DNA of 64,000 nucleotides from Streptomyces celluloflavus (GTDB taxonomy: Bacteria > Actinomycetota > Actinomycetes > Streptomycetales > Streptomycetaceae), in contig JOEL01000005.1 of NCBI GenBank assembly GCA_000720995.1, forward strand, positions 167,299 to 231,298, given 5' to 3'. Numbering within the stretch: position 1 is the stretch's first letter; each line of letters starts with the position of its first letter. The translations under genes were made by a program, and so were the position numbers. Positions 1-64,000 of this stretch are shown one piece after another. A model generated the notes under the pieces. That model searched no databases. It saw only the letters and a program-made list of their open reading frames with translations, and was not told where the DNA came from.

Positions 1-746
1 CCCTGCTCACCGAGCACGTGTCCTGGCGCGCGGCGCTGTCACTGTCCGCCCTCGCCCTGCTGGCCGTACCCGGCGTCATACGCACCGCGCCGGCGCTCCC
101 CACCCAGGACCCGCGCACCCCCTTCGACACCGTCGGCGCCGTCGTCCTGATGGCACTGGTCAGCGCGCTGGTGTTCATCCCCCGCTTCCCCCTCCCGGCG
201 CTCGTCTGCGCCGCGGTCATCGCCGCGGTTCTGGTGCTGCGCGTCCGCACCCGCCCGGACGGCTTCGTCCCCGTGGCCGTCCTGCGCACCCCGGTCTTCC
301 TGAGCGCGAGCGCCGTCGTGTGCGCCCTGTCGACCTCGTACTTCTCACTGCTCTACATCGTCCCGCGGGTCCTGAAGGACAGCGAGGGCTGGGATGCCGG
401 GCTCGTCGGCACGGGAACCCTCCTCGCGCTGCTGATCGGCTCGGCCGCGTCCTGGCTCCTGGCGGCGTACTCCACGCGCATGAGCCGCGCCGCGGTCCTC
501 GCCGTCCTCCTCACCCTCGGCGTACTCGCCCCCGTCACGGCGGCCGTCGCACCCTGGGCGGCGCTGATGCTCGTCGCAGCCGGCGTATCGGTCTTCGTCA
601 GCTCCTCGGGCCAGGCGACGCTCTCGGTGTACGCCGCCCACTCCGTCCCGGAAAGCCAACGCCCCACTTCCATCGGCCTGTTCACCCTCTGCTACCAACT
701 CGGCGGCGCCTTCGGCCCCGCCCTGGCCGCCCTCCTCGTCACCTGA
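1..746 (+). CDS. MFS drug exporter, C-terminal part (5' end outside window)
   Basis: Reading frame is open from the window's left edge and stops at 744-746, giving about 247 residues of a larger membrane protein. Several long runs of Ala/Leu/Val/Ile form at least six predicted transmembrane helices, with short charged loops (for example RPDG near residue 85). The composition and the late motif around SVPESQRPTSIGLF resemble the C-terminal half of DHA2-type drug:H+ antiporters. The protein should sit in the cytoplasmic membrane and export a small molecule. It faces the long minus-strand biosynthetic run and is separated from it by a strong terminator, so it may be the export or self-protection gene of that cluster or the end of a neighbouring one. 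Family assignment is fairly safe; substrate is unknown. Confidence 0.75.
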   Translation, partial: LLTEHVSWRAALSLSALALLAVPGVIRTAPALPTQDPRTPFDTVGAVVLMALVSALVFIPRFPLPALVCAAVIAAVLVLRVRTRPDGFVPVAVLRTPVFLSASAVVCALSTSYFSLLYIVPRVLKDSEGWDAGLVGTGTLLALLIGSAASWLLAAYSTRMSRAAVLAVLLTLGVLAPVTAAVAPWAALMLVAAGVSVFVSSSGQATLSVYAAHSVPESQRPTSIGLFTLCYQLGGAFGPALAALLVT

Positions 747-751
747 CTCCG

Positions 752-805
752 CCCACCCCACAACGGGCCGCCGGCCGGTGGGCGGAGACCCGTTGTGGGG
801 GTGGG
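752..805. terminator. Strong hairpin terminator between convergent genes
   Basis: A 16-base arm at 752-767 is complementary to 789-805 with a single extra G, leaving a 21-base loop. It lies just after the exporter stop and before the 3' end of the Gfo/Idh gene, so it probably terminates transcription from both sides. The remainder of the 747-1089 gap has only compositional open frames and no gene I can support. Confidence 0.75.
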
Positions 806-1089
806 CGCACCACGGACCGGCCCGGCCGCGTACGGGACGAACCCGGAGGCGGGAGCCGTGACCGGGTACGGGACCGCAGACCGGCTCGGGCGAACGCCGG
901 CCGCCAGGGGCCCACGGCGCAGGCGCGGCACGGCCTGTCCCAGCCATCGCAAGAGGCGCCTCCGTGCGCCGAAGACGTATCCCGTCACGTACGCGACGCA
1001 CCCCGCAACCGCGCACAGCGGCCGCGCCGCCCCGCGTTCCGGCGGCCGGGCCGCACGCAGCCGGCCCGGCCAGTGGTCCAGCCGTACGG

Positions 1090-2115
1090 TCAGCCGTCCA
1101 GCCGCACGGGCACTTCCTTGGCGGCGGACGCGAAGAGCGCCTCGATGACGCGGGCCTGCTCCACGGCATCCGCGCGGCCGTACGGGAAAGGCGTGCCGTT
1201 GGCGATCGCCGTCGACAGCGCGTCGAACTGGATGCGGGAGACCGCGTACTGCTCACCGCAGCGGTAGGCGCCCTCCGGGTCCACGTCCACGTACTCGCTG
1301 ACCGGGTCCAGATGCGGCGGCGGGCCCTGCCGCTGCACCTCGATGCGGGTGACGTCGCGGCAGAACCACGGGTCCTGGAAGACCAGGCGTCCGGTGGTGC
1401 CGACGACCTCCAGGGTGTCGCCCCGGCACACCTCCTGACCCACCTCGAACTGGGCCAGCACGTCGCCCGGCATCCGCAGCGTGGCCGCGAAGTGGTGGTC
1501 GCAGGCGCCCTCCCGGCGGACCTCCTCGGCGTAGACGCGCTCCGGTGCCCCGCCGAACAGCCGGATCGCGGTCAGCGCGAAGGAGCCCAGGTCCAGCAGA
1601 CCGCCGCCGCCGCGCTCGGGAAAGCGGCGGAAGTAGTCCGCCGGCAGACTGGCGGTGCAGGCGGCGTAGATATGGCGCAGCTCGCCGATATGGCCCTCCT
1701 CCACAAGCTTCTTGGCCAGCAGGAACTGCGGATGGTGACGGGGCATCACCCCCTCGATGCACTGCCGGCCCGCGGCCTCGGCCGCGTCGAAGACCCGCTC
1801 GGTGTCGGCGGTGCCGAGCGCGAACGGCTTCTCCACCAGCACATGCTTACCGGCCTCCAGCGCCCTGACCGCCCACTCGGCATGGTCGACCGGGTCCAGG
1901 GCGACGAAGACGGCCTCCACTTCGTCGTCCTCCAGCAGCTCCGCGTAGCTGCCGTAGGACCGGGCGACGGCGTGGGTCCGGGCGTAGGCGCGGGCCGTCT
2001 CCGCGTCGTCCTGCGCGACGGCGACGAACTCGGTCGTGGTGGAGGCCGCCTTGGCCTTCATCGCGACGTCCGCGTAGCCGCCGGTGACCAGCAGCCCCCA
2101 GCTCACCTCTCTCAT
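1090..2115 (-). CDS. Gfo/Idh/MocA family oxidoreductase
   Basis: A 341-residue NAD(P)-dependent oxidoreductase. The N-terminal Rossmann domain begins WGLLVTGGYA, and the family motif EKPF is at about residue 100 (VLVEKPFALG). The C-terminal alpha/beta domain (GGGGLLDLGSF, HFAATLRMPG) is also typical. Members oxidise or reduce sugars, inositols and related polyols or imines. The ATG at 2115 is chosen because GAAAGGA lies about 9 bases upstream; the longer frame to 2151 adds residues with no family match. It is the last gene of the minus-strand run starting at 17588, 350 bases downstream of the F420-type oxidoreductase, and ends at the hairpin at 752-805. Substrate cannot be read from sequence. 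Confidence 0.85.
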   Translation of the reverse strand: MREVSWGLLVTGGYADVAMKAKAASTTTEFVAVAQDDAETARAYARTHAVARSYGSYAELLEDDEVEAVFVALDPVDHAEWAVRALEAGKHVLVEKPFALGTADTERVFDAAEAAGRQCIEGVMPRHHPQFLLAKKLVEEGHIGELRHIYAACTASLPADYFRRFPERGGGGLLDLGSFALTAIRLFGGAPERVYAEEVRREGACDHHFAATLRMPGDVLAQFEVGQEVCRGDTLEVVGTTGRLVFQDPWFCRDVTRIEVQRQGPPPHLDPVSEYVDVDPEGAYRCGEQYAVSRIQFDALSTAIANGTPFPYGRADAVEQARVIEALFASAAKEVPVRLDG

Positions 2116-2466
2116 GAACACGGTCCTTTCCGGGCCCGGAGGCCCTCGCACAGTCGGGGTTCAGGGGTTCCGGCTCCGGGGAGCCGGTCGATGCCGTCCC
2201 GGAAGCGGAGCTTGGCGGCCGCGCCGGTCCGCGCGACCCCGGGCCCGCCGAGGATCAGGGCGCCGGGACGGCCGGGGGAGAGCTCGGGCCACCGGGGCGC
2301 GTACGCGCTGCGGGGCCCCGCAGCGCGCGAAGGACGCCACGAGGCCGGTGAAGGTGTCCGGCACCCGCCGCTGCGGCGGACCGTCGCCGAACTCCCGGAC
2401 GGCGGCGCGCAGTTCGCCGTCGTCGGCGGGCGGGCCGGAACGTGACGGGAGAGGCGGCACCGGCCG
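2116..2466. other. Gap with no assignable gene; possible degenerate 3' remnant
   Basis: Two overlapping minus-strand frames are open here (99 codons ending at 2161, and a second frame). A protein-like stretch (PADDGELRAAVREFGDG) in one frame seems to continue in the other (RPGALILGGPGVAR), as expected for a frameshifted or decayed gene. I do not recognise the family and there is no convincing ribosome-binding site. Confidence 0.3.
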
Positions 2467-3414
2467 TCATCGGGCGGCCACCCCCTCGTCGAGCAGCAGG
2501 GAACGGATCTGCGCGAACAGGTCGTACTGCCGGCGGGTGTCCGCGCCGAACGGCACCAGTACGAGGGTCCCGGCGCCCGCGTCCGCGTACTCCCGCAGGC
2601 GCTCCGCCACCTGCCGCGGGCCGCCGCCGAGGGCGAGCGCGGCGGCCCGCTCGCGGTCCAGCCCCTGTGCCTTGACGAGATAGTCGACGACCGGCCCGGC
2701 CGCCGCGGCGGACGGCCGCTCGGTCGCCCGGACAAAGGTCACAAGGCCGGTGCGGGGGACCGGCACGCCGCGCTCGGCGGCCAGTTCGGCCAACCGCGCC
2801 GCGCCCGCCGCCAGCTGCTCCGGCGTCTTCAGCGCCGCCAGCCAGCCCTGGCCGTATGCCGCGGCGCGGCGCAGGGACGCCTCGGCCCCGCCGCCGATCC
2901 AGACCTCCGGCACCGGAGCGGACGGCGCCAGCGCCACCCGCGCCCCCCGGGGCGCACCGGCCAGTGCGGTGGGCCGCCCGGCGAGCAGATCCGGCAGCGC
3001 CCGGAGGAACCGGTCGGTGCGCCGGCCGCGCTCCTTCGGGGAGAAACCGGCCGCCGCCCACTCCCCGGCCTCACCCGACCCCACGGCCACGCCCAGCAGG
3101 ACGCGGCCGCCGGAGAGGTGCTGCAGCGTGGCGATCTGTTTCGCCGCCCAGGCCGGCGCCCGCAGAGCCGGCAGCATGACGCCGTAGCCCACGCGGATCC
3201 GCCGGGTCGCGGCCGCCGCCGTCGCGAGCACCATCGAGCTGTCCAGGACGGGGAAGCCCGACGCCAGCCGGTCACCCGTCCACATCGAGTCCAGGCCCGC
3301 CTCCTCCGCGTGCCGGGCGAGCCGCGCGATGTCGACGGCCCCGTCGTGACTTTCTTCGCCGGGCTCGAAGTTGACCGGCAGCTGCACACCTATGTGGAGC
3401 GTCACGAGACTCAC
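2467..3414 (-). CDS. LLM-class (luciferase-like) F420-dependent oxidoreductase
   Basis: A 315-residue TIM-barrel flavin/F420 enzyme. Family signatures are the N-terminal strand HIGVQLPVNF, EEAGLDSMWTGDR near residue 40, the block GYGVMLPALRAPAWAAKQ, and LSGGRVLLGVAVGSG. Such enzymes reduce or oxidise activated carbonyls, imines or ring double bonds using F420H2, or act as monooxygenases with FMNH2. The GTG start at 3414 overlaps the stop of the upstream FAD monooxygenase as GTGA, so the two are translationally coupled; an alternative GTG lies at 3405. It probably performs a late redox step on the metabolite hydroxylated by its neighbour. Choice of F420 over FMN is by family resemblance only. 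Confidence 0.8.
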   Translation of the reverse strand: MSLVTLHIGVQLPVNFEPGEESHDGAVDIARLARHAEEAGLDSMWTGDRLASGFPVLDSSMVLATAAAATRRIRVGYGVMLPALRAPAWAAKQIATLQHLSGGRVLLGVAVGSGEAGEWAAAGFSPKERGRRTDRFLRALPDLLAGRPTALAGAPRGARVALAPSAPVPEVWIGGGAEASLRRAAAYGQGWLAALKTPEQLAAGAARLAELAAERGVPVPRTGLVTFVRATERPSAAAAGPVVDYLVKAQGLDRERAAALALGGGPRQVAERLREYADAGAGTLVLVPFGADTRRQYDLFAQIRSLLLDEGVAAR

Positions 3415-4994
3415 CGGCTCCGGTGGAGTGCGACGCCCAGCTCCTGCTCCAGGCGGTCCAGATCCTTCTCGTGGCCATGGGCCGCCAGGTGGCCGTCCGG
3501 ACGTACGAGGTGGTACCCGGGGCGGTGGCAGCCGGTGGCGGCCGCCGCGTCCCGCGGCGACATCGACACGACACGCACCCGCTGCCGCAGCGCCGCGATG
3601 TGCTCGACCTGGGCGATCCAAGCGGTGTCGTGCGCGGGTTCACTGACGGCGACCGTCCAGGCGAGCGGGTCGGCGCCGGGGCCCGAAATCCCGTACGCGA
3701 GCGCCAGTTTGCGGGGGAGGAGACCACCCGGCCGCACACCCCCGGGGAGCTTGCCCAGACCCCGGCAGGCGGCCGGACCCGACGGCGACTGCGCGGCGCG
3801 CCGGGGGGTGTACGACTGGCGGCGCCCGGCCAGGACGGGGGCGTAGAGGCGGGCCGCCGCGCCGGTGCGGTCGGCGAGCCGGAAGCCGGCGTCGCGGGCC
3901 CACACCTTGGCCCGGCCGCTGACCATCCAGGCCCGGGTGTGCAGGTCGGTGTCGCGCACGGTGCGCCGGGTGGCCTCGGCGCGCTCCGGCCCGTACGTGG
4001 CCAGCAGCGAGGACGGCGACACGCCCTTGAGCACCGAGGCCAGCTTCCAGCCGAGGTTGTTCGCGTCCTGCAGACCATTGTTCATGCCCTGGCCGCCGGC
4101 CGGGCTGTGCACATGGGCGGCGTCGCCGATCAGGAACACCCGGCCCAGCTGGAAGTCGGCGGCCAGCCGGGCGTGCACCCGGAAGACCGTGGTCCACACC
4201 GGCTCGGTGATGCGGATGCCGCGCGGGCCGCGCTCGTCCACGATCTCCTGCATCATCTCGACGCCCGCCGAGCTCGAACCGCGCGGCAGCACCGACAGGA
4301 AACGGAAGACGCCGTCCGGCTGCGGCACCACCGCCAGCGTGCCGCCGGCTCCCTGGTAGTAGAGGATCTCCTCGGGCGACAGATCGCCGTCCACCCTCGC
4401 GTCGACCAGCGCGAACTCCAGCCCGTAGGTGGACCCCTGGAAGCCGATGCCCAGCTGCCCGCGCACCGCGCTGCCCGCCCCGTCGGCACCGACGACGAAC
4501 GGCGCGAAAGCCCGCTCGACCACACCGTCCGCCGTCTCCAGGACGGCCCGCACGCCGGAGGTGGCCTCGATCCTGCCGGAGTGGTCCACACCCTCCAGGG
4601 CCAGCAGGCGGACGCCACGCTCCACCTTGCCGCCCAGGGACTCCAGCTTCTCGGTGAGGATGCGCTCCGTCTCGTACTGCGGCAGCACACGCGGCGCGTG
4701 CTCGGCGGGCAGCCGGAACGAGGCGAGGTGGTTGCGGTCCGAGAAATAGCTCAGCGTGCGCACCGTGCCCGACACCCCGAGCACCTCGTCCCGCAGCCCC
4801 CGGTCCTCCAGGATGTCGAAGGCCCGCGGATAGACCGACAGCGCCCTGGGGACCCGCATCGGCTCGGGCAGCGCGTCGACGATCCGGACCCGGACCCCGC
4901 GGTCGAGCAGCTCGCAGGCGAGGAGCAGACCGGACGGCCCCGCCCCGACGACGAGTACATCGAAAACCACATCGGATGGTGTGCTGCTCTTCAT
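3411..4994 (-). CDS. FAD-dependent aromatic hydroxylase (PheA/TfdB-type monooxygenase)
   Basis: A 527-residue class A flavoprotein monooxygenase. It has the dinucleotide-binding GxGxxG (VVGAGPSGLLLACEL) in the first 30 residues, the DG motif (VVGADGAGSAVR) near residue 170, and the GD motif with ribityl-contact region (FLIGDAAHVHSPAGGQGMN) near 290. The C-terminal thioredoxin-like extension (residues about 420-527) fits the phenol/polyketide hydroxylase subfamily. It would hydroxylate an aromatic or enolic substrate using NAD(P)H and O2 in the cytosol. ATG 4994 is preferred over TTG 5003 because GAAGG lies just upstream. The stop is coupled to the F420-type gene. A cluster without PKS using this enzyme suggests an aromatic or quinonoid intermediate, which is inference. 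Confidence 0.88.
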   Translation of the reverse strand: MKSSTPSDVVFDVLVVGAGPSGLLLACELLDRGVRVRIVDALPEPMRVPRALSVYPRAFDILEDRGLRDEVLGVSGTVRTLSYFSDRNHLASFRLPAEHAPRVLPQYETERILTEKLESLGGKVERGVRLLALEGVDHSGRIEATSGVRAVLETADGVVERAFAPFVVGADGAGSAVRGQLGIGFQGSTYGLEFALVDARVDGDLSPEEILYYQGAGGTLAVVPQPDGVFRFLSVLPRGSSSAGVEMMQEIVDERGPRGIRITEPVWTTVFRVHARLAADFQLGRVFLIGDAAHVHSPAGGQGMNNGLQDANNLGWKLASVLKGVSPSSLLATYGPERAEATRRTVRDTDLHTRAWMVSGRAKVWARDAGFRLADRTGAAARLYAPVLAGRRQSYTPRRAAQSPSGPAACRGLGKLPGGVRPGGLLPRKLALAYGISGPGADPLAWTVAVSEPAHDTAWIAQVEHIAALRQRVRVVSMSPRDAAAATGCHRPGYHLVRPDGHLAAHGHEKDLDRLEQELGVALHRSR

Positions 4995-5079
4995 CGCCTT
5001 CAACCTTCTGACTTCTCTTCGCGGACGGCGGACGCCGGGCGGGGCGCGGGCAAGGGCTCGAAGGATGCGCGGGCGCCGC

Positions 5080-5877
5080 TCAGGAAGCGGCGCCCGCCGG
5101 CATCGGGGGCAGCGCGGGCAACCGGTCCAGCTCGATGCCGAACCACCGCTTGACGGCGGCGGGGAACGCCTCGTCGTCGAGCACCTCCTTGATCCGCCGG
5201 CCGTCCTCGTAACGGGTCAGCGTGCGGTCCAGCAGGGAGGCACGGCCCTCCGGCCGCACCAGCGAGGCCCAGATGGTGCCGCCGGTGACCGGCGAGTCCG
5301 CAGAGGTGCAAAACCACCACATCGTCGGAACGAAGTCGCCGATCTCGCGCACCCGGGTCTCCAGCCGGACCCGGTGGACCCCGTCGTGCACGATCTCCAC
5401 ATCGCCGTCGGGCGTATCGACGATGCGGTACTCGCCGTTCTCGTCCTTCTGCGGCGAACGCTCGGCGAACCGCAGCGGACGCCAGCTCGCCCAGCGGAAG
5501 CCGACGTCGACGAGCCAGCACTCGCCGTCGATCTCCACCCGCAGCATCATGTGCCCGAAGAAGGCGCCCACCAGCGGCTCCTTGCCGTTGTGCAGGCTGC
5601 GCCCCGCCAGCAGGCTCACCCGGTAGCCGAGCGCCGTCAGCAGCGCGGCGAACGAGGTGTTGAGCTCATAGCAGCCGCCTCCCCGGCGCCGGTCGACGAT
5701 CTTCTCCACCGCGCCCTCGCCGATCCTGATCGGTACGTCGAGGTTGAAGTCGAACGTCTCGAAGGGGACGGACTTCAAGTGCCGTTCCTGCAAGTACGCC
5801 AGGGCCGCCAGGTCTGCCTTCGCGGGGCGCTCGGCCCCGATCCGCTCCAGGTAGGCGTCCACGTTCACTGAGGTCAT
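5080..5877 (-). CDS. Arylamine N-acetyltransferase family enzyme
   Basis: A 265-residue NAT-fold enzyme with an intact Cys-His-Asp triad: Cys69 in RRRGGGCYELN, His109 in FFGHMML, Asp124 in WLVDVGF. This spacing matches the family (C69/H107/D122 in typical NATs). Members acylate aryl amines or, in macrolactam pathways (RifF type), form amides from thioesters. The ATG at 5877 follows directly after GGAG; an upstream in-frame extension to 5952 lacks family resemblance. It sits between the FAD hydroxylase and a KASIII gene, so it could use an acyl group delivered by, or related to, the KASIII reaction. Compare the second NAT at 50313-51143, only distantly similar. Substrate unknown. Confidence 0.9.
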   Translation of the reverse strand: MTSVNVDAYLERIGAERPAKADLAALAYLQERHLKSVPFETFDFNLDVPIRIGEGAVEKIVDRRRGGGCYELNTSFAALLTALGYRVSLLAGRSLHNGKEPLVGAFFGHMMLRVEIDGECWLVDVGFRWASWRPLRFAERSPQKDENGEYRIVDTPDGDVEIVHDGVHRVRLETRVREIGDFVPTMWWFCTSADSPVTGGTIWASLVRPEGRASLLDRTLTRYEDGRRIKEVLDDEAFPAAVKRWFGIELDRLPALPPMPAGAAS

Positions 5878-6021
5878 CTCTCCCGTGCTCCCTACTGTGC
5901 TTGTGCCGCTCTCGCGCTCCGGGTGCCCTTCCGCGCCCTCTCGCGCCGTCAAGTCCGGCCGGTCCGCGGTGCTTTCACCGGCCGGCCGGTGCCGCCGAGG
6001 CTGCGCCCCGGGCGGCCGGGC

Positions 6022-7038
6022 TCACCAATCGATCAGGACGAACCCGAACGTGAACCCGCCGCCGAACGCGGTGAGGAGGACCTTCCCGCCCTCCCGCAGG
6101 GCCCCCGCCCGCGCCGCATCGTCCAGCGTGATCGGAATCGACGCCGCGCCGGTGTTCCCGTAACCGGCCACCGTGGTGTGCATCCGGGCCCGGGGGAAGG
6201 CCAGATCCTGCTCCAGCGTCCGCAGCATCATGCCGTTCCCCTGGTGCGGCACGATGTGCGCGATGTCCTCCCTGGACACCCCGGCCTCGTCGAGGAAGTC
6301 GGACAGCAGACCCGGCAGCTTCGAACGGACGATGTCCACGACACCACGGCCGTCCATGGCGAAATAGTGCAGCCGGTCGTCCACGGTGGCGTGCGAGGTG
6401 CCCAGCCGGGTACCGCCCGCCGGGACCTTCACCAGGTCCAGGCCCTCGCTGAAGTTCAGCAGCCGGGTGGCCAGCACCCGCCCCGGACCATGGCCCGGCC
6501 CGATGACGACGGCCCCCGCCCCGTCACCGAGGAGCACCCGGGTCCGGCGGTCGGCGGGGTCGGTGTACCGGCTGTACATGTCGGCACCGATGACCAGCGC
6601 GTAGCCGCCACCGGCGGCCGCCACCCGGTGGGCCGTGGCGAGCGCGTAAGTGAAGCCGCTGCACACGGCGTTGAGATCGAAGGCGGCCGCGGTCGGGGGA
6701 GCGTCGAGCTGGTGCGCCACATGCGCCGCCGTGGCCGGCTGCGGGGAGTCGGGCGTGGACGTCGCGACGATGATCTGCGAGAGCTGCGCGGCGCTCACCC
6801 CCGCATCCTCCAGCGCCCGGCGCGCCGCCATCACCGCCATATCGGAGGTGGCCTCGTCGTTCTTCGCGAAACGCCGTTCGCGGATACCTGTCTTGCGCGT
6901 GATCCACGCATCGTCCACGCCGGCCGGCGCGCCGATCTCGTCATTGCTCATCACGTAGGAGGGCAGATACGAACCGGTGCCCAGGACTGCCGTGGCCGTC
7001 GTACTCGGACCTGCCTGTCGGTGGGAGTCATCGCTCAT
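6022..7038 (-). CDS. Beta-ketoacyl-ACP synthase III (KASIII) family enzyme
   Basis: A 338-residue thiolase-fold enzyme with all catalytic residues: Cys126 (NAVCSGFTYAL), His265 (IVPHQGN), Asn295 (GYGNTGAASIP). It is therefore active as a condensing enzyme or as a KASIII-like acyltransferase (CerJ type). ATG at 7038 has AAGGAG 7 bases upstream. No PKS, ACP or ketoreductase gene accompanies it in the window, so a stand-alone role (a single decarboxylative or Claisen condensation on a CoA ester, or ester/amide formation with the adjacent NAT) is more likely than fatty acid initiation. Gap to the next upstream gene is 197 bases, so it could have its own promoter. Confidence 0.9.
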   Translation of the reverse strand: MSDDSHRQAGPSTTATAVLGTGSYLPSYVMSNDEIGAPAGVDDAWITRKTGIRERRFAKNDEATSDMAVMAARRALEDAGVSAAQLSQIIVATSTPDSPQPATAAHVAHQLDAPPTAAAFDLNAVCSGFTYALATAHRVAAAGGGYALVIGADMYSRYTDPADRRTRVLLGDGAGAVVIGPGHGPGRVLATRLLNFSEGLDLVKVPAGGTRLGTSHATVDDRLHYFAMDGRGVVDIVRSKLPGLLSDFLDEAGVSREDIAHIVPHQGNGMMLRTLEQDLAFPRARMHTTVAGYGNTGAASIPITLDDAARAGALREGGKVLLTAFGGGFTFGFVLIDW

Positions 7039-7235
7039 GTTCGGCTCCTTGGTTCTGCGGGCCGGCGGGACAGCGCGCCGGCGTTCCGGGCGGCTGCGCA
7101 CACCGTGCCGCGCTGCGGCGGATGCCCGCGGGGTACGGGATACGTGCGGGGGAGGTACGCGATCTCGGTGCACGGATACGGGGCATACCGCGCCCGCACC
7201 ACCGGCACCTGCGGTCTTGTGCGGTATCGCGGTGA

Positions 7236-7514
7236 TCAGGACCGGCCCAGGACGCGGGCGACGGTCTCCTGGTCGAAGTTGACGGCGCTGCACCAGCCGC
7301 CGGTGGCCAGCTCGAACCAGATGTCGCTGACGATCACGCCCCGGGGGTTCTCGCCCTCGACGACCTCATCACCCTTGGCCCAGCCCACCGCGTCGTGGCC
7401 GGTGGTTCCGTCGGGCAGGAAGAGCTGCTGGACGGGGCTGTCCAGGGAGGGGCCGGAGCGGACGTTGGAGTCGCGCCAGATGGGGCCGAGGGAGAACGTC
7501 TTGGCGGTCGGCAT
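7236..7514 (-). CDS. Small SH3-like protein, 92 aa
   Basis: A 92-residue protein without signal peptide or membrane segment. The central part (SNVRSGPSLDSPVQQLF, then WFELATGGWCSAVNF) looks like a bacterial SH3-type fold with an RSGPS motif. ATG at 7514 has GGAG about 7 bases upstream. It lies 50 bases after the FMN reductase stop in the same direction, so it is co-transcribed with the cluster. Function in a biosynthetic setting is unclear: it may be an accessory protein for one of the flavin enzymes. No catalytic motif seen. Confidence 0.65.
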   Translation of the reverse strand: MPTAKTFSLGPIWRDSNVRSGPSLDSPVQQLFLPDGTTGHDAVGWAKGDEVVEGENPRGVIVSDIWFELATGGWCSAVNFDQETVARVLGRS

Positions 7515-7564
7515 GGAGTGCTCCGTCGTGGTCGTGGGTGGAGTCGCCGGCGGTGTCCGGCAGG

Positions 7565-8119
7565 TCACACGGCCGCCGGGACCGGGGACAAGGTGAGGAC
7601 CTGGCCGAGCATGGCGAGCAGCCGCTCGCCCTGGCCGCCCGGCGGATCGCCCGGCAGCAGGGAGCCGGCGTGCGGGACGACGACGCCCAGCGGGGTGGGC
7701 CAGGCGCGCAGCGCGTGGCTGATCGTGCGCAGCGTGGCCAGAGTGGAGGCGGTGCCCTGGGTACCGGCACCGACCGCGACGCAGCCGACGGTACGGCCGT
7801 CCAGGAACGGCCGGGGGCCGTCCAGATCGTTGACATAGTCCAAGGCGTTCTTCAGCAAGCCGGAGACCGTGCCGTGGTAAGTGGGGGAGACCAGGACGAC
7901 GCCGTCGGCGCGGCCGAGTTCGTCGAGGAAGTCCCGCAGACCCGGATGGGTACCGGACAGACCGGGGCGGTAGAACGGGAAGTCGATCTCACCACCGGTG
8001 AAGGTCCGGGTGGTGGCTCCTTTTTCCTGGAGTTGCTCGGCGCACCACAGAGCGGTGCGGTCCGACGTCGATCCGACGCGGAGTGAACCGCTGATCAGCA
8101 CGGTGTGTGAGGTAGGCAC
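7565..8119 (-). CDS. NADPH-dependent FMN reductase
   Basis: A 184-residue flavodoxin-like protein with the phosphate loop ISGSLRVGSTSDRTA at the N-terminus and the flavin-contact motif SPTYHGTVSGLLKNALDY near residue 80. This is the NADPH:FMN reductase (SsuE/ArsH-like) family, which supplies reduced FMN to two-component monooxygenases. The GTG start at 8119 is preceded by AAGGAAGG at rather long spacing. It is followed 50 bases later by the SH3-like gene. A natural partner is the acyl-CoA-dehydrogenase-fold protein at 10838-11968, which may be an FMNH2-using oxygenase. A paralogue occurs at 17938-18489. Confidence 0.87.
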   Translation of the reverse strand: MPTSHTVLISGSLRVGSTSDRTALWCAEQLQEKGATTRTFTGGEIDFPFYRPGLSGTHPGLRDFLDELGRADGVVLVSPTYHGTVSGLLKNALDYVNDLDGPRPFLDGRTVGCVAVGAGTQGTASTLATLRTISHALRAWPTPLGVVVPHAGSLLPGDPPGGQGERLLAMLGQVLTLSPVPAAV

Positions 8120-8157
8120 GGGTCCGGCGACCTTCCTTACGGAGTGGGCTACGGGTC

Positions 8158-9381
8158 CTATTCGACGGTGAGCAGAGCGGAGTCGGCGGCGCTCAGACGG
8201 ATGTCCTGCGGAGTCCAGGCGACGACATCGAGGGCCGCTTCGTCCTTGCGGCCGTGGGATTTCATGAAGTCGTTGCGCGCGCGCTCCTCGGCCTGACTGG
8301 CGCCCTGGTCGAGCGAGCCCTGGCGGCGCGAATGGAGCACGACCGCCGAGACCCGCCCGATGCGCTCGCGCTCGTACGCCTTCAGCGCGGCGGGCACCTC
8401 GTCCGGGCCCGGATGGGCGCGCAGCGCGGCGGCCAGGACCACCGAGTCCTCCAGAGCCGTGTTCGCGCCCTGGCCCAGCGCCGGGACCATCGGATGGGCG
8501 GCGTCGCCGAGCAGCGCCACCCGGCCGTCCACCCAGTACGGGGCCGGGTCGCGGTCGTGGATGTCGGTGACGGCGACATCGTCCGGATCGGCCTCGCGGA
8601 TCAGGCCGGCGAAGGGGGCGTGCCAGTCGGCGAGCCGCTCCAGCAGTGTGCGCAGCGCCGTCTCGCGGCCCATGGCGGGCCATTCCCCGGCCTCGGCGGT
8701 GATCTTCGCGGCCCAGTACAGGGTGCCGCCCCCGACCGGGGCGACGAAGAGCTGGATACCCCGGCCGCCGGCGACGAACGGCTGGGGGTAGAGCGCGGAG
8801 CCGGCCGTGCGGCCGCGCACGGACGTGTAACCGCGGTACCGCGGCGGGCCGTCGCCCAGCATGCGCTGCCGCACGGCGGACCTGATGCCGTCGGCCGCGA
8901 TGAGGAAACCGGCGGTACGGGTGCTCCCGTCCGACAGCCGCACGCACACCGACGCGTCGTCCGCGGTGTAATCCTCGACCGCGGTGTTCAGCAGCACCGT
9001 CACCCCGGCGGCGGCCGCCTCGTCGAACAGCGCGTTCTGCAGGGCCGTGCGCAGGATGGGGATCTGGGGTGCGCCGAGCCGCGTGCCCACCTCGCCGATC
9101 GGCTCCTTGGAGAGCACGGCGCCGGTGGAGTCCATCAGCAGCCGCACCGCGTCGTCCGGGGTGACCCAGCCATCGGTGCGCACGCGCTCGCCGAGACGGG
9201 CGCCGAGGGCCCCGGCCGCCCGCACACCGTTCGCGTACAGCATCAGACCCGAGCCGACATCGTTGATACCCGGGGCCCGCTCGACGACCGTGACCTCGGT
9301 TCCGGCGCCCGCCAGGGCGACCGCGGCGGCGAGCCCGCCGATGCCGCCGCCTGCGACGACGGCGCTGCGCTTGGGGGACAT
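8158..9381 (-). CDS. FAD-dependent monooxygenase (salicylate/6-hydroxynicotinate hydroxylase-like)
   Basis: A 407-residue group A flavoprotein. N-terminal VVAGGGIGGLAAAVAL binds FAD; the DG motif IAADGIRSAVR is near residue 165; the GD motif VALLGDAAHPMVPALGQGA is near 288. It lacks the C-terminal thioredoxin-like domain of the neighbour at 3411-4994, placing it with the shorter hydroxylases acting on small aromatic or heteroaromatic acids. AAGGAG is 7 bases before the ATG. Two distinct FAD hydroxylases, an F420-type enzyme and an FMN reductase make this a strongly oxidative pathway. Specific substrate not inferable. Confidence 0.9.
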   Translation of the reverse strand: MSPKRSAVVAGGGIGGLAAAVALAGAGTEVTVVERAPGINDVGSGLMLYANGVRAAGALGARLGERVRTDGWVTPDDAVRLLMDSTGAVLSKEPIGEVGTRLGAPQIPILRTALQNALFDEAAAAGVTVLLNTAVEDYTADDASVCVRLSDGSTRTAGFLIAADGIRSAVRQRMLGDGPPRYRGYTSVRGRTAGSALYPQPFVAGGRGIQLFVAPVGGGTLYWAAKITAEAGEWPAMGRETALRTLLERLADWHAPFAGLIREADPDDVAVTDIHDRDPAPYWVDGRVALLGDAAHPMVPALGQGANTALEDSVVLAAALRAHPGPDEVPAALKAYERERIGRVSAVVLHSRRQGSLDQGASQAEERARNDFMKSHGRKDEAALDVVAWTPQDIRLSAADSALLTVE

Positions 9382-9461
9382 CTGGTGCTCCTTGCGGGAA
9401 GGGGAGTGGAGATCAGGGGCCGGTGCAGGAGATCCGTACGGCGACCGGCGCGGGCCCGCGG

Positions 9462-10850
9462 TCAGCGGGGCCCGGTGGCGGACAGCCGACGCCCGTCATA
9501 GGAGCCGAAGGTCTGCGTCGCCGCGTCCCAGACCGTCTGTCCGGCGCGCAGGGTGCGCTCGATACGGCCGGTCATCGTCCAGCCCTCGTACGCGGACCAG
9601 CCGCACTTGGCCCGAACACCGCGGGCGGAGAACATCCACGTGGCGTCGGGATCGAAGAACACCAGATCCGCATCGGCGCCCGGCTCTAGGCGGCCCTTGC
9701 CCGGCAGCCCGAACAGATCGGCGGGGCCGCTGCCCAGGTACCGCACGAGGCGGGCGGCGGCCGTGTCCACGTCCTCCTCGGGCCGGCGCCGCCGCATACC
9801 GGTCCACACCGCGACCGCCAGCTCCTGCACGCCCGGCAGGCCGGGCGGGGACGCCTGGACCGTGCGGGACTTCTCCTCGACGGTGTGCGGAGCGTGGTCG
9901 GAGCCGATCGTGGCCGGCTGGCCCGCGTACACCGCCTCCCACAGCCGGTCCTGGTCCGCCTGCCGGCGGATGGAGGGCGACAGGCGGGTGCGGGCGCCCA
10001 GCCGCCGGGTGTCCTCATCGGTGAACGACAGGTGGTGGCCGGTGACTTCGAAAGTGACCGGCAGCCCGGCGGCCTGCGCCGCACACATCAGATCGGCCTC
10101 CTCCGCGCTGGACAGGTGCAGGATGTGGGCCCTGGTGCCGTGCCGGCGCACCAGCTCGATGACCTTGGCCACCGCGGCGATGCCGCCGCTGCGCGGCCTG
10201 CGGGCCTCGTACTCGCGGTAGCTGCCCGGCTCGCCCCACCATTCGTCCAGGAGGGAGAAGAGCCCGCCGTCCTCGGCGTGCAGCATCAGCTGCACCCCGC
10301 CCTCGGCGGCGGCCGCGAACGCCTCCTCCAGCACGGCCGGATCGCGCACCACCGTCGGCGCGGTGTGATGCCCGGCCATGAAGAGCTTGGCGCTGGTGGC
10401 GACGGAACGGTCCAAGGTGGCCAGCAACTTCGGGTTCTGCGGGTCCACCCCGATGTGCAAGACGTGGTCGGTCAGCGAGTGGCCCTTGACCAGATCCGCC
10501 TTCTCGGCCACGGCATGCGCGGTCAGCGTCGGCGGCACGGTGTTGGGCATGTCCATCACCGTGGTGAAGCCGCCGGTGACCGCGGCCCGGGTGCCGTGCT
10601 CCCAGTCCTCCTTGTGCGTCAGACCGGGGGTGCGGAAGTGGACGTGGGAGTCGATGAGACCCGGCAGGACGTAGTGGTCGCCGGCGTCCAGGCGGGGCAC
10701 GGACGGGGCGGCGGTGTCCTCGTCCGCGACGGCGGTGATGCGCCCGCCGGAGACCAGGACGTGGCCCGCGCGGACCCCCTGCGGGGTGACCAGCTTGCGC
10801 GCGCAGACCACCAGCTCCGGCTCGGGCGCGGGGGAGTTCAGCTCTGCCAT
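9462..10850 (-). CDS. Dihydroorotase/allantoinase-like amidohydrolase
   Basis: A 462-residue cyclic amidohydrolase with all metal ligands visible: H69 and H71 in DSHVHF, the carboxylated Lys155 in AKLFMAGHH, H191 in MLHAEDGG, a further His in HILHLSS, and the catalytic Asp in GSDHAPHT. Family members hydrolyse or form cyclic amides such as dihydroorotate, hydantoins and allantoin. In a cluster with an amidotransferase (AsnB) and no other pyrimidine genes nearby, a role in closing or opening a cyclic ureide or imide in the product is attractive, but this is inference. ATG at 10850 overlaps the upstream gene's stop by 13 bases. Housekeeping PyrC is a less likely reading in this context. Confidence 0.85.
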   Translation of the reverse strand: MAELNSPAPEPELVVCARKLVTPQGVRAGHVLVSGGRITAVADEDTAAPSVPRLDAGDHYVLPGLIDSHVHFRTPGLTHKEDWEHGTRAAVTGGFTTVMDMPNTVPPTLTAHAVAEKADLVKGHSLTDHVLHIGVDPQNPKLLATLDRSVATSAKLFMAGHHTAPTVVRDPAVLEEAFAAAAEGGVQLMLHAEDGGLFSLLDEWWGEPGSYREYEARRPRSGGIAAVAKVIELVRRHGTRAHILHLSSAEEADLMCAAQAAGLPVTFEVTGHHLSFTDEDTRRLGARTRLSPSIRRQADQDRLWEAVYAGQPATIGSDHAPHTVEEKSRTVQASPPGLPGVQELAVAVWTGMRRRRPEEDVDTAAARLVRYLGSGPADLFGLPGKGRLEPGADADLVFFDPDATWMFSARGVRAKCGWSAYEGWTMTGRIERTLRAGQTVWDAATQTFGSYDGRRLSATGPR

Positions 10851-11968
10851 GTCAGGGCCACCAGCTCTCGGGCGAGGTCGTTCGTCGGTCCCATCAGCGC
10901 CACCGCGCGGGCGTCGGCCAGCAGCAGGTTCAGCCGCGAACTGGTCACATAGCCGGCCGAGCCGAGCATGCGGGCCACCCCGAGGCAGATCTCCTCGGCC
11001 GCCGTGGACGCGTAGAGCTTGCTGTGCAGCGTGGTCGTGCCGGGGTCGGCCGAGACGCGGGCACCGGCCCGCTCGACGATGGCGCGCGCCGACTCCAGGC
11101 GGGTCGCCAGGTCCACCAGGCGGTGGCGGACCGTCGGACGCTCGGTCAGGCCACGCCGCTCGGCGTGGTCGACGGCGAGGTCGAAGGCGGCCTGGGCGGC
11201 GCCGACGGCCACGGCGCCCAGCGTCGCACCCGAGGTGCGGACCCCGGCGATGATCTCCGGCGCCCGGCCCTCGGGGCCCAGCCGGTTCCCGTCGGGCACC
11301 ACGCACCGCTCCATCGAGACGAAGCCGGTGGCCGAGCCGCGCATCCCGGCCAGGTCCAGGCTCAGGTCCGGCACCACGCCCGAGGTGTCGGCAGTGACCA
11401 GGAAGAACGTCTGCCCGGCCGCCCCGTACGTGCGGCGCGCCCCCTCATCGGGCCGCCCGGTCTGCACGAGGACGAGATAGAGGTCGGCTATGGAGACGCC
11501 GGTGGTGAAGGATTTGGCGCCGTTCAGCTCCCAGCCGCCGTCCGCGCGGCGGGTGCCGGTGCTGCTGAGGTTCTGCTTCGCCGCACCCGCACCCGTCTCG
11601 CTCCAGGCCGACGCGGCCAGATAGGTGCCGTCGGCCAGCAGCGGCAGCAGGTCCGACTTCTGCTGCTCGGTGCCCCACTCGGCGATGCGGCTGCTCACCG
11701 CGAAATGCTGGAAGGCGATGATGGCCACCGACGGGTTGACGGTCGCCAACTCCTCGACGACACGGTTGATTTCGCGGCCGTCGCCGCCCGCGCCGCCGTA
11801 CCCGGCCGGGACGGCCGTGGCCGGCAGTCCCGACTTGCGGAAGTCGGTGAGGGCCTCGTGGTCGGGCTCACCGCTGCGCGCGGTCCGCTCCGCCGACTCG
11901 CGCAGCTTCGCCCGCAGGTCCGGGGTGAGACATGGCCTCACACGGAGGCCGCTGACAGTGCCAGGCAT
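10838..11968 (-). CDS. Acyl-CoA dehydrogenase-fold flavoprotein lacking the catalytic Glu
   Basis: A 376-residue protein with the acyl-CoA dehydrogenase fold: middle domain ASAWSETGAGA and NGAKSFTTGVSIADLY, C-terminal helices ending ADARAVALMGPTNDLARELV. In true dehydrogenases this last region carries the base (IYEGTS); here the Glu position reads Gly (LMGPTN). Loss of that residue is seen in family branches that became flavin-dependent N-, C- or S-monooxygenases. It may thus hydroxylate an amine or sulfur centre with FMNH2 from the cluster's reductases. ATG 11968 has GAGGAG at 8-base spacing; an alternative GTG at 11941 overlaps the upstream stop as GTGA. Biochemical role is uncertain. Confidence 0.82.
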   Translation of the reverse strand: MPGTVSGLRVRPCLTPDLRAKLRESAERTARSGEPDHEALTDFRKSGLPATAVPAGYGGAGGDGREINRVVEELATVNPSVAIIAFQHFAVSSRIAEWGTEQQKSDLLPLLADGTYLAASAWSETGAGAAKQNLSSTGTRRADGGWELNGAKSFTTGVSIADLYLVLVQTGRPDEGARRTYGAAGQTFFLVTADTSGVVPDLSLDLAGMRGSATGFVSMERCVVPDGNRLGPEGRAPEIIAGVRTSGATLGAVAVGAAQAAFDLAVDHAERRGLTERPTVRHRLVDLATRLESARAIVERAGARVSADPGTTTLHSKLYASTAAEEICLGVARMLGSAGYVTSSRLNLLLADARAVALMGPTNDLARELVALTWQS

Positions 11969-12993
11969 TGGGCAATCTCCTCGAATTGCAGATGGGCGAG
12001 CGGTTCGAGCACGAAGGAGCCCTGGTGGGTGACGTGCTTACGGCCGACCCCGACCCAGGTGAGCGAGGGCTGTCCGCCGATCTCGTGGGTGGCGACGGTG
12101 ACCACCGTCCGGCCGCCGGGGGTGGTGATGCCCAGCGGCCCGTCGACGTGGCCCGCCTCCTCGGCGATCCGCCACGCGACGGTGCCGGGGATACGGGTCG
12201 CCGCCCCCAGGCAGACCGCCCCGGTCAGCGCGATCGTCGGGTGCCAGCCGGGCACCGAGACCGCCCGCGCCGCGATACGGCCGGATGCCTCCGGGAGGAT
12301 CGCCGCGATCTTGGGGAAGGCGCCATCGGGGGACCAGCCGAGCCGGCCGGCCGCGGCCACGCGCAGCCGCGCCATCCGCGCGAACAGCTCGTCCCCGGCG
12401 GCGAACAGCTCGGTGTGGTCCCGTATCCCCAGCTCCCGTGCGTCGACGAACGTGTAGGGGTTGCCGGTGGAGACCAGCGAGACGGTGCGCGAGACGCCGT
12501 CCGACACCAGCTCGGTGCACGGCTCCGCGGTCAGCAGGAGCTCCGGCAGCGGTATGCCGACGGGCTGGACGAAGTAGACGGTGAACCGCACCTCGTTGAG
12601 GCCGGTCTCCTCCAACTCGCACACCACGCTGTCGCCGTTGTTCAGGACATTGACCCGCACCCGGCCGCCCGGCGTCAGCGCCGGCAGCATCCCGGCCCGC
12701 TCGGCCGAGACGACGGCGGAGAGGATCGAGTGCCCGCACGAGCCGCGGAAGTCGAAACGGTCGGGGCCGTCGGGCAGCGCCTGGACGAACCGGTAGTCGA
12801 GATCGAACAGCGGATGTGCGGACGGCCGCACCAGCGCGATCTTCAGAACATGGGAGCCGCCGGCCTCGGAGAGATAGCGCCGCACCTCGGTCAGCTCCCG
12901 GCGCAGCGCTCCCTCGTCCGCCGACAGCCGGCGCGCGTCGAGCACGACCGTCGGGCACGGGCTCCCCGTCGCGTACGCAAGATGTCCGATCAC
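11938..12993 (-). CDS. PrpF-like isomerase (diaminopimelate-epimerase fold)
   Basis: A 351-residue protein of the PrpF family. Recognisable blocks are PTVVLDARRL near the N-terminus, RGSCGHSIL around residue 110, STGNPYTFVDARELGI near 200, and FPKIAAILPEASG followed by GWHPTIALTGAVCLGAAT. PrpF and 4-oxalomesaconate tautomerase move a double bond in unsaturated di- or tricarboxylates without cofactor. The GTG start at 12993 overlaps the AsnB stop (GTGA), showing coupling. With the HpcH-type aldolase nearby, which handles 2-oxo acids, a route through an unsaturated oxo-dicarboxylate is plausible. Specific substrate unknown. Confidence 0.82.
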   Translation of the reverse strand: MIGHLAYATGSPCPTVVLDARRLSADEGALRRELTEVRRYLSEAGGSHVLKIALVRPSAHPLFDLDYRFVQALPDGPDRFDFRGSCGHSILSAVVSAERAGMLPALTPGGRVRVNVLNNGDSVVCELEETGLNEVRFTVYFVQPVGIPLPELLLTAEPCTELVSDGVSRTVSLVSTGNPYTFVDARELGIRDHTELFAAGDELFARMARLRVAAAGRLGWSPDGAFPKIAAILPEASGRIAARAVSVPGWHPTIALTGAVCLGAATRIPGTVAWRIAEEAGHVDGPLGITTPGGRTVVTVATHEIGGQPSLTWVGVGRKHVTHQGSFVLEPLAHLQFEEIAQCLALSAASV

Positions 12994-14804
12994 GCCGCTA
13001 CCGCCGTGGGTTCGGACCGGCGCGCCGGCCTGCGGAACAGCTCCCGCCACACCTCGTGCACCAGCAGCGCCCACAGGGTCAGGGACGTGGTGTCGTCGGG
13101 CGTGTCGGCCTGCGCGGCGAAGAGCGCGGCGACCGCGGCCGCATCGAGCTGGCCGCCGTCCTTCAGCCGCGCGGCGGCGAGCATGTCCCGGGCGTACTCC
13201 CACAGCCGGGTACCGGGCGCCAGCATGGCCGTGACGGGCAGGGTGAAGGGCTGCTTGGGACGGTTGAGCACCGTATCGGGCACCAGCCCGGAGGCGGCCG
13301 CGTACAGCGTCCGCTTCACGCCCCCGCCCCGGATGCGCAGCGCGTCGGGCAGGCCCCGGCCCGGGGCGATGATGCTGCGCTGGCAGAACGGCAGCCGGGC
13401 CTCGACGGAGCTGGCCATGCTCAGGTGGTCCACCCGGCGCAGGTGGTAGGCGGGCAGCCGGTGGCCCAGCTCGAACGCGCTGATCCGCTCCAGGACCGTC
13501 CCCGCACCCTCGCGCAGCCGCTCCAGGACGTCGGCGGGGAGGGGCGGCACATCCTCGACGAACGCGCGGTAGGCATCGGTGTAGAGGCCGTGGCGGCGGT
13601 GGGCGGGGAGGACGCCCAGCGCGTCCAGGTAGTCCCCGTACCACGCCTGGCCGGACCCGGCGGCCCCGGCGGCCGCGCGCATCCGTCCGTAGCCGCCGAA
13701 GACCTCGTCGGCGGCGTCGCCGGTCAGCGCGACCTTGAAGCCCGCGTCGCGGACGGCGGCGAAGAGCGCGTGGGTGCTCAGCGTGATGGGGTCGGCGTTC
13801 GGCTGGCCCAGATGCCAGACGACGTCCTCCAGCAGACCGGGGAAGCCGGCCGGGTCGATCTCGACCTGGTGGTGCGTGGTGCCCGCGCGCTCGGCCGCCT
13901 CGCGGGCGAAGTGCCGCTCATCGAAGGGCCAGTCGCCGCCGTAGGCGATGTTGAAGGAGTGCACCGGCCCGTGCTCGGCGGCCAGGGAGGTCACCAGGCT
14001 GGAGTCCAGGCCGCCGGAGGTGATGACGGCGACCGGCACATCGGCGACGAGCAGCCGGCCGACCTCCTCACGCAGCCGCTCGCGCACCAGGGCGCCGGCC
14101 TCCTCGGCGCCGGTGAAGCCGTGGTCCTCGGGCTGCTGGGGGCGGTGCACGGTGCGCGGGGTCTCGCCGAGCTCGCAGGTCATGGTGGTGGACGGCGGCA
14201 GGACCCGGACACCGTCGAAGAACGTCTGCTCGCCGAAGGGCGTCTTGGTGGCCAGATAGGCGTCCAGCCCGGCGTCCCAGATGCCGTCGGACATCCCGCC
14301 GAAGCCGAGCAGCGCCGACAGCTCGGAGGAGAAGTGCAGCGAGCGGCCGGCCGCGTCCCAGCGGTAGTACAGCGGCTTCATGCCGATGTGGTCGGTGGCC
14401 AGCAGCAGCCGGGGCCGTTCGCCGCGCAGGTCCACCACGGCGACGGCGTACATCCCGTCGAGGTGGTCGACGAAGCCGGCACCGTACTCGGCGTACAGGG
14501 CCGGGAGGACGCCGCCGTCACAGCGATCGGGGAAGACGTGCCCCAGCCCCCGCAGGCGGGCGCGGAGCGCGTCGTGGTTGTAGATCTCGCCGTTGAAGAC
14601 GACCCGGATGCGGCCGCCGTCACTCTCGTACGGCTGCTGCCCGCCGTCCAGGTCGACGATGGCGAGGCGGTTGCTGCCGATGCCCCAGCCGGCACCCCGG
14701 GCCGAACCGCTGGCGTCCGGGCCTCCGTGCCGTTGCAGCGCGGAGGCTGTTCTGAGGTCGTTGGGGGAGGCTGTCGCGTTGAAGTAGCCGAAGATGCGGC
14801 ACAT
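12990..14804 (-). CDS. Glutamine-hydrolysing asparagine synthetase-like amidotransferase
   Basis: A 604-residue protein with two domains. The N-terminal class II glutaminase starts MCRIFGYF, so Cys2 becomes the N-terminal nucleophile after Met removal, and NGEIYNHDALR follows near residue 80. The C-terminal ATP-pyrophosphatase domain has SGGLDSS near 265 and GDAADEVFGGYGR near 370. Because the Cys is kept, it is an amidotransferase rather than a beta-lactam synthetase. It would adenylate a carboxylate and transfer ammonia to give a carboxamide. The ATG at 14804 is chosen over 14828 to expose the Cys. It is the clearest hint that the product carries a primary amide or passes through one. Confidence 0.9.
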   Translation of the reverse strand: MCRIFGYFNATASPNDLRTASALQRHGGPDASGSARGAGWGIGSNRLAIVDLDGGQQPYESDGGRIRVVFNGEIYNHDALRARLRGLGHVFPDRCDGGVLPALYAEYGAGFVDHLDGMYAVAVVDLRGERPRLLLATDHIGMKPLYYRWDAAGRSLHFSSELSALLGFGGMSDGIWDAGLDAYLATKTPFGEQTFFDGVRVLPPSTTMTCELGETPRTVHRPQQPEDHGFTGAEEAGALVRERLREEVGRLLVADVPVAVITSGGLDSSLVTSLAAEHGPVHSFNIAYGGDWPFDERHFAREAAERAGTTHHQVEIDPAGFPGLLEDVVWHLGQPNADPITLSTHALFAAVRDAGFKVALTGDAADEVFGGYGRMRAAAGAAGSGQAWYGDYLDALGVLPAHRRHGLYTDAYRAFVEDVPPLPADVLERLREGAGTVLERISAFELGHRLPAYHLRRVDHLSMASSVEARLPFCQRSIIAPGRGLPDALRIRGGGVKRTLYAAASGLVPDTVLNRPKQPFTLPVTAMLAPGTRLWEYARDMLAAARLKDGGQLDAAAVAALFAAQADTPDDTTSLTLWALLVHEVWRELFRRPARRSEPTAVAA

Positions 14805-14837
14805 ATGGGCTATCCGTTCCGGTGACAAACGTGGGTT

Positions 14838-15800
14838 TCACTCGGTCGACAGCGACAGATACCGTTCGCCGGTGTCGGGGAAGACGGTGACGATCGTCGA
14901 GCCCGCCCAGCGCTCCCGCCGGGCCAGCAGGCGCGCGGCGTACGCGGCGGCGCCCGAGGAGATGCCGGTCAGCAGACCGGTGGCGCGGTTGACCTCGCGG
15001 GTGGTGCCGGCGGCGGCCTCGTCCGGGACGGCGATGGCCTCGTCGATCAGATCGAGGTCCATGATCTCGGAGACGTAGCCGGCACCGATGCCGGGAATGC
15101 CGTGCGGCCCCGGCGCCCCGCCGTTGAGGATCGCGGCACGGGCCGGCTCGACCGCCACCACGTGCACGTCCCGGCGCTCCTTGAGGTAGCGGGCCACACC
15201 GGTGAGCGTGCCGCCGGTGCCCACGCCGCACACCAGCACGTCGACCTGCCCGCCGGTGGCCGCCCAGATCTCGGGCCCGGTCGTCTCGTAGTGGGCACGC
15301 AGATTCTCCGGGTTCTCGTCCTGGTGGGCGAGCCAGGAACCGGGGATGCTGCGCTGGAGCTCCTCGGCGTGACGCCAGGCGGCCGGCAGCCCGTCCTCGT
15401 GCGGGACGAGGACGACCTCGGCGCCGAACTCCCGCAGGATCTGACGGCGTTCCTCGGTGGCGTTGTCAGGCATCACGATGATGCAGCGGTGGCCGCGCCG
15501 GGCGCTGAGCGCGGCCAGGGAGATGCCGGTGCTGCCGGAGGAGCACTCGATGACCGTGCCGCCCCGCGCGGGCAGCGCCCCGCAGACCTCCGCCTGGCGC
15601 ATCATGTACAGCGCCGGGCGGTCCTTGACGTTCAGCAGCGGGTTGAACATCTCCAGCTTGGCCAGCAGCCGGACGGAGTCCGGGAGGTGCGCGAGCCGGA
15701 TCTCCATGAGCGGAGTGTTGCCGACCAGTTCTTCGATCGACCGGACGATCCGGCCGGCGGCGGGGGCGATGGGGGCGGTCGCTGTTTTCAAAGGTCCCAC
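14838..15800 (-). CDS. Cysteine synthase-like PLP enzyme (beta-replacement)
   Basis: A 320-residue fold-type II PLP enzyme. The Schiff-base Lys is K59 (NPLLNVKDRP), and the phosphate-binding glycine loop is CGVGTGGTLTG near residue 185. The substrate loop reads SSGSTGIS instead of the usual TSGNTG, so an Asn contacting the amino acid carboxylate is Ser. This divergence, plus a second, standard-looking copy at 19605-20555, suggests it replaces the acetoxy group of O-acetylserine with an unusual nucleophile (amine, carbon or sulfur) as in SbnA or DcsD. GTG 15800 has GAGGAA about 10 bases upstream. It heads the AsnB-PrpF-ACAD sub-run. Nucleophile not inferable. Confidence 0.87.
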   Translation of the reverse strand: MGPLKTATAPIAPAAGRIVRSIEELVGNTPLMEIRLAHLPDSVRLLAKLEMFNPLLNVKDRPALYMMRQAEVCGALPARGGTVIECSSGSTGISLAALSARRGHRCIIVMPDNATEERRQILREFGAEVVLVPHEDGLPAAWRHAEELQRSIPGSWLAHQDENPENLRAHYETTGPEIWAATGGQVDVLVCGVGTGGTLTGVARYLKERRDVHVVAVEPARAAILNGGAPGPHGIPGIGAGYVSEIMDLDLIDEAIAVPDEAAAGTTREVNRATGLLTGISSGAAAYAARLLARRERWAGSTIVTVFPDTGERYLSLSTE

Positions 15801-15915
15801 TTTCGTCGAATTCCTCGCGTCCGTCGCGGCGTTGTGGCGTCGCGGCGGCCGGGGCACTGGAAGGCCGGGGCCGGGGGAGTGCCCCGGGGCGGGGCGGCGC
15901 GGGCCGCCGTGCCGC

Positions 15916-16731
15916 TCAGGCCCGGACGGCCCCGCCCCGGGCGGCACCGAGGTGGTCGGCCGCGATCTGCTGGAGGTGGGTGATGTCGCTGGAGACCGTG
16001 GCGAAGGTGAAGTTCTCGCCCAGGCGCTCGGCCGCGGCGTCACCGGTCAGGCAATGGATGCCGCAGGCGATGCCCGCGCGCTCGGCCGCCTCGCTCACCC
16101 GCCGCAGCGCGTCCTCCAGGTCCTTCGCCACATCCGGGTCCCCGAAGTAGCGGGCGCCCAGGGCCACGGACAGATCGGCGGGACCGACGTAGACCGCGTC
16201 CAGCTCCGGCGTGGCACAGATCGCCTCCAGGTTCTCCAGCGCCGCGGCCGTCTCGATCATCACGATGCAGGCGACGGCCTCGTCGACCTCGTCCGGCACC
16301 GACCCCAGCCGCACCTCGCCGCGGACCGGACCGCCCAGGCTGCGGGTGCCCTTGGGCTGGTGGCGGCAGGCGCGGGCGGCGACGGCGGCCTCCTCGGCGG
16401 TGCCGACCATCGGCACGATCACACCGCGGGCCCCGGTGTCCAGGGCCATGCCGATGGCGATCGGGTCGACGGAGGGGACCCGCAGGACGCCCGCGGAGCG
16501 CTGCCGGGAGTCCACCGCCAGCAGCGCCGACTGCCAGCCCGCCTGGTGCAGGATGCCGTGCTGGCCGTCGATGCCGATGTAGTCGTAGCCCAGGCCCGCG
16601 ATGCGCTCGGTGCCCGTGGGGTTGTCGCAGGCGATCCAGTAGCCGACCATCCGCTCGCGGCGGCGCAGCCGCGCGGTGAACGCGGCGGGTCCCTGGGGCT
16701 GTCGGCCCGTGCCGGGCGCGGTGGCGCTCAC
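15916..16731 (-). CDS. HpcH/HpaI-family aldolase
   Basis: A 271-residue class II pyruvate aldolase fold. It keeps the DGQHG block near residue 55 (equivalent to the family's EHG), the general pattern IETAAALENLEAI with the metal-binding Glu near 155, and ELDAVYVGPADLS near 180 with the metal-binding Asp. Family members cleave or make 4-hydroxy-2-oxo acids from pyruvate or oxaloacetate plus an aldehyde. The GTG at 16731 overlaps the dioxygenase stop as GTGA, so the two are coupled. In this cluster it may build a branched 2-oxo acid skeleton that the PrpF-like and AsnB-like proteins then process. Substrates are inference. Confidence 0.87.
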   Translation of the reverse strand: MSATAPGTGRQPQGPAAFTARLRRRERMVGYWIACDNPTGTERIAGLGYDYIGIDGQHGILHQAGWQSALLAVDSRQRSAGVLRVPSVDPIAIGMALDTGARGVIVPMVGTAEEAAVAARACRHQPKGTRSLGGPVRGEVRLGSVPDEVDEAVACIVMIETAAALENLEAICATPELDAVYVGPADLSVALGARYFGDPDVAKDLEDALRRVSEAAERAGIACGIHCLTGDAAAERLGENFTFATVSSDITHLQQIAADHLGAARGGAVRA

Positions 16732-17588
16732 TCGCCCTCCTCGATGACGTAGCTGGACTTGCCGTCCAGGCCGACCGGCACGTCGCCGGTGATGGAGACG
16801 CGGTGCAGGACGCGCTGGTGGCTGTCGTAGTCGTCGACGCCGTAGTGCTGGGCGCTGCGGTTGTCGAAGATCAGGACGTCCCCGGGGCGCCAGGTCCAGC
16901 GGGCGGTGTTCTCCGGGCGGAGCACATACGCCTGGAGGACGTCGATGAGGGGCCGGGACTCGCGCAGCTCCATACCGACCAGGCGCTGGGCGAAGCCGCC
17001 CAGGAGAAGACTGGGCTCACCGGACTCGGGGTGGACGCGCACGACCGGGTGCGCGGTCTCGAACCGCTTGGCCAGGAACGCCTTGCGCACCTGCTCGCCG
17101 CGCTCGGTACCCAGGCGGGGCTGCTCGGCGTGGTTGGTGTGCACTGCCCACAACCTGTCGGCGATCTCCCGCAGTTCGGCCGGGAGATCCTTGTACCCGG
17201 CGGCGGCGTTGGCGACCAGCGTGTCCCCGCCGTACGGGGGCAGGGTGACACTGCGCAGAGTGGTGCCCAGGGACGGGGCCCGGGTGAAGCTGATGTCGAC
17301 GTGCCAGTGGTTGGCGCGCTGATCCGCGCCGTCGACCGGGATGACCTGCACCGCGCCGTCGACCGTGCGCATCATCGGGTGCTTCTGCGTCAGCGGCCCG
17401 AAGCGGCCGGCGAAGGCCAACTGGTCCGCGTCGTCGATGTCCTGGTCCCGGAAGAAGAGCACCTTGTGCTCCAGGAAAGCCTCGTGGATCTGGGACCACA
17501 CCGAGTCCGGCAACTCGCTGCTCAGGTCGGCGCCGAGCACCTCGGCACCGATCCTGCCGCCGGTCTTGCGTATATCGAAGTGGGACAC
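16728..17588 (-). CDS. TauD/TfdA-family Fe(II)/2-oxoglutarate dioxygenase
   Basis: A 286-residue dioxygenase with the full facial triad: His96 and Asp98 in NHWHVDISF and His248 in NRSAQHYG. Arg263 (HQRVLHRVS) fits the 2-oxoglutarate carboxylate contact. Typical length for TauD. It hydroxylates, desaturates or cleaves small carboxylates or sulfonates. The GTG at 17588 has AAAGGA 7 bases upstream and is the first gene of the minus-strand run, so the promoter in the 350-base divergent gap drives it. It is coupled to the aldolase and could make the aldehyde partner or oxidise the aldol product. Confidence 0.9.
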   Translation of the reverse strand: MSHFDIRKTGGRIGAEVLGADLSSELPDSVWSQIHEAFLEHKVLFFRDQDIDDADQLAFAGRFGPLTQKHPMMRTVDGAVQVIPVDGADQRANHWHVDISFTRAPSLGTTLRSVTLPPYGGDTLVANAAAGYKDLPAELREIADRLWAVHTNHAEQPRLGTERGEQVRKAFLAKRFETAHPVVRVHPESGEPSLLLGGFAQRLVGMELRESRPLIDVLQAYVLRPENTARWTWRPGDVLIFDNRSAQHYGVDDYDSHQRVLHRVSITGDVPVGLDGKSSYVIEEGE

Positions 17589-17937
17589 CGTGCATTCCTT
17601 TCCTGGCACGCCGGGCCCAAGGCATCCCGCGCCATTCGGCGTCAGGGATCCCTCGTTACGCCCGCGTTGGCGGAAATCCGGGATATGCGTGCACTGCCTC
17701 GCTGGAGCGCGGACCGGCAGGCCGCTGAGATGGAGGGAAGCCAAGCACGGGCGGTTCGGCCGTGGCAAGGAGATCCGGCCACGGCCGCGGCGACTTCAGG
17801 AACTTGCCACATCTGTCACAGCACTCCGCCAAGTCCCCGAAATCGCAAGCACCCTGGAGCCCGTTGTTGTCCGGGAATACCCCGGCGTGATTGGCTCCGC
17901 GAGTCTGTGCGGAGCACGCTAGGAAAGGGTTGAAGAA
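17589..17937. promoter_or_regulatory. Divergent promoter region between the two arms of cluster A
   Basis: A 349-base gap between the dioxygenase (minus) and the flavoprotein at 17938 (plus), so it must contain both promoters. It is more AT-rich around 17780-17900. A perfect 10-base palindrome AGGGATCCCT is at 17644-17653 within GGCGT/ACGCC flanks and could be an operator. No ARE-like sequence of the kind seen at 20643, 23573 and 25482 was found. No gene supported. Confidence 0.5.
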
Positions 17938-18489
17938 ATGGCCAGGATTGCCCTGATCTCCGGTAGCCTGCGCGCGGAGTCCTCGAACTCCGCGGTGGTC
18001 GCCACGATCCGGAAGATCATCGAGGGGCGGGCCGGCGGCCACGAGGCCACCGTCGTGCCGCTGCACGACTTCCCGCCGTTCGACCAGGACGTGGAGCGCG
18101 CGGGCCACCCCGCGCCCCTGGAGTCCGCCCGCGGCCAGGTGTCCGGTGCCGACGCCCTGATCGTCTGTTCCCCCGCCTACAACGGCTACCCCCCGGGCGT
18201 GCTGAAGAACGCGCTGGACTGGCTCTCCCGCCCCGGCGGCGAGAGCCCGCTGACCGACCTGCCGACGGCGGTCCTGAGCGCCTCCCCGGGCCAGGCCGGC
18301 GGCGCGAACGTACAGCCGCACGTGCGCCGGATACTCGCCAACTGCGGTGCCGCCGCCGTGGAGTGCGACGAGGTCGCCGTGGGCGACGCGATCAGCCTGC
18401 GCACCTCCGAGGGCCTCATCGAGGACCCCGCCACCGTGAGCAGGCTGGAGAAGCTGGTCGACGCGGTCCTCGCGGCGGCGGCGCGCTGA
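17938..18489 (+). CDS. NADPH-dependent FMN reductase family flavoprotein
   Basis: A 183-residue flavodoxin-like reductase. ISGSLRAESSNSAVV at the N-terminus binds FMN phosphate and SPAYNGYPPGVLKNALDW near residue 80 is the flavin-ring motif. It is a paralogue of 7565-8119 with the same overall layout. It starts the divergent plus-strand arm with a GAAAGG-type ribosome site just upstream (aggaaagggttgaagaa). It may supply FMNH2 to the acyl-CoA-dehydrogenase-fold protein or reduce a quinone or N-oxide intermediate itself. Confidence 0.87.
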   Translation: MARIALISGSLRAESSNSAVVATIRKIIEGRAGGHEATVVPLHDFPPFDQDVERAGHPAPLESARGQVSGADALIVCSPAYNGYPPGVLKNALDWLSRPGGESPLTDLPTAVLSASPGQAGGANVQPHVRRILANCGAAAVECDEVAVGDAISLRTSEGLIEDPATVSRLEKLVDAVLAAAAR

Positions 18490-18867
18490 CACCGTCCCGC
18501 CGAACCACCACCGCACGCCGCCGCGTCTCCTTCGGCGCCCTGTCCACCGACGCGGCCCCCGACGGCCCGCGCGGCCGCTGCCCGGCGGTCCGCCACACGT
18601 CCTGGCCGGCCGCGAAAACGGCCGCACCGGGCCTGTTCACCGCACTGCCGGTGCCGTCCCCGACAGCCACCCGGCTGCTGCCGGCCGGCGGTGCACCCCT
18701 CGGGCGCCCGCCCTTCGTCCGGCCGGAGCCGCACCTGCCCCGCCCCCCGCACCTGCCCACGGCGCGCGAGGGCGCCGGGCGGGAGCCCAGCACGGACGGC
18801 GGCCACGACCCGGGCGACGCGGACACACCACATGCCACGGCCATCCGTAGCAGGAGGAGTTGAAGCC
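18490..18867. other. Intergenic stretch, no gene seen
   Basis: 378 bases of very GC-rich sequence between the flavoprotein and the serine acetyltransferase. Overlapping frames are open on both strands but rich in Pro/Arg/Ala and without ribosome sites. The last 25 bases contain AGGAGG for the next gene. Confidence 0.5.
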
Positions 18868-19476
18868 ATGCACACCGTCCCCGGACTGCTGCGCACGATG
18901 CGCGAGGACCTCGACGTGGTCATCGAGCGCGACCCGTCCATCAGCACCCGCCGCGAGGGCGTCCTGCACCCCGCGCTGCCCGCCCTGTGGGCCCACCGCG
19001 TCGCCCACCGCCTGCACCGCCGCGGCCGCCGCATGAGCGCCCGGGTCATCGCCTACTTCGCCCGCCGCCACACCGGCGTGGAGATCCACCCCGGCGCGCG
19101 GATCGGTCGCCGCGTCTTCATCGACCACGGCTCGTCGGTCGTCATCGGCGAGACGGCGGTGGTCGGCGACGACGTCACCCTCTTCCACCAGGTCACGCTC
19201 GGTGCCGTCGGCTGGTGGAACGACAACCACCGCGCCCCGGGCGAGCGGCGGCACCCCGTCGTCGGCAACGGCGTCGTCCTGGGGGCCAACGCGACGGTGC
19301 TGGGGCCGGTGACCATCGGTGACGGCGCGCTGATCGGCTCGATGGCCACGGTGACCAAGGACATCCCGCCCGGCAGCCGGGTCTACGCACCCGCGTCCGT
19401 GGTCAAGAGCGTGGGCGGCTCCGCCGGGCCGGCCGGCGACCCCGTACGGCTCCTCGCCTCGACCGGCTCGTGGTGA
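18868..19476 (+). CDS. cysE: Serine O-acetyltransferase
   Basis: A 202-residue left-handed beta-helix acetyltransferase. An alpha-helical N-terminal part (residues 1-60) precedes hexapeptide repeats. The block GVEIHPGARIGRRVFIDHG followed by VVIGETAVVGDDVTLFHQ contains the catalytic His residues of CysE. It transfers acetyl from acetyl-CoA to L-serine to give O-acetylserine. It is short compared with many CysE proteins but typical for the actinobacterial type. AGGAGG lies 9 bases before the ATG. Followed after 128 bases by cysteine synthase: together they feed O-acetylserine to this gene's partner and possibly to the divergent PLP enzyme at 14838-15800. Confidence 0.9.
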   Translation: MHTVPGLLRTMREDLDVVIERDPSISTRREGVLHPALPALWAHRVAHRLHRRGRRMSARVIAYFARRHTGVEIHPGARIGRRVFIDHGSSVVIGETAVVGDDVTLFHQVTLGAVGWWNDNHRAPGERRHPVVGNGVVLGANATVLGPVTIGDGALIGSMATVTKDIPPGSRVYAPASVVKSVGGSAGPAGDPVRLLASTGSW

Positions 19477-19604
19477 TCCCCCCGCCCCGCTGAGCCGAGC
19501 CACCGCCCCCGCCCCGGCACCCCGGCCGGGCGCACCGCCTCGCCCCGCCGTCCTCCCCGCCTCTTCCGTCGCGCAGTACGCGTACAACTGACAGGAGTTC
19601 ACTC

Positions 19605-20555
19605 ATGGTTGCTCGTACCGCCGAGTGCCGGATCGCGGACGGTCTGGAGGACTTGATCGGCAACACCCCCCTGGTGCGGCTGCATCTGGAGGGCGCCCAC
19701 CCGGACGTGGAGGTGCTGGCCAAGCTGGAGTCGGTCAACCCCTTCTCCAGCAGCAAGGACCGCTCGGCCCTGCACATGATGCGGGGCGCGGAGGCGCGCG
19801 GCGAACTCGTCCCCGGCGGCACGGTCGTGGAGTCCACCTCCGGCAACACCGGCGTCGCGCTGGCCGCCCTCGCCGCCGCCCGCGGCTACCGCTGCGTCAT
19901 CGTCCTGCCCGACAACGCCATGCCCGAACGGATCGGGCTGCTGCGCGCGCTGGGCACCGAGGTCGTCCAGACCCCCAGCGAGGACGGCTTCCAGGGCGCC
20001 ATCGACAAGGCCGAGGAGATCAACGCCCGCACGGCCGGCTCGTGGTACGCCCGCCAGCACGAGAACGACGACAACGTGCTGGCCCACTACGAGACGACGG
20101 GCCCGGAGATCTGGGCCGACACCGCCGGGACCGTGGACGTCCTGGTCGCCGGCGTCGGCACCGGCGGCACCCTCACCGGCACCGCCCGCTACCTCAAGGA
20201 GCGCAACCCCGCCCTGGAGGCGGTGGCCGTCGAGCCGGAGTCCTCGCCCGTTCTCTCCCGCGGCTACGGCGGACTGCACCGCATCCCCGGCCTGAACGGC
20301 GGCTTCGTCGCCGCCACCACCGACCGCACGCTCATCGACCACGTCTTCACCTGCAGCGACGAGGACGCCGTCCGGGCCGCCAAGTCCCTGGCCGCCCGGC
20401 AGGGCCTGTTCGTCGGGGTCTCCTCGGGCGCAGCGGTCCACGGCGCCGCCCGGCTGGCCCGCCTGCCCCAGTACGCGGGGCGGACGATCGTGACCGTCCT
20501 GCCCGACACCGGCGAGCGCTACGTCAGCCTCTGGAACGAGGGGGCCGCCCCGTGA
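19605..20555 (+). CDS. Cysteine synthase (O-acetylserine sulfhydrylase)-like PLP enzyme
   Basis: A 316-residue fold-type II PLP enzyme with Lys51 (PFSSSKDRSALHMM), the canonical substrate loop STSGNTGVAL and the phosphate loop AGVGTGGTLTG. It is closer to standard CysK or CysM than the paralogue at 14838-15800, although the residues before the Lys (PFSSSK rather than PGGSVK) are unusual. It would make L-cysteine or a related beta-substituted alanine from O-acetylserine. ATG is 8 bases after AGGAG. It closes the plus-strand arm. Both copies share the C-terminal block TIVTV.PDTGERY, arguing for duplication and specialisation. Confidence 0.88.
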   Translation: MVARTAECRIADGLEDLIGNTPLVRLHLEGAHPDVEVLAKLESVNPFSSSKDRSALHMMRGAEARGELVPGGTVVESTSGNTGVALAALAAARGYRCVIVLPDNAMPERIGLLRALGTEVVQTPSEDGFQGAIDKAEEINARTAGSWYARQHENDDNVLAHYETTGPEIWADTAGTVDVLVAGVGTGGTLTGTARYLKERNPALEAVAVEPESSPVLSRGYGGLHRIPGLNGGFVAATTDRTLIDHVFTCSDEDAVRAAKSLAARQGLFVGVSSGAAVHGAARLARLPQYAGRTIVTVLPDTGERYVSLWNEGAAP

Positions 20556-20642
20556 CCGCGCCGCTCCCGCACCGCGGCGCCTTCCACGCCAACGCCTGTT
20601 CGGCCGCCCCGCGAACGCGGGTACCGGCGAAGGCCGTTCCGG

Positions 20643-20670
20643 ACATAACATAGAGGTCATTCTTTTTGTA
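20643..20670. promoter_or_regulatory. ARE-like autoregulator element upstream of the receptor gene
   Basis: The 28-base sequence contains ATAACATAGAGG then TCATTCTTTTTGTA. It shares ATAACATAGAGG and TTCTTTTTGT with the site at 23573-23600 and is partly similar to 25482-25510. This spacing and the TTTTTGT half-site match ARE operators bound by gamma-butyrolactone receptor proteins. It sits 26 bases before the receptor start, implying autoregulation. Confidence 0.7.
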
Positions 20671-20695
20671 CTATTCAGAGATCGAGGACCAGCAC

Positions 20696-21319
20696 GTGGC
20701 ACGCCAAAGGCAGGAACGGGCAGTCCGGACACGCGATGCACTCATCCAGGCAGCCGCCGAGACTTTCGACGAGAACGGCTTCTCCGGGGCGGGTATCAAC
20801 AGGATCCTCGAACGCGCCGGAGTCACACCGGGGGCCATGTACTTCCACTTCAAATCGAAGGAGGACCTGGCCAGAGCGGTCATCGTGGAGCAGGCGGCCG
20901 CGCTGCGTCTGCCCGAACAGCCCAGCGGCATCCAGCAGTTGGTGAACCTGACCCTCTACCTCGCCGGAGAAATGCAGCGCAATGTGCGCTTCCGGGCCGG
21001 TGTGCGGCTGGCGGTCGATCAAACCGAAGGCGGGGTACAGGACTTCACGGTGTACGAATGGTGGGGCGAGAAATTCCGGCAGGAGCTCCTCGCCGCCCGC
21101 GCCCGGGACGAACTCCTGGAGGACGTCGACGAGGCGGAGTGCGCACGGGTCCTGGTGGCCGCCTACACCGGGACCCAGCTGATGTCCCAGCTCTCCACCG
21201 GCCGGGCGGATCTTCCCCAGCAGATCGTCGCGATGTGGCGCTACCTGCTGCCCGGCATCGCCCGCCCGCGGACGGTCTCCCGGGTGACGGTCGATGCCGC
21301 CCTCAGCGTGGCCGCATGA
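20696..21319 (+). CDS. Gamma-butyrolactone receptor, TetR family
   Basis: A 207-residue TetR regulator with an N-terminal helix-turn-helix typical of ArpA/ScbR receptors: RQERAVRTRDALIQAAAE, ENGFSGAGINRILERAGVT, then GAMYFHFKSKEDLARAVI. The C-terminal ligand-binding part has the conserved Trp in YEWWGEKFRQ. GTG at 20696 is selected because GAGGA lies 9 bases upstream; the frame opens earlier at 20666 inside the operator. It should repress by binding ARE sites until the butyrolactone arrives. The stop overlaps the next gene's start (ATGA). Confidence 0.9.
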   Translation: MARQRQERAVRTRDALIQAAAETFDENGFSGAGINRILERAGVTPGAMYFHFKSKEDLARAVIVEQAAALRLPEQPSGIQQLVNLTLYLAGEMQRNVRFRAGVRLAVDQTEGGVQDFTVYEWWGEKFRQELLAARARDELLEDVDEAECARVLVAAYTGTQLMSQLSTGRADLPQQIVAMWRYLLPGIARPRTVSRVTVDAALSVAA

Positions 21320-22278
21320 CCACGTGGCAGGTGGCGCTCACCGGCGCCACCGGCTTCATCGGGTCGGCGGTCCTGAAGACACTGCTCGAAACACCCCGGG
21401 CGGGCAGGGACATCACCGTGCGGGCACTGGCCCGCACACCACCCACGGGCCCAGCCGTACCGGGCCTGGAATGGATCCTCGGCGACCTGACCGCCGCGGA
21501 GTCCTTACCCGCGCTGGTCGCCGGGTCGGACGTACTGATCCACCTGGCGTCGTACATCGGCGGCGACGAGGACCGCTGCACGCAGGTCAACGTCCACGGC
21601 TGCGCGGCACTCATGGCCGAGGCGAGGCGCGCCGGGGTGCAACGGATCATCCATCTGTCCACGGCGGCGGTATACGGGATGGGGCCCCACCGGGGGATCG
21701 CGGTGAACGAGGTGGCGCCCGCACCGGTTTCGCCTTCCAGCAGGACCCGGTGGGAAGGCGAAGGAAAGGCTCTGGCCGCCGGTGGGACCGTCCTGCGGCC
21801 CGGCCTGGTTCTGGGGAGAGGCGACCGGTGGGTGGTGCCCGCCTACGCGGAATTGCTGGAGAGGGTTCCGGCGCGCTGGGACGACGGGCGCGGCCTCCTG
21901 TCGCTCGTGGACGTCGGTGACCTGGCGCGGCTGATCACGGCCCTCGCGTATCTGACGGAGCCGCCCCGCGGGATTTTCCATGCCGGCCATCCGGTTCCGG
22001 TCAGCAACGGCGAGCTGCTGGCGGCGCTGGCCGCACACAAGGTGCTGCCGTCGCCCGGCAGGGAGAACTGGTCCTGGCAGACCTGCCTCGAACAACTGCG
22101 GAAACACCCGGGCAAGATGAGCGAGCGCCAGTTCTCGCTGCTCGCACGCGATCACTGGTACCGCAGCGATTCGATCTGGGAGGCGGCCGGCTGCCCCGCG
22201 GGCCCCGGCGCGCTCTCCCGGCTCGGGGAAGCCGCCGAATGGTACCGGGCCCACCTCGCCACGCCACCCGCCCGCTGA
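21316..22278 (+). CDS. NAD-dependent epimerase/dehydratase family protein
   Basis: A 320-residue extended short-chain dehydrogenase. ALTGATGFIGSAVLK binds NAD(P) at the N-terminus; HLSTAAVYGMG near residue 120 contains the Ser-Tyr region. It is translationally coupled to the receptor gene. Homologues beside AfsA-type synthases tailor the butyrolactone or butenolide signal (reduction or dehydration steps), so I assign it to autoregulator biosynthesis by context. The next plus-strand signal is the hairpin at 22329-22366. Confidence 0.8.
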   Translation: MTTWQVALTGATGFIGSAVLKTLLETPRAGRDITVRALARTPPTGPAVPGLEWILGDLTAAESLPALVAGSDVLIHLASYIGGDEDRCTQVNVHGCAALMAEARRAGVQRIIHLSTAAVYGMGPHRGIAVNEVAPAPVSPSSRTRWEGEGKALAAGGTVLRPGLVLGRGDRWVVPAYAELLERVPARWDDGRGLLSLVDVGDLARLITALAYLTEPPRGIFHAGHPVPVSNGELLAALAAHKVLPSPGRENWSWQTCLEQLRKHPGKMSERQFSLLARDHWYRSDSIWEAAGCPAGPGALSRLGEAAEWYRAHLATPPAR

Positions 22279-22328
22279 GGCCGCACGGCAGGCCGTCCGG
22301 GACGCACCCGGCGACGCGAGCGACTCAC

Positions 22329-22366
22329 GTCAGGGCTCCGGTGCGCACCCGCACCGGAGCCCTGAC
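22329..22366. terminator. Perfect hairpin terminator
   Basis: 17-base perfect complementary arms with a 4-base loop (CAGGGCTCCGGTGCG pairs with CGCACCGGAGCCCTG, extended by GT/AC). It separates the plus-strand epimerase from the convergent AfsA gene and likely ends both transcripts. Confidence 0.85.
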
Positions 22367-22553
22367 CGTTGCCGTTCCGCCGTCGTGGCACCGGAAGACG
22401 ACGGGAAGTCCGCCACAAGCGCCGCACCGCCGATCACGCACGAGCGGACGGGCGGCGGGACACGGACAGCAGGCATGCCTGATCCCTGCCGCCAACGGGG
22501 TGAGCCCCGCCGCCCCGACGGCCGCTCAGCCATCGCGGGCGCCCGCCGGCCCC

Positions 22554-23495
22554 TCAGGTCCGCACGGAGTGCTCGGCCGTGATCAGGGCCGAGAAGACCT
22601 CTCGGCCGAACTGACGGGCGACCACCTGCACCGCGAGACGCCCCATCAGCTCGTTGCCGAGGGCGGATGTCTCGATCCAGCACGGGGCGTCGAGTTCCGC
22701 ATAGTGCGAGAAGGCGCAGTCCATTCCCGTGAGCACCACATCGTGCGGATGGGCGACCGCGTGCGTCGCCTGGCGTGCGGCCTCCAGCAGGAGCATGCCC
22801 GGCGCGTGATCGACCGGATGGTCGAAGAGGACCGGGTGGGCCAGGTCGACGCGGAGTTGGGACACCTGCGCCGTGTTCGTCGGAGAGAGGACGACATCCC
22901 GGAACCGGCTGCGCTGCACTTGTTTCGGGGATATCGGCGGGGCCAGCGGAATGGTCCGCGACATCGCGGCCTCAAGATCGGCGTACTCCCCGCGAAGGCG
23001 CTGATAGATGGCCGGAGGCTGGTTGGTGAACCGCGCATGGGCCACCCCCATGCAGGCGCCGTCGCGCATCAGGCGCACCTGCATCGTCATGGCGGCGAGC
23101 CTGCTGCCGCGGCGCCGTACATCGGAGCAGGAGACGTCCAGCTCGATGGTGGCCGGCCCTTCGTCGGCGGACAGCGCGTCGGGGTGGAGGGCGCAGGCGA
23201 AGTGATCCCAGATCTGCCGGTGCCCCTGCGGCACGCCGTAGGCGCCGTGGCACAGTAACGGGATCGCCTGGCGCACCGATTCGGCAGCGAGCAGGGGGTC
23301 GCGGGCCCCCGCCACCGGTACGTAGAAACTGTGCTGCTCCGGCCATGAGGCCGTGACGACGAAGTGATCCTCGGCTTCTTGACGCCAGCCGGTGAGCAGG
23401 ACCTCGTCGGGCGCCGTCTTGTGCACCAGTTCCCGGGGCACCCGGCTGAACAGAGCGGTGCCGGACGCAGCGTCACGGCGTGCGGAATCGGACAT
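22554..23495 (-). CDS. AfsA-family gamma-butyrolactone biosynthesis protein
   Basis: A 313-residue A-factor synthase type protein with two hotdog-like halves. Characteristic blocks are RELVHKTAPDEVLLTGW at the N-terminus, AESVRQAIPLLCHGAYGVP near residue 75, and DHAPGMLLLEAARQA near 230. AfsA condenses a beta-ketoacyl chain with dihydroxyacetone phosphate to start butyrolactone, butenolide or related furan signals. The ATG at 23495 has a GGAAGCAAGGG site upstream and the gene is preceded by the ARE-like site 23573-23600. It converges with the receptor/epimerase operon. Length and motifs indicate an intact enzyme. Confidence 0.92.
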   Translation of the reverse strand: MSDSARRDAASGTALFSRVPRELVHKTAPDEVLLTGWRQEAEDHFVVTASWPEQHSFYVPVAGARDPLLAAESVRQAIPLLCHGAYGVPQGHRQIWDHFACALHPDALSADEGPATIELDVSCSDVRRRGSRLAAMTMQVRLMRDGACMGVAHARFTNQPPAIYQRLRGEYADLEAAMSRTIPLAPPISPKQVQRSRFRDVVLSPTNTAQVSQLRVDLAHPVLFDHPVDHAPGMLLLEAARQATHAVAHPHDVVLTGMDCAFSHYAELDAPCWIETSALGNELMGRLAVQVVARQFGREVFSALITAEHSVRT

Positions 23496-23572
23496 GCCCT
23501 TGCTTCCCCCTTAGGCAAATCACTCGCGGCGCGCCCTCGGCCCCCGTGGGCGAGTGACCTGACCGCCGCGCC

Positions 23573-23600
23573 AATAACATAGAGGGTGTTCTTTTTGTTT
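23573..23600. promoter_or_regulatory. ARE-like element upstream of the AfsA gene
   Basis: Contains ATAACATAGAGG followed by GTGTTCTTTTTGTTT, nearly identical in spacing to the site at 20643-20670. It lies 78 bases before the AfsA start, so the receptor should control signal synthesis. Confidence 0.72.
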
Positions 23601-24193
23601 GTCGAGAAGGTGGCAGCACCGCCTCTGGCGGAGCCGAAGTGCGAACGTGTGGCGCGCAGTTGGGCGGAACGGCACCTCGCGGGCATTCATGCTGCTGGGC
23701 GGGGTGTTCAGGGACCTTCGGCGGACCTGGGCCCCTCCCGGCTCGCACGAAACACCGGATGACAGGGGAACGCAGCCGTCCGCGATCCGAGGCGGACACC
23801 GGTCCGCGAAGAGCCGATCCGCCCCGGAGTCGCCCGTTCCGGCGGCTTCCGTCCCGAACCCGTCCGGCGATCAGCGGGACATGGGCCGTCGACCCCGTCG
23901 GCCCGACGCCCCTTCGAGGCCGGCCGCGATGGCGAGGAGCCGCGGCGCGCGACCTGCTGCGGGCCGATGGTCACCGCCAACGGCCCCCATCCCGAGCCGG
24001 GTTGACCACGTGGTGACCCCGGGCAGGTGTGCGGCCCGGACCTGCCGACGGCAACGCCGGGCCCGATCCGGCCCACCGCGTACGCCTCCGCACCGAGGCC
24101 GCCACCAAGTGAGCGTCGGCCGCGTGGCCGGGTGGGAGCGGGCCGGGGAGACCGCCACCGGGTGACGCCTCGGCGCCCTCATGGCTGGGGAGT
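23601..24193. other. Gene-poor stretch between AfsA promoter and IS701-like gene
   Basis: About 590 bases without a supportable gene. Frames open on both strands are Arg/Pro/Ala-rich and lack ribosome sites. The boundaries give no inverted repeat that would mark an insertion-sequence end. Confidence 0.5.
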
Positions 24194-25420
24194 TCAGGCG
24201 GAGCGCAGGCCGGACGCCTGGGCGTGCGGGGGCAGAAGCGTCGAACCGGCGAGGCGGTGGTAGGCGTACGCGGCGGAGAGCAGTGTCATGTGGTGGTGCC
24301 AGCCGGGGAAGGACCGGCCCTCGAAGTCGAGGAGACCGAAATGGGTCCCGAGATCGTGCAGGGTGGTTGCCGTCACGGTGGGCAGGCCGGTGAGGGGGAG
24401 CAGTTCGTCCATACGCCGGTTCGTCATGTTGGTGACCCACATACGGGAGAGCTGCGCCCCGGCGGGCCGCAGTTCGGTGAACAGCCGGTAGATGTGCTGG
24501 CGGCTCCCCGTGCACGGACCGGCCTGCGGCAGCCGGGCCAGGCCGCTCAGAATCCTGACGGGCCGGGTCGCTCCGTCGTGGGTGCTCACGGTGGCGGTGT
24601 GCGGGTGGCGGCCGCTGCCGCTGAGGCTGAGCAGCTGACGGGCGCCGAGCGGGGCGGCCGGCCCCGGTCCGCCGGGCTGCCGGCCTGCGGAGCGGGCGCA
24701 GGACAGGACGGGGAGGGAGTTGGGGACGGTGAGGAGGAAGTCCCGCCCGCGCTGGCTCAGCCCGAGCATCAGCGCCGCCGTATCCGTGCATTCACTCATA
24801 TCCGCCACCAGCGGCGGCAGAGTCGTACGGGTGCGCGAAGCCAGTGAATCGGCCAGATCCAGGATGTGCGACCACACCTGACGGTCGTGGGCGGCGGCGT
24901 CCGGGATCCGGGCGCGCAGGCGCCGTTGCGGATCCTGGCGCCACTGGTCGGGAAGCAGGAGACGCCAGTCGACCGGAAGCTCCATTCCGCCGGTCGACAG
25001 GAACGCCCCGACGCCCACCTGGCAGTTGAGGGTGCGCCCGGATTCCTGCACGAATCTGCGGTGCACGCCGACGGAGTGCTCGCCGCGCTTGGGCAGGAGC
25101 GCCAGACCGATCGTCCATGCCTGGCCCTGCGCGCGTTGTTCGACCCACCGCAGGAGTTCCTGCCGGGCGGGTTTCCAGTTCCAGGGGCTGGCGTTGATGA
25201 ACTGGTGCAGCGACTGTGAGGCCGTGGGCGAGGTGGAGATGGTGGCGGCCAGGCGGCGCACCGACTTCTTGCCCGGTGTGCTCAACAGTCCCTGCATGTA
25301 GGCGAGGGCCCAGCGGCGCTGGTCGGCCCGCGGCAGGTGCCCGAAGAGTTCCTCGACGAATGTGGCGGCAGGTACCTGGCCGTGAGGCGCCGGCAGTTGA
25401 CCCGAAGCATGCGCAGCCAT
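24194..25420 (-). CDS. IS701-family transposase-like protein, probably domesticated
   Basis: A 408-residue protein that aligns by eye with IS701-type DDE transposases: RRWALAYMQGLLSTPGKKS near residue 40, SVGVHRRFVQESGRTLNCQ near 125, ELPVDWRLLLPDQW near 155, and GWHHHMTLLSAAYAYHRL at the end. The first catalytic block, usually DDTGF.KKG, reads GLALLPKRG, so the leading Asp is missing, and the C-terminal acidic residue before LDFEGRS is not evident; VADMSECTD keeps an Asp. No terminal inverted repeats or target duplications are visible. An ARE-like site lies 62 bases upstream. It therefore looks like a regulated, non-transposing protein, perhaps DNA-binding. ATG 25420 follows GGGAGGGA. Confidence 0.8.
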   Translation of the reverse strand: MAAHASGQLPAPHGQVPAATFVEELFGHLPRADQRRWALAYMQGLLSTPGKKSVRRLAATISTSPTASQSLHQFINASPWNWKPARQELLRWVEQRAQGQAWTIGLALLPKRGEHSVGVHRRFVQESGRTLNCQVGVGAFLSTGGMELPVDWRLLLPDQWRQDPQRRLRARIPDAAAHDRQVWSHILDLADSLASRTRTTLPPLVADMSECTDTAALMLGLSQRGRDFLLTVPNSLPVLSCARSAGRQPGGPGPAAPLGARQLLSLSGSGRHPHTATVSTHDGATRPVRILSGLARLPQAGPCTGSRQHIYRLFTELRPAGAQLSRMWVTNMTNRRMDELLPLTGLPTVTATTLHDLGTHFGLLDFEGRSFPGWHHHMTLLSAAYAYHRLAGSTLLPPHAQASGLRSA

Positions 25421-25481
25421 CGTGTGCGTTCCCTCCCCCTGGTGCCGGTCGGCGGTACGACCGGCCCGTCCAAGACTCCAG

Positions 25482-25510
25482 AAAATAATAGAGAACAATC
25501 TCTTTGTTTT
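25482..25510. promoter_or_regulatory. ARE-like element between IS701-like gene and TetR operon
   Basis: AT-rich 29-base island in GC-rich surroundings with AATAATAGAGAAC and TCTCTTTGTTTT, including the dyad AGAGA-ACAA-TCTCT. It resembles the other two ARE-like sites but diverges in the centre. It is placed to control the minus-strand IS701-like gene and possibly the plus-strand regulator/furan operon. Confidence 0.6.
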
Positions 25511-25672
25511 CTGCTCCCGGGCCCCGGTGACTCCTACTTCGGCAGGTCATATGCCCCGCACACACCGCTGATCGGCCGAAACGCGACACTTCGTCAAGTC
25601 GGAGTTGTCACCCGGTCACACAGCGAGCACGCTGGCCGTCTCACCAGCCGGAATGACCGAAGGAGAACTGTT

Positions 25673-25804
25673 TTGGTGAATGCACGACGGGTGCGCCGAC
25701 CCGCCCCGCCGTCCGCAGTGACCACCGTTTGCGACCTCCCCGCCGCGCAGGCGAGCCGTCCGAGGAACGGCCTTGCCCCGCACTTCGGAGCGCAGCCGTG
25801 GTGA
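25673..25804 (+). CDS. Possible 43-aa leader peptide coupled to TetR gene
   Basis: A short frame begins TTG GTG 7 bases after a perfect AAGGAG (25660-25665) and ends TGA at 25802-25804, overlapping the GTG start of the TetR gene as GTGA. The 43-residue product is basic and Pro/Ala-rich with no known motif. The combination of strong ribosome site and overlap suggests translation that couples to the regulator; alternatively the ribosome site is accidental. Not recognised. Confidence 0.4.
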   Translation: MVNARRVRRPAPPSAVTTVCDLPAAQASRPRNGLAPHFGAQPW

Positions 25805-26421
25805 GGCAGGAGCGGGCGGCCCGCACACGCGCCGCCCTGGTGCGGGCCGCAGCCGAGGAAATCGACCGCAGGGGCTACGACGGCACCTCGCTGAACAAGG
25901 TCATCAACGCGGCCGGTATCTCCATGGGCGCACTGACCTTTCACTTCTCCACCAAGAGCGAACTCGCCGACGAGGTCCAGTCGCAGGGATCCCACGCCGC
26001 CCGCACCGTGGCGGACCACGTCACGGCGGAATCCGGGCCGGCCCTACAGGCCGTCATCGACCTGACCCTCGAACTCGCCCGGCTCCTGGAAGAAGACCCC
26101 GTCGTCCGCTCGGCGGCCCGGCTCGCCCGCGAACGGCCCGGCAGCCCCGCATGGTCAGCCGCCTGGCTGCCGGCCGTCCACAGCCTGCTCGCACAGGCCC
26201 AGCGGGACGGCCAGCTCCATCCGGCCGTACTGCCCGAGACCATCGCCGCACTCGTCGTCCATCTGGTCGCCGGCACCGAGACCTACGCACGGGCACGTTC
26301 GGTCGCCACCGATACCGCGCGCGCCAGCGCCGTCGTACAACTGGGCAGGATCTGGCAGCTCGCCCTGTCCGGCATCAGCCCGCGCGAGCCGTCCGACGGG
26401 CCCCCCACACCTCGCAGCTGA
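25801..26421 (+). CDS. TetR-family regulator, gamma-butyrolactone receptor-like
   Basis: A 206-residue TetR protein with N-terminal helix-turn-helix (RQERAARTRAALVRAAAE, YDGTSLNKVINAAGISMG, ALTFHFSTKSELAD) very like the receptor at 20696. The C-terminal domain (AAWLPAVHSLLAQAQRDGQ) is shorter of aromatic residues, a feature of pseudo-receptors such as ScbR2 or JadR2, which bind antibiotics or intermediates. GTG at 25801 has GGAG 10 bases upstream. It precedes the MfnB/ALDH/ADH genes in the same direction, separated by about 250 bases, and probably controls them. Confidence 0.87.
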   Translation: MRQERAARTRAALVRAAAEEIDRRGYDGTSLNKVINAAGISMGALTFHFSTKSELADEVQSQGSHAARTVADHVTAESGPALQAVIDLTLELARLLEEDPVVRSAARLARERPGSPAWSAAWLPAVHSLLAQAQRDGQLHPAVLPETIAALVVHLVAGTETYARARSVATDTARASAVVQLGRIWQLALSGISPREPSDGPPTPRS

Positions 26422-26679
26422 CCCCGGCAGCACGCACCGCAAGACGGCGCCCCTTCCGCAAACCGTGCCGTCGCCACGGCTCAGGCCGGCCCGACGCCGT
26501 GCAGCCTGTCCACCCCCGCACATGGCCGAATCTCCCCGGCGTGGACGGCGCACCGGGCACACCGTGACAGTGCCGTTCGGCCTCCGCGCGCCCTACCGGC
26601 GGCCACGGGCAGCGGCAAGGATGTGCGGACCGCAAGTGATCCAGACGACTCCGCACACCTGCGCCTCGGCCGGGTGGAC

Positions 26680-27450
26680 ATGCGGTGGAAGGGGTCCACC
26701 TTGTTGCTTCTCATCTCCCCGGACGGCGTCGAAGAGGCCCTCGACTGCGCGAAGGCGGCGGAACACCTCGACATCGTCGACGTCAAGAAACCCGACGAAG
26801 GCTCACTCGGCGCCAACTTCCCCTGGGTCATCAGGGAGATCCGTGACGCGGTCCCGGCGGACAAACCGGTATCCGCCACCGTGGGAGACGTACCGTACAA
26901 GCCCGGCACGGTGGCCCAGGCGGCGCTCGGCGCAGCCGTCTCCGGAGCCACGTACATCAAGGTCGGCCTCTACGGATGCACGACGCCCGACCAGGCCATC
27001 GACGTCATGCGAGGCGTCGTCCGGGCGGTGAAGGACTACCGGCCCGACGCATTCGTCGTCGCCTCGGGCTACGCCGACGCCCACCGGATCGGCTGCGTCA
27101 ACCCGCTCGCCCTGCCCGGCATCGCGCTCCGCTCCGGCTCCGACGCGGCCATGCTCGACACCGCGGTCAAGGACGGGACACGGCTCTTCGACCACGTTCC
27201 GCCCGACGTCTGCGCGGAGTTCGTCCGGCTGGCCCACGAGGCCGACCTGCTCGCCGCCCTCGCGGGCAGCGTCAAGGTGGCAGACCTCGGCGAACTGACC
27301 CGCATCGGCACCGACATCGTCGGAGTACGCGGCGCGGTCTGCGAGGGCGGCGACCGCACCACCGGAAGGATCCAGCCACACCTGGTAGCCGCCTTCCGGG
27401 CGGAGATGGACCGCCACGCCCGGGAATACGCGGCCGCCGCCGCGAACTGA
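26680..27450 (+). CDS. MfnB-like (5-formylfuran-3-yl)methyl phosphate synthase
   Basis: A TIM-barrel protein of about 256 residues. The N-terminus [18 protein letters not shown] and the block [19 protein letters not shown] match MfnB of methanofuran biosynthesis. Lys36 (DVKKP) and Lys94 (YIKVGLYG) correspond to the two key lysines (K27 and K85 in the archaeal enzyme, as I recall). MfnB joins two glyceraldehyde-3-phosphate molecules to a furan aldehyde phosphate. ATG 26680 starts closest to the family N-terminus; a GTG at 26623 after GGCAAGGA would add 19 residues. Followed 8 bases later by an aldehyde dehydrogenase, indicating a furan acid or alcohol as product. Confidence 0.85.
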
Positions 27451-27458
27451 CCGCCGGC

Positions 27459-28856
27459 ATGCCGACACCCCGGCCCCGCCGCGCCCCCGGGACCCGCCAC
27501 CTCGCCGTCCTCGACCCGGCGACGGGCGAGGCATTCGACGAGGCCCCCGACCAGCAGCCACCCGAACTGGACGCCGTCATCGACCGTGCCCACCAGGCAT
27601 GGCGCGGCTGGCGGGCCGACCCCGCCGCCCGCACCACCGCGCTGCGCGCGGCGGCCGACGCCGTGGAGGCGGCCGGGACCGACCTCGCCCCCCTGCTCAC
27701 CCGGGAACAGGGCAAACCCCTGGCCGAGTCGTACGCGGAGGTCGCCCGCACGGCGGCCCGCCTGCGCTACTTCGCCGAGCTGGACCCCGCGCCCCGGCCG
27801 GTCACGGACGGCCGGCCGGTACACAGCGAGCTCCGCTGGCGAGCGCTCGGGCCCGTCGCCGCGATCGTCCCGTGGAACTTTCCCCTCCAGCTCGCATCGG
27901 CGAAGTTCGCGCCCGCGCTCGCCGCGGGCAACACGATGGTGCTCAAGCCCTCCCCGTTCACCCCCCTCGCCACCCGGCTGCTGGGGACCGTCCTGGCCAC
28001 CGCCCTCCCCGAGGACGTCCTGACGATCGTCACCGGCCGCGAACCCCTCGGCGCCCGCCTCGCCGCCCACCCCGGAATCCGCCACGTGACCTTCACCGGT
28101 TCGATCCCCACCGGACGGGCCGTCGCCAAGGCCGCGGCGGCCTCGCTCGCCCGGGTCACCCTGGAACTGGGCGGCAACGACGCCGCCATCCTGCTGGAGG
28201 ACGTGGACGTGGAACGGATCGCCGACCGGCTGTTCTGGGCGGCGTTCCGCAACTGCGGACAGGTCTGCATGGCCGTCAAACGCGTCTACGCCCCGGCCCG
28301 GCTCCACTCCCACGTGGTCGAGGCCCTCGCGCAGCGCGCGAAGACCGCCGTCGTCGGAGCCGGACTCGACCCGCGCTCGCAACTGGGACCGGTCAACAAC
28401 GCCCCCCAACTGGCCCGGGTCGAGCACTACACCGCCCAGGCCCTCGCGGACGGCGCACGAGCCGCGGCCGGCGGCCACCGGCCGGCGGGGCCCGGCTACT
28501 TCTTCGCCCCGACGATCCTGACCGATGTCCCGCCCGACAGCCCGGTGGTGACGCAGGAGCAATTCGGCCCGGTCCTGCCGGTCCTGCCCTACCGGACCCT
28601 CGACGAGGCCCTCGACGCGGCCAACGGCACCGGCTTCGGACTGGGCGGCTCGGTATGGGGGACCGACCTCGACCGGGCCGAGGCGGTGGCCGGCCGGCTG
28701 GAGTGCGGGACGGCATGGATCAACCACCACGCCGAACTCTCCCTCGCCCAGCCCTTCGCGGGCATCAAAGAGAGCGGCGTCGGCGTAGCGGGCGGACCCT
28801 GGGGCCTCTACCAGAACCTCAGTCCGTTCGTCGTCCACCGCCCTCAGGAGGCATGA
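27459..28856 (+). CDS. NAD(P)-dependent aldehyde dehydrogenase
   Basis: A 465-residue aldehyde dehydrogenase. Visible signatures: VPWNFPLQLASAKFAPAL (cofactor site) near residue 140, the general base Glu in LELGGNDAA near 235, the catalytic Cys in FRNCGQVCMAVKR near 268, and EQFGPVLPVLPY near 370. It resembles succinate-semialdehyde or benzaldehyde dehydrogenases. Placed between the MfnB-like synthase and an alcohol dehydrogenase with the ATGA overlap, its likely substrate is the furan aldehyde. Starts 8 bases after the MfnB stop. Confidence 0.92.
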   Translation: MPTPRPRRAPGTRHLAVLDPATGEAFDEAPDQQPPELDAVIDRAHQAWRGWRADPAARTTALRAAADAVEAAGTDLAPLLTREQGKPLAESYAEVARTAARLRYFAELDPAPRPVTDGRPVHSELRWRALGPVAAIVPWNFPLQLASAKFAPALAAGNTMVLKPSPFTPLATRLLGTVLATALPEDVLTIVTGREPLGARLAAHPGIRHVTFTGSIPTGRAVAKAAAASLARVTLELGGNDAAILLEDVDVERIADRLFWAAFRNCGQVCMAVKRVYAPARLHSHVVEALAQRAKTAVVGAGLDPRSQLGPVNNAPQLARVEHYTAQALADGARAAAGGHRPAGPGYFFAPTILTDVPPDSPVVTQEQFGPVLPVLPYRTLDEALDAANGTGFGLGGSVWGTDLDRAEAVAGRLECGTAWINHHAELSLAQPFAGIKESGVGVAGGPWGLYQNLSPFVVHRPQEA

Positions 28857-29959
28857 CGATGCGGTTCGGCGCGGCGGTACTGCGCTCCTACGAGAGCCGG
28901 TTCGCCATCGAGGAGGTGACCTTGAACGGGGGGCCGGCCGACGGCGAGATCCTGGTCGAGATCGCGGGCTGCGGAATGTGCCGGACCGATCTCGCGGTCC
29001 GGCACTCGGCGGGCCGCTCACCGCTGCCGGCGGTACTCGGCCACGAAGGGGCCGGCACCGTGGTCGAGACGGGCGGCCCGGCCACCGGCCTGAACGCCGG
29101 CGACCACGTCGTGCTGAGCTTCGACTCCTGCGGACACTGCCGCAACTGCCTGGGCGCGGCCCCCGCCCACTGCGACTCCTTCGCCGCGCTCAACCTCTTC
29201 GGCGGGCGCGAGGAGAACGCGGCACGGTTCACCGACGCGGCCGGCGGCGCACTGGCTCCCCGGTGGTTCGGCCAGTCCTCGTTCGCCCGGTACGCGATGG
29301 TCCCCGCCCGCAACGCCGTACGGGTCGACCCCGCACTCCCCGTCGAACTGCTCGGACCGCTCGGCTGCGGCTTCCTCACCGGCGCCGGCGCGGTCTTCCA
29401 CTCCTTCGCCGCCGGCCCCGGCGACACCCTCGCGGTCTTCGGCGCGGGAGCGGTGGGCCTGGCCGCGGTGATGGCGGCCACCGCCGCCGGCGCGATGACC
29501 GTGGCCGTCGACCGGCACCCCGAACGGCTGGCCCTCGCCGAGCGGTTCGGCGCGATCCCGCTGCACGCCGCCTCGTCCGGCCTGCCCGACCGCATCCGGC
29601 ACCTGACCGACGGCGGCGCACAGTACGCACTGGACACCACCGGCTCCGCCCCACTGATCAACGACGCGCTGCAGGCCCTGCGCCCGGCCGGCCACCTCGG
29701 CCTGGTGGCACGGCTCCACACCACGCTGCCGCTCCAACCGGGGGCACTGGACCGGGGCCGGAAGATCTCCCACATCTGCGAGGGCGACGCCGTACCGGGA
29801 CTGCTGATTCCGCGGCTGACCGGTCTCTGGCAGGCCGGACGGTTCCCCTTCGACCAGCTGATCCGCACGTACCCGCTCGCCGACATCAACGAGGCCGAAC
29901 GCGACTGCGACGCGGGCCGCGTGGTCAAACCCGTCCTGATTCCGGAGGGGAGGGGATGA
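28853..29959 (+). CDS. Zinc-dependent aryl-alcohol dehydrogenase-like protein
   Basis: A 368-residue medium-chain dehydrogenase. Catalytic zinc ligands are Cys in AGCGMCRTD and GHEGAG; the structural zinc cluster DSCGHCRNCLGAAPAHC has four Cys; the Rossmann glycines are AVFGAGAVGLAAV near residue 200. It belongs with benzyl or aryl alcohol dehydrogenases. ATG at 28853 overlaps the previous stop (ATGA), behind CAGGAGG; a second ATG at 28859 is possible. With MfnB-like and ALDH it forms a three-gene furan-processing operon. Confidence 0.9.
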   Translation: MTMRFGAAVLRSYESRFAIEEVTLNGGPADGEILVEIAGCGMCRTDLAVRHSAGRSPLPAVLGHEGAGTVVETGGPATGLNAGDHVVLSFDSCGHCRNCLGAAPAHCDSFAALNLFGGREENAARFTDAAGGALAPRWFGQSSFARYAMVPARNAVRVDPALPVELLGPLGCGFLTGAGAVFHSFAAGPGDTLAVFGAGAVGLAAVMAATAAGAMTVAVDRHPERLALAERFGAIPLHAASSGLPDRIRHLTDGGAQYALDTTGSAPLINDALQALRPAGHLGLVARLHTTLPLQPGALDRGRKISHICEGDAVPGLLIPRLTGLWQAGRFPFDQLIRTYPLADINEAERDCDAGRVVKPVLIPEGRG

Positions 29960-30026
29960 TGAATGAGGCGTTCAAGGTCGTTGGCTGTCCGACGGGCTTT
30001 GACGGGCTCCGGCCGGCTCCGGTCGT

Positions 30027-30061
30027 CCGCCTGCCGCCTGCCGCCTGCCGCCTGCCGCCTG
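30027..30061. repeat. Tandem heptamer repeat, five copies of CCGCCTG
   Basis: Five perfect 7-base units in a row in the non-coding gap after the alcohol dehydrogenase. The rest of the 29960-30363 gap has no gene I can support. The array could be a slippage hotspot. Confidence 0.8.
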
Positions 30062-30270
30062 CCGACCGCCTCCGGCGACCGGCCGCGGGCACCGTACCGC
30101 CGTGGTCGGACCCGCGGCGAACCGGCCCATGCCGAGGCGGCCGGACCGATGAACCGGAGTGTCGCGGGGCCGCAGGGCCGCGGGGCCGCGCACCATCGGA
30201 TACGCCCCGCGGAACGGTCCGCCCGAAGCCGTAGCGCCGCGCGCCCACTTCACCGCACGGATCCACCGTT

Positions 30271-30324
30271 CCTATTCCTCCATCCCTATTCCTCCATCCG
30301 TATTCCTCCGTTCGTATCCCTCGC
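30271..30324. repeat. Tandem 14-base repeat CCTATTCCTCCATC before methyltransferase gene
   Basis: Two perfect 14-base units (30271-30284, 30285-30298) and a third degenerate one, pyrimidine-rich on the plus strand, ending about 40 bases before the methyltransferase start. Possible upstream control or slippage element. Confidence 0.7.
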
Positions 30325-30363
30325 TGCTCGCAGTCTTTGCTCGCATCCCGCCAAGGAGGACAC

Positions 30364-31272
30364 ATGGTCGGTACAGCGCATCGGAACACCGGTGTGGAAG
30401 GTGTGGAAGGGGGTGTCGGCCTGACCGCTCTCCTGGTCGCCGCGGCACGGGCGATCGAGACCCACCGCCACGACAGCCTGGCCCAGGACATCTACGCGGA
30501 GCACTTCGTGCGCGCCGCCCCGGCGTCCGCGGGCTGGCCGGTGCGCATGCAACAGGTCCTGGACGGGGACGCGAGCCCGCTGTGGGGGCGATTCGCCCGG
30601 TACTTCGGCCTGCGGACGAGGGTCCTCGACGACTTTCTCCTCCGGTCGGCGCACGCGGAGGGCGCTCGCCAAGTGGTCCTGCTCGGGGCGGGGCTGGACG
30701 CGCGGGCGTTCCGCCTCGACTGGCCTCCCGGCTGCGTGATCTTCGAGATCGACAGGGAAGAAGTGCTGGCGTTCAAGCACAAGGTGCTCGGCGCACTGTC
30801 GGCCACCCCGAACGCGGCGCGCGTACCGATCCCGGTCGATCTGCGCGCCGACTGGGTCACCGCGCTGACCGACGCCGGCTTCGATGCGGCCGCACCGAGC
30901 GTCTGGCTGGCCGAGGGGCTGCTGCTCTACCTGCCGCCCGCCGCCGAGACGTACCTCATCGACACGGTGGACCGGCTGAGCACGGAGGGAAGCGCCCTGG
31001 CATTCGAGGTCAAGCTCGACAAGGACCTGCTGGAATGCCGCGACAGCCCGCTCTACACCTCGACGAAACAGCAGACCGGCATCGACCTGATCGCGCTGTT
31101 CGACCGCGAACCGCGCCCCGACTCCGTGGGCCATCTGGTGGGCAAGGGCTGGTCCACCTCGGTCCACACCCCCTTCGACTTCACCCGCCGGCACGGCCGC
31201 GGCCCACTGCCCGAACAGAACGACGCGCTGGCGGGCAACCGGTGGGTATTCGCGAACAAGCCCCGGGCGTAA
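30364..31272 (+). CDS. SAM-dependent methyltransferase (PPM1/LCMT-like, TIGR00027 type)
   Basis: A 302-residue protein with the diagnostic motif VVLLGAGLDARAFRLDWPP near residue 100 and WLAEGLLLYLPPAA near 185, the pattern of the leucine carboxyl methyltransferase-like family common in actinomycetes. It would O-methylate a carboxylate or hydroxyl. A perfect AAGGAGG sits 7 bases before the ATG. It is isolated by gaps on both sides, so its link to the furan operon or to other clusters is unclear. Confidence 0.87.
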   Translation: MVGTAHRNTGVEGVEGGVGLTALLVAAARAIETHRHDSLAQDIYAEHFVRAAPASAGWPVRMQQVLDGDASPLWGRFARYFGLRTRVLDDFLLRSAHAEGARQVVLLGAGLDARAFRLDWPPGCVIFEIDREEVLAFKHKVLGALSATPNAARVPIPVDLRADWVTALTDAGFDAAAPSVWLAEGLLLYLPPAAETYLIDTVDRLSTEGSALAFEVKLDKDLLECRDSPLYTSTKQQTGIDLIALFDREPRPDSVGHLVGKGWSTSVHTPFDFTRRHGRGPLPEQNDALAGNRWVFANKPRA

Positions 31273-31350
31273 GGCCGCCGTCGGGCGGTCCGGCATGCCC
31301 GAGCCGGCGTAGCCGCTGGGCGTCGCGGCGTTTGAAAAAGGACCGTGCCG

Positions 31351-32076
31351 CTAAAGGGCGGGCAGGTTCGGCACGAACGGAGGTGCGCTCGGGCCGCGCA
31401 GGGCCTTCTCGTGCTGCATCTGCGTGAGGCGGCGTACGAAGAGGATTGCGAGGATCGCGGCCACGATGTCGAGGGCGTCGGTGACCAGCACCGAGCCGAG
31501 GGCGCGCTGGATCTCTTCCGGAGTCGTGGCGCGGGCGTACTGACGGCCGGCTGCCCACCCGATGAACTCGGTCATCAGCCACAGCGCCCACCACCAGTTG
31601 AGCAGCTTTGCGCCGCGCTGGTTCTCGTCCGCGCTGGCGTTCCAGGTGTCGAGGGCGATCCGGCGCGGGAACCACAGGTTGACCACCGGGCAGATCCAGC
31701 CCCAGATCGTCCAGCCGCGCTTCTTCGCGTGGTACTCGGGGGCGAACACCTCGGCGTTGACCCGCACCCGGTGGAACCAGACGAGGAACACCACGCCGGT
31801 CGCGATCAGCGCTGCGCTCTGCACGATCCCGGCCAGCCGGTACCGCATGTCGACGCTGTCGATCTCCTGGCCGGTGACGGAGTCAAAGTCGGATATCAGC
31901 CGGTTCACCATGTCGAGCGACTGGTAATCGGCCCACACCGCGAACATGTCGGTGACGACGACTACGGCCAACAGAATCGAGACGGCCTTCGCGAGTCCGA
32001 CAGGAGAGCGGAGAACGGCCCGCGGAACGGGCTGGTACCGGTTGGGCGGCGGCGGTGCGACGGGCATGTTGGACAT
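31351..32076 (-). CDS. DUF4328 multi-spanning membrane protein
   Basis: A 241-residue protein with a Pro-rich cytoplasmic N-terminus (MPVAPPPPNRYQP) and about four to six hydrophobic segments. WTIWGWICPVVNLWFPRRI and LLNWWWALWLMTEFIGWAAG are typical of DUF4328 proteins in Streptomyces. Function unknown. ATG 32076 follows GGGGGA; an earlier start at 32091 is less likely. It is a single-gene unit unlike the clusters around it. Confidence 0.82.
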   Translation of the reverse strand: MSNMPVAPPPPNRYQPVPRAVLRSPVGLAKAVSILLAVVVVTDMFAVWADYQSLDMVNRLISDFDSVTGQEIDSVDMRYRLAGIVQSAALIATGVVFLVWFHRVRVNAEVFAPEYHAKKRGWTIWGWICPVVNLWFPRRIALDTWNASADENQRGAKLLNWWWALWLMTEFIGWAAGRQYARATTPEEIQRALGSVLVTDALDIVAAILAILFVRRLTQMQHEKALRGPSAPPFVPNLPAL

Positions 32077-32576
32077 GCGGAAATCCCCCACGGGTTCTTG
32101 GTCAATGGTGCTTGCTGCGCATCGGGCCGCCTCTCCCCGGAGTGGCCCGCGCGCAACCGGAACTTATGTGATCCACATTCGTCGCGTCCAACGCAAAAAC
32201 CATGGAAAACGCCCGGGTCGGCCCAACTCTTGTGGCGGCTTTGCGAACTCACCCTGGAAAAGGGCAGTTGCCCCATGTCCTTCAGGGGCGAGTAGCCCAG
32301 GGGAGTCGGCAACGACGCCGCTACCGAGCAGTTCCGGCGCCAGGCCCGGCCGTGACCGGGAACTGCCCTGGCTATTCCCGGCGACGGTGGAGGCGGTCGC
32401 GGTGTCGGTGTCCTTTTCCGGTCGCAGGCGCCGACCGGCGAACGCCGCCTCGCCACCCGTCCCGCGGCTCCCGTTGACCGCCTACTGCTACATACGGGTT
32501 CCAGATCACATTAGGAGTCCCAGCCTGGAGTCCGCTTTGTGGCGGAATTTCGGTGGCGGGTAGCGCCGACAAATAT

Positions 32577-32609
32577 GAAGCCCTGTCAGACGCCTTCTGG
32601 CAGGGCTTC
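32577..32609. terminator. Hairpin downstream of integrase remnant
   Basis: GAAGCCCTGTCAGA pairs with TTCTGGCAGGGCTTC through one G:T mismatch with a short loop. Sits just past the 3' end of the minus-strand integrase remnant, the place where such elements often carry a terminator or att site. Confidence 0.6.
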
Positions 32610-32624
32610 TGCGTGCTGTGACGG

Positions 32625-32830
32625 CAACGTCAGCGGACCAGCGCCGCGGCGGTCGACGGCTCTGCCCCAGGAGCAGGGTGGTGGTCGAGTGCCGCAGGTC
32701 GTGGAAGCGAATGTGGCGGGGTCCAGCCTGGTCGAGGAAGTTGCGGAAGCGGCGGGTGAGGCCGGCCGGGTCGAGAGGTCTGCCAGTCGGGGCGTTGAAG
32801 ACGAGGCCGCTGTCTCTCCAGGCTGCCCCT
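32625..32830 (-). pseudogene. Tyrosine-recombinase (integrase) C-terminal remnant
   Basis: On the minus strand one frame reads DSGLVFNAPTGRPLDPAGL and then RHIRFHDLRHSTTTLLLGQ, the HxLRH box region of phage/ICE integrases. After LLLGQ the family continuation (EQGV..VV...LGH and the catalytic Tyr) is absent and the sequence becomes Arg-rich. There is no N-terminal half. It marks an old integrated element. The wider 32077-33125 gap otherwise contains only the hairpin at 32577 and no gene. Confidence 0.65.
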
Positions 32831-33125
32831 GCGGTCTCGCATGCGGCGCCTGCGTCGGAATCGTCGGCAGGACGTCCGCGCCGTCGCCTTCACCGGGCAG
32901 CAGCCCGTCGTCCACACGATCAACCACCTCACCCGGAACCTGTCCACCCCGGGCATCGCCTGCACCGGTAAGCCACCCGTGACAACACCCGTCCCCGGCA
33001 TGGCAACGATTCATTCCGTCGGCGCATTCATGGGGCGTCACTGATCGACATGTGCGCTCCTGTCCGGCGTGCGAGGCTGGGCGAAGCCCAATCTCTCCGA
33101 TCTCTCCCCTGAGGGGTGACCTCCC

Positions 33126-33326
33126 ATGGGCATGAAGGACAAAGCGCAGCGGGCACGCGAACAGGCCGAGTCGAAGCTGCGCGAGGAGAGGAAGAAAGCC
33201 TCGCAGCGCTCGGGCCGCACCGGCAGCAAGAGCGAGGCCAACGACAAGGCGTGGCAGGAGAAGCTCCGCCAGCAGCAGGCCGAGCAGGACCGGCGGGACA
33301 CCTTCGACGAGAACTTCGAAGTCTGA
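33126..33326 (+). CDS. Small highly charged protein, 66 aa
   Basis: A 66-residue Lys/Glu/Gln/Arg-rich protein beginning MGMKDKAQRAREQAE and ending DTFDENFEV, probably one long helix or disordered. No membrane or catalytic motif. ATG is preceded by GAGGGGTGACCTCCC. Similar small charged proteins are common hypotheticals in streptomycetes. Function unknown. Confidence 0.55.
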   Translation: MGMKDKAQRAREQAESKLREERKKASQRSGRTGSKSEANDKAWQEKLRQQQAEQDRRDTFDENFEV

Positions 33327-33945
33327 GCGTGCCCGCCGAAAGGACCACGCTCTACGGCGCGGCCCTACCCGGAGCTGCCCGGAGCCGATTCCCCCCACAG
33401 CTTCGCCGACTCGCTCCCGCAGTCCAGGCCAATTCGCCAACGGCGTCTTGCATCTCGCATCTGTCGGAGCGGGGGCGGGGCGTTTCGCCTCGTGGCTACG
33501 GGCGTATCCACCGGTAGCCACCCGGGCGACCACGCGTATCCACCCGCGTTGGCAGAAGGCCGCCCCCACCTCCGCCCCGCACCCGGACCGGTGGGCGTCA
33601 CGCCCGCTGTCACACGCGCGGCGAACCTGTGAGGTCTGTGCGCCTCACAGCTCCTTTCCCCAGACTTTCTGCACGGCGTCCAGCAGCTGTCCAGCAGCCC
33701 ACGGCCCGCGCCGATGTGCCGCAGCCCGTAGGCGAGGCCGGCCCGGGGCCCGCAGCGCATATGGCAATGCCGACGGCCCGGCCGCCCGGCAGCGTGATGT
33801 TCCCGTACCGGTGGTGGACCAGGTCGGCGCCTTGAAAACGGCCACCCTTCACTCAGGGACGAGACGGGCCTGCTCACGTCGGCTGCCCGCGCGATCCTCA
33901 CCTCGGAGGGGCAACACGGATAACGCTCGACGTGCGTCGGCTCGC
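33327..33945. other. Degenerate stretch with decayed coding traces
   Basis: On the minus strand, protein-like pieces such as HHRYGNITLPGGRAVGIAIC and GQLLDAVQKVWGKEL occur in different frames around 33650-33850, as expected of a frameshifted dead gene. I do not recognise the family. The rest looks non-coding. Confidence 0.35.
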
Positions 33946-34866
33946 TCACGAATGACTACCGAGCCAATCCCTGACCTGCTGCGCGTACTGCGGCGCCCAC
34001 TGCGGGGACCAGCGCAGGAAGTACACGTGCATGGACAGCGCGTGCAGCATGCGCGCAACGTCGACGCGTTGCTCCCAGTCGTCCGGCAGCGGGCACGCGG
34101 CGGCGTAGGCATCGAGGAAGGCGCGACGACCCGTCGGGAACGCGTCGAAGATGTGCTCGTCGAGCTTGCCGAAATCACGGAACCGGTCCCGGTAGCCGGC
34201 GTGCTCGAAGTCCAGGACGCAGGTGATCCGTCCGTGACGCACCAGGAAGTTCGGCAGCCAGAGGTCTCCGTGAGTCAGTGCCGGGACGCTCGCCGACTCG
34301 TCCAGCCGCGACAACGCCAGCGCCGTCGCGGCGCGAAGGGCGCCACTGTCGCCGAGCAAGTCGGCCTGCCCCCGGCTGAGGAGCGTATCCACCTCCGACT
34401 TGACCGAGCTCCGCAGCGTCGTGGCGCCGACGCTCCCCGGAACCTCTCCGAACCCGGCCCCCGCGATGCCGTGCAGTCGCCCGACGATGTCCCCGAGGTC
34501 GCGGCACAGCACCTCGCGCCGGTCATCGTCCACGGACTCCCACACGTCAGCCGCCGCAGCGCCCTCCTGGAACTCCTGGACGAGCACGGGCCCGTCCACG
34601 GCCGGAGCGTGCGGCACCAGGCATCGGTACCGCACCACCGGGATGCCGTGCTCGGCTGCCACGCGCGTGCTCGTCATAAGGCGCCTCAAGTGCTCCGGAT
34701 CGCGGTTGCGCTGCGGCACCTTGACCAGCAGCCGGCCCTCGTCGGTATCGGCGACCCAGTGCCTGCTGCTGTAGCCCGCGGAGAGATGACGCAGCGACAG
34801 GACACGCACGCCGGGACACGCCTGCTCCAGGACGCGCCGGATCGCGGGTTCGGTATCGGTCGGCAT
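33946..34866 (-). CDS. Aminoglycoside-phosphotransferase-fold kinase
   Basis: A 306-residue APH/choline-kinase fold protein. The catalytic loop HGDLWLPNFLV near residue 210 has the Asp and Asn of the Brenner motif, and VLDFEHAGYRDRFRDF supplies the metal-binding Asp. N-terminal GYSSRHWVADTDEGRLLVKV holds the ATP Lys. It could phosphorylate a small molecule or antibiotic; resistance cannot be claimed from sequence. ATG 34866 has AGGA 6 bases upstream; another ATG is at 34872. Isolated between gene-poor stretches. Confidence 0.85.
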   Translation of the reverse strand: MPTDTEPAIRRVLEQACPGVRVLSLRHLSAGYSSRHWVADTDEGRLLVKVPQRNRDPEHLRRLMTSTRVAAEHGIPVVRYRCLVPHAPAVDGPVLVQEFQEGAAAADVWESVDDDRREVLCRDLGDIVGRLHGIAGAGFGEVPGSVGATTLRSSVKSEVDTLLSRGQADLLGDSGALRAATALALSRLDESASVPALTHGDLWLPNFLVRHGRITCVLDFEHAGYRDRFRDFGKLDEHIFDAFPTGRRAFLDAYAAACPLPDDWEQRVDVARMLHALSMHVYFLRWSPQWAPQYAQQVRDWLGSHS

Positions 34867-35195
34867 GAGCATTCCTACTCGTTGGCGTCGAAAAGGCGTC
34901 CCACGCCTGCGTCGGCGCGGCGCCGACGGAACCTACATCAGGGCAACGGCCCTTCGGTGCGCGTTCAGCCAAGTGGGGAACGAAGAGCACGCCTGGCTGT
35001 TTTGAGGCGCCGACCGCAGTTCCGTGAAGCCCCGGGGCAGGCGAGGGAACGGCGGATCGCGCGGGCCGGCCCCGGCTACCGACGGCCCCGACGGTCGCGG
35101 ACCGTGCCCCGCAGGTGCCGGGGGTGCAATCCCTGGAACCGCCTTGACATCACCCGTGCCGGAGGACCCGCCGGCTTCCTCGCCCCAAAACCGGT

Positions 35196-35585
35196 GCAGT
35201 CATCGACGCTCTGCACGAACGACCAGCCGGAAGCGGCCCGCCGCAGATCTCCGTTGGCATCGACGGCCAGTCCCTTGGTGTGGCGAAGCGTCTCCGACGC
35301 GACATCGCACGCCTCAGCCCGGCCACGGAGGAACTACGGCGTGACCCCGACATCAGGATCCGGTGCCCCAATCGCCCCGCTCTCGTCCATGGCGAGACGG
35401 CCCGCGACACGGCCCCGGACAGCTTCCGGGGGAGAAGCCCGCTGAGCCGGCCCGCAGCCGAAGACGGAGCTCGCCGCCTCGCGGGGCCACGCCTCCGCCC
35501 GGCAGCGGCATCCCGATCAGCGTGCCGCGGCCGGGATGAACGGGATGCCACAGCCGGACCGGACGCCGTCAGCGACGCCCGCTGA
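35196..35585 (+). other. Open frame with protein-like remnant, unassigned
   Basis: In the otherwise empty 34867-35749 gap one plus-strand frame reads VIDALHERPAGSGPPQISV, GIDGQSLGVAKRLRRDIARL and SPATEELRRDPDIRI. It looks like real protein rather than compositional shadow, but has no start signal and loses sense after about 35440. Probably a gene fragment of unknown family. Confidence 0.25.
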
Positions 35586-35749
35586 CGCCGCGATACCCGA
35601 CCAGCCTCGCACCGCCCCGCCGCCACCCCCCACCTCCAGCGACGGGCGGGGCCTTCGGCCGTGGAAGAGGGGACCTTTGGACAAGGAGAGGCGCAGACGG
35701 GGCGAGGAGCATGGAAACGCGCCACCCACCCCGGACGGAGTACCACCAC

Positions 35750-36625
35750 GTGCCCCCTACACAGACCGCCGCCGTGATCCGGCGGATCGAACCCGTCGGC
35801 GCCTACCACCGGCTCACCCTCGACGCCCCCGCCGCAGCCACCGCCGACGTCCGCCCCGGCCACTTCGGAGCCCTCGCCATCGGCGGCCCCACCTCCGCCA
35901 CCCTGCTGCGCCGCGCCTTCTCCATCCACCGGGCGGACCCCACCGCGGGCACGGTCGAGTTCATCTTCGCCGAGCACGGCGCCGGCACCCGCGCCCTCGC
36001 CCGGCACCATCCGGGCGACACCGTCGACCTCATCGCCCCACTCGGCACACCCTTCCCGCTGGACGGCGGACCACAGCGGGCCGTCCTGGTCGGCGGCGGA
36101 TACGGCAGCGCCCCGATGGCGACCCTCGCCGAAGCCATCCTCACCCGCGGCGGACAGGTCGCCTTCGTCCTCGGCGCCGCCACCGCCGACCGGCTGTTCG
36201 GCGTCGCCGAGGCCCGTGCCCTGTCCCCGCACGTCCACGTGGTCACCGACGACGGCTCCGCGGGGGAGCGCGGCCGGGTCACCGGGCCGCTGCCCGCCGC
36301 GATGGCCGCGATCGACGCCACCGACGTGCACTCCTGCGGCCCCATGCCGATGCTGAAAGCCGTCACCACCCTCGCCGCCGCCGCGGGCGCCCGCAGCCAC
36401 ACCGCCGTCGAGGAGGCCATGGCCTGCGGCACCGGCCTCTGCATGAGCTGCGTTCTGCCGGTCACCGGCCCCGACGGCGTGACCCGCTTCCTGCGTTCCT
36501 GCACCTCCGGGCCGGTGTTCGACGGCACCACCGTCCGCTGGGACGACACGGGCACCCTGCCCGCCGACCTCGAAGGCGCCGCCGCGATGACCCCGTACAC
36601 CCCGAAGGAGACAGACCCGGCATGA
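35750..36625 (+). CDS. pyrK: Dihydroorotate dehydrogenase electron-transfer subunit
   Basis: A 291-residue iron-sulfur flavoprotein. The ferredoxin-reductase-like FAD domain is followed by the NAD site VLVGGGYGSAPMATLAE and a C-terminal [2Fe-2S] motif in MACGTGLCMSCVLP with the fourth Cys in RFLRSCTSGP. This is the layout of PyrK, which passes electrons from class 1B PyrD to NAD. GTG 35750 has CGGAG about 10 bases upstream; ATG 35711 would add 13 residues with a badly spaced site. Its stop overlaps the pyrD start (ATGA). Confidence 0.9.
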   Translation: MPPTQTAAVIRRIEPVGAYHRLTLDAPAAATADVRPGHFGALAIGGPTSATLLRRAFSIHRADPTAGTVEFIFAEHGAGTRALARHHPGDTVDLIAPLGTPFPLDGGPQRAVLVGGGYGSAPMATLAEAILTRGGQVAFVLGAATADRLFGVAEARALSPHVHVVTDDGSAGERGRVTGPLPAAMAAIDATDVHSCGPMPMLKAVTTLAAAAGARSHTAVEEAMACGTGLCMSCVLPVTGPDGVTRFLRSCTSGPVFDGTTVRWDDTGTLPADLEGAAAMTPYTPKETDPA

Positions 36626-37647
36626 GCCCCCGGCACCCGACCGCACACAGGGACCCCATCGACCCGGCCGACATCGACATGTCGGCACCACTCGGCGCCC
36701 GGCTCACCCTCCCCAACCCCGTCCTCACCGCCTCCGGCTGCGCCGGGTACGGCCGTGAACTGCACCGCTTCACCCCGCTCCACGAACTGGGCGCCCTCAC
36801 CACCAAGACCGTGATGCCGTACGCCCGCTCCGGCCGGGCCACCCCGCGGATGACCGAGACCCCGAGCGGCATGCTCAACTCCATCGGCCTCCAGGGCTCA
36901 GGCATCGACCACCTCGTCACCGACGAACTGCCCTGGCTCGCCGAGCACGGCGCCCGGGTACTGGTCTCGATCGCGGGGGAGCGCACGGAGGAGTTCGCCG
37001 AAACAGCCGCCCGGCTGGCCGGACAGCCCGGGGTGGTCGGCATCGAGGCCAACATCTCCTGCCCCAACGTCGCCGACCGCGGCCTCGTCTTCGCCTGCGA
37101 CCCCGACGCCTCCTTCGCGGCAGTCCGCGCCGTCAAAGCGGCGGCCGGGCCGGACCTGCCCGTCTACGCCAAACTCACCCCGGACGTCACCCGCATCACC
37201 GACATCGCGGCCGCCTGCACCGAGGCCGGGGCGGACGGACTCTCGATGATCAACACCGTGCTCGGCATGGCCATCGACACACACACCTTCCGCCCCTCGC
37301 TCGCCGGCATCACCGGCGGCCTCTCCGGACCCGCGATCCGCCCGGTCGCGGTCCGCTGCGTATACCAGGTATACGCAGCGATGCGGAGCGGCACACTCCG
37401 GCCGGTCCCGCTGCTCGGCATGGGCGGCATCGCCTCCGCACGGGACGCGCTCGAATTCATCCTCGCCGGCGCCTCCGGAATCGCCCTCGGAACCGCCCTG
37501 TTCCGCGATCCCTCGCTGCCCCTGAAGGTCCGTGACGACCTCCGAGAGACACTCGCCCGGCACGCCATCCGCTCGCTCGCGGACGCGGTGGGGCTCGCCC
37601 ATCACCAGCCCGAGGACGACTCCCGGCCACGCAGGACACCGGCATGA
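36622..37647 (+). CDS. pyrD: Dihydroorotate dehydrogenase, class 1B
   Basis: A 341-residue TIM-barrel FMN enzyme. The catalytic base is Cys in IEANISCPNVADRG, which defines class 1 rather than the membrane class 2 enzymes that have Ser. LPNPVLTASGCAGYG at the N-terminus, TPDVTRITDIAAA and GMGGIASARDALEFI are the flavin-binding blocks. It is coupled to pyrK and forms the NAD-linked heterotetramer. No other pyrimidine genes accompany it, so a duplicate or bypass function is likely. Streptomycetes usually carry a class 2 PyrD elsewhere (general knowledge, not checked here). Confidence 0.92.
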   Translation: MSPRHPTAHRDPIDPADIDMSAPLGARLTLPNPVLTASGCAGYGRELHRFTPLHELGALTTKTVMPYARSGRATPRMTETPSGMLNSIGLQGSGIDHLVTDELPWLAEHGARVLVSIAGERTEEFAETAARLAGQPGVVGIEANISCPNVADRGLVFACDPDASFAAVRAVKAAAGPDLPVYAKLTPDVTRITDIAAACTEAGADGLSMINTVLGMAIDTHTFRPSLAGITGGLSGPAIRPVAVRCVYQVYAAMRSGTLRPVPLLGMGGIASARDALEFILAGASGIALGTALFRDPSLPLKVRDDLRETLARHAIRSLADAVGLAHHQPEDDSRPRRTPA

Positions 37648-37839
37648 CGCCCTGCCCGCACCGCCCCGGGGACCTGTTGAGCCGACAGGGAGCGCGGCGG
37701 CAGAGCCACACCGGGCCGTTGCCCCGATTGCAGCGCACCAGGGCATCACGAACCTGACCGACCGGACAGCGCAGGCATACGGGATCGCTCCGCACCATGC
37801 GGATGACGACCCTGATGCGGCCGTGGAGGCCGATGCCAC

Positions 37840-38118
37840 GCAGGGCTGGCCGCTGCAGTCGACGGTCACCGTGCGCCGCAGCACGTCGTCCTCGGCGTCG
37901 TAGAAGGCGTGCCCGATCTCCAGGCGGGCCCGCTCGGTGCAGATGCCGAAGTCCTGCGCCTCCTGGTCGTTCACCTGCCGGGCCCGTGTGCCGGTGACCA
38001 CCTGCACCGTGCCAGGAGGTGCGCCCGGCGCCGGCTCGACAACGCCGCCCAGCCGTGCCCGCGCCGGCCCGTCCCGCGTCTCGTCTTCCTCCTCCACGGT
38101 CACCACCGTGCCGAGCAC
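37840..38118 (-). pseudogene. GntR-family regulator remnant (UTRA domain fragment)
   Basis: The minus-strand frame contains QVNDQEAQDFGICTERARL and then HAFYDAEDDVLRRTVTV, the pattern of the effector-binding UTRA domain in GntR regulators. No DNA-binding domain precedes it and the frame decays afterwards. The 37648-38360 gap contains nothing else convincing apart from the AT-rich tap promoter. A dead gene is the simplest reading. Confidence 0.5.
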
Positions 38119-38290
38119 GCCCCGGCCGCGAGGCCGCCTTGCCGGAGACCGGCCAGCGGCTGCCCCACCCTATGAGCCTCACATGGTGTCTTCGCAGGTA
38201 GAGGCGGTGCGATACGTGCCTGTCAACCACGTGCCAGGGCCTGCGGATGCCGCCCTGAACCGTCCATTTCCCGCCCGGCAAAAGAATCCG

Positions 38291-38340
38291 AACGGGTTAA
38301 AAAATAGGTTAAACATTAGGGTAAGCGATGTTAAGGTGAC
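38291..38340 (+). promoter_or_regulatory. AT-rich repeated TTAA motifs upstream of tap
   Basis: Four related short motifs in tandem (GGGTTAAAA, AGGTTAAAC, AGGGTAAGC, TGTTAAGG) lie 20-70 bases before the tap start in a locally AT-rich stretch. They could be half-sites for the Tap helix-turn-helix or simply promoter hexamers. A similar CTTAGGTAAGCA occurs at 60196-60208. Confidence 0.45.
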
Positions 38341-38360
38341 GGCGCGAAAGGAGTCCGCCC

Positions 38361-40499
38361 ATGCCATCCGAGGAAGAGCTGTTCGCGAACATCGACGCGT
38401 TGCTGGAGGAGGGGCCGCAGCTTCCGCCCCCGGCGGAGCGCGCCCGGCTGCGTGAGGCCGCCGGCATCACCCAGGCCCGCCTCGCGCAGGCCCTGAAGTC
38501 GACCGTGCAGACGGTGAAGAACTACGAAAACGGCCGCTCCGAGCCGAAGTCACCGCGCCTGGAGGCATACCAGCGGCTGCTGGACGGATGGGCCGCGAAG
38601 TACCCCGCCCACGGAGCTTCCACCGCCCAGGCCCCCGCCCCGGCCGCCGCGCCGCAGCCCGCTCCGGCGCCGCAGATGTCCACCAGCCCGGCCGCGCCCG
38701 AGGCCACCGAGGCACAGACCATCGAGGCGCAGACCACCGCCCCGGCCCCGGCCGTCCAAGCCGCGCCCGAGCGTTTCGCCCGCCCGGCGGCGACATCGCA
38801 CCGCCCGGCGAAGAAGCCTGCGAAGCCCGCGACCGACCCGCGGTTCCCGCACGGCCCGCTCGCCGTGCTGGACGGCGACGGCTCCGCGTACGGCGTCGAC
38901 GGCACCGTGCTGGACTGCCCGGCCACCACCGTGCCCCAGCTGGTGGAGTGGACCCTCAAGGAGTCCGGCCTCGGTGCCGCGAAGCTCAACCGGTACGGCA
39001 AGGACAGCGACCCGCTGATCGTGCTCACCGCGGCCGCCGCGGTGAACCTCGGTCTGCCGGAGCGCCTGGAGGGCCACGAGCAGCGCCGTTCGCTGCGCCT
39101 GCCCGAGGACCACCCGGTGGTCAAGCAGGTGGCGAAGGCGAAGTGGCAGCTGACGCAGCGCGGGTTCGGACCGTGGGCGCGGATCTATCGCAAGGCACAG
39201 GGCCGCGAGCGGCAGTGCGTGCAACTGGCGATCCTGTCCTGGGACGCCCTCGACGAGCGGTCCTGGCCCGGCGTCCGTGAGATGGAGTCGGCCGAAGTCG
39301 CCCGCGTCCTCGGGGTGTACGCCCAGCGGGTCATCACCCCGCGCGGCTCCACCGCCGTCTCGGGCCTGGAGCTGATGACGGCACTGCGCCCGCCGACGAA
39401 GGCCGTACAGGACCCCGAGACCGGGAACTGGGTGTCCGGCCACAACGCCGGCAGCCTCGGCACGGAGCCGATGGACCCGGCACCGCCGGAGGCCACCCCG
39501 GAGCACCCCGTCGTCGTGAACTCCGGCTGGAGCGGCGGGTTCCTCAACGAAGAGGCATACCAGTGGGTGCGGCCGGTGGAGACGCTGTCCGATGAGGAGT
39601 GCATGCTGCCCTTCGCGGTCGGCCTGGACCTCAACACGGCGTTCCTCGCGGCCGCGGCCCGCCTGGTCGTCGGCCTGAGCGCGCCCGACCATTTCCACAC
39701 CCCGAAGTTCAACCCGAAGATCCCCGGGAGCTGGCTGGCCGACCTCAGCCACATCGAGCCGGACCCGCGCCTGCCCAGCCCGTTCACGCCGGACGGCACC
39801 CGGCCGACCGGCCCGGCCTGGTACCAGACGCACACCCTCGCCTACGCCCAGGAGCTCGGGCACGACGTGCACCCGATCGAGGCGTACCTGCGCCGCGAGA
39901 CCGGCGCCTACCTCGACCCGTGGCACGACCGGCTCAAAACGGCGTACGTCGACACCCTCGCCGACCTCGGCGTCACCAAGGACCTGGACGACCGCGCCTT
40001 CCTCACCGCGATGGAACAGCACAAGCAGCAGGACCCGGCCCTGGCCGCCGTCCTGTCCGCGATCAAGGCCACGGTGAAGGGCGGCATCGGCAAGCTCCGC
40101 GAACGCCCCCAGGGCAGGCACTACAAGGAGGGCGAGACGTGGCCGGCCCTCCAGCGGCCGACGTGGCGCCCCGACATCCGGGCCGCCGTCATCAGCAAGG
40201 CCCGGGTCAACATGCACCGCAAGCTCAACAACATGGCGAAGATGACGGGCCGGTACCCGCTCGCCGTGCTCTCCGACTGCGTCGTCTACCCCTCGCCGGG
40301 CCCCAGCCCGCTCGACTTCCTCCCGTACGCCGCATCCGGCAAGCCGCAGCCCGGCGGGTTCCGCCTCGGACCCACGCCCGGCCTGGCGAAGCCGGAGGGT
40401 GTCCAGTCGATGCTGTGGGCGGTTGACCTGATGGAGAAGGGCCTCAACCCGGCCCGCCACATCAAGGGCGGAGACGCCGTCCTCGACGAGGGCGAGTAG
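38361..40499 (+). CDS. tap: Telomere-associated protein Tap
   Basis: A 712-residue protein. Residues about 25-85 form an Xre-type helix-turn-helix (AGITQARLAQALKSTVQTVK), followed by an Ala/Pro-rich linker and a large C-terminal region containing acidic, polymerase-like stretches (FPHGPLAVLDGDGSAYG, PFAVGLDLNTAFLAAAARL, GGIGKLRERPQGRHYKEGE). This layout and size match Tap, which binds the telomere 3' overhang and recruits terminal protein Tpg for end-patching in linear Streptomyces replicons. AAAGGAG precedes the ATG. It starts a three-gene operon ending in tpg, with only 3-base gaps. Confidence 0.92.
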   Translation: MPSEEELFANIDALLEEGPQLPPPAERARLREAAGITQARLAQALKSTVQTVKNYENGRSEPKSPRLEAYQRLLDGWAAKYPAHGASTAQAPAPAAAPQPAPAPQMSTSPAAPEATEAQTIEAQTTAPAPAVQAAPERFARPAATSHRPAKKPAKPATDPRFPHGPLAVLDGDGSAYGVDGTVLDCPATTVPQLVEWTLKESGLGAAKLNRYGKDSDPLIVLTAAAAVNLGLPERLEGHEQRRSLRLPEDHPVVKQVAKAKWQLTQRGFGPWARIYRKAQGRERQCVQLAILSWDALDERSWPGVREMESAEVARVLGVYAQRVITPRGSTAVSGLELMTALRPPTKAVQDPETGNWVSGHNAGSLGTEPMDPAPPEATPEHPVVVNSGWSGGFLNEEAYQWVRPVETLSDEECMLPFAVGLDLNTAFLAAAARLVVGLSAPDHFHTPKFNPKIPGSWLADLSHIEPDPRLPSPFTPDGTRPTGPAWYQTHTLAYAQELGHDVHPIEAYLRRETGAYLDPWHDRLKTAYVDTLADLGVTKDLDDRAFLTAMEQHKQQDPALAAVLSAIKATVKGGIGKLRERPQGRHYKEGETWPALQRPTWRPDIRAAVISKARVNMHRKLNNMAKMTGRYPLAVLSDCVVYPSPGPSPLDFLPYAASGKPQPGGFRLGPTPGLAKPEGVQSMLWAVDLMEKGLNPARHIKGGDAVLDEGE

Positions 40500-40502
40500 G
40501 CC

Positions 40503-40964
40503 ATGACCGACACCGACACCGGCACCGGCACGCCCGCACCGGAGCAAACACCCAAGGAGCCGCACCCGATGAACACCACCGACACCACAGCCTCCCCGCG
40601 GTGGCCCGTCCCCTCCGCCCCACCCGTCCACGAGCCGGCCTTGTTCGCGCAGGCCATGCGTGACATGCGCCTGACCTGGCGCGCCCGCGGCGTCCTGGCC
40701 GAACTCGCCACCGGCTACCACCCCGGGCAGGAGCCGACGGTCAGCGAGCTGACCTACCTCACCCGTGACGAGCGCCTGGCCGCCGAGGGCCGCGACGCCT
40801 TCCGCAAAGCCGTCGGCGAGTTGCGCAGTCTCGGCTACCTCACGCCCGACACCACCACGGCCACGGGCGTGGGCGAGCGCCTCGTCGTCGACCTCGCCCC
40901 CGCCGCTGACGCCCACCTGATCCGCCACCCGTACGGCCACGGTGCGCACCCGGACGGGAGCTGA
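40503..40964 (+). CDS. Small winged-helix-like protein between tap and tpg
   Basis: A 153-residue protein. A Thr/Pro-rich N-terminus of about 35 residues precedes a domain that looks like a winged helix: TWRARGVLAELATGYHPGQ, PTVSELTYLTRDERLAAEG, AFRKAVGELRSLGYL. The last motif resembles the recognition helix and wing of replication or partition regulators. Lies 3 bases after tap and 3 bases before tpg, so it is part of the telomere operon. An internal ATG at 40569 is an alternative start. Not a named family to my knowledge. Confidence 0.78.
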   Translation: MTDTDTGTGTPAPEQTPKEPHPMNTTDTTASPRWPVPSAPPVHEPALFAQAMRDMRLTWRARGVLAELATGYHPGQEPTVSELTYLTRDERLAAEGRDAFRKAVGELRSLGYLTPDTTTATGVGERLVVDLAPAADAHLIRHPYGHGAHPDGS

Positions 40965-40967
40965 CCG

Positions 40968-41525
40968 ATGGGGGAGATCGAGGACGCCATCGAGCGCGCT
41001 GACCAGGAGTCGTTCACCCGGGAGCCGCCCAAGACCCTCAAAGGCCAAATCACTTACCTGATGAAGCAGCTCAAGACAACCAAGGCGGTCGCCCGGGAAC
41101 TCGGAGTCAGCCAGCGGTCGGTGGAGCGCTACCTCAAGGGCGAGCGCAAGCACCCGCCCAAGGACATCGCCGACCGCATCAACTCGTCCGTGCGGTCCCG
41201 CTGGCAGCCGCAAGTCCGCAAACGCCGACGGAAGCAGGCCACCGCCACCGGCGGGATCACGGTGGAGACCCGGGCCCGGTTCGGCTACACCGCGCCGGTG
41301 GGCACGACCGACGACGGCCGGTTCCGGCGACTCACCGTGCACCTCCCCCCGGCGTACGCGCAGCGCCTGTTCGACGCCCGCGAAACCGGCGCCGGCGACC
41401 AGGAGATGCGCGGAATCATCGCCGAAGGATTTAAAGAGGTGTATTTCCAGGACGGCGGCGGCCGCGCTATAGGACTGTCGGACGTGGCAATCAACGACAT
41501 TGATTACCTGGACCTGGATTACTGA
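40968..41525 (+). CDS. tpg: Telomere terminal protein Tpg
   Basis: A 185-residue basic protein of the right length for Tpg. The helix-turn-helix KAVARELGVSQRSVERYLKG is at residues about 38-57, a Lys/Arg-rich region follows (RKRRRKQATAT), and the family C-terminus has RFGYTAPVGTTDDGRFR, DQEMRGIIAEGFKEVYFQD and the final DIDYLDLDY with several Tyr residues. Tpg attaches covalently to the 5' ends through a hydroxyl residue and primes end-patching. Its presence shows the replicon is linear. Confidence 0.95.
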   Translation: MGEIEDAIERADQESFTREPPKTLKGQITYLMKQLKTTKAVARELGVSQRSVERYLKGERKHPPKDIADRINSSVRSRWQPQVRKRRRKQATATGGITVETRARFGYTAPVGTTDDGRFRRLTVHLPPAYAQRLFDARETGAGDQEMRGIIAEGFKEVYFQDGGGRAIGLSDVAINDIDYLDLDY

Positions 41526-41535
41526 ACAGCAGCGA

Positions 41536-41913
41536 ATGTGCGACCGCCGAATTCCCGGCCACCGACCGCGACAAGAGTCCGCCGAACCCGGCGACGACAC
41601 CAGCCACTTCACCACCGTGGCCGGCATCAACCGCACCCTCGCCCCGCGGGACGCGGAGCCGACCGACGACGACCCCCTGCCCGAGCCGGTACTCACCGCG
41701 GCGATCCTCAACACCCCGCACTTCAGCACGCCGCGCCAAGAACCGCGCCCGGCTCGCACGGGCCCGCCACGAACGGCTGGAGCGCCACACCGAACTCGCC
41801 CCGGCCGCCGCGCAGTTCGGCAGGGGGAGCGGCCCAAGATCCCAGGGCCTACACACACACCAGTGCGATGTCGCGGCTCAGAACCCCGGGGCATCGCACT
41901 CAAGTGCGGGTAA
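41536..41913 (+). pseudogene. Hypothetical gene after tpg with apparent frameshift
   Basis: Starts at ATG 41536 and reads sensibly to about 41725 (TTVAGINRTLAPRDAEPTD, LPEPVLTAAILNTPHF). From there the plausible coding continues in another frame (KNRARLARARHERLERH, TELAPAAAQFG), so the annotated frame to 41913 may be a truncation. Either a recently broken gene or a sequencing error. The family is unknown. The 41526-42027 gap contains nothing else. Confidence 0.35.
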
Positions 41914-42027
41914 GGGCATCCGTGACCGGATCACAGCCCGGAACACCGACCCGAAGCCCTGCATCCGGACGAAGCCGCCCACGAGATCCTTGAACGCCTC
42001 GCCTCATATCTGAACAGAATTCCTGAC

Positions 42028-43254
42028 TCAGGAGACCAGGGCGGCCTCCGACCAGACCTGCGACCAGACCTGGTCCAGGGCGTCGACGAATCCGCGAACG
42101 TCGTCGGCGGTGTGCACGGCTCCGGGGGCGACCCGCAGGATCTCCTCGCCGACCCGCACGCTCGGCGCGTTGATCGCCTGCACATAGATCCCGTGCCGGT
42201 CGAGCAGCAGCGCGGACATCCGCTTGCACGCGTCCTCGTCCCGCACCAGGACGGACACGATGTGCGTCTGGTCCGAGATGAAGGGGATGCCGCGCTCGTT
42301 GAGCAGCCGATGCATCAGCTGCGCGTTCGACCACAGCTGGTCCCGCTCGGCCCCGGAGGACCGCAGATGCCGTACCGCGGCCAGGGCGCCGGCGGCCACG
42401 GCGGGCGGCAGCGCGGTGGTGAAGATGAAGGAGCGGGAGAACATGCGCACCGCCTCGATGACCTCGGCGGGGCCGGCAATGTAGCCGCCGGTGGTGCCGA
42501 AGCCCTTGGCCAGGGTGCCCATGACGACGGTGAAGTCGTCGGCGATGCCCTCCCGGGCCGCGATACCGGCGCCCTCCGGGCCGTACATGCCCACCGCGTG
42601 CACCTCGTCGAGGTACGTCATCGCCCCGTAGCGCTTGGCGATATCGGCGATCTCGGGCAGCGGCGCGATATCGCCGTTCATCGAGTACACGGACTCGGTC
42701 ACGATGAGCTTGGGGACGTCCGGGTCGGCCGCCGCCACCAGCTCTTCCAGGTGGGCGAAGTCGTTGTGACGGAAGATCTGCTTCCGGGCGCGGCTGTGGC
42801 GCAGACCGTCGATGACGGACGCGTGGTTGAGGGCATCGGAGAAGACGACACATCCCTCCATGCGGCCGGCGATGACGGACAGCGCACCGTCGTTGGCGGT
42901 GTAGCCGGAGGTGAACAGCAGGGCGTCGTCCTTGCCGTGTAATTCGGCGAGCTCCCGCTCCAGCAGCACGTGGTAGTGGTTGGTGCCACCGATGTTCCGC
43001 GAGCCGCCGGCGCCGGCCCCGTACTTGTCGACCGCCTCCTTCATGGCTTCGAGCACCGCGGGATGCTGACCCATGCCGAGGTAGTCGTTGCTGCACCAGA
43101 CGCTGATGCTGTCCGGCCCGGCCCCGTGCCCGCCGGTGCGCACACTGGCCGCGGGAAAGTTCCCGGCGAGCCGTCCGATCTCAAGGAAATCCCTCTTTCC
43201 CCCGTCGGAATTCTCGATGAGGCGCGCAAAGAGGTCCATATACTGGATCGTCAC
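42028..43254 (-). CDS. 5-Aminolevulinate synthase (C5N pathway type)
   Basis: A 408-residue alpha-oxoamine synthase. Lys250 ([13 protein letters not shown]) binds [20 protein letters not shown] near 215-230, [16 protein letters not shown] and [16 protein letters not shown] are ALAS signatures. It condenses succinyl-CoA and glycine to 5-aminolevulinate. Actinomycetes make haem by the glutamyl-tRNA route, so a dedicated ALAS in a cluster is the classic marker of the aminohydroxycyclopentenone (C5N) unit of the manumycin family (AsuD1-like). The GTG at 43254 is taken as start; ATG 43239 is an alternative. Divergent from the two ligases, sharing the 370-base promoter gap. Confidence 0.93.
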
Positions 43255-43623
43255 GTCTACTCGCTTCGTTCAGGCTTCCTGAGGCCACATGCAAATGCAG
43301 GCGACTGTGAATACGCGACTAACCCGCACACCTGCGGCTGGCTTCTGCTCGCCCCGGAACGAACGCGGCACTGGTGAAATCGCGCGGGGAATCACATGGC
43401 GTCGCCGTCCCCAGTTCAGAGGAAGGGCATGGAAGTAACGTCTGCATATCGTCGATCGCGGTTGACGCCCAACTTACCCAAGGTCAGCAGGTATTGAAGT
43501 CACCAAAGCGTGAACTTTAGTAATTTTCCCAATGATTTGACGGGCACTCGGAACCTGTTGCCAAGCCCTCACGGCCATGTGATCCTGCACCAACCGGCAA
43601 ACCGGCCGCAAAGTGGAGTGCCG
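43255..43623. promoter_or_regulatory. Divergent promoter gap for the C5N genes
   Basis: 369 bases between ALAS (minus) and the first ligase (plus). It is noticeably AT-richer near 43480-43545 (TTTAGTAATTTTCCC region), as expected of promoters. No ARE-like site or obvious palindrome seen; nothing coding. Confidence 0.55.
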
Positions 43624-45198
43624 ATGTCTTCGAACGAGAATTACGCCCGTCGGATCCTTGAGGCGTTGGCGTCCGTTCCCGACCGAATCGCCCTCTGGCG
43701 GGAGGACGAGAAGATCACCGCGGGCCAGCTCTCCCGGGCGGTTCTCACAGCGGCCGACGTCCTGCGCCGGCACTTCACGCAACACCACCGCTCCCCGGGC
43801 ACGGCGGACAAAAACCCGGTGGTGGCGGTGCTGACCGTCACCAACAGCCCGGCGACCATCATCCTGCGCTACGCCGCCAACCTCGCCGGCGCCACCATGG
43901 TCCACCTGCACTCCACGAACGCGGTGGACCCCACCGACCAACTGGCCGCCGCCGCCCGCCAGGAGATCCTCAGCAGGACCGGGGCGACCGTCCTCGCCGT
44001 CGACAAGGAGAACGCCGACACGGCCCGCGAACTGTGCAGCCGGCTGTCCGAACCACCGCGTCTCGCCGCACTCGACGCCCTCGGCCCCGACGTGCTGGAC
44101 CTCTCGGCGGGCAACCCGGACGCCTTCGTCCTCGACGAGACCGAGGCCGACCCCGACCAGCCGGCCGTGGTGCTCTGCACCAGCGGCACCGGCGGCAGCC
44201 CCAAGGCCGTCGCGATGTCCTACCGCGTCCGCAGCCTCCACCTCCAGGTGAACCTGGGCCTCCAGTCCCCGGAACCCCTCGTCTACCTGTCGACCCTGCC
44301 CGTGAGCAACTCCAGCGGCTCCGTCGTCGACGTCACCCTCGCCTCGGGCGGAACGGTCATCCTGCACGACGGATTTGAGGCGGGCGAAGTACTGCGGGCC
44401 GTGGACCGCCACCGCGTCTCCACCCTCGCACTCACCCCGCCGCAGCTGTACATGCTGATCGACCACCCCGACACCGCCACCACCGACCGGTCGAGCATCA
44501 GGACCCTCACCTACGTCGGCTCTCCCGCGGCCCCCGCCCGGCTCGCCGAGGCGGTCGAGGTCTTCGGACCGGTGCTGCTCCAGCTCTACGGGACCACGGA
44601 GGCCAGCCCCATCAGCATCCTGACCCCGCAGGACCACTTCGACCCGGAGCTGCGCCGGACCGTCGGCCGTCCGGCCACGGAGGTACGCATCCGCGACCTG
44701 GACGACGGCCGTGACCTCCCGCCCGGCGAGATCGGCGAGGTCTGCGTACGGAGCCCCTCCACCATGCTCGGCTACTGGGGCGAACCGGAGCTGACTGCCG
44801 AGACCGTCCGCGACGGCTGGGTGCACACCGGCGACCTCGGCTCCCTCGACGAGAAGGGCTTCCTGCGCCTGCACGGCCGCACGGGCGAGGTGATGAAGAC
44901 CAACGGCATCAAGGTCCACCCCACCGACGTGGAGAACGCGCTGCTGACCCACCCGGAGATCGCCCAGGCCGCGGTGTACTGCGTGGTCGACGACGATCGC
45001 GTGGAGCACATCCACGCCGCCGTCGTGGCACGGCCGGGCGGCACCGCCGACCCCGACGCACTGATCGGCCACGTCGCCGCCGAGCTGTCCCCGAAGCACG
45101 TACCGGCCGTGGTGACGTTCCACGACGCGCTGCCCCTCACCGGTACCGGCAAGCCCGACAAACGGGCGCTGGCCGCACGGCGCAGCGGTGCGGCATGA
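43624..45198 (+). CDS. Acyl-CoA/AMP ligase family enzyme (candidate C5N amide synthetase)
   Basis: A 524-residue ANL-superfamily enzyme. The A3 loop is CTSGTGGSPKAVAMS near residue 183, the A5 motif LYGTTEASP near 320, the A7 region GWVHTGDLG near 400, and the catalytic Lys in LTGTGKPDKRAL at the end. A3 is atypical (TGGSPK rather than TGxPKG). In C5N clusters two ANL enzymes follow ALAS, one cyclising 5-aminolevulinyl-CoA and the other forming the amide bond to a carboxylic acid. The more divergent sequence makes this the better candidate for the amide synthetase (AsuD3-like), but the assignment between the two is tentative. Overlaps the next gene by ATGA. Confidence 0.85.
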   Translation: MSSNENYARRILEALASVPDRIALWREDEKITAGQLSRAVLTAADVLRRHFTQHHRSPGTADKNPVVAVLTVTNSPATIILRYAANLAGATMVHLHSTNAVDPTDQLAAAARQEILSRTGATVLAVDKENADTARELCSRLSEPPRLAALDALGPDVLDLSAGNPDAFVLDETEADPDQPAVVLCTSGTGGSPKAVAMSYRVRSLHLQVNLGLQSPEPLVYLSTLPVSNSSGSVVDVTLASGGTVILHDGFEAGEVLRAVDRHRVSTLALTPPQLYMLIDHPDTATTDRSSIRTLTYVGSPAAPARLAEAVEVFGPVLLQLYGTTEASPISILTPQDHFDPELRRTVGRPATEVRIRDLDDGRDLPPGEIGEVCVRSPSTMLGYWGEPELTAETVRDGWVHTGDLGSLDEKGFLRLHGRTGEVMKTNGIKVHPTDVENALLTHPEIAQAAVYCVVDDDRVEHIHAAVVARPGGTADPDALIGHVAAELSPKHVPAVVTFHDALPLTGTGKPDKRALAARRSGAA

Positions 45199-46733
45199 CA
45201 CTGACCGCCGCGTCCGTACTGGCGGAGTCCGCCGAGCGGCGCCCCGACCACCCCGCGCTCGTCCACGGCTCCGAACGGATCACCTACGCCGAACTCTGGC
45301 ACGCCACCCGCCGGTACGCGACGGTGCTGCGGGACCACGATGTGCGCCCCGGCGACCGGATCGCCCTGCTGCTGCCGAACACACCGCACTTCCCGATGGC
45401 GTACTACGGCGTGCTGGCGCTCGGCGCCGTGGCGGTTCCGGTGCACGGCCTGCTGCGCGCCGACGAGATCGTCCACGTGCTGGCCGACTCCCAGGCGAAG
45501 GCCCTGGTATGCGCGGCGCCGATGCTGACCGAGGGGGCCAAGGCGGCCGAGACGGCCGGAGTCCCGCTGCTCACCGTCATGCTGGCGGACGACGACGGCC
45601 CGCCCCGTCTCGACGCGCTCGCCGAACGGGCGGAGCCCCTGGACCGCCTGGTACCGCGCGAGCCCCAGGACCTGGCCCTGGTGCTGTACACCTCGGGCAC
45701 CACCGGCCGGCCCAAAGGCGCGATGATCACCCAGCTCAATCTGGTGATGAACGTCAGCACCACCATGCGCTCGCCCTTCGACCTCGGCCCCGACGACGTG
45801 CTGCTCGGCTGCCTGCCGCTCTTCCACACCTTCGGCCAGACCTGCGGCATGAGCGCCTGCTTCCTGGCCGGCGGCACCCTGGTCCTCATGAACCGCTTCG
45901 ACGGCCCCGGCGCACTCGACCTCATGGTCACCGAGGGCTGCACCGTGTTCATGGGCGTCCCGACCATGTACCTGGCCCTCCTCGAAGCCGCCGGCAACGA
46001 CGACCGCCGCCCCGCCCTCGACCGCGCCTTCTCCGGCGGTTCGGCGCTGCCGGTCAAGGTGCTGAACGACTTCCAGGAGGTCTACGGCTGCCCGATCTAC
46101 GAGGGATACGGCCTCACGGAGACCTCACCGGTGGTGGCGTACAACCAGAAGGCGTGGCCACGCAAACCCGGCACCGTCGGACACACCATCTGGGGCGTGG
46201 AAGCGGAGATCGCCGCCGCCGACATCGAGGACCGCATCGAACTGCTGCCGGCCGGGGAGACCGGGGAGATCGTCATACGCGGCCACAACGTCATGGCCGG
46301 CTACCTCAACCAGCCGGAAGCCACCGCGGCCGCCCTGGTGGACGGCTGGTTCCGCTCGGGCGATCTGGGAACGAAGGACGCCGACGGCTGCCTGACCATC
46401 GTCGACCGCAAAAAGGACATGGTGCTGCGCGGCGGCTACAACGTCTATCCGCGCGAGGTCGAGGACGTACTGATGCACCACCCGGCCATCGCCCAGGTGG
46501 CCGTCATCGGCATCCCCGACGACAAGTACGGCGAAGAGGTGTGCGCCGTGGTACGGACACGGCCGGGCACGGACCTCGCCGCCCTGGCCCCGGACATCGT
46601 GGCCTGGAGCAGACAGCGGCTCGCCGCCCACAAGTACCCGCGCCTGGTGGAATTCGTCGACGACTTCCCCCTCGGACCGAGCGGCAAAATACTGAAGCGG
46701 GAACTCACCGCCCGCCTCACCGCCCGCCGCTGA
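45195..46733 (+). CDS. Acyl-CoA ligase (candidate 5-aminolevulinate:CoA ligase/cyclase)
   Basis: A 512-residue ANL enzyme with a canonical set of motifs: LYTSGTTGRPKGAMITQ near residue 160, EGYGLTETSPV near 305, GWFRSGDLGTKDADG near 395, DRKKDMVLRGGYNVYPREVE near 405 and the C-terminal Lys in LGPSGKILKREL. It looks like medium/long-chain acyl-CoA ligases, the family of the C5N-forming AsuD2-type enzymes that activate 5-aminolevulinate as its CoA ester, which then cyclises. Coupled to the previous ligase by ATGA. The three genes ALAS plus two ligases make the complete known C5N set. Confidence 0.88.
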   Translation: MTLTAASVLAESAERRPDHPALVHGSERITYAELWHATRRYATVLRDHDVRPGDRIALLLPNTPHFPMAYYGVLALGAVAVPVHGLLRADEIVHVLADSQAKALVCAAPMLTEGAKAAETAGVPLLTVMLADDDGPPRLDALAERAEPLDRLVPREPQDLALVLYTSGTTGRPKGAMITQLNLVMNVSTTMRSPFDLGPDDVLLGCLPLFHTFGQTCGMSACFLAGGTLVLMNRFDGPGALDLMVTEGCTVFMGVPTMYLALLEAAGNDDRRPALDRAFSGGSALPVKVLNDFQEVYGCPIYEGYGLTETSPVVAYNQKAWPRKPGTVGHTIWGVEAEIAAADIEDRIELLPAGETGEIVIRGHNVMAGYLNQPEATAAALVDGWFRSGDLGTKDADGCLTIVDRKKDMVLRGGYNVYPREVEDVLMHHPAIAQVAVIGIPDDKYGEEVCAVVRTRPGTDLAALAPDIVAWSRQRLAAHKYPRLVEFVDDFPLGPSGKILKRELTARLTARR

Positions 46734-46869
46734 CCCGGCGCACGCCCCTACGACCGGGCACGGGCGCCCTCCCCGGCCCGGACCCGGAAGCAGGTCCGAC
46801 CGCTCCGCCGAAGCACCGCGCGCCCGCGACGGCGACACCACCCACCTGGCCGAGAAGCACGACGGCCAC

Positions 46870-46891
46870 GGCTCCGGGAACGCACGGAGCC
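46870..46891. terminator. Hairpin between convergent ligase and pabAB genes
   Basis: GGCTCCG pairs with CGGAGCC across an 8-base loop, placed between the ligase stop (46733) and the pabAB stop (46913). Modest stem; plausible terminator only. Confidence 0.45.
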
Positions 46892-46912
46892 ACACCGACA
46901 CCTGCGAAACCG

Positions 46913-48991
46913 TCACGCCTCCTTCGGCAGCGCGCGCAGAGTCGTCTGCGCCTTGAGGAGCATCTCCTCGTACTCGGCCTCCGGATCGGAACCGAGGACG
47001 ATGGCACCCCCCGCGCCGATGGTCAGTTCACCGCCGTGACGGACAGCGGTGCGGATGGTGATGCTCAGATCCGCCGTGCCCGTATAGCCGACGAACCCGA
47101 TGGCACCGGAGTAGACACCACGGGCCTCACCCTCCAACTCGTCGATGATCTCCATGGTGCGCAGCTTCGGCGCCCCCGTCATGGACCCGCCGGGGAAACA
47201 GGCCCGGACCGCGTCCACGGCGGAACTGCCCTCGCGCAAAGTGCCGGTGACGGTGGAGACGAGCTGGTGCACGGTGGCATAGGACTCCACCGCCATCAGC
47301 GAGGGAACGGTGACGGTGCCGATCTCGCATATCTGCCCGAGGTCGTTGCGGAGCAGGTCCACGATCATCAGGTTCTCGGCACGCGACTTGGGATCCGTAC
47401 GCAGGGCGCGGCGCGTGGCCTCGTCGGTGTCCGGATCCGGGTGCCGGGGCGCCGTGCCCTTGATCGGCTTCGCCTCCACCGTGCGGGTGGCGTCCACCTT
47501 GAGGAACCGCTCGGGCGACGAGCTGAACACCGCGAGATCGCCCAGCCGCAGCAGCGCCGCGTAGGGCGCGGGGTTGAGCCGCCGCAGGCGCCGGTAGTAG
47601 GCGAGGTCGTCAGCCGGCGCGGGCAGATGCAGATTGGTGGTGAGGCAGATCTCGTAGCTCACCCCCTCGCGCAGCCTGCGGTCGCACTCCCGGATGTCCG
47701 CCAGATACTGCGCGCGCGGGCGGGCCAGCCACGCCGCGGCATCGTGCTGCTCGGCGAGCGGCGGGGCGGTGGCATCCGCGTGCGCGGCGGGGAGTTCGGC
47801 CAGGACGGGGACGACCGTCCTGATCCACTTCTGCGCGGCGTCGGCGTCCCGCTGCTCGCAGACGGCGACGACATACGTACGGTCCTCGGCGTGATCCACG
47901 GCGATGAAGCGGTCGGCCTGCAGCCACACGGCGTCCGGCGCCTTCGACGGGTGGGCGCGCCGGGCACCGAGGTCGGCCTTCAGCTCGTAGCCGAAATAGC
48001 CGACGTAACCGCCGGTGAAGTCGAAGGGCAGCTCCCCGGCGCCCTCGACCACGCGGCCGGTACGGCGGTCGAGCGCGTCGAAGACGCTGCCGTCCTCCCG
48101 GCGCGAGGTGCCGTCGGGGTGGTCCACGACGGTGTGCCCGTCCTCGACGCGGTAGGCCAGCATCTCCGCGCCCGGCTCATCGGCGGCTCCGAAGAACGAG
48201 AAGCGGGCCAGACCGGGTTCCACATGCGAACTGTCGAGCCAGAAGGCCCGGGTGCTCGTCCCGTACAGCGCCAGGTACGCGGCCTCCGCGTCCACGGCCC
48301 GGTCCAGGACGTCGTACTCCGCGCGCAGCCGCGGCCCTGACGCCTCCGGCGCCGCGACCGGTACGGGCCCGGCGCCGGCCCGGCCCGCGTACGGACCCGT
48401 GCCGCTGCCGCGGCCCGCCGGCGCCAGGTCCCGGAAGTTGGCCACGAGACGGGCGCCATGCTCCGTGCATATCGACTCCGGGTGGAACTGCACGCCCCAC
48501 CAGGGCCGTTCGCGATGGGCCAGGCCCATGATCACGCCGTCCTCGGCGCGCGCGGTGACCTCCAGATGCGCGGGCACGGGTTCGGCGACGCTCAGGGAGT
48601 GGTAGCGCACGGCGGTGAAATCCTGCGGGATACCGGCGAAGAGACCCGTACCGCTGTGCCGGATCGTGGACAGGTAGCCGTGCCGGGGCTCCGGCGCGGG
48701 CACGACCTGCGCGCCCGCCAGCAGACCCACACCCTGGTGCCCCAGGCACACCCCCAGGACCGGCAGCCCGGAGTTCTCCAGAACGTCGCGGGAGCGGCCG
48801 AAGTCGCGGGGGAGCGCCGGATGGCCGGGGCCCGGGGAGATGACCGCCGCGTCGAAGCCGTGCGGATCGAACCGGTCCCAGTCCTCGACGTCGTTGCGTA
48901 CGACGACGGGAGCGACGCCGAGCACCTTCGCCAGCAACTGATGCAGGTTGTAGGTGTAGGAGTCGTAGTTGTCGACGAGCAGGACGCGCAT
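46913..48991 (-). CDS. pabAB: Aminodeoxychorismate synthase, PabA-PabB fusion
   Basis: A 692-residue fused enzyme. Residues 1-200 are the glutamine amidotransferase (LLVDNYDSYTYNLHQLL, nucleophile Cys82 in VLGVCLGHQGVG, HPESICTEHG). The rest is the chorismate-binding PabB domain with KPIKGTAPRH, LMIVDLLRNDLGQ, PGGSMTGAPK and GAIGFVGY. It makes 4-amino-4-deoxychorismate, the p-aminobenzoate (PABA) precursor. The fused form is typical of secondary metabolism (candicidin, chloramphenicol, benzastatin). A PABA lyase gene (PabC) is not present here and would be supplied by the genome. Ends the N-oxygenase/NAT/prenyltransferase operon. Confidence 0.94.
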   Translation of the reverse strand: MRVLLVDNYDSYTYNLHQLLAKVLGVAPVVVRNDVEDWDRFDPHGFDAAVISPGPGHPALPRDFGRSRDVLENSGLPVLGVCLGHQGVGLLAGAQVVPAPEPRHGYLSTIRHSGTGLFAGIPQDFTAVRYHSLSVAEPVPAHLEVTARAEDGVIMGLAHRERPWWGVQFHPESICTEHGARLVANFRDLAPAGRGSGTGPYAGRAGAGPVPVAAPEASGPRLRAEYDVLDRAVDAEAAYLALYGTSTRAFWLDSSHVEPGLARFSFFGAADEPGAEMLAYRVEDGHTVVDHPDGTSRREDGSVFDALDRRTGRVVEGAGELPFDFTGGYVGYFGYELKADLGARRAHPSKAPDAVWLQADRFIAVDHAEDRTYVVAVCEQRDADAAQKWIRTVVPVLAELPAAHADATAPPLAEQHDAAAWLARPRAQYLADIRECDRRLREGVSYEICLTTNLHLPAPADDLAYYRRLRRLNPAPYAALLRLGDLAVFSSSPERFLKVDATRTVEAKPIKGTAPRHPDPDTDEATRRALRTDPKSRAENLMIVDLLRNDLGQICEIGTVTVPSLMAVESYATVHQLVSTVTGTLREGSSAVDAVRACFPGGSMTGAPKLRTMEIIDELEGEARGVYSGAIGFVGYTGTADLSITIRTAVRHGGELTIGAGGAIVLGSDPEAEYEEMLLKAQTTLRALPKEA

Positions 48992-49018
48992 GGGTCAGCA
49001 CCTTGGGTGGGGTAGTGG

Positions 49019-50041
49019 TCAGGAGGTTCGGGACGACACCGTTGACCAGTCGAAGGGGAGGGTGTCCAGGACGTCCAGCTCCTGGCAGAGCTGCCGCAAC
49101 CCGCTGAAGTCCTGGAGGAGCCGCTTACCGCCGGAGGCGCCGCCGACATCCCGCAGCATCTCCTCGCCCCCCTCCACGCCGAGCAGGTCCAGGATCCTCG
49201 CCCAGGTCGTGAAGTCGTGCGTGGCGAAGGCTTCCATCCCGTCGGCCAGCGCAGCGAGGAAGTAGTCGCGCTGCCCGGCGGAGAAGTGCTGCCACGCCTC
49301 CTGGGCGAGGGTGTCCGCGATCGAGGCGTGGCAGTACTCGTCACGCTGGTGCAGGACCGCCGTCATACGGTTCACCGGCTGGATCCCGTGGTTCTCGGCG
49401 ACGAGGTCCAGGTGGGCGTTGACCGAGATCTCCGCGACCGTGGTGAACGCGAGCGAGACCAGGGCCCGCTCCTCGTCCGTCCCGGCCGTGGCGAGCCGGT
49501 GCGCCTGCCTGCGCGCCTTGTACGCCAAGGGCAGCGCCGACTCCGGCATCCGCCAGCCGCGCTTGCGGCGCGTCACGGCACTGGCGTTGAGGTGCATCAG
49601 CGTGTGGTACTGCTCGTCGACCATGGCCTGGGTGACCGCGATCGTCATGGCCTCGCTGTCGATACCCGTGTCGAAGACGTCCTGCGTGACCAGGGCGAAA
49701 CCCGGGTTCACCACATACTGCTCGATGTCCATGATGTTCTTGTTGAACGAGATCCAGCCCCAGGCGAGAACGCGCGCCTTCATCGCGTCGTCGAGCGCGA
49801 GATAGGTGGGGTGCTCGCGGAACGGCAGCAGGCTCTCGGGGAAGTCCGGCCGGTCCAGCTCGAAGAGGTCGTCCAGGTTCGGCTCCTCCTGCTTGACCGT
49901 GGCACGCCGGTGCCAGTTGCCGGCGAGCCTGCTCAGGACGGCGTTCTCCACCGCATCGTGCGGATCGTGCTCCGGAGACGACCGCAGCCGCCGCGCCACG
50001 GTGAACGCACCGGGATCAGCTTCGTTGGGTATGTCATTCAT
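49019..50041 (-). CDS. AurF-type diiron arylamine N-oxygenase
   Basis: A 340-residue ferritin-like protein with all seven diiron ligands of AurF recognisable: E107 (IMDIEQYVV), E143 and H146 (VDEQYHTLMH), E204 (TTVAEISVNAH), H231, E235 and H238 (LHQRDEYCHAS). Spacing matches AurF E101/E136/H139/E196/H223/E227/H230 within 6-8 residues. It oxidises the amino group of PABA-type substrates to hydroxylamine, nitroso or nitro. In benzastatin-like pathways the hydroxylamine is the level needed, being then O-acetylated. GAGG precedes the ATG. Lies between pabAB and a small gene. Confidence 0.93.
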   Translation of the reverse strand: MNDIPNEADPGAFTVARRLRSSPEHDPHDAVENAVLSRLAGNWHRRATVKQEEPNLDDLFELDRPDFPESLLPFREHPTYLALDDAMKARVLAWGWISFNKNIMDIEQYVVNPGFALVTQDVFDTGIDSEAMTIAVTQAMVDEQYHTLMHLNASAVTRRKRGWRMPESALPLAYKARRQAHRLATAGTDEERALVSLAFTTVAEISVNAHLDLVAENHGIQPVNRMTAVLHQRDEYCHASIADTLAQEAWQHFSAGQRDYFLAALADGMEAFATHDFTTWARILDLLGVEGGEEMLRDVGGASGGKRLLQDFSGLRQLCQELDVLDTLPFDWSTVSSRTS

Positions 50042-50058
50042 GGCGACCTCGGTCCAGG

Positions 50059-50313
50059 TCAGAGCCGCCCGGCGCGCCTGGCGCCGGCCTTGGGCCTGCG
50101 GAATTCGATTTCCACGCCGAGCCCGCGGTGCGGCGGCACCACACCGGCCCGGGTCTCGGCGAGGGCGTTCTCGATGGACAGGTGCCGCACCGCCGGCCGG
50201 GCGCGCCGAAGACTCAGCCGGCGGTCGAAGGGCAAGCGGGGGCGGCACGGACGGAAGCGGCCAAAAAGCGCGAAGTCCGCGGAACAGCGGCTGTCCGGCA
50301 GCGAAGTACGCAT
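50059..50313 (-). CDS. Small basic protein, 84 aa, between NAT and N-oxygenase genes
   Basis: Its ATG at 50313 overlaps the stop of the NAT gene as TGATG, and its stop lies 17 bases before the N-oxygenase start. It is Arg-rich with a short hydrophobic patch and has no recognisable domain; C-terminal LGVEIEFRRPKAG is the least biased part. Coupling argues for real translation, but a compositional open frame cannot be excluded. Function unknown. Confidence 0.4.
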   Translation of the reverse strand: MRTSLPDSRCSADFALFGRFRPCRPRLPFDRRLSLRRARPAVRHLSIENALAETRAGVVPPHRGLGVEIEFRRPKAGARRAGRL

Positions 50314-51143
50314 CACGGACCGTCCAGGAATTTCCGGAGCGCCTGGACATCGCCCGGTTCCAAGGTGATCCCGAAGATCTCCTCGGGAGCGGAAAGCAAC
50401 TCGTCCTTGTCGAGTTCCCGGAAGGCCGCCGCCCTCCCGGGACGCAGCTCCGCCAGAGTGCTGCCGGCGAGGAGATGCCTCACCTCGGGCCGGGTGCGCT
50501 GCAGGACCATCCGATGGTTGAACGGCGAGCGCGGATGCGTGAGGCAGAAGTGGTTGAGGATCTCGAAATCCGAGGGATGGCGCACGTCCAAGGTGAAGCC
50601 GTAGAGCTCGGCCGGCCCCTCCGGCCCCAGGAACCGCAGGACATGTTCACCGGACGGCTCCCGTACGAGATCGAACGACCAGTCGCCGTCCAGCCGCGCG
50701 CTCTCCGCGAGCCGGATCGGCTCGTGCAGCCCGTGGGCACCGAAACTCACGTCGTAAAGCCAGCGTTCACCATCGAGCTCCACACACAGAGCCACGTGCA
50801 GCGCCGGCCCCACCTTGTTCCCGGTCCGGATCCGCGTCCGGCCCGCGAACGCCGTGAACGTGAACCCGATACGGTCGAGCACGGCCGCCGCCAGCACGAC
50901 CTGCTCCAGACACCAGCCGCCGCGGCCCTGCCGCACGATCTTGTCCTGAACACTGTCCAGGTCGAGCGGTACCACCGTGCGGCCGAACAGCGCGTCCAGG
51001 TTGTCGAAGGCGATCGCGTCGACATGGGCGGCGTGCAGACCGCGCAGCGTGGAGAGATCCGCGGCCACATCACCCCGGTAACCCACCCGGGCCAGATAGG
51101 CGTCCAGATCGACGCCGCCGCCCTGCCACACCGAATCCGTCAT
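50313..51143 (-). CDS. Arylamine/N-hydroxyarylamine acetyltransferase family enzyme
   Basis: A 276-residue NAT-fold enzyme with Cys78 (RQGRGGWCLEQ), His116 (GPALHVALCV) and Asp131 (WLYDVSFG), so the triad is intact though the helix after the Cys (CLEQ instead of CFELN) is divergent. NAT enzymes can O-acetylate N-hydroxyarylamines. That is exactly the activation required to make the leaving group for nitrene-like P450 cyclisation in benzastatin biosynthesis. ATG 51143 follows GGGTGAG; the earlier ATG 51161 overlaps the prenyltransferase stop as ATGA. Low similarity to the other NAT (5080-5877) suggests different substrates. Confidence 0.88.
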   Translation of the reverse strand: MTDSVWQGGGVDLDAYLARVGYRGDVAADLSTLRGLHAAHVDAIAFDNLDALFGRTVVPLDLDSVQDKIVRQGRGGWCLEQVVLAAAVLDRIGFTFTAFAGRTRIRTGNKVGPALHVALCVELDGERWLYDVSFGAHGLHEPIRLAESARLDGDWSFDLVREPSGEHVLRFLGPEGPAELYGFTLDVRHPSDFEILNHFCLTHPRSPFNHRMVLQRTRPEVRHLLAGSTLAELRPGRAAAFRELDKDELLSAPEEIFGITLEPGDVQALRKFLDGP

Positions 51144-51157
51144 ACGCCGCTCACCCT

Positions 51158-52054
51158 TCATGTGAACTGCCCGGCGACCATGCCCGCGAGAACGAGCCAG
51201 CCGAAATAGGTGTTGGAGACGAAGGCGTCCCAGCACGATTTCGGGTCGTTCAGGTCCACACGCACCAGCAGAGAGGACAGATAGATTCCCGCGAGCGCGA
51301 CAACCAGGTAGAACGCCCACCCCATCGACACCAGCGCACCCGCCCACAGCACGCCCCCGACACTGATCGCGGCGAAGAGCGCCAGCCACGCCTTGGTGGC
51401 CTTGCCGAACAGCAGAGCAGAAGACTTGACCCCGATCTGACGGTCGTACTCCTTGTCCTGATGGGAGTAGATCGTGTCGTGAATCACGGTCCAGAAGGCC
51501 CCACCGGCATACAGGCCGCACACCGCGAGCGGATAGCCGGCGCTCCCGGTCGCCGCCGTCCAGCCGATCAGCGCGTAGACGCTCATCACCAGCGCCAGGA
51601 ACGCCGAGGGCCAGAAGAAAATGCGCTTCATATACGGGTACGCGACGATCAGCGGATACGAGGCCGCAGCGACCAAGGCCGTCTCCACGTTCACCACCGC
51701 CAGGACCAGCAGCGCGACCACGGCCTGTGCGACCGCGAACAGCAGCGCGTTCTTGACGCTGACCGTCCCCGAGGCGACAGGACGCGACACGGTGCGGGCG
51801 ACCCGGGCGTCGACGTCCCTGTCGATCACGTCGTTGACCGCGCAGGCAGCGCCGCGCACCAGCACCGCAGCGACGGCGAGGAGCACCACCACCAGCGGGT
51901 CCGGCCGCCGCCCGGAGGACAGGGCGACGGCCCACAGCCCCGGAAGCAGGTAGAGCACGTACCCCGTGGGCCTGTCCAGTCGCATCAACAACAGATACGC
52001 GCGGACCGAAGCGGGGCTCTTCGTGACCACGCCGGCAGATATTTCGTGCAGCAT
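51158..52054 (-). CDS. UbiA-family aromatic prenyltransferase (PABA geranyltransferase candidate)
   Basis: A 298-residue membrane protein with about nine transmembrane helices and both Asp-rich Mg-diphosphate motifs: NDVIDRDVD near residue 74 and DTIYSHQDKEYD near 192. Second-motif sequence groups it with 4-hydroxybenzoate-type prenyltransferases (UbiA) rather than chlorophyll or haem enzymes. Context with PABA synthesis, an N-oxygenase and a GPP C6-methyltransferase-like gene predicts C-prenylation of PABA by (methyl)geranyl diphosphate. Coupled to the NAT gene. Acts in the cytoplasmic membrane. Confidence 0.92.
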   Translation of the reverse strand: MLHEISAGVVTKSPASVRAYLLLMRLDRPTGYVLYLLPGLWAVALSSGRRPDPLVVVLLAVAAVLVRGAACAVNDVIDRDVDARVARTVSRPVASGTVSVKNALLFAVAQAVVALLVLAVVNVETALVAAASYPLIVAYPYMKRIFFWPSAFLALVMSVYALIGWTAATGSAGYPLAVCGLYAGGAFWTVIHDTIYSHQDKEYDRQIGVKSSALLFGKATKAWLALFAAISVGGVLWAGALVSMGWAFYLVVALAGIYLSSLLVRVDLNDPKSCWDAFVSNTYFGWLVLAGMVAGQFT

Positions 52055-52064
52055 CAGGACCCCA

Positions 52065-53237
52065 TCACCATGTCACCGGAAGCTGGACCAACCCGCCGAT
52101 CAGCGTGGTGAGGCGCAGCCTCAGCTCGTCCACACCGACAGCCAGACGCAGGGTCGGGAATCGCGCGACGAGCTGGGTGAGCACCACCTGCAGCTGCATC
52201 CGGGCCAGCGTCGCGCCGACGCAGTGGTACGCACCGTGCCCGAACGCGAGACTGCCCGTCGCATCGCGAGTGACATCGATGCGGTCGGGGCCGGCGAAGA
52301 CCGTCTCGTCGTGGTTGGCCGCGATGATGTTCAGCAACACGAAGTCGCCGGCCCGGATGGTGACCCCGTCGATCTCGAAGTCCGTCAGCGCGTAACGGGG
52401 CATGCCGCCATTGTGCGGATTCGGCATCGACATCCGCAGGGTCTCCTCGACCGCACCGGGGATGAGCCCCGGGTCGCGCAGCAACGCCTGCCACTGCTCG
52501 GGATTGGCCAGCAACAGCGACACACAGGTGCCGATCCGGGCCACCGTGGTCTCATAACCACCGAACAACAACAGCGCCGTCAGCCCGATGACCTCGTTGT
52601 CCTTGATCCCCTCGGTCGCACAGATCCTGGAGATCGCATCATCGCCCGGGTTCCGCCGCTTGTCAGCGACAAGCTGCCCGCAATAGGCGAACAACTCGGC
52701 CAGCCCCCGCTTGGACCTGACCGGGTCTCCGACGCCGGCGGCGTCCTGGGTCCAGCCGCCGAACCGGTCCTTGTCCTCCTGCGGCACACCCAGCCACTCG
52801 CACATCACCTGGATCGGCAACGACAGCGCCAGCGCCTCGCGCAGATCCACCGGAGGCGTCCGGCCGGCCACCGTGTCCAGGAGCTGCCGGGACACCTCTT
52901 CCACGTAGGGCCGCAGCGCCAGCATCCGCTCGGGGGAGAAGTGCGGCTCCAACAGCGCCCGCAACCGGGCGTGGTCGGTGGCGAAGTCGCCCAGCAGGCC
53001 GGCGAGAATCGCGGAACCGCTGTCCTTCGCCGCGGCCTGCGGATCAGGATTCGAGCGGCTGAGCCGGTCGTCGTCGAGCAACCGCCGCACCCAGGCATGA
53101 CCGGTGACAAGCCACGCCTCGTCGCCCTCGGCGGTACGGACCCGATGGACCGCGCCCTGGGACTGGAGCGTGCGCAGTGCCGGTGCGAGGTGCAGCACAT
53201 TCGTCTGCTCGAAAGGCAGTTGAGTCGGGGTACTCAC
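52065..53237 (-). CDS. Cytochrome P450 (candidate benzastatin-type cyclase)
   Basis: A 390-residue soluble bacterial P450. The haem Cys lies in LAFGHGAYHCVGATLAR near residue 340, the ExxR pair in VEETLRMSMP near 278, and the I-helix reads LLLFGGYETTV, with GGYET in place of the usual AGxET. Its place directly in the small-gene/P450/prenyltransferase/NAT/N-oxygenase/pabAB operon makes it the best candidate for the cyclase that turns the O-acetylated hydroxylamine into an indoline or tetrahydroquinoline (BezE role). The GTG start overlaps the preceding small gene (GTGA) with GAGG 6 bases upstream. Confidence 0.93.
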   Translation of the reverse strand: MSTPTQLPFEQTNVLHLAPALRTLQSQGAVHRVRTAEGDEAWLVTGHAWVRRLLDDDRLSRSNPDPQAAAKDSGSAILAGLLGDFATDHARLRALLEPHFSPERMLALRPYVEEVSRQLLDTVAGRTPPVDLREALALSLPIQVMCEWLGVPQEDKDRFGGWTQDAAGVGDPVRSKRGLAELFAYCGQLVADKRRNPGDDAISRICATEGIKDNEVIGLTALLLFGGYETTVARIGTCVSLLLANPEQWQALLRDPGLIPGAVEETLRMSMPNPHNGGMPRYALTDFEIDGVTIRAGDFVLLNIIAANHDETVFAGPDRIDVTRDATGSLAFGHGAYHCVGATLARMQLQVVLTQLVARFPTLRLAVGVDELRLRLTTLIGGLVQLPVTW

Positions 53238-53464
53238 TGACGGCCTCCGCCGGAATCGAGGTTCGGACCACCGTGTCGAAGACGGTCGCGACGTACTGGG
53301 GACGGAAAGCCGCCCAGCGGCAGGTTGACCGGGTTCCGGGTCAGGGGCACGCAGCGGGCCCGCTCCCAGCGCTCGAACTCGCCGCGGATGACGGGTAATT
53401 CCGTGGCCGTCTTCGGCGACATGAAGGCGCGGGGCCCGGCCGACGAGGTGCCGAGTGCGCTCAT
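53234..53464 (-). CDS. Small protein, 76 aa, first gene of the PABA operon
   Basis: A 76-residue protein starting at ATG 53464, 9 bases after GGAGGAG, and ending with a GTGA overlap into the P450. The middle (TELPVIRGEFERWERARCV) is helix-like and followed by PLTRNPVNLPLGGFPSPV. No Cys pair, no membrane segment and no known domain. The strong ribosome site and coupling show it is real. It may be an electron-transfer or stability partner of the P450, or a small structural protein. Confidence 0.72.
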   Translation of the reverse strand: MSALGTSSAGPRAFMSPKTATELPVIRGEFERWERARCVPLTRNPVNLPLGGFPSPVRRDRLRHGGPNLDSGGGRQ

Positions 53465-53591
53465 AGGGCTTCTCCTCCGGTCACGACGCCTTCCCTGTTA
53501 CCGGTCAGAAGCTACGCGCATGGGGTTCGCGAATTGCACCACAGGAAATCACTGTGTGGCATTACCGGAATTTTTGCGATCATTCTGGCTG

Positions 53592-53876
53592 CCATCCTGG
53601 TGGGCAGCCCTGAGCGTGTCAACGATGCGGCGTGCGCATCTTCCGGTTTAGGGAAAACCCCAAAGAGGACGGCACAGGGCCGGATTTGGGCTACGCTGCG
53701 GATTGGTGGCCGCTGGGCGGCACCCAAGGTCGTGCTTCGAGTCCGGCTGTCGAGCCGGCGTCCAACGGCGGATAACACTTTCCGAGAAGGACGCGGTTTC
53801 CACCGACTGGCGTGGACGCTCTGTTCGGCGACGCAAGCCAGACGTTCCGGCGCGGACGCCGTGGCACGGAACGGAG
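53592..53876. repeat. Imperfect direct repeat, left copy (285 bp)
   Basis: 285 bases match 57867-58151 in the same orientation without net gaps, at roughly 85-90% identity by eye; weaker similarity extends perhaps 40 bases further left. Frames are open through both copies, but differences change amino acids freely, so it is not a conserved protein. It includes a GGTTT-AGGGA-AAACC dyad at 53645-53659. The region 53465-53979 holds this repeat and the promoter of the plus-strand P450, no gene. Confidence 0.8.
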
Positions 53877-53979
53877 TGAAACGAGTAGCGGTGAGCGGTT
53901 CTGCCGGCCGAGCAATATCACACAACGTCACTGATTATTGCCGAGAACGGCTCACGATAGCTTGAGAGGTGGAATGGCC

Positions 53980-55224
53980 ATGTCTGTTGATTCCGGGCAA
54001 TTGCAGGAGGACAGGTCGTTCGATCCATATGGCGCGCATCGCGACGACCCGTATTCCTTTCTGACCGGCATCGGAGAGAAAGAACCCGTTTTCTACGCCC
54101 CTTTGCTCGACGCCTGGTGCGTCACCCGCCGCGAGGACATCATTGCCGTACTGCGCGACGACCAGAGCTTCTCGGCGCGCGACCACAATCCCCGCCCCTC
54201 GGTCGCGCTGCCCGAGGACGTGACACGCATGCTGCGCACCTGGCGCGGAGCCGATGCGCTGGCCGTCGGCTCGCTCGACCCGCCCGAGCACACCAGGATC
54301 AAGGAAGTGCTCAACGTCGGGTTCACACCGGCCAGGGTCAGAGCATTCGAACCCACGATCCGCACGATCGCCACCGACCTCGTCGAGCGGGTGGCGGTCG
54401 CGGAGGAGTTCGACTTCATCAAGGAGTTCGCGGTTCCGTACTCCCTCGAGGTGATCGGCCGACGCCTCGGGATTCCGGACGAGTACCTCGACCGCTGCCG
54501 CACATGGTCCGAGCAACGCATCGAACTCATGATGGTGCGAGGCCACACCGATTTCGACCGGCTGCGTGAATACGCCCGCGGCCTGATGGAGTTCGGAGCA
54601 TTCGCCCGGTCACTCGTGCAGGAACGGCTGGCCTCACCGCAGGACGACCTGATCAGCGAACTGCTCCACGAGGGCAAGGCCGGCCGCACGCTCACCGCCG
54701 ACGAGGCTTCCGTCATGATCCCCACACTGATCTTCGCGGGACACATGACCTGCGCCGAGGCGCTCGGCACCATCCTCTTCCAGCAGTTCCAGGCCCCCGG
54801 AGGCTGGACCGCGGTGGCCGACGGGACGATCGCCACACGGGACCTCGTCGAAGAGGGGCTGCGGTTCGACAGCCCGCTGGCGGGCATGTACCGGACCGCG
54901 GTCAGCGACGTAGTGGTCGGCGACGTCCCCCTGGCCGCGGGAAGCCGACTGCTTCTGCTGTACGGAGCGGCCGGCCGGGACAGCAACTCCTCCGCATGTC
55001 CGGCCGCGTTCAGGCCAGGCAGCGGGTCCGCCTCGCATCTCGCGTTCGGGCACGGCATCCACTTCTGCCTCGGAGCCGGATTCGCCCGCTCGGAACTGGA
55101 GATCGCGATACAGGCCCTCGCCACCAGGATGCCGGGTCTGACACTGGCACCGGGGCCGCTGCCGCATCACCGGCCGGTGTTCCCGCTCCGGGCATTGACC
55201 GAGTTGCGGGTGCGGCAGCGGTGA
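53980..55224 (+). CDS. Cytochrome P450 (second, hydroxylase-type)
   Basis: A 414-residue P450. Haem loop LAFGHGIHFCLGAGFARSE near residue 360, ExxR in VEEGLRFDSPL near 298, I-helix LIFAGHMTCAEALG near 255, where the usual Glu of AGHE is Met. N-terminal DPYGAHRDDPYSFL is typical of CYP107-like enzymes. ATG 53980 has GAGGTGGA at good spacing; ATG 53974 is an alternative. It is outside the coupled operon and inside the repeat-bracketed segment; a likely role is terminal oxidation of the prenyl chain before O-methylation (as in virantmycin side chains), which is inference. Confidence 0.92.
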   Translation: MSVDSGQLQEDRSFDPYGAHRDDPYSFLTGIGEKEPVFYAPLLDAWCVTRREDIIAVLRDDQSFSARDHNPRPSVALPEDVTRMLRTWRGADALAVGSLDPPEHTRIKEVLNVGFTPARVRAFEPTIRTIATDLVERVAVAEEFDFIKEFAVPYSLEVIGRRLGIPDEYLDRCRTWSEQRIELMMVRGHTDFDRLREYARGLMEFGAFARSLVQERLASPQDDLISELLHEGKAGRTLTADEASVMIPTLIFAGHMTCAEALGTILFQQFQAPGGWTAVADGTIATRDLVEEGLRFDSPLAGMYRTAVSDVVVGDVPLAAGSRLLLLYGAAGRDSNSSACPAAFRPGSGSASHLAFGHGIHFCLGAGFARSELEIAIQALATRMPGLTLAPGPLPHHRPVFPLRALTELRVRQR

Positions 55225-55458
55225 CACGGAGACCAGGTCGTTTCTGACGGCCCGTGTACGGTGCCGTCCGCGCTTGTCCCGCTGCTCGTTCCGCTCGGCG
55301 ATGGCCGCCTTGCTGCCGCGGCGCCGCAGGCGGGCACGGTTGTCGCGGCCGGAGCGAACCGTGCCGCCGTGCAGGCGGCACGGCCGGCCCGGACCCCGCC
55401 GTCGAACGTGCGGGCCTGCCGGGGCCGGCAGGGGGCCCGGAACAGCACGCCGTCTCAC

Positions 55459-55502
55459 CACGTTGGGGTGGTGTACCCGCGCGGGTACACCACCCCAACG
55501 TG
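55459..55502. terminator. 44-base perfect palindrome between convergent genes
   Basis: Two 22-base arms with no spacer (centre ACCCGC/GCGGGT) lie between the plus-strand P450 and the minus-strand methyltransferase. Such a loop-free perfect palindrome can terminate both transcripts and might also form a cruciform. The rest of 55225-55673 appears non-coding. Confidence 0.75.
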
Positions 55503-55673
55503 CTGGAGACGGGCGAAGCTCGCGGCGCCGGCCGCTCTCCCGCGCGCACGGAGCAGGCCGGGTGCGGCAGAACCGGGAGCCTCGCTCGTCGTGCTTCGCT
55601 TCCCGCACAGGTGGGCTTCTCCGAGCCGGCCGAGCGGCGGCCGGCTGAAGATGCCCGGGAACGGCGCTCGAGG

Positions 55674-56504
55674 TCAGGCGCGGACCGCGGTCAGGAAGAG
55701 ATAGCCGCTCTCCGGGACGGACCCGAACTCGCGCATGAAGTGGAGGAGTGAGGCGGCCTGTTCCTCGCCGACCAGTTCGGCCAGCTTGTCGCGGACGGTC
55801 TCCACGGCGTCGGCCATCAGCCCAAGAGTGCGGATGACGTTGTCGGTGATGTCGGTGATCTCCACGTCGACGAAACCGTTGTCGGCCAGCGCCTTGCGGT
55901 ACTCGTCCACAGTGCCCAAGGAGCGCACCCCGTAGTGCTCGACGACATGGTCCAGGACCACGCGTCCCTCAGGAGTGATCGGGTCGCGCTGGATGACGTC
56001 GGCGATGGCGAGGCGGCCCCCGGGGCGCAGGACACGGGCGGCCTCGGAGATCACCTGGCCCCGGTCGGGCATGTGCCACATCGACTCGAACGCCCAGGCC
56101 GCGTCGAACGAGCCGTCGGGGAAGGGCATGTCCATCGCGTCCCCGAACTGGAACGTGGCCCGGTCGGCGAGCCCGGCCTCGGCCGCGAGCTTGGTGGCAT
56201 CCGCCACCTGGATCCGGCTGACGGTGATGCCCACCACGTCCACGTCGGAAGTGCGGACGAGCCGCTGTGCGGGGTAGCCGATGCCGCAGCCGATGTCCAG
56301 GACCCGCTGGCCGGGCTGCGCGGCGAGACCCGAGATCATCAGGTCGGTCAGGCGGTCCGTGGCCTCTTCGACGGAGCTGTCGTCGGCGTCGTTCTCCCAG
56401 TAGCCGTAGTGGATGTTGGGGCCCCACGCGGAACCGTAGATCCGGCCGAACCCGTCATACACGTTGAGGACATCGCTGTGAGCGGGAGACTGATCGAGCG
56501 TCAT
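55674..56504 (-). CDS. SAM-dependent methyltransferase (UbiE/EryG-like, candidate O-methyltransferase)
   Basis: A 276-residue class I methyltransferase. Motif I is VLDIGCGIGYPAQRL near residue 70; FPDGSFDAAWAFESMWHM near 130 and RVLRPGGRLAIADVI near 160 are the post-motifs. N-terminal NVYDGFGRIYGSAWGPNIHYG is typical of the sugar/polyketide O-methyltransferase group related to EryG and RebM. It could methylate a hydroxyl generated by the neighbouring P450. ATG 56504 follows ACGGAG. Convergent with the P450, separated by the 44-base palindrome. Specific acceptor unknown. Confidence 0.9.
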   Translation of the reverse strand: MTLDQSPAHSDVLNVYDGFGRIYGSAWGPNIHYGYWENDADDSSVEEATDRLTDLMISGLAAQPGQRVLDIGCGIGYPAQRLVRTSDVDVVGITVSRIQVADATKLAAEAGLADRATFQFGDAMDMPFPDGSFDAAWAFESMWHMPDRGQVISEAARVLRPGGRLAIADVIQRDPITPEGRVVLDHVVEHYGVRSLGTVDEYRKALADNGFVDVEITDITDNVIRTLGLMADAVETVRDKLAELVGEEQAASLLHFMREFGSVPESGYLFLTAVRA

Positions 56505-56693
56505 GAAAAACTCCGTATCGTTGTGAAGGCGGCGGAAAGCCGCGACTCGCAGCCCTACCGGCCGGCGAAAACCCTGGTCGACCGCGATGGAACTCGGCGG
56601 TTACCTCGAAGGCGGGCGGAAACCCGCTGCGCTGGGCTGGGCAACCCCAGCCCAGCGCCTGCCTGATTTTCCGCGTCTCTGCCCGCCCCTTGC

Positions 56694-57605
56694 TTACTTC
56701 AGCTCGAAGCGCAAGAAACCCAGCCGCGCGCCCCCGGCCTGCCACTCGGCGCCAAGTGCCCGGTTCGCCAGCAGAGATATCCTCAGCTGCCTGCGATCAA
56801 CCGGCGAGAGACCGCTGTCGCTGTCCAGTACCGCCTCCGTCCAGGCGACACTCTCCTCCCAGAACGGTGCGGTCGCCGCCGTGGCGTCGACGTCATCGAC
56901 CAATTCGAAACCCGCGGCCTCTGCGGCCTTCACGTAGTCGAGCACCGTGGCAGGTTTCGTGTAAAAGTACTCGGCCCACACATCGGCCCCGTGCGGGCGC
57001 GTGATGAATAGTTCTTCGATGCACACACTCGCGCCCGGACGAAGCACGCGTGCCAGCCGCTCGAACCACAGCGGACGGTCGAAATATCCGCTGCTCTCGA
57101 TCGCTACCGCTGCGTCGTAGGGGCCGCTGTCCAGGGGCAGTTGCTTCGCATCGCTGACCAGTGCGCGAACCCTCCCGCCCACGCCGCATTCCCGCGCGAA
57201 CCCCTCGACCACCGGCGCGTGCTCCGGCGCGTTGGTGACCGCCGTGACGTCGGCGCCGTACTCCTCCGCCCAGAAGAGCGAGCCCCCGCCGAGACCGCAG
57301 CCGACATCCAGGACCCTGCCCGACAGCCGCTGCTCGGCGTCCCAGATCTTGGCCGCATACCGCAGCAGATCCTCTTGATGACGCCGTATGCTGCCGCGAA
57401 TATCGTTCGGTGTCACATCGTCAGCACGCGGCGGCGCTTCGAAGGAAGGGTAATAACCTACGTGATAGTGAATCCTGGGACCAGGCCCGTACTTGCGGAC
57501 AAGTTTGGCTGTCTTGTCGTCGTAGTACTGACCGACTATTTTCACCTCATCCTGAGGGTCCAGCGCTGCTTGAGGTGAACTTGAAAGCTCATCCAGATTC
57601 GACAC
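56694..57605 (-). CDS. Geranyl-diphosphate C6-methyltransferase-like enzyme (BezA-like)
   Basis: A 303-residue SAM methyltransferase with motif I VLDVGCGLGGGSLFWAEEYG near residue 100 and a terpene-methyltransferase-like N-terminus (GQYYDDKTAKLVRKYGPGP). By direct count Glu170 (VAIESSGYF) and Trp210 (GADVWAEYF) fall at the positions I recall as the catalytic base and the substrate-pocket residue of BezA, which methylates GPP at C6 in benzastatin biosynthesis. This numbering is from memory and must be checked. If right, the prenyl donor is 6-methyl-GPP. The GTG start has GGAGGAG 7 bases upstream. Not coupled to its neighbours. Confidence 0.85.
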   Translation of the reverse strand: MSNLDELSSSPQAALDPQDEVKIVGQYYDDKTAKLVRKYGPGPRIHYHVGYYPSFEAPPRADDVTPNDIRGSIRRHQEDLLRYAAKIWDAEQRLSGRVLDVGCGLGGGSLFWAEEYGADVTAVTNAPEHAPVVEGFARECGVGGRVRALVSDAKQLPLDSGPYDAAVAIESSGYFDRPLWFERLARVLRPGASVCIEELFITRPHGADVWAEYFYTKPATVLDYVKAAEAAGFELVDDVDATAATAPFWEESVAWTEAVLDSDSGLSPVDRRQLRISLLANRALGAEWQAGGARLGFLRFELK

Positions 57606-57866
57606 GGGTCACTCCTCCAGAGCTCGGATGCTGACAACGTTGGCGAATGGCCTGCTTCGAACGTCAGGCTGCGCTCGCCACCATTTCGGCGAGGATTCCT
57701 GGTTCAGCAAGGATCACCGGACGGATTCCATGCTCATCAACTGTGCCGGCACCTTTCGCACATACGAGAGTCACCCGGCACCGAGGACAATCAGCCGATC
57801 CGTGAAGCCGCACTAATGACCCGGAATCCCTGAGTGGTACCGAAATCGAGTGGCGACTATTGGACA

Positions 57867-58151
57867 CCATCCTGAAGGGCTGCTCTGGGCGTGTCAACGA
57901 TGCGGCATGCGCCTTCTCCGGTTTAGGGAAAACCCCAAAGAGGGCGGTGCAGGAGCGGATTTGGACTACCCTCTGGATTGGTAGCCGCTGGACGGCACCC
58001 AAGGTCGTGCTTCAAGTCCGGCTGTTAAGCCGGCATCCAACGGCGGATAAGACTCCCCGAGAAGGACGCGGTTTCCACCGACCGGTATGGACGCCCTGTC
58101 CGGCGACGCGAGCCAGACGTTCCGGCGCGGACGCCGTGGCGCGGAACGGAG
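57867..58151. repeat. Imperfect direct repeat, right copy (285 bp)
   Basis: Partner of 53592-53876 at a constant offset of 4275 bases. It lies upstream of the minus-strand methyltransferase at 56694-57605. Together the copies bracket exactly P450, both methyltransferases and the palindrome. The surrounding 57606-58655 region has no well-supported gene. Confidence 0.8.
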
Positions 58152-58416
58152 CGGCGGACGGACCGTAACCGATCGGGACCAAACGATTCCCGTCGCCGAC
58201 GACACCGGCAAGGATGCGGTCGGGGAGAGCACGCGGCACCGAGCCGCGCCGGCCGTCGTCCCGGCCTGCCCGAACCGGCCGCGGCCACCACGCGGTTCTC
58301 CCCGGCGTCGCCGGCACACGAGGCCGCCGGCCGGACCGGCGTCACGCCTGGCGGCCGGTCCGAACCCGCCCGAAAGGCCGGCTACGACCGCTCACCACAC
58401 CCAGTGAGGAGCACTG

Positions 58417-58659
58417 TTGAGTGAACTGGCCGCCGGGGTACTCCGGCGACGGACCTCCCGCCGGACCATGGCAAGCACGGTGCCGGCCGGCGGCATCGCA
58501 CCGGTGTCGGTGCGGTCGACGACCCCCACACCCACCGCCGACATCGACGCCACGCCGCGACAGATCACCGAACTCACCGCCGCAGCCTGGCGGACGGCGC
58601 GGACGCAGCCGGTCGGACACAAGCGTGCGGAATACGGTCTCACCAACTCCCGGCACTAA
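58417..58659 (+). CDS. Possible small protein, 80 aa
   Basis: TTG start 6 bases after AGGAG, 80 codons ending 58659. The product is Thr/Ala/Arg-rich (SELAAGVLRRRTSRRTMAS) with no recognised motif. Could be a small peptide gene or an accidental open frame; the ribosome site is the only support. It overlaps the 3' end of the LuxR-like gene by 4 bases in opposite orientation. Confidence 0.3.
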   Translation: MSELAAGVLRRRTSRRTMASTVPAGGIAPVSVRSTTPTPTADIDATPRQITELTAAAWRTARTQPVGHKRAEYGLTNSRH

Positions 58660-58949
58660 TCCATGGCTTCCGGGGCTATACGCGGGGGCCATGTGTCTGT
58701 CCGCAGAATCTGGAGGACGAACGCCCTCGAAACCAGCGCGACACGATTCGGCGCTTGGAGTTTGTCGGACATGACACGGACGTGGTAATCGATGGTCTTC
58801 GAACTCAGGTGCAGCTCTCGCGAGAGCCGCCCGCTGGACAGGCCGGCCGCAACACCCTCCAGGATCCTGACCTGGATCGAACTGGGAACCCAGTCATCGA
58901 GCGGCTCGGACACTTCGCGGCATTTCTGATCAATAGCCATGGCACCCAT
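58656..58949 (-). CDS. LuxR-type HTH-only regulator, 97 aa
   Basis: A short protein whose C-terminal half is a LuxR/GerE helix-turn-helix: VRILEGVAAGLSSGRLSRE, LHLSSKTIDYHVRVMSDKL then NRVALVSRA. It lacks the receiver or ligand-binding domain. ATG 58949 or 58940 are possible starts. It may be a stand-alone DNA-binding activator of the adjacent cluster or a truncated regulator. It is the only regulator close to the PABA/C5N genes. Confidence 0.7.
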   Translation of the reverse strand: MGAMAIDQKCREVSEPLDDWVPSSIQVRILEGVAAGLSSGRLSRELHLSSKTIDYHVRVMSDKLQAPNRVALVSRAFVLQILRTDTWPPRIAPEAMD

Positions 58950-59379
58950 CCATTCCGTGCAGCCCGGCCGGGCCGTGTGCTTCGGACGATCCGATCGTTG
59001 GTCGATGTCCAGTGGGCGAGGAGCGGGCCGTCGTTGCCGACCGGACACCGAAGCGGGGGGGGCGGTCGCGTGATCACCGGCAGGTGACCGACCCGAACGC
59101 GTACCACTACCGCGCAGAGACTCCATGGATGGACCCGCGTGAGCGTTTTGGCCTGTGAAAGGCGTCCACAACCGTCTGCGGGAAGTGGGCTGCCGAGGAT
59201 ACCTGGCGAAGGTCTCCACCGCCCTGCTCGCCCATGCCGATGCCGAGAAGGCCCTCGACATCGCCACCGTCCGCTCGCGCTCGCCATCACGCATGGCCGG
59301 CACGGTGACGCACCCGCATTTCGCGAGGCCGCGATAGTGGTCCCCGGCCGATCAGCCGGCCCGGGACCACACCGGACAC

Positions 59380-59690
59380 GGTCCTCAGCGGCAATGCGTG
59401 CTCGTCCCGGGCGACCCGCGACCACCTGCGGCGGCGCGGTGTCCGGGCCGTGAGCCCGCAGCCGGCCGGCCGAACAGCCCCAGCGCAAGCGTCTCGGCAG
59501 CCGTGGCGGCAGACCGCCGGCCTTCGACCGCGACGCCTACAAGCAGCGCACCACCGTCGAGGGCCGCGTCGACAAGCCCAAGCGGTGGCACGGCATGGTC
59601 GCCGGCTGTGACAAGACCTCCACCGTCAACCTCGCCGCCATCCCCATCCGGTCCACGCGGCGATCCGGGAGAAACGGCCCAGCGGTCACG
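59380..59690 (+). pseudogene. IS5-family transposase remnant
   Basis: One frame reads SSRATRDHLRRRGVRAVSP; after a shift near 59465 another continues RKRLGSRGGRPPAFDRDAYK then QRTTVEGRVDKPKRWHGMV. These correspond to the C-terminal part of IS5 transposases (SRGGRPPAFD, YK.RN.VER, LKQWRG). The N-terminal half and both ends are missing. Dead remnant. Confidence 0.7.
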
Positions 59691-60966
59691 CGGGCGCGAC
59701 ACCCGCGCGAACTCAGCGACGAAGCGGGCGCCGGAGGAGGGCGGGGCGAGCCCGCGGGACCGGCTCAACCCGCTCGTTCTCCATGCAGCTCGTCTCGGCG
59801 AGGGCGGCCACCACCCGCTCGGCCTCAGGGAGTCGCGCGCGGATTCGTTGAAGCCGCCGACGGCGTAGTGGTGCTACAAGCCCGCCCTCCTCGCCGAGCG
59901 GGAGGCCGGCCGGGCCCTGGGCCCTGGCCCCGCAGTGGGCCTGCGCGCGGCGCTCCCACTCGGAGCGGATGACAGAGGGAGCGGAACTGTGGTGAGTAGG
60001 GAGCATTGTGGAGGGCTACTCCAATCGAGATGTCGCGCCTGCAGGTGGTGCGGTCATGCGGTGCGATTGACGATGCGGTCGATCGTGGTGCGTGCTGTAT
60101 CAGGTGATGTCAGGGCACGCGATTCGGTGGGCGAGGCGACGTCTGTACTCATCACTTTTCTTCTCCAGCCGCGCGAGTGGAGCACATTCCATTAACTTAG
60201 GTAAGCATCAAGCAATCATCGCTGTGACGAACAGCGTGTGCTGACGCCCCTTCACCTCCTGCCCGCTTCGCCGTGAAGTGAAATCCCGATGAACAGAGGT
60301 GCGAGCAGTGCCTGGCTGTCCGGCATCATCGCAGGTAATCCAGGCTCCCTCCTGAAATTCGACCGGTTACCGGAATCATCCCTACCGGAATCATCCTCAC
60401 TGGTATGTGAGTCTCTGTGACCTCTTGCAGTCGTGTCAACGACTTGTGATCAGCTGGCCGAATCCATGCCCAGCAACCGGTCGTGCGGGCGCAGAATCGG
60501 CTGATGCTGAATTCCTGACCGAGGTCATGACTTGACCCACCTTGGGTGCTTTAGGGCCCATGTGACTTTCCATCCAGGATTCGCCGGGACGCCAGGGCGG
60601 GCGGTGTGGACAGTCCACCTTGGTAACGCGCGCTACCGGCCGCCTTCCGTCGCCATGGCGTATGCGTGTGAGGCGCGGGTCATTTGGGCGGGAAGCGGGC
60701 TGACGGTAACCGCATTCGGGCACCTATCGCGCTTGAGAAGCAGGTTCTCTCTCCCGGCCGTGGCCGGAATTGTATGCCTGACACCCCTTCATACACTGAT
60801 GGGTTCTGCCGCCGACCTACGCCGACTCAGCAACGTCGCACTCAGCCACACCCACCTCAAGGCCCTACGAGCAGTACCGCTGCAGAGTACGAGCCGGCGA
60901 TCGACGGCGACCGACGCGGATCGGCGCTGACCACCTGCCAGCCCGCTTCCTGACCGCTCGCGGTCA
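59691..60966. other. Gene-poor subtelomeric stretch
   Basis: About 1.3 kb with no supportable gene; GC content drops around 60180-60440. A TTAGGTAAGC motif at 60198-60207 echoes TTAGGGTAAGC in the tap promoter. Short open frames have no ribosome sites. The stretch 58950-59379 upstream is likewise without a clear gene, although a fragment starting KGVHNRLREVGCRGYLAKV at 59155 looks protein-like. Confidence 0.4.
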
Positions 60967-63366
60967 TCACACTGCCCCTTCCGCCGCCGCCCACTCCAGC
61001 CCGAGCACGGCGAGCGCCTGGAGCTTGTCGGTGGTCAGCTTGGCCCGGCGACTGCGGCTGTTGCTCAGGAACACCCCGAGCTTGACCTCCGACCCGTCCG
61101 GCAACGCCTCTACGTGGCCCCTGGGGACCGTCACAGACCCGGTGCGGGTCTTGTACTGCTCCAGGGCCGCCACGCCCTTCTCGAACGCGCTCGCGGCCGC
61201 CTTGGGGGCCTTGGCGGGCTCCGCCCGCTCCGGGGGCAGCGGCACGACGCCGACCGCCTCCAAGAGCTCACGCTGCCTCTCCATCAGCCCCACCCAGACC
61301 GTGTGCTGACGCTGCTTCGCCAGCCACTTCCCGACGTCCATTCCGTGCACGGTGACCCCGGGCAGGACGTCGCAGTGGTCCTCCTCATCGGTCAGCAGCT
61401 CCCGCAGCGCGGCGTAGTGCCGCTGCCACTCCGCCGGCCACGCGGGGTCCCAGTGCTCATCCACGGCCGCCAGCGCCGTCTTCCACTCCGGATGCCCGTC
61501 CAGGGCTCCCGGCCGCCGCAGGTTGGACAGCCACTGCCCGATCGGCCGGTCCAGCATCGTCGCGGTCCGGGGCGCGCACAGCGTCCAGTGCTGCTCGTAG
61601 TACGCCTTCGCGGCCTCCAGGTTCTCCTGGAACCGCTCATCCACCGGTGACCACACCATGCCCAACTGCTCAAGCCTGCACGCGCGTTGGCTGTTCATCT
61701 GCCCGGCCCCGAACGCCCGCCGCTGCTCCGCCACCCACTGCCCGAGCGGATAGGAGCCCTCCTTGTGCCCGTACGGAACACGGGCATGAAGCTCACGCGC
61801 GGTGAACTTCTTGAGCGACGCCCAGCCGCGAGCCCAGTCCTGCTTCTCCGTGTCGATCACGTTGAAGGAAATCCAGTCCGCGACCGTCACCGGGTCACGC
61901 GGAGCCGCAAAACGAAGCAGGAGACGGGATTCTTCCTCTCCGCCCTCGGGCTTTGCACCGATGCACTCGGACGGCTGCGCCACGTCCTTCTGCGGCTCCT
62001 GCGGAATGGCCAGCAATTCCACGGCCTCTTCGTCGTGCGCGCGCAGACCTTCCAATACCTTCACCAAAGGCCGGTACGATCCCGAGGTGAACATATCCTC
62101 CGGCTGCTCATCGGGCCGGAGAAATACCGGCACGATCAGAGAAGCGAGTTTCCCTTGTCCCGGCTTTTGGCGCAGCGCCCGGCCGATGGCCTGGACGATG
62201 TCGTGCGGGGCGCCCTTGGGGTCCAGCAGGGCCACGGAGTCCACCGCGCGGATGTCGACGCCCTCGCCCAGGACACGGCAGTTCGAGAGGACCGCCCGCC
62301 GGGCGGTGGAGCCGAACGTGCCCAGCACCTCCCGCCGGCGCTCCGCGACGTGCTCGCCGCACAGCCAGTCCGCCCACACCTCGGCCGGGTACTTCTCGGG
62401 CTGGTCGGCGTGCAGCCGCTTCGCGACCCGCTCCAGGCCCTCCGCGTACGCCGCGGCCTCTATGGTCCGGTGGTGGAAGGTGATGCACGTCTGGAGCTGG
62501 TGCTGCTCCATGGTGTGCAGAAGCGCCGCCTGGAGCGCCCCGAGCCGCTGCCCGCGCACCTCCTCACTGTGCCGCTCCTCGCCCATGAGGCGCTCCGGAG
62601 TGACGATGGGGTCCTGGAGCTCCAGGACGATGATCTGGTACCGCGCCAGCAGGCCCCGCGAGATGGCAGACGCCAGCGACAGCTTGTAGAGCACCGGCCC
62701 GAACACGGCCTCATCGTCCATCGAAGCCGCCATCTCCTTCGGCAGCGCCTCCCGAACCCCCTCCGCGACCCCCCAGTTCGGCCGCTCCTGCCAGATCCGC
62801 GGCGTCGCCGTCAGGTACAGCCGGCGGTACGCCGGGATGACGTGCTGGTTGTGGATGCCGGCCCACGCCTTACCCATCGAACCCGAAGTGCGGTGGGCCT
62901 CATCCACCACGGCGAGGTCCAGCGGGGCGAGCTGCTGCCCGTAGGCGCCCTCGAAAGCCTCAGCAAGCACCCCCAGCGACGCGTACGTCCCGAAGATGGT
63001 CACGGGCCCCTCACCGTGCCACAACGCCAGCTGCACCGGGTTGGTGGTGGAGCGCACCTTCAGGCTCCACAGGTCCGGGTCGTCGCTGAGGCTGCACACC
63101 GCGACCGCCGGCCCCGTGTGCCCGGCCCCGCGCCACGCCTGGACGGTCTGCGTCAGGAGATCCAGCGTCGGCACCAGAACGAGAACGCGCCCCTTGGGCA
63201 CAATCCTTTTCGCGGAGGCCGCAGCGATGATGGTTTTCCCTGTTCCGCACGCGGCATGCACCTGCCCGCGCAGACCATCGGCAGGAATGCCGCTCGGAGG
63301 GATATCGAGGCCGCGCACAATGGCAGCCACGGCCTCGATCTGATGGTCACGCAGTTTCACGGCCAT
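60967..63366 (-). CDS. Terminal helicase, TtrA-like, with helicase-associated domains
   Basis: An 800-residue superfamily 2 helicase. Walker A is AACGTGKTIIAAA at residues 39-51, DEAH box VVDEAHRTSG near 145, motif III YLTATPRIW, motif VI QAIGRALRQKPGQGK near 395. The C-terminal third has several helicase-associated repeats (WARGWASLKKFTARE, GSYPLGQWVAEQRRAFG, RPIGQWLSNLRRPG, MDVGKWLAKQRQH). This matches the helicase genes at Streptomyces chromosome and linear plasmid ends (ttrA), linked to conjugal transfer and end functions. It starts about 400 bases from the first telomere palindrome and is transcribed away from the end. Confidence 0.9.
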   Translation of the reverse strand: MAVKLRDHQIEAVAAIVRGLDIPPSGIPADGLRGQVHAACGTGKTIIAAASAKRIVPKGRVLVLVPTLDLLTQTVQAWRGAGHTGPAVAVCSLSDDPDLWSLKVRSTTNPVQLALWHGEGPVTIFGTYASLGVLAEAFEGAYGQQLAPLDLAVVDEAHRTSGSMGKAWAGIHNQHVIPAYRRLYLTATPRIWQERPNWGVAEGVREALPKEMAASMDDEAVFGPVLYKLSLASAISRGLLARYQIIVLELQDPIVTPERLMGEERHSEEVRGQRLGALQAALLHTMEQHQLQTCITFHHRTIEAAAYAEGLERVAKRLHADQPEKYPAEVWADWLCGEHVAERRREVLGTFGSTARRAVLSNCRVLGEGVDIRAVDSVALLDPKGAPHDIVQAIGRALRQKPGQGKLASLIVPVFLRPDEQPEDMFTSGSYRPLVKVLEGLRAHDEEAVELLAIPQEPQKDVAQPSECIGAKPEGGEEESRLLLRFAAPRDPVTVADWISFNVIDTEKQDWARGWASLKKFTARELHARVPYGHKEGSYPLGQWVAEQRRAFGAGQMNSQRACRLEQLGMVWSPVDERFQENLEAAKAYYEQHWTLCAPRTATMLDRPIGQWLSNLRRPGALDGHPEWKTALAAVDEHWDPAWPAEWQRHYAALRELLTDEEDHCDVLPGVTVHGMDVGKWLAKQRQHTVWVGLMERQRELLEAVGVVPLPPERAEPAKAPKAAASAFEKGVAALEQYKTRTGSVTVPRGHVEALPDGSEVKLGVFLSNSRSRRAKLTTDKLQALAVLGLEWAAAEGAV

Positions 63367-63772
63367 TCCCGTGTTCTCCTTTTCGCGGAATTCAGCGCGC
63401 AATCAGAAAAGAAGGTCCGGCGCGGAGCGAGGGGCCCGGGGTGCTGCTGTCTGTACCCAGATGCTACACAGCTAGAGCCGTGATGCATCACCCGCACGGC
63501 ATGTTCGCCCTGTAGGCTGACTCCTGGTCCCATCTCACACCACACGCACGGTTCATAGGGTATGCAGGGCGGGGTATCGGTGAATGTGAGCGGAGTTTTC
63601 GAGGGTGGGGGAGAGGTTCGGGCGGAGCGCAGCGGAGCCCGTCACTGAGGTGGGGCCAGCATCCGATCGGTCGGGCTTGACGGACCGTCACTTTCGTTGC
63701 GGGGGTGGTGGCTGGGATCCCCAGGCCCTACACAGCCTGCGGAGCGATGCACACCTCCTCGTAGCCAGCTTC
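63367..63772. other. Region between helicase start and telomere palindromes
   Basis: Contains the helicase promoter (AAAAGGAG ribosome site just upstream of 63366) and an AT-richer stretch near 63450-63560. No gene seen. Confidence 0.5.
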
Positions 63773-63998
63773 AGGAATCCCGCTTGCGGGGTTCCTCGCA
63801 ATTCGCGCTTGCGCGAATTGAAGCTTGTTTAGAATTCCGCTTGCGGAATTCAATTCCCCCGCTTGCGGGGGAATTTGACGGAGCGTCAGCGAAGTCATTC
63901 GCTTTGCACCGGCTTGCCGGTGCAATTCCCGCGCTTGCGCGGGAATTAGAATTGCGCTTGCGCAATTCGCGCTCTATGCCCCGGCTTGCCGGGGCATA
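63773..63998. repeat. Telomere palindrome array (right end of linear replicon)
   Basis: Ten consecutive inverted repeats: 63773-63796, 63799-63820, 63832-63851, 63852-63875, 63876-63888, 63889-63902, 63904-63925, 63924-63947, 63949-63968 and 63975-63998. Eight have arms of 9-11 bases closed around the same centre GCTTGC (a two-base TT loop), most perfectly paired. The last ends two bases before the window edge. Dense palindromes next to a TtrA-like helicase are the mark of a Streptomyces telomere, whose 3' overhang folds back into such hairpins. The sequence differs from the archetypal telomere. Confidence 0.88.
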
Positions 63999-64000
63999 TC

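Follow-up and report, generated by a model that had tools for sequence, protein, structure and literature searches.

Gene content of the locus

The window (the whole 64,000-nucleotide stretch analysed here) has a GC content of 70.8% and belongs to a genome of 8.68 Mb. The first-pass annotation read positions 42028–57605 as a hybrid cluster in which genes for the C5N unit lie beside a benzastatin-type (bez) pathway, and open reading frame and profile checks found all of the genes that it named to be present with uninterrupted frames. The features are listed below; the bez letters other than A, E and G are putative assignments, made in part from position.

42028..43254, minus strand: cALAS, cyclizing 5-aminolevulinate synthase (TIGR01821 and cyclizing markers)
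43510..45198, plus strand: AMS, amide synthetase, an ANL ligase (similarity and position in triads)
45195..46733, plus strand: ALL, ALA-CoA ligase, an ANL ligase (AMP-binding, 333.5 bits)
46913..48991, minus strand: fused aminodeoxychorismate (ADC) synthase, GATase and chorismate-binding (Pfam)
49019..50041, minus strand: AurF-type di-iron N-oxygenase, role as in BezJ (PF11583, 174.2 bits)
50313..51143, minus strand: arylamine N-acetyltransferase family enzyme (NAT), BezG position (PF00797, 176.1 bits)
51158..52054, minus strand: UbiA prenyltransferase, BezF position (PF01040, 193.2 bits)
52065..53237, minus strand: P450a, proposed BezE orthologue (PF00067)
53592..53876, plus strand: inverted repeat copy 1, 285 bp, upstream of P450b
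53938..55224, plus strand: P450b, BezC position, proposed side-chain hydroxylase (PF00067)
55674..56504, minus strand: MT1, BezB position, MitM-like methyltransferase (PDB comparison)
56694..57605, minus strand: MT2, BezA orthologue, geranyl diphosphate C6-methyltransferase (BezA identity)
57867..58151, minus strand: inverted repeat copy 2, 285 bp, upstream of bezA/MT2
58656..59303, minus strand: LuxR-type regulator (PF00196, 38.8 bits; true start probably inside the ORF)

For AurF and NAT, starts at about 50041 and about 51143 are more likely than those of the longest open reading frames (50350 for AurF); a block of homology with S. olivaceus ends at 50106, near the AurF start. P450b likely begins a few codons downstream of 53938 and AMS possibly near 43624.

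MT2 is 84.5% identical to BezA (PDB 7fbh) over 303/303 residues with W210 kept, a closer relationship than the ‘BezA-like methyltransferase’ originally claimed. The rest of that description (ADC synthase, AurF with seven ligands, NAT, UbiA and two P450s adjoining the C5N genes) was borne out by Pfam and by an alignment to PDB 3chh, in which AurF keeps 7/7 of the residues that we take to be the di-iron ligands (E107, E143, H146, E204, H231, E235 and H238). Pfam assignments and synteny with other bez loci place N-oxygenase, NAT, UbiA and a cyclizing P450 together, these activities being predicted ones. The order A-B-C-(D)-E-F-G is conserved in the bez loci of four surveyed genomes (G671, G429, G660 and G308), and through these loci and BezA the window can be compared with the bez cluster of Streptomyces sp. 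RI18 (BGC0001529), which it resembles in the BezA orthologue and in the roles of P450, UbiA, NAT and AurF; unlike those of RI18, its AurF and ADC synthase belong to the type found in S. ureilyticus and S. lanatus. The ADC synthase has an 89% counterpart in S. olivaceus. UbiA is 82–83% identical to its counterparts in four other bez loci and 84–86% to those of S. olivaceus and Streptomyces sp. NRRL F-5630, and P450b is 82–88% identical to those of six other bez loci, with an AGHMTC I-helix in 7/7. In the compared bez loci a P450a-type gene adjoins both UbiA and NAT, and it is the only window-type P450 of the S. ureilyticus and S. lanatus loci; we propose that P450a is the BezE orthologue responsible for nitrenoid cyclization. 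NAT, flanked in bez loci by UbiA on one side and the PABA module on the other, is proposed from its BezG position to O-acetylate the hydroxylamine. MT1 (MitM in the PDB, 211.8 bits; best match 3bus, 230.9 bits) is proposed as the O-methyltransferase for the methoxymethyl group.

The LuxR-type gene is conserved beside the bez core and matches sequence of S. olivaceus and F-5630 at the nucleotide level. The two copies of the 285-bp inverted repeat are 88% alike and link the upstream regions of P450b and bezA; the repeat is absent from the divergent C5N promoter, and no repeat common to C5N and bez promoters was found. The window departs from bez in its adjoining C5N triad and in the absence from it of a prenyl synthase and of PabC (ADC lyase). 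The prenyl synthase that lies between P450b and P450a in G671, G429, G660 and G308 (none was seen in S. olivaceus) is represented here by a 37-residue trace only (53363–53467, minus strand, E=0.016); GPP must come from elsewhere. The S. olivaceus PabC has no match in the window; three class-IV aminotransferases are encoded elsewhere in the genome, any of which might be the ADC lyase. A UbiA match in another genome (G536, 52%) was rejected as a bez relative as it has no bez neighbours.

The C5N triad and the history of its amide synthetase

The claim of a complete C5N gene set (ALAS plus two ANL ligases) held up. The cALAS scores 535.8 bits against NCBIfam TIGR01821 (5-aminolevulinate synthase, cut-off 338.55), and both AMP ligases match AMS and ALL of triads in other genomes. 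Four markers of cyclizing ALASs have been named (T83S, I149L, T365S and ‘D231T’; PMC4525017). In the numbering of PDB 2bwn three of the four are present, as S85 (T83S), L151 (I149L) and S365 (T365S); the fourth misfits this numbering, position 231 being E in 2bwn and A in the window cALAS, and D240 of 2bwn is T in the window protein. The same letters stand at all five positions in 16/16 other ALASs of C5N loci, counting only sequences in which all five can be read (a 17th, a fragment, was left out). The cALAS is 89% identical to those of G671 and of G515, and ALL is 90, 88 and 83% identical to those of the G671, G515 and G467 triads, so that for the ALAS and the ligases the nearest relatives lie in other C5N triads. 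The first-pass annotation had named nearest relatives outside C5N clusters as grounds for refutation, and this check therefore came out in its favour. Elsewhere in the genome, a 39% ALAS homologue and a 44% AMS homologue on contig C3 were rejected as a second C5N locus as they adjoin a tdh-like gene and the cyclizing markers are missing; judged by position, this ALAS homologue is Kbl. Two loci with AurF and an AMS-like ligase (L032 and L033, 34–36%) are not C5N triads, because no cALAS match occurs there.

In the window hemA (cALAS) is divergent from ams-all, a head-to-head layout, and the AMS is 55–57% identical to those of PKS-neighboured head-to-head triads as against 41–45% for other types. 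Gene orientation and sequence grouping alike place the triad in the head-to-head (‘green-branch’, PMC4525017) type of moenomycin and bafilomycin, and not with the manumycin type to which it had been likened. The manumycin and asukamycin sets have the three enzyme functions in common with the window but are arranged head-to-tail (ams-hemA-all), and the window AMS is about 42–45% identical to those of head-to-tail loci. A close parallel in layout is the bafilomycin B1 tailoring set (BafX/BafY/BafZ with Orf2/Orf3), which likewise has a head-to-head triad and an AMS in the group within which that of the window is nested. Unlike bafilomycin, the window has no modular PKS adjoining the triad, no Orf3-type gene was found in its genome, and the acceptor would be an aryl acid.

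In a DNA tree of AMS genes the window, G671 and a relic in S. ureilyticus (G688) form one clade (98/98) apart from the bafilomycin-type AMSs, and the alternative clade of window, G671 and G515 is rejected (p-AU 0.0012). The AMSs of window plus G671 differ from those of G515 plus G467 plus G525 by 19 fixed differences, 19/19 of them N-terminal to residue 420; with control groupings the figures are 3 and 4. From these sequences the AMS appears to descend from, or to be nested with, the bafilomycin-type group. Beside macrolide triads lie an EhpF-like adenylating protein (167.7 bits in NCBIfam and PDB comparison) and a FabD-like transferase (46.9 bits, below the family cut-off), neither with a Pfam family at E<=1e-5. 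From its size, neighbour and EhpF similarity the former is probably the counterpart of Orf3/BafCI. It is conserved at 63–88% in 5/5 other macrolide-type triad genomes tested, besides its source G515, and reaches only 35% in G671; in the window genome the G515 protein has no match at E<=1e-30, so a fumarate adenylyltransferase of the Orf3/BafCI type, as used for bafilomycin-type flavensomycinate, was not found there at that threshold.

Occurrence of triad and bez genes across genomes

Adjacency was rejected as proof of one pathway, and alone proves little, because some strains, S. olivaceus NRRL B-3009 and F-5630 among them, have the bez core but lack C5N genes. Homology to the bez block of these two strains extends as far as the stop codon of the ADC synthase gene and no further, so the C5N side looks added. 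In a survey of 392 sampled genomes of the genus, six besides that of the window were bez-positive. AMSs more than 57% identical to that of the window were found only in G671 (81%), as the S. ureilyticus relic (81–85%) and in G515 (76%), G467 (70%) and G525 (70%). The two closest, G671 and S. ureilyticus, are both bez-positive, for which the chance is 2.0e-4 (six of the 391 others being positive), a post hoc figure; G515, G467 and G525 have no UbiA over 34%. General co-occurrence of C5N and bez genes is not significant (2/32 vs 4/359, p=0.079).

Nine bez-positive genomes were examined, seven from the 392 together with those of S. olivaceus and F-5630. A triad of the window type is intact in two of them and reduced to a relic in a third; S. 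lanatus has an unrelated C5N set, which lies on a different contig, and the remaining five have no C5N set. In G671 the intact triad and the bez genes are on different contigs. In S. ureilyticus the broken relic lies inside the bez region and comprises AMS residues 404–562 followed by ALL residues 1–25 and 61–82; a class-II DAHP synthase follows within about 50 bp, and the bez region of S. lanatus contains another that shares 86.6% identity with it over 404 residues.

Predicted product and pathway

We consider it very probable that triad and bez genes form one combined pathway to a C5N-capped virantmycin or benzastatin. The genes themselves, the BezA orthology, the marker residues and the history that the AMS has in common with bez loci support this; against it stand the five of nine bez-positive genomes without C5N, the G671 triad away from its bez contig, the non-significant general co-occurrence, the end of the homology block at the ADC synthase and the lack of a common promoter repeat. 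The pathway would begin with PABA made by the ADC synthase and an ADC lyase encoded elsewhere in the genome (step 1). By analogy with published work on BezA, GPP would be converted to 6-methyl-GPP, and UbiA would prenylate the PABA unit (step 2). Work on relatives likewise suggests that AurF would N-hydroxylate and NAT O-acetylate, that P450a (BezE) would expel acetate to give an iron nitrenoid and then an aziridine, and that opening of the aziridine by water or chloride would yield an indoline or tetrahydroquinoline (step 3). We infer that P450b would hydroxylate the side-chain methyl for methylation by MT1 (step 4). The cALAS would make ALA from glycine and succinyl-CoA and, with ALL, 2-amino-3-hydroxycyclopent-2-enone (C5N), again as in relatives (step 5). 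Finally the AMS would adenylate the finished aryl carboxylic acid and couple C5N to it as an amide (step 6), just as BafY, whose substrate is the free acid of bafilomycin C1, acts last; use of this particular acid, and production of the compound by this strain, are what we would expect.

The two gene groups could instead be independent neighbours, the bez genes making ordinary virantmycin or benzastatin acids and the triad serving another acid such as a polyketide from elsewhere. The two strains with a bez core alone and the end of the homology block fit this, as do the many modular PKS genes of the genome (46 ketosynthase matches) and the supply of C5N in trans described for moenomycin (cluster 2), but the AMS clade tracks bez-positive genomes and has its relic inside a bez region, the genome has no match at E<=1e-30 to an EhpF-like (Orf3-type) partner, and, to go by a title, tetrahydroquinoline/indoline compounds bearing a hydroxy cyclopentenone are known; we regard it as unlikely. 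Early coupling, in which the AMS joins C5N to PABA or prenylated PABA and later enzymes act on the amide, seems distinctly unlikely: the first acid of the pathway is already an aryl carboxylate and the order of steps is not readable from genes, but in the parent AMS group BafY carries out the final step, on an acid that is already complete, and bez enzymes function without C5N in related strains. A third reading, in which the triad has kept the synthesis of a flavensomycinate-like fumaryl-C5N unit that is then attached to a hydroxyl of the bez product, would accord with AMS descent from the bafilomycin-type group, yet the EhpF-like gene is unmatched in the genome at E<=1e-30 and no acyltransferase gene adjoins the triad among the window ORFs scanned, making this highly improbable.

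For the combined pathway a known counterpart exists. Virantmycins B and C, from Streptomyces sp. AM-2504 (genome SIXH00000000; PMC6753276), are a tetrahydroquinoline/indoline with a hydroxy cyclopentenone according to the title of Kimura et al. (doi 10.1038/s41429-018-0117-0), as cited in PMC6753276, PMC9866866 and PMC10421486. As far as a title can tell, their design agrees with the product predicted from the window, a prenylated indoline or tetrahydroquinoline carrying C5N, and by the same source the view that no compound of that type had been described needs correcting; of the hybrid-cluster reading the gene sets and product prediction thus stand, and the manumycin likeness and undescribed compound do not. 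No gene cluster for virantmycins B and C was found in the open-access papers searched. Most likely, the locus encodes a molecule of a kind already known, while the cluster itself is probably unreported; it would provide a concrete gene set for virantmycin B/C-type compounds.

It is likely that the C5N module was captured once from a bafilomycin-type macrolide pathway by the bez lineage, its AMS exchanging a macrolide half-ester for a bicyclic aryl acid as substrate, and that it was later lost or moved in sister strains, so that related strains would make either the free acid or its C5N amide; on this view the window would be the first described cluster for a C5N-capped virantmycin. The acceptors of C5N amide synthetases would thereby come to include a bicyclic meroterpenoid aryl acid, and the bez-type and macrolide-type AMSs, whose 19 fixed differences all fall in the N-terminal region, would be a natural pair for studying acceptor choice. 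Among other known compounds, benzastatin C is an amide of virantmycin, which fits the combined pathway; dynaplanin, considered as a possible relative, was rejected as an arginine/phenylalanine/octanoate compound.

Gene content of the locus

The first-pass annotation had placed a C5N set (cALAS, AMS amide synthetase and ALL ALA ligase) beside benzastatin-type (bez) genes, and the genes found bear this out, with every gene on its list present and every frame open. The window lies at the right-hand end of a contig of 231,298 bases (genome 8.68 Mb, 193 contigs), and no RNA families or tRNAs were found within it. From the left the gene order is:

cALAS (hemA), minus strand
AMS (ams), plus strand
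ALL (all), plus strand
ADC synthase, minus strand
AurF, minus strand
NAT, minus strand
UbiA, minus strand
P450a, minus strand
P450b (53938-55224), plus strand
methyltransferase MT1, minus strand
methyltransferase MT2, minus strand
LuxR-type regulator, minus strand

The ALAS scores above the NCBIfam cut-off and has the markers T83S, I149L and T365S given in PMC4525017; the fourth, D231T, could not be placed on 2bwn numbering, but D240 is T in the window ALAS. The same marker letters occur in all 16 fully readable ALASs of the other fetched C5N loci and are absent from the window genome's own Kbl-like ALAS homologue. hemA is divergent from ams-all, a head-to-head order that PMC4525017 links to moenomycin and bafilomycin producers, whereas manumycin-type C5N sets are head-to-tail.

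The bez set and its variants

MT2 is 84.5% identical to BezA (PDB 7fbh) over all 303 residues (next best chain 195 bits) and on this match is identified as BezA. Four genomes of the genus sample (G671, G429, G660 and G308) have the common order MT2, MT1, P450b, polyprenyl synthase, P450a, UbiA, NAT, ADC synthase, (PabC), AurF, with PabC before AurF in three of them. When the genes are lettered along this order, BezA, E, F, G and J each fall at their own letter, BezF being the UbiA and BezJ the AurF protein; we infer the remaining letters. Published work describes BezA as the GPP C6-methyltransferase (PMC10881772), BezG as a NAT with p-hydroxyaminobenzoic acid as substrate (PMC11213898) and BezE as a nitrenoid P450 (PMC11843346).

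A variant without the prenyl synthase, in which the AurF–ADC synthase pair is of the type found in S. ureilyticus and S. lanatus, is common to the window, to S. olivaceus NRRL B-3009 and to Streptomyces sp. NRRL F-5630. Immediately upstream of P450a (53363-53467, minus strand) a 37-residue weak match to the bez prenyl synthase (E=0.016) is a possible trace of a lost gene, and a 51-codon piece between NAT and AurF (50143-50295), resembling NAT residues 185-235 (45%), may be a remnant of NAT duplication. A 285-bp inverted repeat (88% identical) lies upstream of P450b (53592-53876) and of bezA (57867-58151), and parts of it recur in S. olivaceus and F-5630. The P450b I helix reads AGHMTC, without the usual acidic residue before the threonine, and this motif is kept in 7 of the 7 orthologues compared. 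Compared with the window, the G671 bez cluster (L229/L230) has a different ADC synthase (55-57%) and AurF (34%), which suggests that bez clusters can exchange the module for PABA N-oxidation. A third bez-like type, in S. ureilyticus and S. lanatus (L214/L215, L112/L245), has a LytB-type MEP gene, a DAHP synthase and a methyltransferase just about 29-30% identical to BezA.

Association of the C5N and bez sets

Several observations count against the two sets belonging together. Window proteins are 84-93% identical to those of S. olivaceus and F-5630 (about 83-90% per DNA block), and this homology block goes no further than the stop codon of the ADC synthase (46915), past which S. olivaceus has PabC in place of the C5N side; neither genome has an ALAS match above 39%. 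An AurF search of genome contigs gave 121 relatives, and among the 80 loci kept four have the bez core and none has a cALAS match within its flanks. AurF matches occur in 31 of 394 genomes of the family sample, and of 30 short (4 kb) AurF loci only those of the window and S. olivaceus show NAT and UbiA. In the genus sample with any AMS group counted, the bez core is present in 2/32 C5N-positive vs 4/359 other genomes (p=0.079).

The AMS relatives point the other way. ALAS matches (E<=1e-120) occur in 33 of the 392 genus genomes and UbiA matches (E<=1e-60) in eight, seven with the bez core and one (G536) without. The best-matching ALAS (89%) and AMS (81%) outside the window are those of G671, which also carries a bez core, on a different contig; by eye, the stretch inspected next to its triad showed no obvious PKS-like frame. 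AMS identity across the 392 genomes, with three candidates scored per genome so that weaker pieces may be missed, ranks G671 (81%) and G688 (81%) before G515 (76%), G467 and G525 (70%) and then 57%; both leaders belong to the six genomes, out of 391 besides the window's, that are bez-positive (chance 2.0e-4, calculated post hoc). The G688 AMS is, by identical coordinates, a relic in S. ureilyticus YC419, one of the four bez-core AurF loci: what is left is AMS residues 404-562, 85% identical and containing an in-frame stop, together with ALL residues 1-25 and 61-82. Within about 50 bp after it comes a class-II DAHP synthase that, over 404 residues, shares 86.6% identity with one found in the S. 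lanatus bez region, where LytB and PabC lie on either side. The relic thus adjoins a gene of the bez region, with an IS110-type transposase and some 4.3 kb between it and the remainder, and the YC419 genome has no cALAS match above 38%. The relic counts in favour of the two sets belonging together.

In a tree of the 477 AMS columns common with the relic, window, G671 and relic group together (98/98), with G515 outside (90/93) and the other macrolide-type (bafilomycin-like) rows further out; a clade of window, G671 and G515 that excludes the relic is rejected (p-AU 0.0012). The full-length protein tree, which leaves out the relic, joins window and G671 (93/99). Nineteen fixed differences, every one in the acyl-activating part ahead of residue 420, separate these two from G515, G467 and G525, and only two separate them from all six macrolide-type AMSs.

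In the three macrolide-type genomes scanned for them (G467, G466 and G361), PKS modules lie next to the triad. In bafilomycin biosynthesis, according to PMC7827423, Orf3 adenylates fumarate, Orf2 moves it onto bafilomycin A1 and BafY next couples C5N to bafilomycin C1; BafCII (321 aa) and BafCI (360 aa) are adjacent (PMC3679948). The two neighbours of the G515 triad, one FabD-like (327 aa) and one EhpF-like (355 aa), are putative counterparts of BafCII and BafCI. The 355-aa protein recurs in G467 (88%), G525 (86%), G521 (67%), G466 (64%) and G361 (63%); with no match in the window genome (E<=1e-30) and only 35% in G671, the bez-linked triads appear to have parted from the fumarate step. A single hybrid C5N and bez pathway is likely, and would be a traceable case of module capture.

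Product and neighbouring genes

The compound class, of which the first-pass annotation knew no described member, is already in print as virantmycins B and C of Streptomyces sp. AM-2504, whose amide linkage to C5N we infer from the title of the paper. Virantmycin has an amide derivative, benzastatin C, and the aziridine is opened by chloride or hydroxide (PMC9866866), so no halogenase is needed. In the mostly open-access literature searched, no paper mentions both benzastatin and C5N, and no gene cluster for C5N-capped virantmycins turned up; within that scope, the window probably carries the first.

To the left of the cluster are a DDE transposase and an APH-family phosphotransferase (24194-25498 and 33946-34872). 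A separate secondary-metabolite cluster seems to occupy 1090-17768, where a MocA oxidoreductase and two FAD monooxygenases are encoded along with a second NAT (5080-5952), an acyl-CoA dehydrogenase and asparagine-synthase-like, PLP beta-family and TauD proteins.
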